From a virus: a DNA stretch of 36,003 nucleotides. The notes beneath the pieces are model-generated. The model searched no databases, was not told where the DNA came from, and saw only the letters and a list, made by a program, of their open reading frames with translations. The DNA is taken from positions 1 to 36,003 of IMG/VR virus record IMGVR_UViG_3300031841_001557; one strand, written 5' to 3'. Both the position numbers and the translations under genes were made by a program. Each line of letters begins with the position of its first letter. Positions within the stretch are counted from its first letter, which is position 1. Shown here piece by piece: positions 1 to 36,003 of the stretch.

Positions 1-175
1 TTGTTATCATCTCCTCCCACTCCTCTAGAGTTATTCTCATCGGACTAGGGTTGTCGTTGAAGTTGACCAAAACTTTACCGAAGAATCTCTCTCCTCTGTC
101 GTAAACTCTATTCAACTCTACTTTACCGTTTTCTTTAGTCGTGAATGTTATTCTATTTTTCATCTTTTGTTTCAT
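1..175 (-). CDS. Hypothetical small protein, cut by window edge
   Basis: This reading frame starts at ATG 175 and runs off the left end after 58 codons. The start is supported by a Bacteroidota promoter at 186-216, whose -7 element lies 10 bases upstream of the ATG. The protein is charged (begins MKQKMKNRITFTTKENGK) and has no domain I recognise. If the contig is circular, the frame continues at 36003 and stops after three codons (61 residues), and the next feature on the same strand would be the tRNA-Ala. The start codon and leader match those of the plus-strand gene at 28741 over 28 bases. Confidence 0.7.
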   Translation of the reverse strand, partial: MKQKMKNRITFTTKENGKVELNRVYDRGERFFGKVLVNFNDNPSPMRITLEEWEEMIT

Positions 176-185
176 TTTGATAGTA

Positions 186-216
186 CAAATATAAGGCAAA
201 AAATTGAACTACCAAA
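186..216 (-). promoter_or_regulatory. Bacteroidota-type promoter for gene at 175
   Basis: On the minus strand the -33 element TTTG (213-216, within TTTGGTAG) and the -7 element TATATTTG (186-193) are separated by exactly 19 bases. This is the consensus of the Bacteroidota housekeeping sigma factor. An imperfect palindrome at 247-269 lies 30 bases upstream. Confidence 0.85.
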
Positions 217-246
217 CTTTTTACAAACTTTTTTTAAAAAAAATGC

Positions 247-269
247 TTATTTATATTGAGTCTAAATAA
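247..269. repeat. Palindrome A (TTATTTA...TAAATAA)
   Basis: An imperfect 23-base palindrome lies between the terL stop codon and the promoter for the leftmost gene. It belongs to a family of four (also at 3461-3484, 5459-5481 and 28658-28680) with core TTTAGA-N5-TCTAAA. All four sit upstream of a TTTG/TAnnTTTG promoter. It is probably a binding site for a phage or host regulator, which is inference. Confidence 0.6.
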
Positions 270-1478
270 CTATCCTATGTAATACTTACCCTTATTAGGG
301 TTAGCTAACTGATAAGAGACAGCGTATCTGATGGCATCAATCTGGTGGTCAAAGCCATTCTGTAACGGTGTCTCAGCCTTTGTATCACTCCATTGATAGT
401 TATTGAGTTCTTTTATCACATTAGTAGAGCTAGGGTCTATAATAAGCTCATAGTCTTGTAAGAGTGCTATACCGTAATTAACAGAACCCTGACCTTTGAT
501 AGTAGGCGTGATATTACAATACCTCTTGAGCTCTGAGATAAGTCTAGGCTCAGCTGAGTCTCCTACGATTGTAGCTCTACCACATACGGAGCTAAATAAA
601 GCCCCTAGCTGGCTTGTGTTCATATTAGGCTTGTTAAGATGCTCCTTTATGTAGATACGCTTGTTAGCTTTATCTATTGACGTTGCTACTAACGTAGAAG
701 GGTCTGTACTATAACCAAAGTCAGCTCCATATACGTCTATACCTTGTGACTGATATTGACCTATGCTCCAGTTAGTGAATATAACTCCCTCAGCCTTCTC
801 TCTCCATCCACCTAGTATAGTGTGCTCATACTCGCTAGGTCTACGTTCCTTCATAAGCTCCATAGAGGCTAGGAATGACTCTCCTAAGTTCTCTATATTG
901 TCTAGGTATGTAGTATGTATGTAAGTGGTATCTCCTTCCGTTATATTAGCTCCTGAGTTAACTCCAGCCTCTTGGAAGAAACGCTTGTATATCCAGTGCT
1001 CCTTTGTAGCTGGGTTTAATACTAGTATAACTCTGTTTTGTATGTCCTTAGCACGTATAGAGTAGTCTATCTTAGTGAATAGCTCATTGTCTGGTATTTC
1101 TTCTGCCTCGTCACATATCCAAGTGGTGATGTTAGCTAACGACTTGAGAGCAGCTGTCTGATTCCCTGAGCCAGTCTTAAGACCCTTGAAGTATATACGA
1201 TTCCCAGTAACTCTGTTAGTAATCTCAGTTCTATTGACCTCAAAATATTCTTCTAACCCTAGAGCTTCTATCTTGTCTGTAAACTCAGGAATGATAGACG
1301 TATATGCAGATGTCATTGTATAACGAGTAAATAGAATGTTCTGCTCCTTCTCGAATGTAAGAAACAAAGCCATAAGGTTTACGCTATATGACTTACCAGA
1401 ACCTCGACCTCCAGTTAATACGAAGTATCTACTAGGGTCTTGGATAAGAGGTTTGTATTTACCGTTGAGAGTTATCAC
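270..1478 (-). CDS. terL: Terminase large subunit
   Basis: This is the ATPase/nuclease motor that packages and cuts phage DNA. The 402-residue protein shows Walker A GGRGSGKS (23-30), Walker B with DEAEE (around 119-128) and coupling motif LNPA (154-157). The RNase H-like nuclease acidic residues are in GADFG (D253), GDSAE (D307) and HQIDAIRYA (D381). The length is typical of PBSX/SPP1-like large terminases. The start is GTG at 1478, overlapping the TerS stop as GTGA; the first in-frame ATG lies beyond Walker A, so GTG must be used. It is the last gene of the operon lipoprotein-terS-terL. Confidence 0.96.
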   Translation of the reverse strand: MITLNGKYKPLIQDPSRYFVLTGGRGSGKSYSVNLMALFLTFEKEQNILFTRYTMTSAYTSIIPEFTDKIEALGLEEYFEVNRTEITNRVTGNRIYFKGLKTGSGNQTAALKSLANITTWICDEAEEIPDNELFTKIDYSIRAKDIQNRVILVLNPATKEHWIYKRFFQEAGVNSGANITEGDTTYIHTTYLDNIENLGESFLASMELMKERRPSEYEHTILGGWREKAEGVIFTNWSIGQYQSQGIDVYGADFGYSTDPSTLVATSIDKANKRIYIKEHLNKPNMNTSQLGALFSSVCGRATIVGDSAEPRLISELKRYCNITPTIKGQGSVNYGIALLQDYELIIDPSSTNVIKELNNYQWSDTKAETPLQNGFDHQIDAIRYAVSYQLANPNKGKYYIG

Positions 1479-1777
1479 TCGTCTTCCTTAAAGTTGATTA
1501 GGTTACTTAACGTGAAGTTAATGTCTTGCTTAGAGTCCATCTTAACGTCTACAGACTGCTTAGGAGTTCCGTGTACGTACTTCATAAACAAATCGATTGC
1601 TCTGTAGTCTCCACGCTCTATAAGCTCTCCTAACTTGTTTATAACCATAGATTGGTCTATATGGTCAGACAGTATCTCTTTAACGTTCTCTATGTACTCC
1701 TTTTTAGGTCTACCAGCGTTTTCTCTACGCCCACCCCAGTTAGGAGAATCTCCCTCTTGTTTCTTTCTACCAGCCAT
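1475..1777 (-). CDS. terS: Terminase small subunit
   Basis: This is the DNA-recognition partner of TerL. The 100-residue protein has the basic N-terminus WGGRRENAGRPKK (about 14-26), common in small terminases of Gram-negative and Bacteroidota phages, followed by a helical region. It is short for the family, but position is decisive: its stop overlaps the terL GTG by four bases, and its ATG at 1777 overlaps the end of the upstream lipoprotein gene by 11 bases. Confidence 0.85.
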   Translation of the reverse strand: MAGRKKQEGDSPNWGGRRENAGRPKKEYIENVKEILSDHIDQSMVINKLGELIERGDYRAIDLFMKYVHGTPKQSVDVKMDSKQDINFTLSNLINFKEDE

Positions 1778-2195
1778 TCTTTAGCTCTTTAGTGATTGTG
1801 TTAATTGTAGTTTGGTCTACATATCTCGGCATCCCCTTAGCCATCAGGACACTTCCGTTATCGTGCTTCCAGTCTAGCAAATCGTGAGCTAACTCGTGAT
1901 ACATAGTCATACGTCTTTGATAGCTTGTCATATTAAGCCATCTATGACCGTTTATCTGTATATGAGTTACGTTGCTATCCATACCGAAAGCCACCCCTAG
2001 AACGTTCTCTGGGAGGTTTGTTGAGAATTGAATGTAGACAGTTTCCCCTTTGTCAGCCTTATCACCTACCAACCTAAGAAAGTCCTCATAATAAGGTCTT
2101 AGCTCAGGATGTACTAACTCCCACTGTGGAGCGTCATTAGACTTGCACCCAGCTAGAGTAAAGGTAATCAGCAATAAAGCTAATCTTGAAAACAT
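1767..2195 (-). CDS. Lipoprotein with HExxH metallopeptidase motif
   Basis: The 142-residue protein starts with a lipoprotein signal peptide, lipobox LAGC with lipidated Cys17. It carries HELAH (100-104) followed by H111 in WKHDNG, the zinc-ligand arrangement of small Bacteroidota metallopeptidases. It should be exported and membrane-anchored. It is the first gene of the terminase operon, downstream of the late box at 2203-2217. The late position suggests a role in envelope breakdown at lysis or modification of the host surface (inference). The substrate cannot be named. Confidence 0.75.
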   Translation of the reverse strand: MFSRLALLLITFTLAGCKSNDAPQWELVHPELRPYYEDFLRLVGDKADKGETVYIQFSTNLPENVLGVAFGMDSNVTHIQINGHRWLNMTSYQRRMTMYHELAHDLLDWKHDNGSVLMAKGMPRYVDQTTINTITKELKNGW

Positions 2196-2202
2196 CTTGA
2201 TT

Positions 2203-2217
2203 CTTTATTTAAAAACA
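2203..2217 (-). promoter_or_regulatory. Late box 1, upstream of terminase operon
   Basis: Minus-strand TGTTTTTAAATAAAG ends 7 bases before the lipoprotein ATG and lies about 25 bases downstream of the terminator at 2242-2268. It is one of seven copies found at the heads of the structural operons and ahead of ninG. A partial palindrome half, ATTCTAAATAAGG, abuts it at 2217-2229. Confidence 0.65.
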
Positions 2218-2241
2218 TTCTAAATAAGGTAATGTGACTAT

Positions 2242-2268
2242 AAAAAAAAAGCCCTCATTCCTGAGAGC
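2242..2268 (-). terminator. Rho-independent terminator
   Basis: On the minus strand a 7-bp stem (GCTCTCA/TGAGGGC, one G-T pair) with GGAA loop is followed by nine Ts. The stop codon of the gene at 2255 lies inside the hairpin. It ends the accessory operon before the terminase operon. Confidence 0.9.
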
Positions 2269-2437
2269 CATTCTTTTGATTCAAGCTAGATAGCTTCTTC
2301 ATTCTTACAAGTCTTACCAGCTCATTAGCTAGATACATCACTTGCTTTTTGTAGACTAGGTCGTCTGGAGACTGTTCTAGCCTATATTTAGCTTCCTCTA
2401 GCTTAGACTTAGTCTGTAGTATTAGTTTGTTCAACAT
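2255..2437 (-). CDS. Hypothetical 60-residue protein
   Basis: This small, Lys/Glu-rich, probably all-helical protein (starts MLNKLILQTKSKLEEAKYRL) has no recognised domain. It overlaps the end of the upstream 63-residue gene by 29 bases and is the last gene before the terminator at 2242-2268. Function unknown. Confidence 0.65.
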   Translation of the reverse strand: MLNKLILQTKSKLEEAKYRLEQSPDDLVYKKQVMYLANELVRLVRMKKLSSLNQKNGSQE

Positions 2438-2600
2438 CTCTTATAGCTTTTAATAGGTTAGTTAAAGCCTCTTGTTTCATTGTTATAGTTCTTAGGCTTG
2501 TCTCTATATACTGGTAGACGTAGTCCTGTAAGTAATCTAGCCTCTCATTTGCTGGGAGTTGTTTGAACTCATCTGTGGTTATAAACTTATCTATATTCAT
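2409..2600 (-). CDS. Hypothetical 63-residue protein
   Basis: Small acidic helical protein. Its ATG at 2600 overlaps the stop codon of the preceding 51-residue gene, indicating translational coupling in the operon that starts at 3373. No recognised domain. Confidence 0.65.
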   Translation of the reverse strand: MNIDKFITTDEFKQLPANERLDYLQDYVYQYIETSLRTITMKQEALTNLLKAIRDVEQTNTTD

Positions 2601-2752
2601 AATACATCTTCTAGTGTTGGGTTAGTGAAATCTACGCAAGCGTCTTGTGGATACTGCTTAAGGATATCCTCAGCCACTCTATCTACTGCCTTGCTCTCTG
2701 TGTTTAGGAGATATCTGTCTCCGTTTACTATCATTACTGTCAACTCGCTCAT
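2597..2752 (-). CDS. Hypothetical 51-residue protein
   Basis: A short frame starting MSELTVMIVNGDRYLLN and ending EDVL. Its ATG overlaps the TGA of the secreted protein upstream (ATGA), and its own TGA overlaps the next ATG in the same way. This seamless coupling on both sides is the main evidence that it is a gene. Function unknown. Confidence 0.65.
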   Translation of the reverse strand: MSELTVMIVNGDRYLLNTESKAVDRVAEDILKQYPQDACVDFTNPTLEDVL

Positions 2753-3225
2753 CTCTTAATCGCTACTGCGTAAATAATCTTAAGGTTAGTGTCCATAGGG
2801 TTACCGTGAGCTACTAGCATATCTTTGTCTTTGTCATATATAAGCGTATGGACGTGCTGTCTGCTTATTACGATAAAGTCATAGTTAGGCATTGCTATAT
2901 ACTTAGCGAACTGTCTAGAAGTAAAGTTATCTACTTTGAAGTGCTGAGCGTTCTTATCTAGACTTAGAGCTAACTGTACTAGCTTCTTAGCATTCATTCC
3001 TTTTTTACTCTCTCTAGTGTACTTAGATGTAAACTCTAGTGCTGTCGAATAGTCTAAGTCATACATAGTAGCTATAGCTCTGATAGCACAGTCGTTATCT
3101 TCATTGAACTTAGCTCTATCTTCTGAATAAGATTTATGGTTATTGAATGTAGTGTGGTGTAGCTTAACCTGAGCTGAGGCGATAAACCCCAGCAGTAACG
3201 TGATAATTAAAAATACTGTTCTCAT
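2749..3225 (-). CDS. Secreted protein, possible papain-like cysteine peptidase
   Basis: The 158-residue protein has a clear signal peptide (hydrophobic 4-16, cleavage after ASA, mature start at Gln19), so it is exported. The mature part has NDCAIRAIA (Cys46), then HVHTLIYD (His124/His126) and HGNPMD (Asn142). This order resembles phage proteins with an NDCVVRAI motif and a distal His, which have a papain-like look. The assignment rests on motif pattern only. It is the second gene of the operon under the promoter at 3401-3431, one base after the preceding stop. Confidence 0.6.
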   Translation of the reverse strand: MRTVFLIITLLLGFIASAQVKLHHTTFNNHKSYSEDRAKFNEDNDCAIRAIATMYDLDYSTALEFTSKYTRESKKGMNAKKLVQLALSLDKNAQHFKVDNFTSRQFAKYIAMPNYDFIVISRQHVHTLIYDKDKDMLVAHGNPMDTNLKIIYAVAIKR

Positions 3226-3226
3226 A

Positions 3227-3373
3227 TTATATAGACATTGAAAATTGAATAGCCTCTGCTGGAGTCATATTGAAGTTGCTGTAAGCTACTATGTAAGCGA
3301 AGTACATATCTGTGTTACTTGGTAAGGTGTCTACTGCTTTTAGGGCTTCTTTGATAAATTGTTGATATTTCAT
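3227..3373 (-). CDS. Hypothetical 48-residue protein
   Basis: First gene of an accessory operon; starts MKYQQFIKEALKAV. The ATG at 3373 lies 27 bases downstream of the -7 element of a good promoter, and one base separates its stop from the next ATG. No domain recognised; soluble and helical in appearance. Confidence 0.7.
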   Translation of the reverse strand: MKYQQFIKEALKAVDTLPSNTDMYFAYIVAYSNFNMTPAEAIQFSMSI

Positions 3374-3400
3374 TTGTGTTTTGCTTTAATTATTATGATA

Positions 3401-3431
3401 CAAATATACATATAAATATTACACAAACAAA
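3401..3431 (-). promoter_or_regulatory. Bacteroidota-type promoter
   Basis: Minus-strand -7 TATATTTG (3401-3408) and -33 TTTG (3428-3431) are 19 bases apart. It drives the operon 3373 to 2255. Palindrome B lies upstream at 3461-3484. Confidence 0.8.
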
Positions 3432-3460
3432 CAAAAACTTACTTTTTTTTACTTTTTTTC

Positions 3461-3484
3461 TTAATTTAGACTGATTCTAAATAA
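3461..3484. repeat. Palindrome B (TTTAGA-N5-TCTAAA)
   Basis: The best-formed copy of the family: TTTAGA 3465-3470, spacer CTGAT, TCTAAA 3476-3481. It overlaps the last codons of the gene ending at 3477 and lies 29 bases upstream of the -33 element of the next promoter. Confidence 0.65.
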
Positions 3485-3863
3485 GCTTAGTCATATTGAT
3501 AGTGTAGCAGAGCTTATCTACATACTCATTATTAGAGAACTCTGTAGTCTTTGGACAGCTTATCTTAACTGGCGGCTTCCTGAGTACATCTCTATCTTTA
3601 CTGATGTTCTTATAGTAGATGCCGCTAGGGTCTTTAACTACATAGACAAAGTCCTTACCCTTCTCTTGAGCTATAATAGTGTTTCTACATATCTTATCGA
3701 ACTCTATAAGCTTCTCGTCGTATACCTTACCTCTGACCTTAAGCTCTATAATAGCCTTATCACTCTCACAATCGTAAGGGCTGTAAGGATTCTCTGCTTC
3801 GTGTATATCTGTCTCTGATAGGAGCATTAGCTCTACCATTAGGTCTCTCTCTGCTTGCTTCAT
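3477..3863 (-). CDS. Hypothetical protein, possible PD-(D/E)XK nuclease
   Basis: The 128-residue protein contains PYD (D31) followed by IIELK (E40, K42) and downstream helices. This matches the D...ExK core of small phage PD-(D/E)XK nucleases such as resolvases. The match is to a short pattern only. It is translationally coupled to the gene upstream (ATGA overlap) in the operon containing the RecE-like exonuclease, which fits a nucleic-acid role. Confidence 0.5.
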   Translation of the reverse strand: MKQAERDLMVELMLLSETDIHEAENPYSPYDCESDKAIIELKVRGKVYDEKLIEFDKICRNTIIAQEKGKDFVYVVKDPSGIYYKNISKDRDVLRKPPVKISCPKTTEFSNNEYVDKLCYTINMTKLI

Positions 3864-4168
3864 AGTATTGCATTTATAGCATCATTCTCATCCCCCTCTG
3901 TCATCTGCATAAACTTAACTTCTGCTTCTGAGGGTTTCTTATCTAATTCAGCTCTCAGTTGGTTAGCTACTCTATTAGCGTCTTTAACTGCGTATCCTAC
4001 TGACTTATAATCCATCTCTAGCTGATTAGTGTAAAAGACTGACTGGAGTAGAGCGTCTGCAACTGCATTAAGCTCTTTATTGTCAGGCTTAGCTTCTAGC
4101 CACTGGGAGACAACCTTGTTGGCTGCCTCCATAGCTGAGTAATATTTAACTGCTTGTAAGTCTTTCAT
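3860..4168 (-). CDS. Hypothetical 102-residue helical protein
   Basis: Predicted mostly alpha-helical with an acidic C-terminus (TEGDENDAINAIL). It sits in a tight operon: its ATG shares a base with the preceding stop, and its own stop overlaps the next ATG. No recognised domain. Confidence 0.65.
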   Translation of the reverse strand: MKDLQAVKYYSAMEAANKVVSQWLEAKPDNKELNAVADALLQSVFYTNQLEMDYKSVGYAVKDANRVANQLRAELDKKPSEAEVKFMQMTEGDENDAINAIL

Positions 4169-4374
4169 TAGTATACGTTTCCTACTCTACAGTTACCTTC
4201 ATACTCCTCCCACTGAGCTAGAGCTACTGTCATAGCAGCACAAGCTTCGTAGTTCTCATCTTCCTCATAGTTCTCTAAGATGTACTCTAGCATTGCTGGC
4301 TCTACACCTTGAGCTAAGCTTATATATGTGCTCTCTAGCACTAACTTGTAAACTGGGTCGTTTTGTAAACTCAT
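4168..4374 (-). CDS. Hypothetical 68-residue acidic protein
   Basis: A short acidic protein (starts MSLQNDPVYKLVLESTY, with an Asp/Glu-rich middle and two closely spaced cysteines near the end) directly downstream of the exonuclease gene, with an ATGA overlap. The acidity and position would suit a modulator or DNA mimic, but there is no direct evidence. Function unknown. Confidence 0.65.
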   Translation of the reverse strand: MSLQNDPVYKLVLESTYISLAQGVEPAMLEYILENYEEDENYEACAAMTVALAQWEEYEGNCRVGNVY

Positions 4375-5180
4375 ATTACTGATTCTTTATGATATTGTGA
4401 TAAATCTATTAACTCGTCTATAAAAAAGGCTTCATACAGTTTGAGGCACGCATCTAGTTTCAACTGACCAGACTCTAGGGTCTCTTGACTAGCTTTGAAG
4501 ATACCTATGTCTGTGGTAGTCTTGTCTACTACTAGCCACCAGAACTCAGGAACGTTATACAGCTGAGTGTATAGATACGCTTGTAGGTCGTAGTCATACT
4601 TCTGTACTGTAAAAGCAAACTGATTCTTTACAGTGCCATCCTTTAAGTCTACATCCTTAACTCCGTCTGCTGTAGTCTTAACATCTGCTACATACTGACC
4701 AGTCTTGTAGATATCTGCCTTAGCTCTTACTGGAATCCCATTGAGAAGCTCTATAGCTGGAACTTCTGTCTCTGCACCTTGTAGGAAGCTTACAGCTCTA
4801 TCGTTCTGTAGAAACGCTGTACTGATTCGGTTGTTCATATACTTCTCTTTGAGCGTAAAAGTGTTAGCTTTACCGAACTCCTCAACAGCTAACTTCCACT
4901 TCTTAGCGTTCTTAGTGGTAACATCACAAAAGTGAAACGTATCGTACTTCTGAGGCTCTAAGATTTGAGCGTGAACAAGTCTGCCATCTCTCAACGCCTG
5001 AGTCTCAGGGTCTGGGTTTCTACGCTTATAGTCAAACCACTTAGGAGACTTTAAAAGCCACTTAAGTGAGCTGTAGCTTAGAGCTTTATCTAACCCTAAG
5101 AACTCGTAATAGAATGAGTCCTCGACCATATTGTCAAGGAGCTCAGTCTTATCGTATTGTATGTGGTCTAATAACTTCAT
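4371..5180 (-). CDS. RecE/exonuclease VIII-like PD-(D/E)XK exonuclease
   Basis: A 269-residue nuclease of the exodeoxyribonuclease VIII-like family, which resects double-stranded ends to feed single-strand annealing. Visible features are the N-terminal LSYSSLKWLLKSPKWF helix (34-49), GRLVHAQIL (H70), RAKADIY (D156), VADVKTT (D166, K168) and the QxxxY motif in YDLQAYLY (197-204). This is the normal order for the fold. Its natural partner is the ERF protein at 10090-10623, encoded 5 kb upstream in the same direction. Confidence 0.85.
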   Translation of the reverse strand: MKLLDHIQYDKTELLDNMVEDSFYYEFLGLDKALSYSSLKWLLKSPKWFDYKRRNPDPETQALRDGRLVHAQILEPQKYDTFHFCDVTTKNAKKWKLAVEEFGKANTFTLKEKYMNNRISTAFLQNDRAVSFLQGAETEVPAIELLNGIPVRAKADIYKTGQYVADVKTTADGVKDVDLKDGTVKNQFAFTVQKYDYDLQAYLYTQLYNVPEFWWLVVDKTTTDIGIFKASQETLESGQLKLDACLKLYEAFFIDELIDLSQYHKESVI

Positions 5181-5181
5181 C

Positions 5182-5298
5182 TTAGAACATTCCGAAGTCT
5201 CCAGATACTCCGTTGATTAAGTTATAGATTAGTGCTAAGATTCCTGACGCTGCAAGAGCGAATAAACCGAAGGCGATTGTGTTTAAAATATATTTCAT
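5182..5298 (-). CDS. Small membrane protein, 38 residues
   Basis: Starts MKYILNTIAFGLF and contains one hydrophobic segment (about 3-27) with a short polar tail. It lies in the gap between the 27-residue frame and the exonuclease gene on the same strand; its stop is one base before the exonuclease ATG. Probably an inner-membrane peptide; function unknown. Confidence 0.6.
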   Translation of the reverse strand: MKYILNTIAFGLFALAASGILALIYNLINGVSGDFGMF

Positions 5299-5308
5299 TG
5301 TTTTAGTA

Positions 5309-5392
5309 TTAAAGGGTTTCATTAATTGATTCGTAATCGAACTGTCCGTAATGGTTCTCGATGTTTACTAGTGTGTTGAAGTATGTGTTCAT
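5309..5392 (-). CDS. Tiny hypothetical protein, 27 residues
   Basis: First frame after the promoter at 5419-5449; starts MNTYFNTLVNIENHYG and ends before an A/T-rich gap of 10 bases to the membrane peptide. Support is only its position and the promoter-to-ATG distance of 26 bases. It could instead be a leader. Confidence 0.45.
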   Translation of the reverse strand: MNTYFNTLVNIENHYGQFDYESINETL

Positions 5393-5418
5393 TTTTATTT
5401 TGTTTTATAATTACAGTA

Positions 5419-5449
5419 CAAATATAAGCATAGTTTTTAAACTACCAAA
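5419..5449 (-). promoter_or_regulatory. Bacteroidota-type promoter
   Basis: Minus strand -7 TATATTTG (5419-5426), 19-base spacer, -33 TTTG (5446-5449, within TTTGGTAG). It drives the exonuclease operon. Palindrome C is 9 bases upstream. Confidence 0.85.
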
Positions 5450-5458
5450 CTTTTACTG

Positions 5459-5481
5459 TTATTTATATTGATTCTAAATAA
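5459..5481. repeat. Palindrome C (TTATTTA...TAAATAA)
   Basis: Same family and half-sites as the palindromes at 247, 3461 and 28658. It lies between the terminator at 5481-5503 and the promoter at 5419-5449, so it touches the promoter's upstream side. Confidence 0.65.
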
Positions 5482-5503
5482 GAAACCCCTCCGTTAAGAG
5501 GGG
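5481..5503 (-). terminator. Rho-independent terminator
   Basis: Minus-strand CCCCTC/GAGGGG stem (5486-5491 with 5498-5503), six-base loop, then TTTCTT. It lies 7 bases after the stop of the diphosphohydrolase gene. Confidence 0.85.
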
Positions 5504-5510
5504 AATCTAA

Positions 5511-5933
5511 TTACTGGGGGTTTTTCTCTAGGTACTTTTGTAATAGAGCTAGAGCTCTCCAAGCGACCTTCCCAGCGTGTAGGATACCATCGTCATCCAT
5601 AGGGTCTACTGAGTGGTCTATCAAGTGCCTAACTAGAGCGTCTGGCTCGTCCTGAGACTTAGACCTATCCCAGTGGAGTGGCTTGTTAGGATTGTGCTGG
5701 TCATTGCCAACCTTACTAACATAGCCTATGTACTTAATTGCGTCAGGAAAGTAAGATAGAACTCCAGAGAAAACTGGCTGAGCTTTACGCTTTGCGTGTT
5801 TACTTAACACTTCCTCAGCTTCTACTTCTATCTCGTTGACCTCTACTTTACCGTGCCACTGACTGAGCTCGTTGTAATACTCTGCAACCTCGTCAATGGT
5901 CTTGTCTGGGTAGTTATGACACTTATCACACAT
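5511..5933 (-). CDS. dATP/dGTP diphosphohydrolase-family protein
   Basis: The 140-residue protein contains the block FSGVLSYFPDAIKYIGYVSK, then GNDQHNPNKPLHWDRSKS and DDGILHAGKVAWRALALLQKY. I recognise this as the phage dATP/dGTP diphosphohydrolase (MazG/MazZ-related) family, which hydrolyses purine dNTPs. It begins with MCDKCHNYPDK. I chose ATG 5933, one base after the lipoprotein stop; a longer frame from TTG 5978 would overlap that gene by 44 bases. No PurZ-like partner is in the window, so a role in base modification is not indicated; pool adjustment is more likely. Confidence 0.8.
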   Translation of the reverse strand: MCDKCHNYPDKTIDEVAEYYNELSQWHGKVEVNEIEVEAEEVLSKHAKRKAQPVFSGVLSYFPDAIKYIGYVSKVGNDQHNPNKPLHWDRSKSQDEPDALVRHLIDHSVDPMDDDGILHAGKVAWRALALLQKYLEKNPQ

Positions 5934-5934
5934 A

Positions 5935-6441
5935 TTACAGGTAGTCAAATTTAACTGCCTCGAACATAACTCCGTCAATGTACTTAACGTTACCTAGGTC
6001 ACAGTTAGTACCTAATTCTTCAATGATAGTAAGCTCATCGTTAGACATAGTATCACATCCTACTGCAGCGTTAGACAAATCTGGATTGTTTTGGATATTA
6101 CCCTCTACACAAATAACTCCGTTACCTCTTGTAGATACAGTTCCACCTCCATTAAGGTTTCCAGTAACAACTAAAGTAACATTCTTAAGGGTCAACTTGT
6201 TACCGTTAAGGTTAACGTCACCAGTAGAATAGATGACTCCGTCAGTAGCGTCAGATGGAGTAAGTTTAACGTCTCCAGTCATACCACCTAAGTCGACAGT
6301 AGACTCTCCTGAGAAGCTAAAGAAGCTAGCGTACTGAACATCCACTCTTTTATAGGTGACTAACCCATCTTCACATCGTACATCCTTCTCGCAAGATGTA
6401 ACTAAAATTAAAACTAAAAGTGTTGATAAAAATAATCTCAT
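5935..6441 (-). CDS. Phage-encoded lipoprotein, beta-helix-like
   Basis: A 168-residue protein with a lipoprotein signal (hydrophobic 3-14, LVTSC with Cys17). The mature region is rich in short repeats such as GDVKL, GDVNLNG and GNLNGGG, typical of parallel beta-helices. It should be anchored in the host envelope. Its place in a non-structural operon under a host-type promoter makes it a candidate for superinfection exclusion or surface masking (inference). It starts 19 bases after the phosphoesterase stop. Confidence 0.7.
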   Translation of the reverse strand: MRLFLSTLLVLILVTSCEKDVRCEDGLVTYKRVDVQYASFFSFSGESTVDLGGMTGDVKLTPSDATDGVIYSTGDVNLNGNKLTLKNVTLVVTGNLNGGGTVSTRGNGVICVEGNIQNNPDLSNAAVGCDTMSNDELTIIEELGTNCDLGNVKYIDGVMFEAVKFDYL

Positions 6442-6460
6442 TGTATATTGAATTTAAAAA

Positions 6461-7174
6461 TTAAAGAACCATTAACTCGTTGATAGCTGTACGACCTCCA
6501 ATGATAACTGCACAACCGATAGCTGGCTTCTTACCAGCCTTAGCGTAAGCCATAGCGTAAGCTTCGTGGTCAATACCACAACCTACTTGAGTAGCAAAGA
6601 TACGACTGTTACGTCCTACAGTGTACTCAGTATAAGCTTGAGTGTGTAGGTGACCTTGTACAACTGACTGTAAGTCATTCTTAGCCTTTGTGCGAGCAGT
6701 ACCGCCTTCTCCGTGTACATATAGCACTCCATCAATCTCTAGTTCGTTAACGAAGTTCCATTTAGGAGTCTCTAGTACTTCCTTGTACGACTTTATCCAC
6801 TTGCTAGGAACAGCAGAAGTCTGAGCTTTACGCATAATGATTCTATCGTGGTTACCGATAAGAACGTCAGCTACTGGGAATGCGTGATTCCAGCGTCTGA
6901 GTCTTTCGATAGCTAGCTCTAGTTCCTCTGCTCCGCCCATACCGTTAGCATCAGTCTCGTGGTAAGAGCTGTAGTGGTTATCAATTACATCACCGATAAA
7001 AACTACTCTATTGCAGTTATAACGCTGATAAACCTCAACACAGTGGTCAAAGTATGATTCTAAGTCGAATGGAGCGTGTAAGTCACCAATAACTAGAACT
7101 CTGCTCTCTTTTTGATTGAAGAACTCGAAGTTAATCTTGCGAGCTCCGTGTAAACGTGGTCTTATTTCTGACAT
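6461..7174 (-). CDS. Calcineurin-like metallophosphoesterase
   Basis: The 237-residue protein has the full set of metallophosphoesterase motifs: GDLH (30-33), GDVIDN (61-66), GNHD (107-110), VHG (H154) and GHLH (174-177). The substrate is unknown; phage members often act on nucleic acid or nucleotide phosphates. It is the first gene after the promoter at 7195-7225, followed by the lipoprotein and dNTP diphosphohydrolase, so the operon mixes nucleotide and envelope functions. Confidence 0.9.
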   Translation of the reverse strand: MSEIRPRLHGARKINFEFFNQKESRVLVIGDLHAPFDLESYFDHCVEVYQRYNCNRVVFIGDVIDNHYSSYHETDANGMGGAEELELAIERLRRWNHAFPVADVLIGNHDRIIMRKAQTSAVPSKWIKSYKEVLETPKWNFVNELEIDGVLYVHGEGGTARTKAKNDLQSVVQGHLHTQAYTEYTVGRNSRIFATQVGCGIDHEAYAMAYAKAGKKPAIGCAVIIGGRTAINELMVL

Positions 7175-7194
7175 ATATTATAAATTAAGTGAGG

Positions 7195-7225
7195 CAAACA
7201 TACGACAAATAAATGACATATGCAA
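7195..7225 (-). promoter_or_regulatory. Probable promoter, degenerate -33
   Basis: Minus-strand -7 TATGTTTG (7195-7202) with a 19-base spacer to TTGC (7222-7225, within CTTGCA) instead of TTTG. The same CTTGCA variant appears in the ERF promoter at 10644-10674, so the two may share a strength or regulator. Confidence 0.65.
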
Positions 7226-7242
7226 GCCCCACGTGAAAAAAA

Positions 7243-7464
7243 TTAATTGTACTTAAACTTTTTGTTAGATTTCAGAGCCTCCTTTTCCTCAATAATCTGA
7301 GCTATGTGATATAACTCTAAGGCAACTCTTTTGTACTTCTCAGGCTCTGTCTCATTCTTACCAGTCGAATGTAACCACTGTAGCTTTGTGGCAAACTGGT
7401 CAGCAATCTTATTGAGCTCTGTTAAGCTTAGCTTCTTTAACTTCTTAGTCGTTAGCTGCTTCAT
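7243..7464 (-). CDS. Hypothetical 73-residue basic protein
   Basis: Lys-rich helical protein (starts MKQLTTKKLKKLSLTELNKI) overlapping the end of the HTH-like gene upstream by 20 bases. It is the last gene of the replication operon. No recognised domain. Confidence 0.65.
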   Translation of the reverse strand: MKQLTTKKLKKLSLTELNKIADQFATKLQWLHSTGKNETEPEKYKRVALELYHIAQIIEEKEALKSNKKFKYN

Positions 7465-7909
7465 AGATACGCTTAAGTTCTCTAACTACGCTAGCTACAC
7501 AAGGAGAGCAATTAGACACAACTCTCTTAGCGTTGAAGATATCATTATAAATTCTAACCAACTCTTTTTGCTCCTTAGACGAAACTGAGTGTCTCTTTTC
7601 AGCAAAGTACTTATCTAGGTAGTTATAGTCATCCTCAGACAAGTCATTGAGCTTTCTGTTAGGGAACAATTTGTTGAGCGTCTCTTTGCGAGCTTTACAG
7701 CCACAGTCAGAGTCTAGAGCCTTAGCTACAGTTTCTACCACAGCTTTGATTCCAGTAGCCTCTGTGATTTTCTCTACAGTGTCACCTAGACCTTTGTTAG
7801 CAGCGTCTCCTAGGATATCTAGAACAACTGCTTTTTTAATCTTGAGCTTCTGAGCTATCTTACCAGCTGTGAGCCCCTCATCGTGTAATTCAAATACTCT
7901 TTCGTTCAT
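7445..7909 (-). CDS. HTH-containing protein with GLGDTVEKITEATGIK motif
   Basis: The first ~36 residues look like a helix-turn-helix (DEGLTAGKIAQKLKI). Residues ~40-85 carry GLGDTVEKITEATGIK and DCGCKARKETLNKLFPN, a block I associate with proteins of many Bacteroidota phages whose role is not established. The C-terminal part has a CSPC pair. It may be a small DNA-binding regulator. It follows the sigma factor and the 47-residue basic protein in the same operon. Confidence 0.6.
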   Translation of the reverse strand: MNERVFELHDEGLTAGKIAQKLKIKKAVVLDILGDAANKGLGDTVEKITEATGIKAVVETVAKALDSDCGCKARKETLNKLFPNRKLNDLSEDDYNYLDKYFAEKRHSVSSKEQKELVRIYNDIFNAKRVVSNCSPCVASVVRELKRIYEAAND

Positions 7910-7911
7910 AA

Positions 7912-8055
7912 TTATCTATTTTTACCTTGCCCTCTGGACTTTTGTTTATACTTAGTCTGACCTTTACTAGCGTTCTTAGAATGAACACCTTTTCTTCTGA
8001 CTCTAGCTTTTTCAGTTCTAGCTTCGTAGAGTCCTCCTTTTTTCTTTTTAGCCAT
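7912..8055 (-). CDS. Small very basic protein, 47 residues
   Basis: Starts MAKKKKGGLYEARTEKARVR and is Lys/Arg-rich throughout, so it probably binds nucleic acid. The ATG overlaps the end of the sigma factor gene by 8 bases, and its stop is 2 bases from the next ATG. Similar tiny basic proteins starting MAKKKKGG occur in other Bacteroidota phages (recollection, not searched). Confidence 0.65.
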   Translation of the reverse strand: MAKKKKGGLYEARTEKARVRRKGVHSKNASKGQTKYKQKSRGQGKNR

Positions 8056-8623
8056 TATATTCTCCTTTAGTGAATTTTAAATAATCGTTATACAAATGCT
8101 CTGCAATGATGAGCTTACTCTTTTTAATTGATAGGTAGATAGTCTGGATACCTAGACCACTTTCCTCAGCTAGCACTCTGAATGACTTACCAGTCTTTAA
8201 GTACTTCCTGAATAGTTCGTAGTCAAACCAGTCATCTGACTCAGACTTCAGCACCTCATACATCTTAGTCTCTAGAGACTCTATAGCTTCTATCTTAGGG
8301 TCTATACCTTCATCTAGCAACTCAAAGCAGTAGTCCATATCGTACTGGTCACCTACGTGATTGTACTTAGGCTCTTTAACCTTCTTTAAGTCGTTGAATA
8401 TAATAGAACGAAGTGCGAAAAACATATAGCCTTTGCTAGCCTTCTCTCCTTCTACTATCTTGTCATATAGGTCATCATACTTAAGTAGCTTGATGTACGC
8501 TTCCTGAACATAATCCTCAGCGTAGTTTCTGACCTTGAAGTTGTTACCAGCTAAACTTCTGGCAGCGTCAACAAAGTCAGCGTGGTGCACTGATAGCAAC
8601 TCTATAGCTCTATTCTTCGACAT
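8048..8623 (-). CDS. Sigma-70-family (ECF-like) RNA polymerase sigma factor
   Basis: The 191-residue protein has a region-2 type segment, YAEDYVQEAYIKLLKY (34-49), and SKGYMFFALRSIIFNDLKK (63-81). It also has a region-4 helix-turn-helix, SFRVLAEESGLGIQTIYLSIKKSK (147-170). This is the ECF-sigma layout. It lies in the replication operon and could redirect host RNA polymerase to late promoters; the seven boxes ahead of the structural operons and ninG are natural candidate targets (inference). Confidence 0.8.
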   Translation of the reverse strand: MSKNRAIELLSVHHADFVDAARSLAGNNFKVRNYAEDYVQEAYIKLLKYDDLYDKIVEGEKASKGYMFFALRSIIFNDLKKVKEPKYNHVGDQYDMDYCFELLDEGIDPKIEAIESLETKMYEVLKSESDDWFDYELFRKYLKTGKSFRVLAEESGLGIQTIYLSIKKSKLIIAEHLYNDYLKFTKGEYNG

Positions 8624-8822
8624 ACCAATCTATTGTTAAAATTATAAAAGCAAATCCTAACTGGTAGTGGTAACCAATCACACCTTCCTCTAGCTCAGCT
8701 TCACCAAAGACGAAGCCGAACATTAAGCCTTTAACGAAGCTCAATCGTATTGCAGCATTTTCGTTAGTCTGATATATATAGACTGCTAAAAACGCTAGTA
8801 TTAAGATTCCTAATGTCAACAT
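8610..8822 (-). CDS. Small membrane protein, 70 residues
   Basis: Two hydrophobic segments (about 2-17 and 53-66) flank a glycine/phenylalanine stretch and acidic middle. The start shares a base with the helicase stop, and the end overlaps the sigma factor start by 14 bases. Function unknown. Confidence 0.6.
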   Translation of the reverse strand: MLTLGILILAFLAVYIYQTNENAAIRLSFVKGLMFGFVFGEAELEEGVIGYHYQLGFAFIILTIDWYVEE

Positions 8823-9736
8823 TAAAATTCTAGTTTAGTATCTACTTTGACAGAGCCCTCTATTACTGGTACACCTGCGACAGTAAACTGGCAGTTGGCT
8901 GGCATCATTCTCATTGAGATTGGAGAGTCCATAGCAGTAGGACGTCCTCCCGTTTCTGTTTCCTTAACCTTTACCACGTGAATGTCGCTATACATCCATC
9001 TCTCAGGATGCTGGGTGTATCTGTGAATAGAAACTACGTCATCAGCACGGTTTCCCCATTTACCTCCACCTTCAACGTCAGCCATTGAACAAGGTTGTGG
9101 GAATCCAGCCATCTCGTGGTCAGCTGGGTGCTTTCTACGTAGTGCTTCTGTAACACCGTGGCAGTTAAGCCACATAGATACGTTATTCTCTTTACAAAAT
9201 AATCTGAACTCAGAAGCTATCTGGTAGTCATATTCGTGACCTCCGACCGAGCGTAATAGCTGTGGGTCTTTAGCTAGTGAGTTATAAGGGTCTACCAATA
9301 AGCCGTCATAGTCAAACACTTCTTTAATCTTTTTTGCTTCGCTCATTAACGTACGAGCTGTGTAGATTTTCTCTACTAGAATTATTTTGAAGTGGTCGTT
9401 GACCCATTCGAGCTCTGACTCGATTACTGCGTCTGGTAACTGCTGAATAGGCGTAGCTGTTTTAAACTCTATGAGTTTTCTAGCTATACTGTAGTCAGTG
9501 TTCTCGCTAGAAAAAATTAACCATTTTAAGTCGTGTTTCATAGCATACGCTACCATCAGATACAAGATGACTGTAGTCTTACCAGTGTTGGCGTGCCCTA
9601 TACAAATGTTAAACGCACCTCTCTTGAATCTTAGCCACTCGTCAACCTCAGGGATATTAAGACCTAGACCTTGTTCTATACGGTCATACTTAACATCCAT
9701 TAATTTTTCTTTAAGGTTCTGTACTGTAGCTATCAT
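8822..9736 (-). CDS. DnaB-like replicative helicase (RecA-type ATPase)
   Basis: The 304-residue protein corresponds to the C-terminal RecA-like domain of DnaB helicases. It has Walker A GHANTGKT (47-54), the catalytic Glu in SSENT (E78), Walker B LLVDP (D149), NCH (191-193) and the Gly-rich GGGKWGNRADDVVSIHR (223-239) near the arginine finger. It lacks an N-terminal primase-binding domain, so it may load differently from host DnaB. It lies downstream of ssb-like and ERF genes, forming the replication core. No primase or polymerase is seen. Confidence 0.88.
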   Translation of the reverse strand: MIATVQNLKEKLMDVKYDRIEQGLGLNIPEVDEWLRFKRGAFNICIGHANTGKTTVILYLMVAYAMKHDLKWLIFSSENTDYSIARKLIEFKTATPIQQLPDAVIESELEWVNDHFKIILVEKIYTARTLMSEAKKIKEVFDYDGLLVDPYNSLAKDPQLLRSVGGHEYDYQIASEFRLFCKENNVSMWLNCHGVTEALRRKHPADHEMAGFPQPCSMADVEGGGKWGNRADDVVSIHRYTQHPERWMYSDIHVVKVKETETGGRPTAMDSPISMRMMPANCQFTVAGVPVIEGSVKVDTKLEF

Positions 9737-9770
9737 AAAAGAGAGGTTTTAGTTTCGTTTAACAATTTAA

Positions 9771-10067
9771 TTAGAATGGCAAGTCTGGAGTTTCACGTCC
9801 AGCTGTAGACTGCTCAGAAGATGTAACACCTTCCTCAATACGGTCTGCAACCTTGATAGCTCCGTCTGTCCATACTACTTTACCGTTACCGACATAAGTC
9901 TTAGCTTCTTTAGCTTCTCTCTGCTCTTTAGTCTGAGAGATAAATGCAGAAGCGTTCTGTCCGTACTGGTTAGTATCGTCATTGATACTGATAGTGATGT
10001 TAGCCCAACCTTTTTCGTTGAACTGTACTTTGTCTTTATTAAGACCTAATGTTACTAATGTAGCCAT
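9771..10067 (-). CDS. Candidate single-stranded DNA-binding protein
   Basis: A 98-residue protein with a beta-rich N-terminal half and a disordered, Ser/Glu-rich tail ending ETPDLPF. The terminal DLPF resembles the SSB C-terminal tip that docks partner proteins. Its place between the ERF annealing protein and helicase supports the call. The OB fold itself is not obvious from sequence. Confidence 0.65.
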   Translation of the reverse strand: MATLVTLGLNKDKVQFNEKGWANITISINDDTNQYGQNASAFISQTKEQREAKEAKTYVGNGKVVWTDGAIKVADRIEEGVTSSEQSTAGRETPDLPF

Positions 10068-10089
10068 TATATTAAGGGTTTTATAATTA

Positions 10090-10623
10090 TTAAACTAAAC
10101 TTTGTGCAAGTTTCTTTTTAACGTCTGCACTTACGTCATACTTAGACTCGATTTGCTCTATTGAGCCACCGTCTTTAACAAACTGTACAGCCTTGACAAA
10201 CGCATCTGTATTAGCCTTTAATGCTGGCTTACCCTTACCGTGGGTGTTGGTAGCGTCAGCGTCTGCTGTATCGTCAATCAATAGAAGGTTACCGAGTGCA
10301 TACTTTTTGCCGTAGCTAGAGGCAGAGCCATACTGCTGAGCAGTAGCCATACCTTTCTGATTTAAGTCAACACCTACAATAGCTGTAGCTGAATGACCCA
10401 TACCGCTCTCTACGTCAAAGATAGTAGCTTCTGACTTAATTACAGCGTCAGCTACTAGCTCCTCAGTTACTGAAAACATTACACCGTACTTGGCGTTGAA
10501 TGGTTTTAGTGACTCTAGGATATCCTCAGCAGAGCGAAACTTATAGCCTCCGAACTTGTTAGTTCTGTTCTTAGCTACTTTAAGCTCTTGCTGAATTAGT
10601 GAAAGTTTCTCTTTGATATTCAT
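10090..10623 (-). CDS. erf: ERF-family single-strand annealing protein
   Basis: The 177-residue recombinase anneals complementary single strands during replication and end joining. The ERF signature AQQYGSASSYGKKYALGNLL lies at 95-114, and the N-terminal KFGGYKFRSAEDIL is also typical. It is first in the operon under the promoter at 10644-10674 and should cooperate with the RecE-like exonuclease at 4371-5180 and the SSB-like protein. Confidence 0.9.
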   Translation of the reverse strand: MNIKEKLSLIQQELKVAKNRTNKFGGYKFRSAEDILESLKPFNAKYGVMFSVTEELVADAVIKSEATIFDVESGMGHSATAIVGVDLNQKGMATAQQYGSASSYGKKYALGNLLLIDDTADADATNTHGKGKPALKANTDAFVKAVQFVKDGGSIEQIESKYDVSADVKKKLAQSLV

Positions 10624-10643
10624 ATATTGAAATAATTATGGTG

Positions 10644-10674
10644 CAAATATAGTAATAAAAAAAATACTGTGCAA
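10644..10674 (-). promoter_or_regulatory. Bacteroidota-type promoter for replication operon
   Basis: Minus-strand -7 TATATTTG (10644-10651) with 19 bases to TTGC at -33 (10671-10674, within CTTGCA). It lies 20 bases upstream of the erf ATG. Confidence 0.75.
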
Positions 10675-10682
10675 GTTTTTTC

Positions 10683-10913
10683 TTAACTTTTTTTCACAAA
10701 GTCGTAAAGTTCTATAGCTTCCATTAGGTAGCTCCAAGTTGCGAGCTCACGCTGTAGACCTCCTTTAGTTATCTCTAGCAGTTCTCCATCAACCTTAGCT
10801 GGAAAAACTCCATCAATCTCTTGCTGGTTTCTAAGTATACGTCTCTTGACGTCCTCTAAGTTTGCGATAACTTTGTTATATGCTCTCTCTCGAGCTTCCG
10901 TTTTGTCTATCAT
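10683..10913 (-). CDS. Hypothetical 76-residue protein
   Basis: Charged helical protein (starts MIDKTEARERAYNKVIANL) with no recognised domain. The ATG at 10913 lies inside the end of the upstream membrane-protein gene (38-base overlap). The next gene has its own promoter immediately downstream. Confidence 0.65.
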   Translation of the reverse strand: MIDKTEARERAYNKVIANLEDVKRRILRNQQEIDGVFPAKVDGELLEITKGGLQRELATWSYLMEAIELYDFVKKS

Positions 10914-11181
10914 AGTGGGATTTATTTATAAGTAAAGCAATGGCTCTAACTATAGTAGCTACACAAAAACTAGCTAAGATACCTAGCTCGAACAAGTCCA
11001 TATTGTCTATAACTGTAGACAGAACTCCATACCATAGAATAGCAGTACAAACATCCCACACAATAACCATAGATATGGTCAAAGGTAGTTGTGAGTACTC
11101 GAACTCTCTACACATATACGAAGCTACAGCTGTTGTAACTACCAGCGGAATTATGTAACCGAATCCTATAAGTAGACTCAT
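10876..11181 (-). CDS. Membrane protein, 101 residues
   Basis: Three hydrophobic segments (about 4-20, 36-56 and 67-85) followed by a polar tail, KSHYDRQNGSSRESI. First gene after the promoter at 11201-11232. Its position in the replication region and lack of lysis neighbours argue against a holin; function unknown. Confidence 0.65.
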   Translation of the reverse strand: MSLLIGFGYIIPLVVTTAVASYMCREFEYSQLPLTISMVIVWDVCTAILWYGVLSTVIDNMDLFELGILASFCVATIVRAIALLINKSHYDRQNGSSRESI

Positions 11182-11200
11182 TGTTTTACTTTGTTTGATG

Positions 11201-11232
11201 CAAACATACGAAAATAAAATGAAACTACCAAA
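11201..11232 (-). promoter_or_regulatory. Bacteroidota-type promoter
   Basis: Minus-strand -7 TATGTTTG (11201-11208), 20-base spacer, -33 TTTG (11229-11232, within TTTGGTAG). The -33 element directly abuts the ninG stop codon. Confidence 0.8.
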
Positions 11233-11634
11233 TTAAAATGACTGTTTCTTTTTTATCTCGTCAAGTTTATCCTTATATATGTCTATAAGGTACTGTAAGT
11301 GTACAGCGTCAAATTTAGCCACCTTGTGAGACTTTTGCATTAGTTCGTCAGCTTTATCCTGACCTAAGGCTTGACCGTACTCATACTGTCTGCCATTAAG
11401 GAATCTGTTGCAATATCTATGCTGAAAGTGGACGTTCTCCTCATCCCATCTAGTTGAGAGATGTCTGCGACCTACGAAGTGACCAGCGTCACCTTCTGAG
11501 TAGTGGGTTTCTTTACCGCAATCTATACACTTACCGAAGCCAGTGTGGTTATCTACGTCACGTCTACGAATATACTCACTGAATATCTTATCCAGTTTAG
11601 CCTTTAACGTCTTTATTTTTACTTTACGTGCCAT
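11233..11634 (-). CDS. ninG: NinG/Rap-like recombination endonuclease
   Basis: A 133-residue protein of the lambda NinG (Rap) family, structure-specific nucleases acting on recombination intermediates. Visible features are the basic N-terminus MARKVKIKTLKAKL, Zn-binding CIDCGK (C36, C39), GHFVGRRHLSTRWDEENVHFQ and HRYCNRFLNG (C75). I chose ATG 11634 over the TTG two codons upstream. A strong terminator ends only 4 bases upstream of this ATG, so expression probably depends on read-through or a very short transcript. Confidence 0.88.
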   Translation of the reverse strand: MARKVKIKTLKAKLDKIFSEYIRRRDVDNHTGFGKCIDCGKETHYSEGDAGHFVGRRHLSTRWDEENVHFQHRYCNRFLNGRQYEYGQALGQDKADELMQKSHKVAKFDAVHLQYLIDIYKDKLDEIKKKQSF

Positions 11635-11638
11635 AAAC

Positions 11639-11678
11639 AAAAAAGCCCAGCCGATAAAACCCCCTAACTCGACTGGGC
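11639..11678 (-). terminator. Strong terminator or attenuator just upstream of ninG
   Basis: Minus strand 10-bp stem GCCCAGTCGA/TCGGCTGGGC (one G-T pair; 11669-11678 with 11645-11654), 14-base loop containing GGGGG, then six Ts. It lies between late box 2 and ninG, which is an attenuator geometry. Confidence 0.85.
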
Positions 11679-11700
11679 ATAAAAAAAAGTTACATAGGGT

Positions 11701-11715
11701 CTTTATTTAAAAACA
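11701..11715 (-). promoter_or_regulatory. Late box 2
   Basis: Minus-strand TGTTTTTAAATAAAG, identical over 15 bases to boxes 1, 3, 4 and 5. Unlike most of the others it is 66 bases from the next start codon (ninG), with a terminator in between. The palindrome TGACA-TAT-TGTCA lies 14 bases upstream. Confidence 0.6.
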
Positions 11716-11729
11716 AGAAAAAATGGCAG

Positions 11730-11742
11730 TGACATATTGTCA
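11730..11742. promoter_or_regulatory. 13-base palindrome TGACATATTGTCA
   Basis: Inverted repeat TGACA-TAT-TGTCA. A near-identical one, TGACAAATTGTCA, lies upstream of late box 4 at 19466-19478. Probable operator shared by two box-containing leaders (inference). Confidence 0.5.
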
Positions 11743-11752
11743 GGCAATAAAT

Positions 11753-11783
11753 TTTGAAAGCTCGGATATTTTTCGTAACTTTG
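11753..11783 (+). promoter_or_regulatory. Orphan plus-strand promoter
   Basis: TTTG (11753-11756), 19-base spacer, TAACTTTG (11776-11783): a full Bacteroidota promoter pointing right into a region with no reading frame. Transcription would start near 11788-11790. Confidence 0.75.
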
Positions 11784-11842
11784 CCTAAATTCTTAGACTA
11801 GCTTTAGTCAGTCTACTATCTGCTACATAAGAAGCTACCTTC

Positions 11843-11916
11843 CTAGAAGTAGTGCCACTTAAGAAGTAGAATTACTAGAAGTGACCTTCCTAGAAGTTTT
11901 CTATAAGCCTAGAAGT
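11843..11916 (+). repeat. Iteron-like CTAGAAGT repeat cluster
   Basis: CTAGAAGT occurs at 11843-11850, 11875-11882, 11890-11897 and 11909-11916, with TAAGAAGT at 11860-11867, so start-to-start distances are about 15-19 bases. Two copies are preceded by CTTC, making the short palindrome CTTC-CTA-GAAG. This could be an origin or protein-binding array, or a structural motif in the overlapping RNA. Confidence 0.6.
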
Positions 11917-11949
11917 TACCTAAGTTCGTATCACGGGATAGCTATGCTC

Positions 11950-11983
11950 AAAAAAAAGAGCCAAGTTTTCTTTCACTTGACTC
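11950..11983 (-). terminator. Terminator of the lysis operon (bidirectional)
   Basis: Minus-strand stem GAGTCAAGT/ACTTGGCTC (11975-11983 with 11958-11966) followed by eight Ts. In the plus direction the hairpin is followed by CTTCTGTTTTTG, so it can also end the candidate RNA. It lies just after the holin stop codon. Confidence 0.85.
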
Positions 11984-12006
11984 CTTCTGTTTTTGTTGTT
12001 TAGAGC

Positions 12007-12456
12007 TTACAGTTTCCGATATTTCTCAAACGAACGACCAGCAAAATACGCTGTGTATACTGTTATAAGTAGAGTCTTTAGCAAGTCAATCCAGCTAGTG
12101 TCTACGTTGAAGTTCCAATTCATAGAGTCAGAGATAGCTATGAGTACAGTAGCTACAGTTAAGAATATAAGAGCGAGTGGTCTCACGTTCTTACTTAGCC
12201 AGTTATCAGACTCCATATCGTACTTCCAGCGGTTGGTTACATCCTCCTGAGCCTTCATATCTAATTTAACGAGCTCTAAGGCAACTTCTCTCTGCTCTTG
12301 TGTTAATTCATTAGAGTTATCAGATAGTTCCTTTATAGCTCCTGAAACGTCTCCAGACGTGAGCTTAGCTACTACGTCTAACGCTTTGCTAAAGTTGATG
12401 CTTCTAAGGAAGTCACCTACTCTAGTAGTTCCATTCTTTTTTTTATAATCTCCCAT
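12007..12456 (-). CDS. Holin
   Basis: A 149-residue protein with an amphipathic N-terminal half, the segment VTNRWKYDMESDNWLSKNVRP (73-93), and two hydrophobic helices (about 94-109 and 122-139) before a basic tail. The RW..DM.SD.WLSK.IRP pattern is characteristic of a phage holin family in Gram-negative hosts. It makes holes in the inner membrane to release the endolysin, encoded directly upstream (stop/start TAATG overlap). Confidence 0.8.
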   Translation of the reverse strand: MGDYKKKNGTTRVGDFLRSINFSKALDVVAKLTSGDVSGAIKELSDNSNELTQEQREVALELVKLDMKAQEDVTNRWKYDMESDNWLSKNVRPLALIFLTVATVLIAISDSMNWNFNVDTSWIDLLKTLLITVYTAYFAGRSFEKYRKL

Positions 12457-12854
12457 TAGTAAAAGTTCTCTTTTTTAGTATAATCCCATCTAGCCTTCGT
12501 TCCTCTTATGTCGTAGTGAACAAAAGTATTGTATAGTCCAAGACCACCTTCTTTCATACAGCCTTGCTCTATCAGTTTTTCTATAATTAAGTACAAGTCC
12601 TCAGTATCTAAGTCTTTAACTTTTATGTCCGCAGCTTTAGCTAACAGATGCTGGCTTCGTACTGAGCCGCCTACAGACTGATTATGCTCTGGAGTTCTGT
12701 AGCTACTGTTAATCTTAATAGGCTCGCCTAAGAAGTCTCTAAGCTCTTGTAAGTTCTCAGCTAACTCAATTACGTTATCCATTAAGTGGTCAGGAACTCT
12801 AGTTCCGTCTTTACACTTAAATTCTCTTAGCGTGAAGTTTGTAGTTAGTCTCAT
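12456..12854 (-). CDS. Endolysin, M15-family peptidase
   Basis: A 132-residue D-Ala-D-Ala carboxypeptidase-like enzyme cleaving peptidoglycan peptides. Zn ligands are visible: SQHLLAKAADIKV (H69, D76) and FVHYDIRG (H113, catalytic D115), with NSSYRTPEHN (49-58) upstream as expected for the M15_3 fold. It has no signal peptide and therefore depends on the holin. ATGA overlap with the gene upstream. Confidence 0.92.
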   Translation of the reverse strand: MRLTTNFTLREFKCKDGTRVPDHLMDNVIELAENLQELRDFLGEPIKINSSYRTPEHNQSVGGSVRSQHLLAKAADIKVKDLDTEDLYLIIEKLIEQGCMKEGGLGLYNTFVHYDIRGTKARWDYTKKENFY

Positions 12855-13156
12855 TTTCTCAAATTAAAATACCAGCCTATTATACCACCTATAGTAGTGA
12901 ACAGTCCAGCTAACATAGCTATAGCTAACTTATAAGCTCTTATAAAATTACTAAAAGTCATTAGACGCTTCTCCAAGTCATCAACTTGCTTAACAAGACC
13001 TTTTTTACCAACAGAATCGTCAGCTTCTAGGATATTCAGAACCTTATCCATCTTCTTGCCATTCTCAACAAGAGACTGCTCAGTAGTCTTTCTAAAGAAG
13101 TCTACTTCATTCTCTAGCCGAGTGATTCGGAAGTCTTGTGTCTCGTCTTTACCCAC
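12851..13156 (-). CDS. Coiled-coil protein with C-terminal membrane helix (lysis cassette)
   Basis: The first ~70 residues form charged heptad-like helices. One hydrophobic segment (about 76-97, AIAMLAGLFTTIGGIIGWYF) precedes a basic end. This is the layout of XhlA-type holin-associated or anchor proteins. The start is GTG 13156, ten bases after the preceding stop; no early ATG exists in this frame. It opens the lysis trio. Confidence 0.65.
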   Translation of the reverse strand: MGKDETQDFRITRLENEVDFFRKTTEQSLVENGKKMDKVLNILEADDSVGKKGLVKQVDDLEKRLMTFSNFIRAYKLAIAMLAGLFTTIGGIIGWYFNLRK

Positions 13157-13166
13157 TTGTTAAGGT

Positions 13167-14483
13167 TTATGGAGTTGTTAATAGTTGTAGCTGTTCGTCT
13201 GTTAAAGCTTCGTTTATAACAGTTAACTCCATTACTTTTCCGTAGAAGTCATTACCACCTACACCATCATCGAAGTTTAACTGATTAACTGTACCTTCAG
13301 GGAATGTAACACCACTCGTGTCTGTCAACACCTCTATACCATTTACCCATACTGCGAAATCATTTTCTTTATACTTAAAAGCTATTTTGTTAAATTGTGT
13401 TATATCCGTTAAAGTATGCTGAAAACTTGTTTGAGCTGATAGTGTTGTAATAAAATAAAATTGTAATCTGTTAGGTGTTGCATTATTATTTTGTTGTATA
13501 ATCATTCTGTGTGAAGTAGTACCATTAGATAGTGATATCCTATGGCTGCTTGATGATTGTGACTCGGCAAAGGCAATTTCAGCATACAAAACACCTTCGC
13601 TGCCGTTAAACGTCTCAGAGTTTCCTGAGCCATTGCAGACATCAGCTTGTCTAGTTTCAGTGCTTCCTGAGGTTGGTATGTAGGAGGTTGAGTAGCTTCC
13701 TGCTTCAATCATAGCGCCCCAAGAGTATATGTAATCGTCTCCAGTTGATGAGTAGCTTGGTAATCCTGCTGCGTAAGACGGTGCAGCACTATTGCTTAAA
13801 CCGATTGCAATATCAATGTTCCCACTTGTGTGTGAGGCGTATATTTTTACCCTATACCACCCACTAGGGTACTTTTCAACTTCATAATCCCAAGCGACCC
13901 CTGAGCCGACTGTGTTAGTTGACGTTACTATCCCAGTTTGCAAATCAACATTGACAAAAAACCTATTCACAAAACTGTTAACTATAGCACGGACACCACC
14001 GTATCTCAAAGAACCTTGTTTTATGAAGGCACTATAAGAGTAAGAGCCGGCAGCTACACTCGTGTTTGTTCGGTAAGCTGTAAATACATTTGAGGAGCTT
14101 ACGTTTTCTTTGATTTTATCAGCATTTACACTCCCATCAGGTGAAGTAGTTTCATTAGCAGTGACTACCACGTTTGCCTTTGTCCAATAACTATCGTCAA
14201 ATTCCTCAGACCTTTGTATCTGATTTGTTCTAGTAGGCTCTAAAAGTAAATGCGGACAGTCACTAACTTTACCGTCAACTATGTCGTAAGATAGTCTAGG
14301 TTCGTTATCAGCTACAGCCTCTATAAGTCCGTGCTTATTGATTCTAGTCTGCACACCGTCAGCTCTAGAGAAGTTAAAGTCTCCAGCTCCTGAGTGAGGT
14401 TGCTGAGAGTATAACTTTCCGTCTTTCATTGCAGCTGGCTTCATTACGACCCCAGCCTCTTTATATATATCTTGTAAGCTCAT
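13167..14483 (-). CDS. Lectin-like structural protein (carbohydrate-binding and LamG-type domains)
   Basis: This 438-residue protein has an N-terminal stretch (1-85) with phage structural character (GDFNFSRADGVQTRIN). It then has a beta-sandwich module (about 87-272) resembling carbohydrate-binding domains, with NQIQRSEEFDDSYWT, YPSGWYRVKI and MIEAGSYSTSYIPTSG. A concanavalin/LamG-like end follows (about 285-438, with DFAVWVNGIEVLTDTSGV). It is likely a receptor-binding or capsid/tail decoration protein. The 87-272 module recurs in the tail protein at 32149-33720. Confidence 0.7.
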   Translation of the reverse strand: MSLQDIYKEAGVVMKPAAMKDGKLYSQQPHSGAGDFNFSRADGVQTRINKHGLIEAVADNEPRLSYDIVDGKVSDCPHLLLEPTRTNQIQRSEEFDDSYWTKANVVVTANETTSPDGSVNADKIKENVSSSNVFTAYRTNTSVAAGSYSYSAFIKQGSLRYGGVRAIVNSFVNRFFVNVDLQTGIVTSTNTVGSGVAWDYEVEKYPSGWYRVKIYASHTSGNIDIAIGLSNSAAPSYAAGLPSYSSTGDDYIYSWGAMIEAGSYSTSYIPTSGSTETRQADVCNGSGNSETFNGSEGVLYAEIAFAESQSSSSHRISLSNGTTSHRMIIQQNNNATPNRLQFYFITTLSAQTSFQHTLTDITQFNKIAFKYKENDFAVWVNGIEVLTDTSGVTFPEGTVNQLNFDDGVGGNDFYGKVMELTVINEALTDEQLQLLTTP

Positions 14484-14492
14484 AGGGTTCTA

Positions 14493-14993
14493 TTATATAT
14501 GCCAGCCTCCAAACGTGATATCCTTAGCTGGTCTCACATCTTCGTCTGTGTTAGTATTATATTCTGGATAAAGATTATCATTATGTCTAAGGTGCTCTAC
14601 GAGTCTCTTAGCGTAGTAGTCAGCAGTATCTCTAGCAGCGTCTCTCATTGAGTCAATCTCTTGAGTAGTAGGCAGAGCAGAGTTCTCAGAGGTGCTCTTA
14701 AATACTCCTTTGTTTGAGATTGTGTACTGCGAGAATGGTAAGTACTCCATAAAAGAAAACTGTACAAGTGTAGGCTTAATGAAGCTCTCTACTAGAGTCT
14801 CATAGTCACCAGTCAAAGTGCCACCTATAATATCAGACTGTAACCTCTGATAGAGTTTACTGCCTAGTATCTGGTGCACGTGGATATCTTGTGCAATCTT
14901 AACGAAGTGCTTTACTTTATCGAAGTCTATGTTAGCACTCAGTGGAGTATTCTTTATTAAGTCCTCTTTACTTATAAAACTTGCTACTGCCAT
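14493..14993 (-). CDS. Head-tail connector-like protein
   Basis: A 166-residue helical protein with FISKEDLIKNTPLSANIDFDKVKHFVKIAQDIHVHQILG at its N-terminus (written here in part: positions 5-20 and 29-42 carry the conserved residues). I recognise this pattern from Bacteroidota phage proteins next to portals, usually viewed as gp15/gp6-like adaptors. It lies 2 bases after the upstream gene. Function inferred from family and position. Confidence 0.65.
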   Translation of the reverse strand: MAVASFISKEDLIKNTPLSANIDFDKVKHFVKIAQDIHVHQILGSKLYQRLQSDIIGGTLTGDYETLVESFIKPTLVQFSFMEYLPFSQYTISNKGVFKSTSENSALPTTQEIDSMRDAARDTADYYAKRLVEHLRHNDNLYPEYNTNTDEDVRPAKDITFGGWHI

Positions 14994-14995
14994 AA

Positions 14996-15646
14996 TTATT
15001 TACTTTTTCTATAGTTTGGATGATGACCTTTGTCAGCTCTGTCAATCTGAGCTTCCGCCACTCTCCTGTCGTTCTTATATTTATTTCTCTTAGGGTCAAA
15101 ACCTTTCTTCTTAGCCTGACCTACTGTACTCTTGTAAGTACCTCTCAATGCATCACCTCCGTAAGGCTCTCCATCTTTTTTAGTCTTTTTGATGTATATA
15201 ACTCGCTCCCAAGTGTCGTAGCAGTTAACACCGCCTTTATGTCTCCATATTGAATATGGCTGTTTGTTATGACCTAGCTCAGAGTTTACACCGTCTTTTT
15301 GCATTTGTAAGATATCTTCTTTTCGATACACCTTGTTAGTTCTGTGCATTAATCTACAGAAGTCTCTAGAGCTCTGCCCTCTCTTACCGTGCTTCCTAGA
15401 GCCCTTAGCGTATCTGTAACGTACCTTTATGAATTTAGAGTCTTGTACGCTGTCCTTACGTCTGCTGTCTGCAATAGATAGGGAGATGTTTAGGGTGTCA
15501 TTAAGCATAGCCTCATAGTCCTCATCCTCAGTCTCGTTTAAGTCGACTCTAGCGTCAGCTAAGTGCCACTCATCTTCATTGATGACCTCACCAGCCTTCT
15601 CTAGGTAGACAAACATATCCGCTAAGCCATTGACTCCTTTACACAT
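14996..15646 (-). CDS. Portal-adjacent structural protein of unknown role
   Basis: A 216-residue basic protein whose start overlaps the portal stop (TAATG). Its middle carries SSRDFCRLMHRTNKVYRKEDI (about 88-108) and GGVNCYDTWERVIY. I associate this block with the C-terminal part of head-maturation proteins in other Bacteroidota phages; here it stands alone. It may be a minor head protein. Lys/Arg-rich C-terminus. Confidence 0.55.
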   Translation of the reverse strand: MCKGVNGLADMFVYLEKAGEVINEDEWHLADARVDLNETEDEDYEAMLNDTLNISLSIADSRRKDSVQDSKFIKVRYRYAKGSRKHGKRGQSSRDFCRLMHRTNKVYRKEDILQMQKDGVNSELGHNKQPYSIWRHKGGVNCYDTWERVIYIKKTKKDGEPYGGDALRGTYKSTVGQAKKKGFDPKRNKYKNDRRVAEAQIDRADKGHHPNYRKSK

Positions 15647-16899
15647 TATTTACTAGCGTTGTATAATTCGATAGCGTCTTTAACAAATTTAGGGTCTACT
15701 GATAGATTGTAGTCAGCAGATAGGTTAGTACCTTCCTCTACGTTATCAGCGTCATCCTTTTCAACTGGAACTTCCTCTTTGTTCTCATCGTAGTCAACCT
15801 CTTGGTTTTCCTCAGAGAACTCGATAGGTTGAGCAGTAATGAAGTAAAGCTCAGGAACTTCTCCGTTAAGCTCCATAATCTCAGTGAGAGCATCTATAAG
15901 CTCATCTTGATACGGTGCAATTACAGTAGATGTAAATAACTGAGAAGCAGTCTTAATTTCGTCTGCATTGTTACCAAGTCCTTTACCACTGTCTTTAATT
16001 CCTAAAAGCATAGGAGATGTAATTCTGTGACCTACTAGAATCTTGTGCATAGCTTCGTTAGCGAGATACTCATAGTGAGAAGGAGCATCGTTAAGAGAAA
16101 TGTCCTCTACAGTTGTAGCAGACTCTTGATTCTCGTTAAATGCAACAATTACCTTTTGACCTCTAGAGCCAGTGAGCTTAGACTTTACGTCTCTTGTAAT
16201 TAGTTCTCTTTGCTCAATATCAGGAACTCCGTTATTAAAGTTGATAACCTTAGTTCCAGAGAATGAGTTCTTTGTTTCGTTTAGTAAGTAGTCAGCAATC
16301 TCGTTCTCTAGCTCTGCATACGGTAAAGCCCCTGAGTAGTCAGGTGGACAGAAGTAGTCGTATGAAGATAGATAAGGCTTAATAATAAAAAGCTCAATCT
16401 TCTCAGTAGAGTTACCGAAAGTAGGGATTCTCTTAAGTGAGTCAGAGCGTTTCTTTTCAGCCCAGTTAGGGTGATAGTAGTAAGCCTCGATAACACCCTC
16501 AGCATTCATCTTCTCAGGTCTAAGTGTGTTGATAGGAAAGTGCTTAACCTTAACTACTTTTCTGTCGTTTCCAGACTTGTTGTAGATAACTTGCATAGCA
16601 GCCTGGCCTAACATCTTACGCTCTAAGATAATCTTCTTAAGGCATCTGTGACCTATAAAAGAACGGAGCTCCTTAACCTCAGGAGAGTCTTTTTCTTTGC
16701 CATCTATACAGATACCCTCTCCATAGATTTGGTCTGAGATAGAACGGATAGCAGCGTTGTTAGTAGCTGACTGTAGGTAAGACTGGATTAAGAACCAGTA
16801 ATAGTTATTATCTTCTCCGTAAGCCACCCACTCTTTACGCTTATCCTCTATTGCTTGTGGCATCTCATAGCCACTTAAGTTAACTAGGTTGAAATTCAT
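15646..16899 (-). CDS. Portal protein
   Basis: The 417-residue portal forms the dodecameric gate for DNA packaging. Visible features are the N-terminal WVAYGEDNNYYWFLIQSY, the long helical wing, and MLLGIKDSGKGLGNNADEI (about 296-314), a stretch typical of portals near the crown. The acidic C-terminal tail (365-400) is also common. It is encoded between small structural genes with start/stop overlaps on both sides. Confidence 0.85.
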   Translation of the reverse strand: MNFNLVNLSGYEMPQAIEDKRKEWVAYGEDNNYYWFLIQSYLQSATNNAAIRSISDQIYGEGICIDGKEKDSPEVKELRSFIGHRCLKKIILERKMLGQAAMQVIYNKSGNDRKVVKVKHFPINTLRPEKMNAEGVIEAYYYHPNWAEKKRSDSLKRIPTFGNSTEKIELFIIKPYLSSYDYFCPPDYSGALPYAELENEIADYLLNETKNSFSGTKVINFNNGVPDIEQRELITRDVKSKLTGSRGQKVIVAFNENQESATTVEDISLNDAPSHYEYLANEAMHKILVGHRITSPMLLGIKDSGKGLGNNADEIKTASQLFTSTVIAPYQDELIDALTEIMELNGEVPELYFITAQPIEFSEENQEVDYDENKEEVPVEKDDADNVEEGTNLSADYNLSVDPKFVKDAIELYNASK

Positions 16900-17249
16900 T
16901 AGTCAAAAATTATATAGTCGTTACTAGTAGTGTTCTCTACATATTCTTCAATGCTAGAGTTATCTACGTCTCTTGTGCTGTTGTAGTAAAGCTTATCTTG
17001 ATATACTAAGATACCTCCAGAGTAAGCAAAAACGTCATAAGTAGCTCCATCTGTCAAAGCAGTATTGAAGCTAGATAGGTCAAATGATACACTCTGATAG
17101 TAACCTCCATCCACAAGCTCTACAGACTCAGTGTAAGCGTTATCAGACTTGCCTTCTCTTACGAAGTTAAAGTCTATAATGTCTCCTGAGTTTGAGTTAG
17201 CGTTGATGTAAAAAGTAGCGTTTGTGCTTGTACTGTCAAAATATAACAT
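16899..17249 (-). CDS. Small structural protein, 116 residues
   Basis: A beta-rich protein ending NDYIIFD, an ending I associate with head/tail proteins of Bacteroidota phages. It is the first gene after late box 3 (6 bases) and is coupled to the portal by TAATG. Possibly a decoration or baseplate component. No specific domain recognised. Confidence 0.6.
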   Translation of the reverse strand: MLYFDSTSTNATFYINANSNSGDIIDFNFVREGKSDNAYTESVELVDGGYYQSVSFDLSSFNTALTDGATYDVFAYSGGILVYQDKLYYNSTRDVDNSSIEEYVENTTSNDYIIFD

Positions 17250-17255
17250 TCTGTC

Positions 17256-17270
17256 CTTTATTTAAAAACA
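17256..17270 (-). promoter_or_regulatory. Late box 3, upstream of portal/lysis operon
   Basis: Minus-strand TGTTTTTAAATAAAG ends 6 bases before ATG 17249 and lies 37 bases after the terminator at 17307-17332. Upstream CTTATCTAAAT resembles the sequence before box 1. Confidence 0.65.
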
Positions 17271-17306
17271 ATTTAGATAAGAGTTTGTTTTGTTAAAATT
17301 AGTGCA

Positions 17307-17332
17307 TAAAAAAAGCCCCACCGAAGTGAGGC
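17307..17332 (-). terminator. Rho-independent terminator after tail tube gene
   Basis: Minus-strand stem GCCTCAC/GTGGGGC with a TTCG tetraloop (17315-17332) followed by a run of seven Ts. It closes the scaffold-capsid-tail tube operon. Confidence 0.9.
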
Positions 17333-17362
17333 TCTTTCAATAGATATACTATTTTGAGCTTA

Positions 17363-17875
17363 TTAGCTTCCTACAGTGATGTTGTAAGTAGTAGACAAAG
17401 TCTCAGTGGTAAATGGAGCAAGAACTTTCTCCATTGCAACGAAAGTTAATTCGTATCCAGACTTATCACCCATTGCAGCACCAGTAGAAGTAGTAGCGTT
17501 CATTTCAGAGCCATACTCGTGACCCATTACGAAAACGTTACCGTTGTTATCTTCAACCAAGATTTTTGGTCGACCATAAGCTAATAACTTAACCTCTTTG
17601 TGAGTAGTAGAATCTTGTTTCTTCAAGCTAACAGTTAAAGTTTGCTCAACGAAAGTAGTTCCGTTCTCACGGCTAGAAGTCAAAGACTGCTCAAATGTAG
17701 AAGTACCTCTTAAGTCGTACTTGTATGCGTTAGGAGTGGTCTCAGTAACAGAAGCAAGACCATCTGCATCTAGCGTAAAAGTAGCGTCATCAAAGTTAAG
17801 GAAGTAGATAGCGTTCAAACCACCGATTTGGTCTTTACATCCTTCTAATCTTCCTAGTGAAATATTACAACTCAT
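17363..17875 (-). CDS. Major tail tube protein
   Basis: A 170-residue protein starting MSCNISLGRLEGCKDQIGG, with YKYDLRGTSTFEQSLTSSRENG and KKQDSTTHKEVKLLAYGRPKI. I recognise this pattern as the major tail protein of Bacteroidota phages. I chose ATG 17875; a longer frame from 17923 has no such similarity and runs into the hairpin after the capsid gene. It lies 70 bases after the capsid stop and ends before a strong terminator, consistent with high expression. Confidence 0.75.
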   Translation of the reverse strand: MSCNISLGRLEGCKDQIGGLNAIYFLNFDDATFTLDADGLASVTETTPNAYKYDLRGTSTFEQSLTSSRENGTTFVEQTLTVSLKKQDSTTHKEVKLLAYGRPKILVEDNNGNVFVMGHEYGSEMNATTSTGAAMGDKSGYELTFVAMEKVLAPFTTETLSTTYNITVGS

Positions 17876-17888
17876 TTTATACAGTTTT

Positions 17889-17929
17889 AAAAAATTAAAA
17901 AATGAGGGAGCAGAGTTAACCACTCCCTC
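17889..17929 (-). terminator. Hairpin/terminator between capsid and tail tube genes
   Basis: Perfect 7-bp stem GAGGGAG/CTCCCTC (17904-17910 with 17923-17929), 12-base loop, followed on the minus strand by ATTTTTTAATTTTTT. It may be a partial terminator or mRNA stabiliser that sets the capsid to tail tube ratio. Confidence 0.75.
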
Positions 17930-17945
17930 TTAATATATTAGCTTA

Positions 17946-18851
17946 TTAGCTAGCTTGTGCCAAAACGATTTCAGAACCGATAGCGTAGTTCACGCCAGCT
18001 GAAAAACGCATTACAACACGAACATTCTGACTTCCGTCGATGTCTGCTAAATCGATAAGCTTAACTTCGTTCATATCAGACTGGAGACCAGTACCGAAGA
18101 ACAAGTTATCCTTCTCAGCAGCAATCATTTGACCAGAGTTAAGACCGTTAGCAACGAAAAGCTTAACGCCTTCAAAGTCCATTGCAGTTTGTCCAACGTG
18201 GTAAAGGTCTTTATAACCTAAAGCAGCTTGTGCACGAACGTAAGAACGAGCGTCAGCTTGTGAGATATAGATAGCTAGACCTTCGTTTCCGTAGATAGTA
18301 GAAGGAACTGCATCGATAACGTCACCTAAGCGAGCGATGATGTTAGAAGCGTCAGTAGCACCAGTGTGAGTAACGTCAATAACGTCAGCGTCAGCAGCAG
18401 CAAGAGCAACGATTCCGTCAAACTCACCAGCGTTAGCGTTAGCACCGTTCCAGATGTTAGTCTCAGTCTTAGCAGCAACTTTAGCAGCAACGTGTCCGAT
18501 AAGGTACTCAGCGAAAGACTTAGGAAGCTCATCGAAAGAAGAGAAACCTTGCTCAATGCTTAACCAGTCGCTTTCGAAATCTTTCTTACAAAGCTCAAGG
18601 TTAACTTGAAAGTCCTCTGGCTGAAGGTAACGCTCAGTCAAAGTAACAGATGAAGTAGCAGTAAAGTCACAAGAAGCGTCAGCGATAACGTCACCAACAG
18701 CCAATTTTTGCATCACTTGCTTAAATTTTACGTTAGGCTTAACAGTGATTCCACCTTTATCTAAAGTAGGAGCACTCAAAAGAGCAGCAGAGATAAACCC
18801 AGCAGCTTTTTCACCAGCGTAAGTAGTAGTAATAGAAGTAGTAGTAGCCAT
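17946..18851 (-). CDS. Major capsid protein
   Basis: A 301-residue protein, Ala/Thr/Val-rich, with codon usage and length typical of Bacteroidota phage capsid proteins. Features include ERYLQPEDFQVNLELCKKDFE, EYLIGHVAAKVAAKTETNIWNG and IYISQADARSYVRAQ. The end, RFSAGVNYAIGSEIVLAQ, is typical of HK97-fold capsids. It follows the Glu-rich scaffold candidate. Confidence 0.85.
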   Translation of the reverse strand: MATTTSITTTYAGEKAAGFISAALLSAPTLDKGGITVKPNVKFKQVMQKLAVGDVIADASCDFTATSSVTLTERYLQPEDFQVNLELCKKDFESDWLSIEQGFSSFDELPKSFAEYLIGHVAAKVAAKTETNIWNGANANAGEFDGIVALAAADADVIDVTHTGATDASNIIARLGDVIDAVPSTIYGNEGLAIYISQADARSYVRAQAALGYKDLYHVGQTAMDFEGVKLFVANGLNSGQMIAAEKDNLFFGTGLQSDMNEVKLIDLADIDGSQNVRVVMRFSAGVNYAIGSEIVLAQAS

Positions 18852-18878
18852 TATTATTATTATTTAGCTTGTTAAAAA

Positions 18879-19385
18879 TTAATCATTAATGTATTTAAAC
18901 ACATTAGATAAGATGTCTCCACCTTTGTTTCCTAGCTTTTTGCCTCTTGGCTTAACCTCAGCTTCTGGGCTGTGAGTTAGACCTTTGTCATCAACTGGAA
19001 TTTCAGGTGTCTCTACCTTATCCTCTGTTTCATTTGATAGGGAGTCTTGGATGATTTTCTTTAGCTCGTCAATTTGAGCTTCAAGTTCCTTAACTCTACT
19101 ATCCTCAGGAGTTTCGTCAGTTTCCTCAACCTCCGTAGAAGTTTCCTCAACTTCCTCTGTCACTTCCTCAGTCTCAACAACTTCCTCAGCGACCTCCTCA
19201 GTATTTTCAGTCTCAGTAACTTCCTCAGTTACTTCCTCTGTCGTATTGTCAGCAGTTTCAACTACTTCCTCAGTAGCTTCAACCTCAGGAGTTTCAACTG
19301 TTTCTTCAACAGCTTCTGTCTCAGTAGCAGTAGCGATTCCTATCGCTTGTGCTATCTTGTCTAGGGTTTCTTTTGCACTCGGCAT
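18879..19385 (-). CDS. Glu-rich protein, candidate scaffold or head protein
   Basis: A 168-residue acidic protein. Residues ~20-105 are a Glu/Thr/Val low-complexity repeat (units like TEEV, ETEE). A coiled-coil segment, DSRVKELEAQIDELKKIIQ (about 98-116), follows, with a basic/Gly C-terminus (PRGKKLGNKGGD). Position directly before the capsid gene, acidity and coiled coil fit a scaffolding protein, though no sequence family is evident. The start ATG 19385 is 25 bases after late box 4. Confidence 0.55.
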   Translation of the reverse strand: MPSAKETLDKIAQAIGIATATETEAVEETVETPEVEATEEVVETADNTTEEVTEEVTETENTEEVAEEVVETEEVTEEVEETSTEVEETDETPEDSRVKELEAQIDELKKIIQDSLSNETEDKVETPEIPVDDKGLTHSPEAEVKPRGKKLGNKGGDILSNVFKYIND

Positions 19386-19410
19386 ATATTAAAATTTAAA
19401 GGGTTTAACA

Positions 19411-19425
19411 CTTTATTTAAAAACA
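19411..19425 (-). promoter_or_regulatory. Late box 4, upstream of capsid operon
   Basis: Minus-strand TGTTTTTAAATAAAG 25 bases before the ATG of the Glu-rich gene. The leader upstream holds three palindromes between 19449 and 19500. Confidence 0.65.
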
Positions 19426-19448
19426 AGTTTTTTGCGTATTTTAAAAAA

Positions 19449-19500
19449 CTATGCACGCATAGTATTGACAAATTGTCATATCCTCAAAGACAAGGTGTCA
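19449..19500. promoter_or_regulatory. Three adjacent palindromes upstream of capsid operon
   Basis: CTATGC-AC-GCATAG (19449-19462), TGACAAATTGTCA (19466-19478) and GACA-AGG-TGTC (19489-19499) lie in a row in the non-coding gap before the capsid operon. The middle one matches the palindrome at 11730-11742. Confidence 0.55.
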
Positions 19501-19509
19501 GAACTGAGA

Positions 19510-19668
19510 TTATGCCCAGTCTGACTCGTTATCGTTCTCGATACTTCTGTCAGTTATCGTAGACGTTACGGATGACGTATTTTGCCCTCCGCTAAGCCCT
19601 CCATAGCCTTGATATACGTCCTGCATATAAGGTCTATAGAGAGCTGGATATTTAGCTTTGATTATCAT
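19510..19668 (-). CDS. Hypothetical 52-residue structural-region protein
   Basis: Starts MIIKAKYPALYRPYMQDVYQ, has a Gly/Ser-rich middle and ends NDNESDWA. Its ATG overlaps the stop of the upstream gene (TAATG), which supports translation. It is the last gene of the operon from 24385. Function unknown. Confidence 0.6.
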   Translation of the reverse strand: MIIKAKYPALYRPYMQDVYQGYGGLSGGQNTSSVTSTITDRSIENDNESDWA

Positions 19669-20159
19669 TAGTGTATAGATATTACGTTCATAGATAAGTT
19701 ATCGACAGTTACGTTGTGTGTAGATGTGTAATTCTCCACCGCTACAGATATCTCGTCTCCGTTATTTAAGTCGATGATAGTTTGGCAAACTACGTTTGTA
19801 GCTTTACCTCCTGAGTCTGTAGTAACAAACCCTTCGGAGTCTCCTAATACAGCACCGTTTCTAGTTATGTACAGAGCTAAGTCCTGAGCGTTTGATGACT
19901 CAACCGAGAATATAGCTATAGCTTGAGCTGTCATAGATTCCCCTGAATATGTAACTGAGTTTGTGTTAATAGAGAATCCGTCATTTACTACATATTCAAA
20001 AGTACCTTGAACCTCAACTGGAGTATCTGTAGCTGTTATTACAGTTTCAGTCGTGTTGTCGTGCATATACACAACAGCTCTCTCCACTTCGTGGTCAACT
20101 AGATATTCAGTTGTAGTGTTAGTTATTTGTCTTTGCTGATTAATGTTATATACTGCCAT
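19668..20159 (-). CDS. Beta-rich structural protein, 163 residues
   Basis: No clear family. Thr/Val-rich beta sequence with NINQQRQITNTTTEYLVDHE at the start and an end like trimeric head-fibre proteins. It follows the 844-residue protein with a start/stop overlap, so it is probably another fibre or tail decoration component. Confidence 0.55.
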   Translation of the reverse strand: MAVYNINQQRQITNTTTEYLVDHEVERAVVYMHDNTTETVITATDTPVEVQGTFEYVVNDGFSINTNSVTYSGESMTAQAIAIFSVESSNAQDLALYITRNGAVLGDSEGFVTTDSGGKATNVVCQTIIDLNNGDEISVAVENYTSTHNVTVDNLSMNVISIH

Positions 20160-22693
20160 TATAGTGATGCTGGTATTAATTTAGTTAATTTATCTATGCT
20201 TTCAAGCTTGTCTAGTTCGTTCAATTTAGCTGACTCTTGAGCGGTCAGTCCTGATACTCCAGTCTCAGCTATAAGTATAGTGTTTCGCCAAACGACATCT
20301 AGACCACCTCCACCAGTTGTATTAGTTCTAGCTGGGTAAGTTCCGTCAGACTTAAACAATCTCACGTTATCAGTCTGATAAAGGTTAGACGATGTATTGT
20401 TGTTGAAGTACATATCAAGGACATTGACGTTGTTTCTAAAGTTCGCCAAGTCAATCGCTGTGACAGCTCCAAAGAACAATCTAATCCCATCCTCAAGAGT
20501 TAAGAAGTGGACATACCTAGCATAGAGCCTGTGTGCGGAGAAGTTGGCAGCCACTACTATGTCAATCTCGTTATTCACAAAGTCATTACTAAACTCAGTG
20601 ACCAAACTTCCATCCACACCTATAGCATTGTATATCTCATCGTCTTGCTGGTCTGCTAGCACTGAAAAACCATTTGAACCTGCCTGCGCAGTAGCCTCAT
20701 ACCCTAACTTAGCAGATGTACCTACCTGATAAGTCAAACGAACCTTTATGATATCTCCAGTAGTTATAGTACTTCCGTTAGCGTAGGACGAAGTGTAGGT
20801 AGTTGAGTTAACTATTCCGTTATAAATCTCAGAGCTAGTTGTTTCGTTGTATATGCGAATCCTTGAGCCGCTTTCGATGTTAGTTATGCTTATTGAGGCT
20901 TGAGGTAGTTGTAGTGTTATGGTGCTTGGGTTTCCGTTAGTTGTTACAGATGAGTTTGAGTCCACCGTTATCGTGATAGCACCTCCCGAAGAATTGGTCA
21001 CAGTGCCTATGTTTGTACCCACTAGATTGTAAGTTCCTGACTGAGTAAAGTCTATAGAGTCCGCTGTAACTCCTTCAATTATACCAGCACCACTTTGGTA
21101 TACTACTGGAGCGTTAAAAGTACCTCCATCAAGCAGCGAACCATTACGTACTGTAACCGTTCCCGTACCCACAGCCCCACCCGTAAACGTAGAGGACTTG
21201 ATAGTTACGTCTGTAGAGTAAGCGAAGGCGCTAGTTGCTGTAGCGTCTATATTTAGGTTGGTACTCCCTATGTCCACCTGAGCACCTGAGCGCCCTACAA
21301 TTAGAGCGCCCTCTCCCGCCCAGTTGTCATAGAGATAAGACTTAGCTCTATCGTAGACCTGAGCGGCATTATTTAACTCAGTGTAAGCATCCGCAACAAC
21401 CTTAGTGGCAGTTACATTAATGTCTTGAATCATTGTGAATGTAGGCTGCAATACACCAGTGCCAGACATATCTAATCGACCTTCATTCAGTAGGTAATCA
21501 TATCCAAACTGTCTTGAAGTCTGCTCGTTAGTACCCGAAATGGTCTTAACGTTGTACGCCATAGGGTCGTATCTGTCAAACTTATAACACAATACTAAGC
21601 CAGAGGTGATTGTATTTGTTTGTCCAGAAGCATTAGTTGTTTCTATCTGGTTTCTAGCAGACGAATAGTGAGTGATATCCGATGCGCTATATGCGCCTAG
21701 CTGAGCTGAAGTAGCTTCATTGCCGTCACTCTCTTCTTTCACTAATACCTTAACATCTTGTATAGGCAAACCGTCAGTACCCACAATAGTAGGAAATACT
21801 TCTTTCTGAGCTATTACAAGACCCTTAGAAGCAGCAATGGTGTTAGTAGTGTCTGATAGTTCGTCTTTCAAGTTTGCACCACCTCCGTAGTTAGTCCATA
21901 CGTTCACCCTGTTTTGCCAAGCCCTGCCAGAATATAAGTTACCGTTAGCTAGTGAGGGGATGTTCTTAATTTGAGCGTGAGGCTGACCCGAACCACTAGT
22001 AGTACTATCTCCAGCAATAGCCGCAGAGTAGTCTGTAGTACCTTGGATACTAATGTTAGTAAAGTTAGTAAGTACGTCAGAGGATAGTGCAAACCCAAAG
22101 AAGTGTCCGTTATATCCGTAAACCTCTAGACCGTCAATATCTGCATCAGCACCATCTAATCCAATCCTAGGACAGTAATCCTTTTGACTTAAACTAGTAG
22201 CCCACGGCTTAAAAACACCATCCCTTACAGTTATAGTGCCAGTAGTCTCAGCAATTATAGAGCGACCCGAAACGATAGTACCACCTTTCCAGTTGAAGTC
22301 ACCTCTAATTTGCATACCAGCCGTCTCTGGTCTCCATTGTCTTTGAGAACCTGTATAATATGACCTAATAATAAGACCCTCTCCTGTAGTATAATGAGTG
22401 CCTCCTTGGAATGTTGTCTCAGTACCGTAGTTATATACAGCACCAGCCTCTATAAATATTCTCTCGTTGTTGTTGTTACCTCCTTTAAAAATAAGAACTT
22501 CTTTAGATGGGTCGTGACTTAAAGTGCCCTCTATATTTAGCCTAAGACTTGCTAGGTCATAAACCTTACGATTAGGCATAGTCCCAGAACCATTTATAAC
22601 AGAATAGGTAACGCCCGTAATAGCTGCAAGACCAGATAAGTCTGAGTCTGTTCCCGTTTGAGTTATAGTGCTTGATGATAATGAAAATGCCAT
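20159..22693 (-). CDS. Large fibre-like structural protein, 844 residues
   Basis: The largest minus-strand gene of this block. The N-terminal two-thirds are Gly/Thr/Ser-rich with short repeated beta strands (GTETTFQGGTHYTTGEGLII and similar), as in parallel beta-helix adhesins. Around 560-680 is a beta-sandwich-like segment (SISITNIESGSRIRIYNETT). The C-terminal ~200 residues (DDEIYNAIGVDGSLVTEF) form a block I associate with minor structural proteins. It ends in a helical stretch, ESAKLNELDKLESIDKLTKL. Likely host-contact fibre. Confidence 0.65.
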   Translation of the reverse strand: MAFSLSSSTITQTGTDSDLSGLAAITGVTYSVINGSGTMPNRKVYDLASLRLNIEGTLSHDPSKEVLIFKGGNNNNERIFIEAGAVYNYGTETTFQGGTHYTTGEGLIIRSYYTGSQRQWRPETAGMQIRGDFNWKGGTIVSGRSIIAETTGTITVRDGVFKPWATSLSQKDYCPRIGLDGADADIDGLEVYGYNGHFFGFALSSDVLTNFTNISIQGTTDYSAAIAGDSTTSGSGQPHAQIKNIPSLANGNLYSGRAWQNRVNVWTNYGGGANLKDELSDTTNTIAASKGLVIAQKEVFPTIVGTDGLPIQDVKVLVKEESDGNEATSAQLGAYSASDITHYSSARNQIETTNASGQTNTITSGLVLCYKFDRYDPMAYNVKTISGTNEQTSRQFGYDYLLNEGRLDMSGTGVLQPTFTMIQDINVTATKVVADAYTELNNAAQVYDRAKSYLYDNWAGEGALIVGRSGAQVDIGSTNLNIDATATSAFAYSTDVTIKSSTFTGGAVGTGTVTVRNGSLLDGGTFNAPVVYQSGAGIIEGVTADSIDFTQSGTYNLVGTNIGTVTNSSGGAITITVDSNSSVTTNGNPSTITLQLPQASISITNIESGSRIRIYNETTSSEIYNGIVNSTTYTSSYANGSTITTGDIIKVRLTYQVGTSAKLGYEATAQAGSNGFSVLADQQDDEIYNAIGVDGSLVTEFSNDFVNNEIDIVVAANFSAHRLYARYVHFLTLEDGIRLFFGAVTAIDLANFRNNVNVLDMYFNNNTSSNLYQTDNVRLFKSDGTYPARTNTTGGGGLDVVWRNTILIAETGVSGLTAQESAKLNELDKLESIDKLTKLIPASL

Positions 22694-22696
22694 TTT

Positions 22697-23428
22697 TTAA
22701 AATTTTGTTAGGTTGGTTAAATTTCCGCTAATGTCGTAGCTTAATGTCTTTGTCCATACGTTAGCTGTGTTGACGTCATCGTATAGGACTACAGAGCTTA
22801 ACGCTCCTGAGGTGTAAGTTAGGGTCTTTGTGTAGTATTTAGTGGTCTTAGCTGCGCTATTGTAATACTCTATTCTAGTTAGGTCTCCGTTAGTGTAGGT
22901 TAACTCACTGTAGAACTGCTCCAAGTCTAGCTCCGTCTCCTCTGGCTTGTTTGTTAAGTTATCGTAATCTCCATCGAATAAGGTAGGCTTATTTGTTAAA
23001 CTATTATAGTTTCCGTCAAAAGTAGTGTAGCCAGCGTCATTATTCAAAAGTGAGATGTTATCTCCTTGCAATATAGAGCCAGTTCCAGAAGCAGCGTCCA
23101 GAGCTTCCGCCACATTGCTTCGTGATGTAATCCACTGAGCTCCGTCCCATATATACCAACCTTTAGGGTAGTAAGTTCCTCCTATTGTGTACGGGAGCCA
23201 AGATGTCCCTTGAGAGTTCTCGACAAAAGCTAAAGCACCCTCTTTACTACCATCCCTAAGAGCTGAATAGTTAAGAGCAATCTGCTCTATAAACCTAGTA
23301 GATGACTGTAGAAAAGAAACAAAGGTATCTTCTGTGTTCTCATTAACATAGACTCCCTGATGCTGGTCTAAGTCAAACGAGTTAACACCTTGCGCTTGAT
23401 TCGTTATATTTCTCTCTACAATAGGCAT
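22697..23428 (-). CDS. Structural protein with TNKPT repeats, 243 residues
   Basis: Contains YNSLTNKPTLFDGDYDNLTN and related spacing repeats (about 140-163), the LTNKPT motif common in phage fibre shafts. It starts one base after the head-maturation gene stop and precedes the large fibre-like gene by 3 bases. Probably fibre-associated. Confidence 0.6.
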   Translation of the reverse strand: MPIVERNITNQAQGVNSFDLDQHQGVYVNENTEDTFVSFLQSSTRFIEQIALNYSALRDGSKEGALAFVENSQGTSWLPYTIGGTYYPKGWYIWDGAQWITSRSNVAEALDAASGTGSILQGDNISLLNNDAGYTTFDGNYNSLTNKPTLFDGDYDNLTNKPEETELDLEQFYSELTYTNGDLTRIEYYNSAAKTTKYYTKTLTYTSGALSSVVLYDDVNTANVWTKTLSYDISGNLTNLTKF

Positions 23429-24385
23429 TTATTTCTTTTTGTCTATTGATTCTAGTTTGCGGATAGCCCAGTTAACACCAGAAGCTCCACCCCATCCGAG
23501 CCAAGCTACATATCCTTTATCTTTCCAAGGGGTTGACTTATATTTGGGGTCTATAGCAGCGTTCTTTTGGTGACGCTTAAAGCTAGCCATCCTAGCAATA
23601 GTTGAGCGGCTTAGATTCGCTCTGCGAGCTAATTGTGAGGCTCTAGTCCAGCCTACTCTAGTCATTCCTTTAACTTCGTCTCCGTACTTCTCTCTCCACG
23701 CTAGAACCTTCTTAGCGTTATTGACAGCAGACTGCGGATAGTCGTTATAAGTTTTTAGTTCAGTCTTTTTTTTTTCGTAGTGCTCAGATACAATCTCTCT
23801 AAGCTCAACTAGTAGACTATCTAGTCTTTGGTCTGACAACATCTCAGGAAGTGGAGTCTCTACTTCACGTCTAAGAGCGTTAGCGAACTGACCTTCTATA
23901 GAAAATCCAAACACTTTGTCATTCTTTACGTACTCCTGCCAGATGTTCTCGTCATCCACCTTCATTGTAACCATCCAAGTTCCTACTGGCACGTTAAGAC
24001 CATACTTTCTGCTCTTATCGAATTGAGTGTCTTCTACAATCCAAGATTCATACACGGTCATTCCGTTTAATTTGTCTTTGTGCTCTAACGTAGCGTTTTG
24101 GTGGTTCGAGTTCTTATAAAACAACTCAGCAGCTTTCCTAACGGTGTCTTTACTAAAGAAGATGTAAAATTCCTCACCGTCCATATTTCTGTAGATAGGC
24201 TTGTCAGGGATTAAGGCAGCACCCATAAGTAAACGCTTATCTCCGTCAACCTCAGATAAAGTGACTTGCTGGTTCTCAGCTAGAGCTACAAAATCGGACT
24301 GGATAGCTGGGTTCTCTACAATAGAGATAGCCTCAACTCCCATAGTTTCTTCTAGTTCGTCAATAAGTAGCTCATATAACTTCAT
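23429..24385 (-). CDS. XkdF-like head maturation protein
   Basis: The 318-residue protein begins YELLIDELEETMGVEAISIV followed by ENPAIQSDF, the start pattern of PBSX XkdF-type putative serine proteases that mature heads. The C-terminal ~110 residues (YPQSAVNNAKKVLAWREK; WTRASQLARRANLSRSTIAR; WLGWGGASGVNWAIRKL) are a separate block common to Bacteroidota phages, with DNA-binding-like helices. First gene after late box 5. Confidence 0.75.
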   Translation of the reverse strand: MKLYELLIDELEETMGVEAISIVENPAIQSDFVALAENQQVTLSEVDGDKRLLMGAALIPDKPIYRNMDGEEFYIFFSKDTVRKAAELFYKNSNHQNATLEHKDKLNGMTVYESWIVEDTQFDKSRKYGLNVPVGTWMVTMKVDDENIWQEYVKNDKVFGFSIEGQFANALRREVETPLPEMLSDQRLDSLLVELREIVSEHYEKKKTELKTYNDYPQSAVNNAKKVLAWREKYGDEVKGMTRVGWTRASQLARRANLSRSTIARMASFKRHQKNAAIDPKYKSTPWKDKGYVAWLGWGGASGVNWAIRKLESIDKKK

Positions 24386-24392
24386 TATATCC

Positions 24393-24407
24393 CTTTATTT
24401 AAAAACA
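24393..24407 (-). promoter_or_regulatory. Late box 5, upstream of head maturation operon
   Basis: Minus-strand TGTTTTTAAATAAAG ends 7 bases before ATG 24385. It fits exactly into the short gap after the tape measure stop at 24413. Confidence 0.65.
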
Positions 24408-24412
24408 ATTTT

Positions 24413-26710
24413 TTAACCTAGTGATGCTGTCCCCTCGGCTTTTCTCTCAAGTTCCTGAGAGTTAGATACATCTGTAGATACTACATAGGTTCTGATAGGT
24501 TTCTGATTAGCACTAGCAATCGTGTCAGCAATCATATTCTCTCCAGCAGAAGCCTGACCTACGACATTGAACTCAGGAGCTGTAACAGTGTTACCACCGC
24601 CACCGCTAAGGCTAGCAGATGGAGCTTGAATGTCAGCACCACCACTGAGTCCAGCAGTAGTCTTATTCTTTTTAAAGACAGACCTTAATTGCATAAATAG
24701 AGGGAGTGCGGTAGCTATGTGACCAGCAATCAATGGAACGTTGAAAGGGAATGGAGCAGCACTAGCAGCTTTACCAATACCTTTGAAGTAGTCGACTCCA
24801 GCCTCAGCAGTAGCCTTAAGCATTTTACTCATAGTGACCTCTCCGTCTATCTTCATCTCTATCTTAGACATCTGAGCTTTAGCGATAAGAGCTAACTTAC
24901 CCATTTTAGATTCCTCTCCAAAGATTCTAGCCATTAAGTCTAAATTCTCTAGCTCTTTGTTTATTTTCTCTTGATTCGCTTTGTGGTGGTCATCCACATC
25001 CTTTTGTCTAGCAGCGTCTATACGAGCCTGAAAAGACTGTCTTATAGTATCTAACTGCTCCTGACTAGCTCCTAAAAGAGTCGCTTCCTCTATTGCTCTA
25101 GCTCTAGCTCTCTCCATTTTAGCCAAGTGAGTCTCATCCTCAAAATCTTCTTCAGCCTTCCTCATCTTCTCAAGGAATCTCATTCTATTAGCTAAAGGGT
25201 CGTCACCTCCGTCAGTCTCAGCTTCACCCTCAACAAAAACGTCATCAGTAACTGGAACTCCAGCAACTGGAGCAGCATCTCCTTCGGTAGTAACGTCAGG
25301 CTCTACACCGTATAGAGCTATCTCGTCCTGAATCTCTTTGTTTCGTTCAGAGTACTTAACTAACGTTCCTATAGTTCTATCTAAGCTCTCCTTTATCTCC
25401 TTCTCAGACTGGTCTAGAGCGTCAGTGTCTATAGCTCTGCCGATTAATGGAATCTCAGATATTTTTCTTTGTAGCTGGATAAAAGCAAGTCTCATCTCTA
25501 ACACTCCCTTAACTATAAAGCCACCCATAGCTTTGAAGTTGTTACCGAACTTCTCAGCTCTGATTCCTAGAGTGCCAAAGAACTTCTCCATAGAAGATAC
25601 GAAGCCAGTAAACTTCTGAGTTACAAACCTCATAGCCTTCTCAATGCCTAGAGTCTCGGAGATAGTGATACCTAGACCTTCAAGAGCAGAACGCATCTTC
25701 TTTTTATCCCCTGAGAGGTTACCTTCCATTATGTCTACCATTCCTTTGGCAGAACCTCCAGCGTTTTGGTAAGCTACAGTTAAGTCATCTAGCTTCTCTC
25801 TGTTTGCAATAAGAGACAAAAGTACGTCCTTATTACGAATCCCTACAGCTTCTGTAGCTATAGCCATCTTTCCAGACGTGCTAGTAACCTTTTCTAGCCT
25901 CTCTGCGTAGATATCTAGAGACTGTCGGAAGTCTTTACCAGTCTTAGCGGATAACTCAGCTAGAACCCTTCTTAGTGACGTTCCAGCCATAGACCCAGCA
26001 ATACCTTGGTCAGCGAGTACAGCTATAGCAGCAGTAGATTGCTCTAAGCTAACTTTCATATTCTTAGCAGCTGGAGCTACCAACTTCATAGACTCTCTAA
26101 ACTTCTCAGCATCTAATGCACTAGTAGTGAATGACTTAGCCATTACGTCAGTAATTCTACCAGCCTCAGATGTCTCCATTCCAAAACCATTCATAGTCGC
26201 TGCCATAATCTCAGCAGCGTCAGCCATCTCAATTCCAGAAGATACCGCTAAGTCAAGAGCTCCAGAAGTAGCGTTCAAGATACCAGTAGTAGTAAAACCC
26301 ATCTTTGCAAGCTCTGTCTGAGCGTCTGCAACCTGAGCAGCAGTGAACTGAGTAGACTTACCTAAGTTCTCAGCGTTTTCTTTTAGTTTGTTTAAGTCAT
26401 TACCAGTAGCTCCAGAGATAGCGGATAACCTACTCATAGATTTAGAGAACCCTTCTGCAACGTTTAGAGCAGCTTTAAAGCCTGAAACTATACCAGCAAC
26501 CCCAGCAGCTACTAGAGTCAGTGGATGTTTAGCAAATGCGAGCATACGAGCTCCTAGACCCTTCATAGCTCCACCTAGAGCACCAGCAGAACCCTTAGCT
26601 CCGTCTAGTTTACCTTTTAGCTTGTCAGCTCCAGCACTAGCTTTGCCAGTGATTCCTTTTACGTTAGAAGTAACGTTAATATGTACGTTTTTAGTAACCT
26701 TTTTAGCCAT
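24413..26710 (-). CDS. Tail tape measure protein
   Basis: The 765-residue protein sets tail length and carries DNA ejection functions. It begins with a basic Gly/Lys/Ala-rich helix, then a hydrophobic segment (LVAAGVAGIVSGFKAAL, about 66-82). The TP901-type core follows (about 85-330, with STQFTAAQVADAQTELAKMG and GIAGSMAGTSLRRVLAELS). Helical, partly disordered and Gly-rich regions follow. The length predicts a moderate tail of roughly 110-120 nm under the usual 1.5 A per residue rule. Overlaps the 45-residue gene by 8 bases. Confidence 0.93.
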   Translation of the reverse strand: MAKKVTKNVHINVTSNVKGITGKASAGADKLKGKLDGAKGSAGALGGAMKGLGARMLAFAKHPLTLVAAGVAGIVSGFKAALNVAEGFSKSMSRLSAISGATGNDLNKLKENAENLGKSTQFTAAQVADAQTELAKMGFTTTGILNATSGALDLAVSSGIEMADAAEIMAATMNGFGMETSEAGRITDVMAKSFTTSALDAEKFRESMKLVAPAAKNMKVSLEQSTAAIAVLADQGIAGSMAGTSLRRVLAELSAKTGKDFRQSLDIYAERLEKVTSTSGKMAIATEAVGIRNKDVLLSLIANREKLDDLTVAYQNAGGSAKGMVDIMEGNLSGDKKKMRSALEGLGITISETLGIEKAMRFVTQKFTGFVSSMEKFFGTLGIRAEKFGNNFKAMGGFIVKGVLEMRLAFIQLQRKISEIPLIGRAIDTDALDQSEKEIKESLDRTIGTLVKYSERNKEIQDEIALYGVEPDVTTEGDAAPVAGVPVTDDVFVEGEAETDGGDDPLANRMRFLEKMRKAEEDFEDETHLAKMERARARAIEEATLLGASQEQLDTIRQSFQARIDAARQKDVDDHHKANQEKINKELENLDLMARIFGEESKMGKLALIAKAQMSKIEMKIDGEVTMSKMLKATAEAGVDYFKGIGKAASAAPFPFNVPLIAGHIATALPLFMQLRSVFKKNKTTAGLSGGADIQAPSASLSGGGGNTVTAPEFNVVGQASAGENMIADTIASANQKPIRTYVVSTDVSNSQELERKAEGTASLG

Positions 26711-26840
26711 TCCAGCGAACCTTAATCAGTTTTCTTAAGTCTTTCATATTCTCTGGGAGTTTGTAGTAACCTTTAGCTCTGCGGACATCCTCATTATACC
26801 TTAAAGGGAGTGATAGTAGGAGTTGGATAGTCTTTAGCAT
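26703..26840 (-). CDS. Hypothetical 45-residue protein upstream of tape measure
   Basis: Starts MLKTIQLLLSLPLRYNEDVR and is basic at its end (LRKLIKVRWNG). Late box 6 lies 4 bases upstream and the 3' end overlaps the tape measure start, so it is probably translated with it. Unknown role; it might be a short chaperone-like product. Confidence 0.6.
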   Translation of the reverse strand: MLKTIQLLLSLPLRYNEDVRRAKGYYKLPENMKDLRKLIKVRWNG

Positions 26841-26844
26841 TGCT

Positions 26845-26859
26845 ATTTATTTAAAAACA
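26845..26859 (-). promoter_or_regulatory. Late box 6, upstream of tape measure operon
   Basis: Minus-strand TGTTTTTAAATAAAT, differing from the consensus only at the last base, 4 bases before ATG 26840. Confidence 0.6.
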
Positions 26860-27120
26860 ACAGAGACGCAAAAACAAAACATACTAAAATCTGTTTTTAA
26901 AATGTAGAACCCCTACCACACTTCTAAACCCTAAGAAAGATGGACGTTAGTTGGAACAGATAACTGACGCTTTTGCGATAGCCATCGATTCTTTGTAAAT
27001 TTCTCACGCTAGCTAGATGATACTAAGTAAACACTGTTTTTTTTACAGTGAGTCACAATTTTTAACTTAAATTTACAGAGGTGAGAGGCTAGCAATGAAA
27101 AAAAAATCAAAAAAAAATAC
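26860..27120. other. Non-coding divergent control region
   Basis: This stretch separates the minus-strand late operon from the plus-strand block. I see no reading frame worth calling. It contains a hairpin CACTGT-T7-ACAGTG at 27032-27050. It also has TCTCAC (27002-27007) facing GTGAGA (27081-27086), each followed by GCTAGC. A plus-strand partial copy of the box, TGTTTTTAAAATG, lies near 26892. It is a candidate operator or origin region. Confidence 0.4.
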
Positions 27121-27127
27121 AAAAAAG

Positions 27128-27158
27128 TTTGGTAGTTATAAAATTAGGTGTATCTTTG
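27128..27158 (+). promoter_or_regulatory. Bacteroidota-type promoter for plus-strand block
   Basis: TTTG (27128-27131, within TTTGGTAG), 19-base spacer, TATCTTTG (27151-27158). It lies 25 bases upstream of the ATG at 27184. Confidence 0.85.
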
Positions 27159-27183
27159 TATCATAATAATTAAATCAAACGAA

Positions 27184-27312
27184 ATGACAAAGTCTAACTA
27201 CATCAACGAAATTAAAAACATTGACAACTCTTGGAGCTCAGAATACTTAAACGAGCTAGAAGTTAGAGACCTAAAGACTCTACTAGAGAACGTACAATTC
27301 AATAACATATAA
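27184..27312 (+). CDS. Hypothetical 42-residue protein
   Basis: Starts MTKSNYINEIKNIDNSWSSE; polar and probably helical. Position right after a strong promoter suggests an abundant early product, perhaps acting on the host. A second promoter follows 15 bases after its stop. No recognised domain. Confidence 0.7.
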   Translation: MTKSNYINEIKNIDNSWSSEYLNELEVRDLKTLLENVQFNNI

Positions 27313-27327
27313 AAAAACTAAAAAAGA

Positions 27328-27359
27328 TTTGGAGAGCTGAAAAGTTCTCCTTATCTTTG
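27328..27359 (+). promoter_or_regulatory. Second plus-strand promoter with internal inverted repeat
   Basis: TTTG (27328-27331), 20-base spacer, TATCTTTG (27352-27359). The spacer is almost entirely an inverted repeat: GGAGAGCT (27331-27338), GAAA, AGTTCTCC (27343-27350), with one imperfect pair. This suggests an operator inside the promoter. Confidence 0.8.
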
Positions 27360-27376
27360 TACTATAATTATAAACA

Positions 27377-27694
27377 ATGAAAGTAATGTACACCAATCAA
27401 AAGTTCGACCCAACACTAGACGAGAACGAAGTAGAAACTATCTTCGAGCTTAAGGAATATGTAAACAGCTGTAGCAGAGGTAGTTATATGGTAGACGAGT
27501 ATACTGGTCACTTCGGATACAACTGGCTTATAGAACAGTCAGGCATAGAAGATGAGTTAGTAGACCACATTGACTACTTTATCTTAGGTGGTGGCAAAGT
27601 AGACTACAAACTAACTGAGCAAGGGGAGTACCTTGAAAATGAGTTAGAGACTGAGATGTACGGAGAACCATTCAATCCTTTTAGAGACTTATGA
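27377..27694 (+). CDS. Hypothetical acidic protein, 105 residues
   Basis: Strongly acidic protein (FDPTLDENEVETIFELKEYV; ends YGEPFNPFRDL) with no recognised domain. The acidity is compatible with a DNA-mimic anti-defence protein, but that is speculation. First of a chain of overlapping genes (ATGA with the next). Confidence 0.7.
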   Translation: MKVMYTNQKFDPTLDENEVETIFELKEYVNSCSRGSYMVDEYTGHFGYNWLIEQSGIEDELVDHIDYFILGGGKVDYKLTEQGEYLENELETEMYGEPFNPFRDL

Positions 27695-27921
27695 GAAACT
27701 ATATCCACATCCACACTACATACGATGACTATCTTGTTTTAAAGATAGGTAACAAAGTAAGAATCTTTCCTATTTGGAAGCTAAGAAATAAATTAAACCC
27801 TATGAGACTAATCAACAGAGCACTTATATCTTTAAACCTTAAGCCACATAGCGTAATCAACCTACGTACTGGGATTACTATTAAGCACTATAAAAACGGT
27901 AAGATAGATGTACAGTCATAA
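27691..27921 (+). CDS. Hypothetical basic protein, 76 residues
   Basis: Basic, beta-rich protein (MRNYIHIHTTYDDYLVLK; IGNKVRIFPIWKL). Translationally coupled to the acidic protein by ATGA and overlapping the next start by 14 bases. The acidic/basic pair could form a complex. Function unknown. Confidence 0.65.
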   Translation: MRNYIHIHTTYDDYLVLKIGNKVRIFPIWKLRNKLNPMRLINRALISLNLKPHSVINLRTGITIKHYKNGKIDVQS

Positions 27922-28192
27922 CCTAATACTTAAGGCTCGTAGCTGGGCTCTAAATGGCTCACACCTTAGAGTCTTTCCTCAGCTAACTACCACCACCTAC
28001 TCCTACAAGAGTACTGGAGACAACGGTAAGCCAAAGACCAAGACGTTAAACTATGTCAACCTAGTTATTGAGACTGGTAACGCTAGACACGTTGGAACTC
28101 AGGAGTACAAACAAGACACTGAGATGACTGACGGAATCAATAAGATATATGTACACTACTATCTAAAAGCTCATCCAAATGAAAACGCTTAA
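27908..28192 (+). CDS. Hypothetical protein, 94 residues
   Basis: Starts MYSHNLILKARSWALNGSHL; beta-rich with a Lys/Thr loop (STGDNGKPKTKTLNYVNLVI). No recognised domain. Overlaps neighbours on both sides by 14 bases, as is usual in this block. Confidence 0.65.
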   Translation: MYSHNLILKARSWALNGSHLRVFPQLTTTTYSYKSTGDNGKPKTKTLNYVNLVIETGNARHVGTQEYKQDTEMTDGINKIYVHYYLKAHPNENA

Positions 28193-28409
28193 GAAAAAAA
28201 TACACTTTACTGACAAATTAGCTTATATGGGTACTGGGATACTTCTAGTAGCTCCGTACTTAGTAAGTTATCAGATAGGTTTTGTTTTGCTAGCCTTAGG
28301 GATTGCTATGTTGACCCCTCAAGTTTACAAGGCTAAGCAGTGGAATCTAGTTTTACTAAATATATCCAGCGTAATAGGATATACTCTACAAATATTTAAC
28401 GTAATATGA
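28179..28409 (+). CDS. Membrane protein, 76 residues
   Basis: A basic N-terminus (MKTLKKKIHFTDKLAY) precedes two or three hydrophobic segments (about 18-26, 30-46 and 57-73). Probably inner membrane. Overlaps the next tiny frame by four bases. Function unknown; could be an exclusion or anti-host membrane protein. Confidence 0.65.
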   Translation: MKTLKKKIHFTDKLAYMGTGILLVAPYLVSYQIGFVLLALGIAMLTPQVYKAKQWNLVLLNISSVIGYTLQIFNVI

Positions 28410-28483
28410 GTAGGAAGGAAGGCGCAGCAGTTTGCCTGTTTGTAGTCATCTATATAGCCATTAGGGCGCTAACTTTATCTTAA
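28406..28483 (+). CDS. Tiny membrane peptide, 25 residues
   Basis: Starts MSRKEGAAVCLFVVIYIAIR, a single hydrophobic segment. Its ATG overlaps the stop of the membrane protein (ATGA), and the next ATG is 3 bases after its stop. It is short enough to be accidental, but the coupling argues for translation. Confidence 0.4.
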   Translation: MSRKEGAAVCLFVVIYIAIRALTLS

Positions 28484-28486
28484 TGT

Positions 28487-28657
28487 ATGAGAGAGCTACA
28501 GACAATGCTTAATAAACTCACTACTCACAATACTCTTGAGACAGAAGCGTCTCTTAGATATAGACGTGAGGCAATTCTAGAGCGAATCAATCAGATAACA
28601 GCTACTAGAGCAGAGTTAAAAAAGCAACTTACTAGAATAGACAGAGTTCTATCTTAG
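28487..28657 (+). CDS. Hypothetical helical protein, 56 residues
   Basis: Starts MRELQTMLNKLTTHNTLETE. Charged heptad-like pattern throughout (RREAILERINQITATRAELK), suggesting a coiled coil. The stop is at the edge of palindrome D. No recognised family. Confidence 0.6.
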   Translation: MRELQTMLNKLTTHNTLETEASLRYRREAILERINQITATRAELKKQLTRIDRVLS

Positions 28658-28680
28658 TTATTTAGAATGAGTCTAAATTA
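28658..28680. repeat. Palindrome D (TTATTTAGA...TCTAAATTA)
   Basis: Plus-strand member of the TTTAGA-N5-TCTAAA family (others at 247, 3461, 5459). It lies 19 bases upstream of the -33 element of the promoter at 28700-28730, in the same orientation relative to transcription as the minus-strand copies. Confidence 0.65.
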
Positions 28681-28699
28681 AAAAAAAGTCATCAATTGT

Positions 28700-28730
28700 T
28701 TTGGTGGCTTTTCTTTTTTGTGTATATTTG
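28700..28730 (+). promoter_or_regulatory. Bacteroidota-type promoter
   Basis: TTTG (28700-28703), 19-base spacer, TATATTTG (28723-28730). The -7 element and following leader through the start codon are identical to those of the leftmost minus-strand gene. Confidence 0.85.
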
Positions 28731-28740
28731 TACTATCAAA

Positions 28741-28926
28741 ATGAAACAAATGACACATCTAATCGAAATAATTGACAACCGAAACGGTCAAGCTGAATTA
28801 GAGATTGACTCCGAAGGTTATGGTAGGTGGTACGCACACAACCCTATAAGCAGACTGATTATCGCTTGCAAATACAAGTCGCAAGCAAAAGACATTCAGA
28901 GAAATCCTGAGAGCTGGGATATCTAA
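28741..28926 (+). CDS. Hypothetical protein, 61 residues
   Basis: Starts MKQMTHLIEIIDNRNGQAEL. I chose ATG 28741 because the promoter's -7 element is 10 bases upstream; a longer frame from 28696 would include the promoter. The next gene starts with the same 15 bases, ATGAAACAAATGACA. No recognised domain. Confidence 0.7.
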   Translation: MKQMTHLIEIIDNRNGQAELEIDSEGYGRWYAHNPISRLIIACKYKSQAKDIQRNPESWDI

Positions 28927-28930
28927 AAAA

Positions 28931-29401
28931 ATGAAACAAATGACAGTAACGAACCACACTAACGAGAGAATAGAGCAGAGATTAGAAGCACTTACAAGCG
29001 TAGACGTTAAAGTAGAGTCTACTACAGCTAACTACACTAAAGTAGGCACTATAGCAATCTCTGACAGCTTTAAAGAGCAAGTTAAGACCAAGCTAGAAGC
29101 TATCTCAGCTCTTAAGACACGTTCTAACAAGTCTTACGCTTTTATGCTAGGTCAACTTCAAATGAGCTTAACTAAGTTCGATAGCGAGGCTGACAAGCAG
29201 TCTGCTAAAGGTAAGCAGTTAGTTGCTTCTGTGCATAACAGCAGAGGTGAATCTCAAGGTACTATGTACTATGCCATTGTTAGAGACGGAGTTATCACTA
29301 CTACGTGCTTGGTTAAGCCTTACACTTCTGTAGGTAATGGCTTAGCTGACAAGTTGAGAGTTGACGCTGTAATTAAGAACATAAATAAATTTAGAGGATG
29401 A
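28931..29401 (+). CDS. Hypothetical protein, 156 residues
   Basis: Starts MKQMTVTNHTNERIEQRLEA. The NHTNERIEQRL segment followed later by GTMYYAIVRDGVITTTCLVK resembles, loosely, small RelE/DUF4258-like folds with a leading HxxER motif and central strands. The similarity is too weak for a name. Follows the 61-residue gene by 4 bases and overlaps the outer-membrane gene by ATGA. Confidence 0.6.
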   Translation: MKQMTVTNHTNERIEQRLEALTSVDVKVESTTANYTKVGTIAISDSFKEQVKTKLEAISALKTRSNKSYAFMLGQLQMSLTKFDSEADKQSAKGKQLVASVHNSRGESQGTMYYAIVRDGVITTTCLVKPYTSVGNGLADKLRVDAVIKNINKFRG

Positions 29402-29889
29402 GAATAGCCTTACTACTAATCACTATGACAGTCTCAGCTCAAGGCTGGGACGGAACTCACGTGTACTTTCCGCAATACACTAAACACTTTAACTCGAATC
29501 CTTTATATGCTAGCGAGCAGTTAGGCTCTGAGGGAGGTTCTAAAGGCTTCTTACTTACTAGGAGTGGTAACGGTGCTCACTTTACTCTTGGCTTTATGCA
29601 AAACAGCTACGGAGATTTCAGTCACTATTTGACAGCTGGATTCAATCTCAATGAGACTAAAAAGAGCCAACTATCTCTGCACTTTGGTTTTGCAGATAAC
29701 TACAGCAAAGTCTACTGGGATAGAAAAACCTCTGACCTACTCTATAAGTACTTACCTAGACAGATGGCTGACAACTCTATAGTGCCTATTATGACGCTAG
29801 TGTATAAGTTTAAAATAACTAAAAGGATAGGAGTACATACAAACATCAGTCCTATCTTTGTCAATACTGGTATATTTGTGCAGATTTAA
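29398..29889 (+). CDS. Predicted outer-membrane beta-barrel protein
   Basis: 163 residues with a short signal peptide (MRIALLLITMTVSAQG, cleavage after SA). Alternating amphipathic strands with aromatic girdles follow (GFLLTRSGNGAHFTLGFMQN; YLTAGFNLNETKKSQLSLHF), ending in an aromatic/hydrophobic strand, GIFVQI. This is the make-up of small 8-strand barrels. A phage-encoded barrel under a host-type promoter suggests receptor masking or envelope change, like moron genes in lambdoid phages (inference). Confidence 0.65.
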   Translation: MRIALLLITMTVSAQGWDGTHVYFPQYTKHFNSNPLYASEQLGSEGGSKGFLLTRSGNGAHFTLGFMQNSYGDFSHYLTAGFNLNETKKSQLSLHFGFADNYSKVYWDRKTSDLLYKYLPRQMADNSIVPIMTLVYKFKITKRIGVHTNISPIFVNTGIFVQI

Positions 29890-29936
29890 GACTTCTGTCC
29901 AGCGTATGTAGTCACTATGGTTACTTTAGTTGGCAT
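29886..29936 (-). CDS. Possible 16-residue peptide after tail gene
   Basis: The frame MPTKVTIVTTYAGQKS begins on the last base of the upstream stop codon (TAATG) and ends overlapping the convergent plus-strand gene. Coupling is the only support; it may be chance. Confidence 0.25.
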   Translation of the reverse strand: MPTKVTIVTTYAGQKS

Positions 29937-32149
29937 TACAGTTCTTCTAGTATTTCAACGAATAAACCTCCTACTGACGTATCTGTAGCGTTGTTAGCTA
30001 GAGTCACGTTATCTAAGTGTCCAGTAGTAGGGTCTAAGATAACAAAGTAGTCAGTGCTTCCAGTAGTGTTCTGAACAGTCTGAGTTTCGAACATATCGGT
30101 GTCAGCCTCTGTGATTAGCACTAGCTCTAGTTTACTCTCTCCAGTCAGATAGTTAGTCTCAATAGACTCTATAAGGTGAGTGTTGTTATGTATAATGAGC
30201 TTGTCATTAGGTTCTATATCCTTAACCAATCTCAAAGGTAGAAACGCCGTGTAAGACGCTCTACGCTTGTTTTCGTCAAACGTGAGTGCTATTGTGTTTC
30301 TCCAAAGTAAGTTGTATAGACCTAAGTCTTGGTAATTGTCATCACCTATCTCACTTAGCTCAGAGCCAAAATAGCTCCCTATGACTCCGTTAGTTGGACT
30401 TACTATGTTCTGAGTGTAAGTAAGCTGAGGCATCCAGAATGTACTTTTGCTAGAGACACTAGAGCCGATGTCGTAAGCTACGGAAGTTCCAGCAGTACGT
30501 CTTTTTAGGTATGTGAATATAGGTTTGCATATCTGCTCAGTCCCATCTTTGTCAGTTAGCAGCATAATGTTTAGACCTGAGAATAAAGCGTTGCTTAGGT
30601 TAGTCAGCTGTTCTATAGGCATTATGTGAGACTTCAAGTCCACAGTGTAGATACTTCCGTCTATAACGTTACCGTCAGACTCAGGGAGGTATTTAAGCTC
30701 TCCGAATTTTCTAGCATTAACTTTAGAGAATGCGTGCTCTAAGATAGTTTTCTTCTCAGCTCCAGTAAATTTGACACCTGAGTAGTAGTTAGGTCTATTG
30801 ATGTTGTAGCTAGATATATCTACATACTCGGAGATATTGTACTCATTCCCCTGATTGACGTAGTGGTCGTAGTGGTAAGTGTTTATAGTCAAGTCATCTT
30901 CAACCTGAGCCACTATATTGAACCTCTTAAACATATCCGCCAAGAAGTCGGACACTTTCATCTCTGGTAAGTTTGGAGACACGCTATACGTTCCAGTACC
31001 TCCAGCTACAGCAGACACTGAGCCCGACATACCATAACTAGCTCCACCGCCAAAGAAGTCACTATAACCCCAAGTGAGGTTGACGTTGATAGTAGCTGTC
31101 TGAGCTGTAGATACCTCGAAAGTAAAAACATCTCCAGTGTTCATAGCTCCGTAGTTATGTGTTCCAGTAGTTGTAGCAGTGTGAACTATACTACCGTTCT
31201 TTTTTACGTGAAAATCAAAGCTGGTAGCTGTGGTAGATATATTATAGCTCAAGTTACCATTTGAGTTAGGTGGATTGTCATTAGCTAAAAAACCTATAGT
31301 TACACTAGAGCCAGACGTTAACTTAAATTCACTGGTAGACGGAGTTGAACCAGTCCAAGCTAAGTTAGAAAATCCGTATGTAGATGCGGAAGTACCCCCT
31401 TCTATTGTAGTCTGGTCAGTCTTTTGCAAAACTAGGTGTAAGTCCTCAACGTAGTCAGCTCTCATAGCTCCCTCAATAGTTATACCGTACTTAGTCTCCA
31501 TAGCGTCTAGAATCTCCTTAACTCTAAGAGCTCCCATCATATCATTGTCAACTAGACCGTAATAACCTTGTTCTCTAGTGGTAGTGGAGTAAGCTATATT
31601 TTTGGTCTTACTCAACCCTTCTGTCTTGGCAAAGTCATAGTCAGAAGTGTGAGCTATATAGCGTCCATCTCTACAGATTAAAGGGAATTTAATAGCGTCA
31701 GAAGCAACTTGGCTAGAGAATAAGCTAGAAAAGTTAGGGCTAGAGATATCTAGGGAGCTAAAATCTAAGTCAGTAAGCTCATCCTGACCTATAAGCTTGT
31801 TAAGTTCGGTTAGCTTACCATAAAAGCGTATTTTATAGGCGTAAGGCTTACCGTCTTTGAACTGAGTACCCTCAACTGATACGTTACCACTCTTAAAATC
31901 AACTCCATTCAGTTTCAACACTGCTGGAATCAGAACTCTAGCGTCTACAGCGTTTGTATCAACTCTATAGACGTGTTTAAAGAGCTTATTATTCTTTTTT
32001 GATGTCGGTATACTAAAAGTCTTAGAGAAGTCAGTAAAGAGCTTCTTAACGTCCTTAAACGACTTAACTGATTTCTTAATAGTGACACTCTCATCACTAA
32101 ATTGGTCTACTTCGACCCCATTTATGTATATCTCTAGAGGGTACTTCAT
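29936..32149 (-). CDS. Tail tip/baseplate protein, 737 residues
   Basis: Begins YPLEIYINGVEVDQFSDESV and contains FSKTFSIPTSKKNNKLF (about 42-58), a start I recognise from large tail proteins of Bacteroidota phages. The middle contains a Gly/Ser/Thr beta domain (about 240-390). The C-terminal third (IEPNDKLIIHNNTHLIESIE; TGESKLELVLI) resembles tail hub or distal tail domains. It is the last large gene of the tail operon and is coupled to the upstream gene by a one-base stop/start overlap. Confidence 0.7.
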   Translation of the reverse strand: MKYPLEIYINGVEVDQFSDESVTIKKSVKSFKDVKKLFTDFSKTFSIPTSKKNNKLFKHVYRVDTNAVDARVLIPAVLKLNGVDFKSGNVSVEGTQFKDGKPYAYKIRFYGKLTELNKLIGQDELTDLDFSSLDISSPNFSSLFSSQVASDAIKFPLICRDGRYIAHTSDYDFAKTEGLSKTKNIAYSTTTREQGYYGLVDNDMMGALRVKEILDAMETKYGITIEGAMRADYVEDLHLVLQKTDQTTIEGGTSASTYGFSNLAWTGSTPSTSEFKLTSGSSVTIGFLANDNPPNSNGNLSYNISTTATSFDFHVKKNGSIVHTATTTGTHNYGAMNTGDVFTFEVSTAQTATINVNLTWGYSDFFGGGASYGMSGSVSAVAGGTGTYSVSPNLPEMKVSDFLADMFKRFNIVAQVEDDLTINTYHYDHYVNQGNEYNISEYVDISSYNINRPNYYSGVKFTGAEKKTILEHAFSKVNARKFGELKYLPESDGNVIDGSIYTVDLKSHIMPIEQLTNLSNALFSGLNIMLLTDKDGTEQICKPIFTYLKRRTAGTSVAYDIGSSVSSKSTFWMPQLTYTQNIVSPTNGVIGSYFGSELSEIGDDNYQDLGLYNLLWRNTIALTFDENKRRASYTAFLPLRLVKDIEPNDKLIIHNNTHLIESIETNYLTGESKLELVLITEADTDMFETQTVQNTTGSTDYFVILDPTTGHLDNVTLANNATDTSVGGLFVEILEEL

Positions 32150-33720
32150 TATCTTATATTGTTAATAAGTGAGTGTGATTCTTTTACTGATACTGTGAAC
32201 TGAACTAAGCCATTGTTAGCGTGAGTTTTCTTTTGTAAGCTATTTGTAGTTACATTTACTGGCTTAACAGTACCTTTATGCTCCATCCATACTTCCTCAG
32301 ACACGATAAGCTGCCTAAAGACCTCAGAATAGCTCTCGTGTAGGTAGTCAGTGTTCAAAGTATGACGAACTGTCGCATTTTTGTTAAAATCCCTGACAGA
32401 ATGGCTGCCATAGTTGTTAGATAGGTTGTCATAGTCAAAGTTGATGCTATTGTAGCTGCTACCTTTACCAGTCATAGACTCAGTAGTCTTAGCTGAGAAG
32501 TGAATATCTTGTAAAGCTCCAAATTTGTTAACGAAAGTTAACCTTACATTCTCATACTTATTACACGGTAGTGTCTCAACAGATATAACCTCGACTTTAC
32601 CATCAGACTTAATAATGTGAGCCTCGTCTATGTCTAGCTCAGAAACATACTCCATAATCTCATCAGAGCAGTTCTCATCTATGATAGTACCTCCGTCTTT
32701 CATAACTCTAGCGTAGAATGTAGATGCAGACTGTCCAGCAGATGTAGCGTAGTTTATAGCTCCAGATGAGTTGGAGTCACTGATGTTATACTCAGTTGCT
32801 ATGCCTCCAGCCTCAAGCTGAGCGTGAACAATATCTATGCTTCCGCTGTGTGTGTAAATTGCTAAACTAGAACTTGATGTAGTTTCAACCGTTATAGAGC
32901 ATAGATACCAGCCATCCCCATAGTTTTTCATCGTGCCACTTGCTCCTGAAGATTCTGACGTTATAGTTCCATTATTTAAGTTGAAGTCTACGTTCTTATT
33001 GACTGGTGAGCCAAATCTCAATCTAAACAAGCCAGAAGTGTTTGCTTTAACAAGAGTTGAGCCAGTCAAAGTGCCAGTATCGCTTACTGACTGATAGATA
33101 CCTAAGAATGATGCACTAGACTCTGTAATAGTCCACACTGATTTACCTAGATATGAGTATGCAGCCTCAGATACTGAGTCACCGTTTAGAGTCCATCTAT
33201 CAAAGTCCTCACTGTCATCTAGCAAGTTCTTATCAGCTAACTCAGAGATAAACTTAACCTCTCCGTCCTTGTAAAATACAGCCATATCAGCGTCTTTTGT
33301 AGGGATGACCGCTGTAGTGTCCTCAGGAACTGAGATGTAGTCATTTGACATCAATACTTCGTCTGATTTAAGGCTATTGTCTGACTTACTCCAGTATTGT
33401 ACGAAGTCCTCATCAATATAACCATCTGTAGCTAGGTATTTACCACTTACACCATTTCCAGCACCGTCTACCATATAGATATACACCCATACAGCCTCTG
33501 TAACGTAGTCTCCGTTAAATGATTGGTCTACGTAGTCTCTAATGAGCTCAGACACCTCAAATGTAGCTTTGCCTTCACTATTGTGAGCCTTTGTTAGAGT
33601 GTATTGTGCAGAAGTGGGCACGTCAGCAGAGTTACCGTTCCAAACGTATAGAGATACGGTAGCTGTAGAGCCACTTGTTGACTGGATAAAAAATGGTGAG
33701 CGTGAATATATTAAACTCAT
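32149..33720 (-). CDS. Tail protein with inserted carbohydrate-binding-like module
   Basis: 523 residues. The N-terminal ~160 and C-terminal ~200 residues look like one conserved tail protein (MSLIYSRSPFFIQ; WMEHKGTVKPVNVTTNSLQK). Residues ~164-320 are an insertion resembling the 87-272 module of the 438-residue protein (DDSEDFDRWT, YGDGWYLCSITVETTSSSSL, QLEAGGIATEYN). The insertion probably provides glycan binding at the tail tip. ATGA overlap with the upstream gene. Confidence 0.65.
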   Translation of the reverse strand: MSLIYSRSPFFIQSTSGSTATVSLYVWNGNSADVPTSAQYTLTKAHNSEGKATFEVSELIRDYVDQSFNGDYVTEAVWVYIYMVDGAGNGVSGKYLATDGYIDEDFVQYWSKSDNSLKSDEVLMSNDYISVPEDTTAVIPTKDADMAVFYKDGEVKFISELADKNLLDDSEDFDRWTLNGDSVSEAAYSYLGKSVWTITESSASFLGIYQSVSDTGTLTGSTLVKANTSGLFRLRFGSPVNKNVDFNLNNGTITSESSGASGTMKNYGDGWYLCSITVETTSSSSLAIYTHSGSIDIVHAQLEAGGIATEYNISDSNSSGAINYATSAGQSASTFYARVMKDGGTIIDENCSDEIMEYVSELDIDEAHIIKSDGKVEVISVETLPCNKYENVRLTFVNKFGALQDIHFSAKTTESMTGKGSSYNSINFDYDNLSNNYGSHSVRDFNKNATVRHTLNTDYLHESYSEVFRQLIVSEEVWMEHKGTVKPVNVTTNSLQKKTHANNGLVQFTVSVKESHSLINNIR

Positions 33721-34283
33721 TGTTTTTTCTTTAAATGTTTGACTATTTGATTACCTATATTGTGTGCTATATCCATCGCTATAGCTTCGTGATATTGTTT
33801 AAGCATAGGTTGATATCTACGCATAAAGGGTTTACTGAAAAATAACGTTTTTGTTATACCTTTTTTATGTACTGACTTAGCTACAGCGTAAGGATTCAAC
33901 CCTCGCTTCTCAGCCCAGTTCTTAATAGCTTTGATAGGTAGGGCTTTCTTAGACTTACGGAAGTTTCCTTGTCTACCGAAAATAGAGTTACCAGACTTAG
34001 CCTTGTGTCTACCGTCTACTGGGTCAGTACCCTTAACACCTTGGTCTTGAAATACTCCGTACTCATTGAGTTGGAAGTTAAGAGAAGGCATAGAAGAACC
34101 TCCTAAGAACTTACCAGAGACTGAGCGATTAAACTTCTTAGAGATGTATCCCTTGATAGAGTTATGCAGAGCTCCCTTAGCACCTTGTCTAGTAAGATTG
34201 CTCTTAGCTTGAGAAACTACATACTTCTTATAGCTCTCTAGTACTTTCGTGGCTCTAGGATATGTCGAAGTAATTTTTAGCAC
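33717..34283 (-). CDS. HK97 gp10-like tail completion protein
   Basis: A 188-residue basic protein with NEYGVFQDQGVKGTD (about 73-87) and FSKPFMRRYQPMLKQYH near the end. The EYG.F...G..G pattern is that of minor tail/head closure proteins. The start is GTG 34283 within the overlap with the upstream gene (7 bases); no suitable ATG exists. Position after the tail terminator-like gene supports the role. Confidence 0.65.
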   Translation of the reverse strand: MLKITSTYPRATKVLESYKKYVVSQAKSNLTRQGAKGALHNSIKGYISKKFNRSVSGKFLGGSSMPSLNFQLNEYGVFQDQGVKGTDPVDGRHKAKSGNSIFGRQGNFRKSKKALPIKAIKNWAEKRGLNPYAVAKSVHKKGITKTLFFSKPFMRRYQPMLKQYHEAIAMDIAHNIGNQIVKHLKKKQ

Positions 34284-34723
34284 AAGTCAACGTTGTTTTG
34301 AATAGTTACTGTTAAGTCCAAGCCAACACCAGCTAGCTTATCTTCAAATCTGTCTGAAAAGAACTCTATCTCTGCATCTTCCTCCACTTGATAGCCTTGC
34401 TCATATAAGTTACCTCTCTTGAGCTCCTGAGTAGTCTTGGTGGCAGCTGCTAGCATACTGTTAAGTCTATACATCTCAGAGTCGTTAAATTCAGCCTGAT
34501 TGTCATCAGATACGTCTACGATATCTAAGAATAGAATAGACACCTCAATGTCGCTTGTAGAGTCTCCTATAGTCCCAGTAGAGATACCAACGTGAGCAAG
34601 TGGATAGATGTCTTGTTTAAGTAGCTCAACCTCGTCAATGTTACCGAATGTAACCGAGTTGATGAGCTTGTTGTTAGTAAGCTCGTCTTTGATAGCGTTT
34701 GTTAAGTTTAGTAGTGACTTCAT
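34277..34723 (-). CDS. Tail terminator-like protein
   Basis: A 148-residue acidic protein (SLLNLTNAIKDELTNNKLIN; IYPLAHVGISTGTIGDSTSD) between the chaperone and gp10-like genes. Mixed alpha/beta with the look of tail completion/terminator proteins, but assigned mainly by position. Its ATG shares one base with the stop of the frameshifted chaperone (TAATG). Confidence 0.55.
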   Translation of the reverse strand: MKSLLNLTNAIKDELTNNKLINSVTFGNIDEVELLKQDIYPLAHVGISTGTIGDSTSDIEVSILFLDIVDVSDDNQAEFNDSEMYRLNSMLAAATKTTQELKRGNLYEQGYQVEEDAEIEFFSDRFEDKLAGVGLDLTVTIQNNVDLC

Positions 34724-35477
34724 TATCTTCTGTTTCTTTTCATTATTTTGTTCTCAGTGTCTGACTTATCCTTCTCAAATGATAACCACGTCAGAGCATC
34801 ATATATGTTTATTTTAGTACTTTTTCTAAAGTTTGTCGCATCACCTCCGCTAAGCGAGTGTAGTGCTCCGAACCATCCCCATCTTTGGCTAAACTGTCCT
34901 TCAAGTGAGAGGTCAACGAGTCCTTCTCCCTCATCTTTTTGCTGAGCTTCTCCAAATAGATAGCTGAATGTACTAGTAAGTGACTGCTTAAACGGTAAAA
35001 AAAAAGCGTTGCATTTACAAACTGACTAGCTGGTAGAGACTTCATTACCTGATGGTCATCCTTAGAGCCTCTGTAAGGCTCGATATTGTACATCTGACCC
35101 ACTTTGTCTTTTACTGGTCTAAATAGAACAGCAGCTGCTTTATGCCACTCTGCTGGCTTAACTAGATATTCTTCTAGGTCGATATACTCTCCTAGAGTTA
35201 ATTCTTCTAGGTCAGGAATGAATCCGTAAGTAGTGCCGTTAAATTCAAAGGTATACTCTAGCGGAGGCATCTCATCCATAGCGTCAGTAATATCCTTCAC
35301 TAATTCCTCAGCCTGAGCTTGTGGGATAGAGCGTACTTCACTCATAGGGATGTCTAAAAAGATGTTAAGAGTCTTGTGTCCTACAAACTCTTTATCGTCA
35401 TCGTCAGCAATCATTGTATACTTCTGATACTGCTCTAGCGTTATCCCAGCTCCATTAAGAGGTATTTTAGCTACCAT
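34723..35477 (-). CDS. Frameshifted tail assembly chaperone (gpGT-like), 251 residues
   Basis: Ribosomes slipping -1 on the T9 run at 34997-35005 (frame-0 codons CTT TTT TTT TAC) would leave frame 0 after residue 160 and continue 91 codons in the -1 frame. They would stop at 34723-34725, exactly at the next ATG. The -1 extension reads LPFKQSLTSTFSYLFG, then QRWGWFGALHSLSGGD, then IYDALTWLSFEKDK. This is protein-like and resembles tail-chaperone extensions of Bacteroidota phages. Total 251 residues. Confidence 0.7.
34809..35477 (-). CDS. Tail assembly chaperone, unshifted form (gpG-like), 222 residues
   Basis: Starts MVAKIPLNGAGITLEQYQKY; the middle has FIPDLEELTLGEYIDLEEYL and ASQFVNATLFFYRLSSHLLV. 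The last 62 residues, after the slippery run, overlap the -1 extension in another frame and end TLEKVLK. Chaperones of this type coat the tape measure before tube polymerisation. First gene of the tail operon, 6 bases downstream of late box 7. Confidence 0.75.
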   Translation of the reverse strand: MVAKIPLNGAGITLEQYQKYTMIADDDDKEFVGHKTLNIFLDIPMSEVRSIPQAQAEELVKDITDAMDEMPPLEYTFEFNGTTYGFIPDLEELTLGEYIDLEEYLVKPAEWHKAAAVLFRPVKDKVGQMYNIEPYRGSKDDHQVMKSLPASQFVNATLFFYRLSSHLLVHSAIYLEKLSKKMREKDSLTSHLKDSLAKDGDGSEHYTRLAEVMRQTLEKVLK

Positions 35478-35483
35478 TAAATA

Positions 35484-35498
35484 GTTTCTTTAAAAACA
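35484..35498 (-). promoter_or_regulatory. Late box 7, upstream of tail operon
   Basis: Minus-strand TGTTTTTAAAGAAAC, the most divergent copy (two changes), 6 bases before ATG 35477 and 22 bases after the terminator at 35521-35543. Confidence 0.6.
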
Positions 35499-35520
35499 GT
35501 GGCTGGAGTATACTGTAACG

Positions 35521-35543
35521 AGAAAAGCCTCCGTTAAAGAGGC
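35521..35543 (-). terminator. Rho-independent terminator after tRNA/RNA region
   Basis: Minus-strand stem GCCTC/GAGGC (35539-35543 with 35527-35531), 7-base loop, then TTTTCT. It ends whatever is transcribed from the tRNA-Ala side. Confidence 0.8.
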
Positions 35544-35544
35544 T

Positions 35545-35856
35545 CTATCTCAATCAAAACAAACAAATGAAAACTAATTTTATAGCCTCGTCTGACTTTC
35601 GTGACTTCCTAGAGGCAACCTAGGTACTCTATTCTACGTTCTCACGCTTTTTACCATCGCTAGGTTTTATTCTTGAGGGTGTTTCCTTAGTGTTAGAAGA
35701 TAAGCCCCTCAGCTCACCAGCTTTTCGCTCTACTGACTGAGGTAATTAGTCTCAGTCTTTTCTCATAGCGTCAGGGGTACTTTTTTGTGGCTTTATGCCT
35801 ATAACCTGAACTTATCTCTTGAACTATAAGTGTAGAGCGTTTTAGCCCTATTTTTG
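35545..35856 (-). ncRNA. Candidate structured non-coding RNA
   Basis: About 310 bases between tRNA-Ala and a terminator on the same strand, with no usable reading frame but many complementary segments. These are an 8-bp helix 35832-35839/35726-35733 (GTAGAGCG on plus), 35735-35741/35751-35757 (GACTGAG/CTCAGTC) and 35810-35815/35826-35831. Further pairs are 35617-35623/35660-35666 (AACCTAG/CTAGGTT), 35711-35714/35719-35722 and 35585-35589/35612-35616. A pairing 35705-35709/35773-35777 (CCCCT/AGGGG) would cross the 8-bp helix, giving a pseudoknot or an alternative fold. No match to tmRNA or RNase P cores was seen. Confidence 0.5.
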
Positions 35857-35933
35857 TGGTGGAGGATATCGGAGTCGAACCGATGACCTTCTGCGTGCAA
35901 GGCAGACGCTCTAGCCAGCTGAGCTAATCCCCC
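35857..35933 (-). tRNA. tRNA-Ala (UGC)
   Basis: Complete cloverleaf on the minus strand: acceptor GGGGGAT/ATCCTCC with the G3-U70 alanine identity pair, D arm GCTC-AGCTGGCTA-GAGC, anticodon arm TCTGC-CTTGCAC-GCAGA (anticodon TGC), T arm ATCGG-TTCGACT-CCGAT. The discriminator is A, and CCA is encoded at the 3' end. It closely resembles flavobacterial host tRNA-Ala, so it was probably acquired from a host. Confidence 0.97.
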
Positions 35934-35939
35934 AAGATT

Positions 35940-35997
35940 GCTAAGTCTCACATTTACTACTCCCTCAGGTTTCATCCTTTGGCTTCAAACGCTTAGC
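35940..35997. repeat. Inverted repeat upstream of tRNA-Ala
   Basis: GCTAAG (35940-35945) and CTTAGC (35992-35997) face each other across 46 bases, 7 bases upstream of the tRNA 5' end on the minus strand. This could fold in the precursor RNA. Nothing coding is seen here. Confidence 0.35.
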
Positions 35998-36003
35998 TTG
36001 TAT

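Follow-up and report, generated by a model that had tools for sequence, protein, structure and literature searches.

The late genes of this phage are, with a probability of roughly 0.8, transcribed from promoters whose -10 regions are copies of a 15-base box, TGTTTTTAAATAAAG, which would be read by an ECF-type sigma factor of the phage's own and give late mRNAs with short leaders. Late promoters for a phage sigma had been proposed in an initial annotation of this DNA. The proposal was strengthened by a -35 element at fixed spacing, the placement of the boxes at operon starts, their strand bias, the sigma factor of the relatives, a changed -10 region alongside a diverged sigma, and a fixed distance to the ATG in sister lineages. 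The window, i.e. the whole stretch of DNA analysed, is a virus record of 36,003 bases from a tailed phage, the hosts of which appear to be marine flavobacteria. The box was found in seven copies on the minus strand, five exact, one with one mismatch and one with two mismatches, all at the positions given previously (Table 1). The exact sequence was present five times on the minus strand and absent from the plus strand of the window and from a reversed-sequence control. With up to three mismatches allowed there were 14 matches in the window, compared with 3.0 expected by shuffling (maximum 9). Three segments can be distinguished in the box: TGTT, a T tract and AAATAAAG.

Table 1. Putative promoters, hairpins and genes discussed in the text, with their positions in the window.
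Feature	Position	Strand	Remarks
Box with two mismatches (TGTTTTTAAAGAAAC), putative -10 region of tail-operon promoter	35484..35498	-	gene 35477 starts 6 nt on
Terminator-like hairpin just upstream of tail-operon box	about 35544-35526		
Box with one mismatch, putative promoter of tape-measure unit	26845..26859	-	ORF start 4 nt on
Exact box, putative promoter of XkdF-like protease/head-maturation unit	24393..24407	-	gene 24385, 7 nt on
Exact box, putative promoter of scaffold-like/capsid unit	19411..19425	-	gene 19385, 25 nt on
AAAACAAA, putative -35 element of portal-unit promoter	17284..17291	-	13 nt before box; one of the 12 cases with this spacing
Exact box, putative promoter of portal-to-lysis unit	17256..17270	-	gene 17249, 6 nt on
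Terminator-like hairpin upstream of portal-unit box	about 17334-17315		
Exact box, putative ninG promoter	11701..11715	-	start codon 66 nt on
Conserved hairpin of ninG leader: GCCCAGTCGA, loop with GGGGGUUUU, UCGGCUGGGC, then U-run	11645..11678	-	
ninG	11233..11634	-	start codon 11634; NinG family matches
Host-type TTTG-N20-TAnnTTTG promoter of sigma-holding early/middle operon	11201..11234 (approximate)	-	-7 element begins at 11208
ECF-type sigma factor, proposed reader of the box	8048..8623	-	PHROG sigma family, predicted fold; ECF model matches in relatives
Terminator-like hairpin just upstream of terminase-unit box	2269-2250		
Exact box, putative promoter of unit with large terminase as last gene	2203..2217	-	gene 2195, 7 nt on

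Each late unit opened with a box, while none of the 20 unit-internal genes had one, so that the boxes do precede the structural operons and ninG as had been claimed. The distances of 4-7 nt to the start codon in five cases were also confirmed, and terminator-like hairpins were located directly before the three copies at 2203, 17256 and 35484. The box at 26845 does head the tape-measure unit, but the first gene there is an ORF of 44 amino acids (26840-26706) that overlaps the beginning of the tape-measure gene, not the tape-measure gene itself. A box was present at the equivalent site in the relatives L026, L032 and L033. The capsid gene was recognised through a PHROG match. The first gene of the terminase unit (1767-2195, minus strand) encodes a lipoprotein-like product with a HELAH metalloprotease-like motif and had no Pfam or PHROG match. 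A tRNA gene is located at 35860-35933 (minus strand), close to the end of the record.

Relatives were collected using the capsid and sigma proteins as queries and, after removal of near-identical contexts, contained 133 non-redundant box sites. Boxes as frequent in coding DNA as elsewhere would have refuted the proposal, but they were much rarer there: 12 of the 133 lay within ORFs, whereas 110 were predicted from ORF coverage. They were nearly always on the coding strand, and in sigma-bearing contigs 71 boxes were on the strand of the sigma gene and one on the opposite strand, the reversed control giving 5 for both strands together. In the profile of the 133 sites, positions 0-13 (TGTTTTTAAATAAA) carried about 2 bits each and the last base was mostly G or C. 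Outside the box the information fell off immediately; what remained was an A-rich stretch at -16 to -14 and a preference for A/T at -5 to -2. The distances from box to ATG fell mainly into two groups of 3-10 and 14-26 nt and were never below 3 nt. Chance repetition in AT-rich DNA, to which the base composition and weak three-mismatch matches elsewhere in the window might point, has next to no probability, as the counts far exceed those in the shuffles and the reversed control and the copies are strand-specific, intergenic and conserved at equivalent operons. The co-occurrence of box and sigma gene could be checked in few contigs (8/23 in one set), most being fragments, and absences from fragmentary contigs were excluded from the evidence. 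An exact-box scan of viral contigs mixed family members with single chance matches and was not used for rates. Megablast of window positions 1-25000 against cultured phages gave no match.

Exact AAAACAAA within 50 nt upstream of a box was found in 13 cases in the relatives and the window together, and in 12 of these it ended exactly 13 nt before the box. In the window itself it was present at one of the seven copies only. The A-rich stretch upstream of the boxes is the trace of a discrete element. The spacing rule supports a two-part promoter of the ECF type, of which the box would be the -10 half, made up of TGTT and the region that melts. ECF promoters of the SigW/SigX/SigM type have the geometry AAAAC-N16/17-YGTT. 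The corresponding arrangement was AAAAC-N16-TGTT in the lineage of the window and AAAAC-N17-CGTT in P12024L, with an exact -35 element in a minority of the boxes. The invariant core of 14 bases far exceeds an ordinary ECF -10 region, and part of it may therefore serve the start region, translation or a second protein. Sites of such length and near-invariance are indeed commoner for specific DNA-binding proteins than for the -10 of a sigma, and an HTH protein (7445-7909), encoded beside the region of the sigma gene, could be an activator that binds the box and recruits the host primary holoenzyme. This is unlikely, because no TAnnTTTG is present at a usable distance after the box, the gap between box and ATG is too short for a downstream host promoter, and AAAACAAA, an element also present in lineages whose -10 is different, lies upstream at a -35-like spacing.

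The identification of the phage gene product as an ECF-like sigma factor was upheld by a match to a phage sigma family and by the presence of regions 2 and 4 of sigma factors. Members of the ECF class (group 4) possess only these two regions, have about 160-200 residues and lack region 3. The protein from the window has 191 amino acids, modelled as two helical domains with a linker between them, and its matches span residues 1-186 of ECF sigmas. The sigma70-ECF model TIGR02937 matched all 29 of 29 aligned relatives (E 5.8e-9 to 0.01); the protein from the window scored 17.2 bits against a curated cut-off of 42.9 and had no Pfam match. Its predicted structure consisted of two good domains with an uncertain linker (mean pLDDT 80.8), and how the domains are placed relative to each other is uncertain as well (pTM 0.42). 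The best fold matches of this model were ECF sigmas, and its C-terminal domain fitted region 4 of E. coli sigmaE on -35 DNA with 2.4 A over 69 residues. A sequence search of the PDB with the sigma profile returned weak sigma matches among influenza haemagglutinin coiled coils, the latter being judged chance. Relatives of the sigma were sought in one genome per bacterial species, and none were found there.

Host-type promoters were searched as TAnnTTTG with TTG 19-20 nt upstream. The pattern was found before early genes on both strands, at +27151, +27352, +28723, -11208, -10651, -7202, -5426, -3408 and -193, and two of these (-11208, -10651) are located upstream of the sigma gene. Two further occurrences on the plus strand (+10868, +11776) face minus-strand genes. 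The claim that host-type promoters are absent from the late operons applied to the starts of the late units, all of which were without TAnnTTTG as expected of promoters not read by the host primary sigma, but one occurrence (-23024) was found inside a late gene. Host-type promoters at early genes and boxes at late units form the layout of an early-to-late switch. In the preferred reading, the flavobacterial host polymerase would transcribe the early genes, including the sigma gene, from TTTG/TAnnTTTG promoters. The sigma would then bring the host core polymerase to AAAAC(AAA)-N16-TGTTTTTAAATAAAG promoters of the terminase, portal/lysis, capsid, protease, tape-measure, tail and ninG units, which would be expressed late. 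Where AAAACAAA is present it would be recognised by region 4, and TGTT by region 2, which would also open the AT-rich stretch.

Among cultured phages, Nonlabens phage P12024L (JQ823123) was the closest relative found; it has a similar kind of genome and a capsid protein of 35% identity. Its sigma homologue is diverged (about 22% identical), and the TGTTTTTAAATAAAG box was not found in its genome. Like the phage of the window it has AAAACAAA before the structural operons, but the -10 region is CGTTAATA directly before the ATG, so that these operons open with AAAACAAA-N14/15-CGTTAATA-ATG. The arrangement occurred six times on the plus strand, compared with 0.15 expected by shuffling, and in the logo of 17 sites from this lineage, numbered from the ATG, AAAACAAA occupied -34 to -27 and CGTTA occupied -12 to -8. 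A third lineage, whose capsid is about 62% identical to that of the window, had a modal distance of 25 nt from AAAACAAA to the ATG and a weaker -10. In lineages II and III AAAACAAA ended at a fixed 25-26 nt before the ATG. In third-lineage contigs including L348 and L294, with AAAACAAA 25 nt before the ATG, the weak -10 was not uniform across contigs, suggesting that more sigma/promoter variants may exist. Sigma homologues or ECF-model matches were present in all three lineages, and it appears that a diverged ECF-type sigma goes with an altered -10 while AAAACAAA is kept. Flavobacteria have several ECF sigmas of their own, and in Flavobacterium psychrophilum a motif whose -10 box has a conserved CGT has been attributed to such sigmas (PMC9723704), so that a host ECF sigma induced by infection, or else a different polymerase, might read the boxes. 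Both are highly improbable: the phage family retains an ECF-type sigma gene, the -10 differs between lineages with different sigmas, and no gene for a single-subunit RNA polymerase was noticed among those proteins of the window that were examined. In Cellulophaga phage phi46:1, a distant temperate relative with about 25% identity to a third-lineage capsid, no sigma could be detected and both the box and the AAAACAAA-ATG arrangement were absent; this phage constitutes a single, distant negative case.

In the sister lineages the G of CGTT lies 11 nt before the ATG, and the fixed distance from promoter to ATG would be required if the ATG is the 5' end; their late mRNAs look truly leaderless. By analogy, RNA in the window would begin around box position 12-13, within the final AAAG, give or take 2-3 nt. 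The five close copies would then have leaders of about 6-11 nt, and leaders of about 28 nt for the capsid unit and about 70 nt for ninG are predicted. The earlier statement that transcripts begin at or next to the AUG is largely supported as far as near-leaderless mRNAs are concerned, but the predicted start was shifted by comparison with the sisters. In F. psychrophilum leaderless mRNAs account for just 5.5% (PMC9723704), and flavobacterial start regions (F. johnsoniae) are enriched in A at -14 to -11 (PMC6847099). In copies located 6 nt before the ATG, AAATAAA spans -14 to -8, and a secondary role of this segment in translation is therefore possible. That the box as a whole is a translation-initiation enhancer, with its A-rich 3' half where flavobacterial ribosomes favour A, would also fit the five boxes close to an ATG. 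It is nevertheless quite improbable in view of the ninG and capsid boxes at 66 and 25 nt, the lack of boxes at operon-internal genes, and the T5 tract, which equals the A tract in invariance; nor would a translation signal explain AAAACAAA at a fixed distance upstream. A function as a Shine-Dalgarno site was rejected, as the box is not purine-rich in the right sense.

In principle, phage sigmas with a dedicated late box are known: T4 gp55 and those of phiEco32 and Salmonella phage 7-11. In T4, as proposed here, a promoter-recognition subunit of the phage acts on a -10-like box that is very strictly conserved among the many late units, but the late promoters of T4 lack a -35 element and depend on the sliding clamp, and gp55 has no equivalent of region 4 (PMC2988020). 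The present promoters differ from the T4 type, since AAAACAAA stands at fixed spacing at part of the sites and the sigma has a region-4-like domain. The parts of the phiEco32/7-11 report considered here (PMC4331800) describe a phage sigma distant from the sigmaA family, host promoters for early genes, a phage motif that recurs before structural gene clusters, and motifs that are similar but shifted between related phages, all of which has a counterpart in the reading given here. The motif of these enterobacterial phages is TAATGTATA instead of AAAACAAA as -35 plus the 15-base -10 box, and the same parts do not mention any set spacing between motif and start codon, unlike the situation here. 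Bacterial ECF promoters (SigW/SigX/SigM; flavobacterial SM6 motif, PMC9723704) share the AAC-type -35, the spacer of 16-17 nt and the YGTT/CGT-type -10, but the present promoters have a long invariant extension, TTTAAATAAA, are targeted to phage late genes and adjoin the start codon. In the open literature the box string occurred only in a Plasmodium paper, and no description of this promoter system was found for late promoters of flavophages. The promoter class, its two-part form, the divergence alongside the sigma, the start-codon coupling and the ninG leader were not found described in that literature and appear to be new.

At even odds, a whole clade of flavobacterial phages conducts late transcription through a co-diverging pair of ECF sigma and promoter, with the -10 against the start codon and (near-)leaderless late mRNAs, ninG being excepted by a regulatory, structured leader RNA. 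A promoter code and a dedicated sigma can be proposed for a large uncultured group of marine flavobacterial phages with the cultured relatives Nonlabens P12024L/S. The co-diverging natural pairs would give insight into the choice of -10 by ECF sigmas and could provide orthogonal parts for the genetics of Bacteroidota. If leaderless late mRNAs occur class-wide, they would be a natural system for leaderless initiation by ribosomes that work without Shine-Dalgarno pairing, and would contrast with the hosts' own mRNAs, most of which have leaders.

In the relatives, the ninG box was followed by a hairpin and then by the ninG ATG, with no nearby gene start. The closest relatives of the window had a stem of 9-12 bp with a U-run, while in other relatives an internal loop on the 5' side separated an outer from an inner stem. 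GGGUUU was kept in the apical loop of all 20 of 20 aligned sequences. Each of the eight inner pairs occurred as 3-6 pair types, and 159 of 160 cells paired, compared with a mean of 86 in column shuffles, although this count leans towards structure, as the arms were chosen by folding. Automatic alignment had misplaced the arms, and pairs were therefore counted on fold-derived arms. A structured leader (11645-11700, minus strand, in the window) was also seen in L051, L054, L055, L068, L075, L083, L250, L255, L257, L277 and L282. A search of Rfam 15 gave no matching family, the matches being weak and far below gathering; a candidate 'ninG' RNA motif has reportedly been published. The hairpin may control ninG or form the end of a short RNA, and because of the U-run after the stem it may also be a terminator or attenuator. 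In close relatives of the window, ACCC(U) at the 5' end of the leader could pair with the GGGG loop of the hairpin in a pseudoknot-like manner (11700-11635, minus strand). An ATG 5 nt past the ninG box forms a start-stop pair, ATG-TAA (11695-11690, minus strand), which is probably due to chance, since in close relatives it is replaced by TTTG-TAA or missing. Upstream of the ninG box (about 11717-11745, minus strand; L001, L009, L038), a TGACAnnnTGTCA-like inverted repeat or a TTTTTGACATATGCAAGTTA stretch is conserved in close relatives and is possibly an extra operator or promoter.
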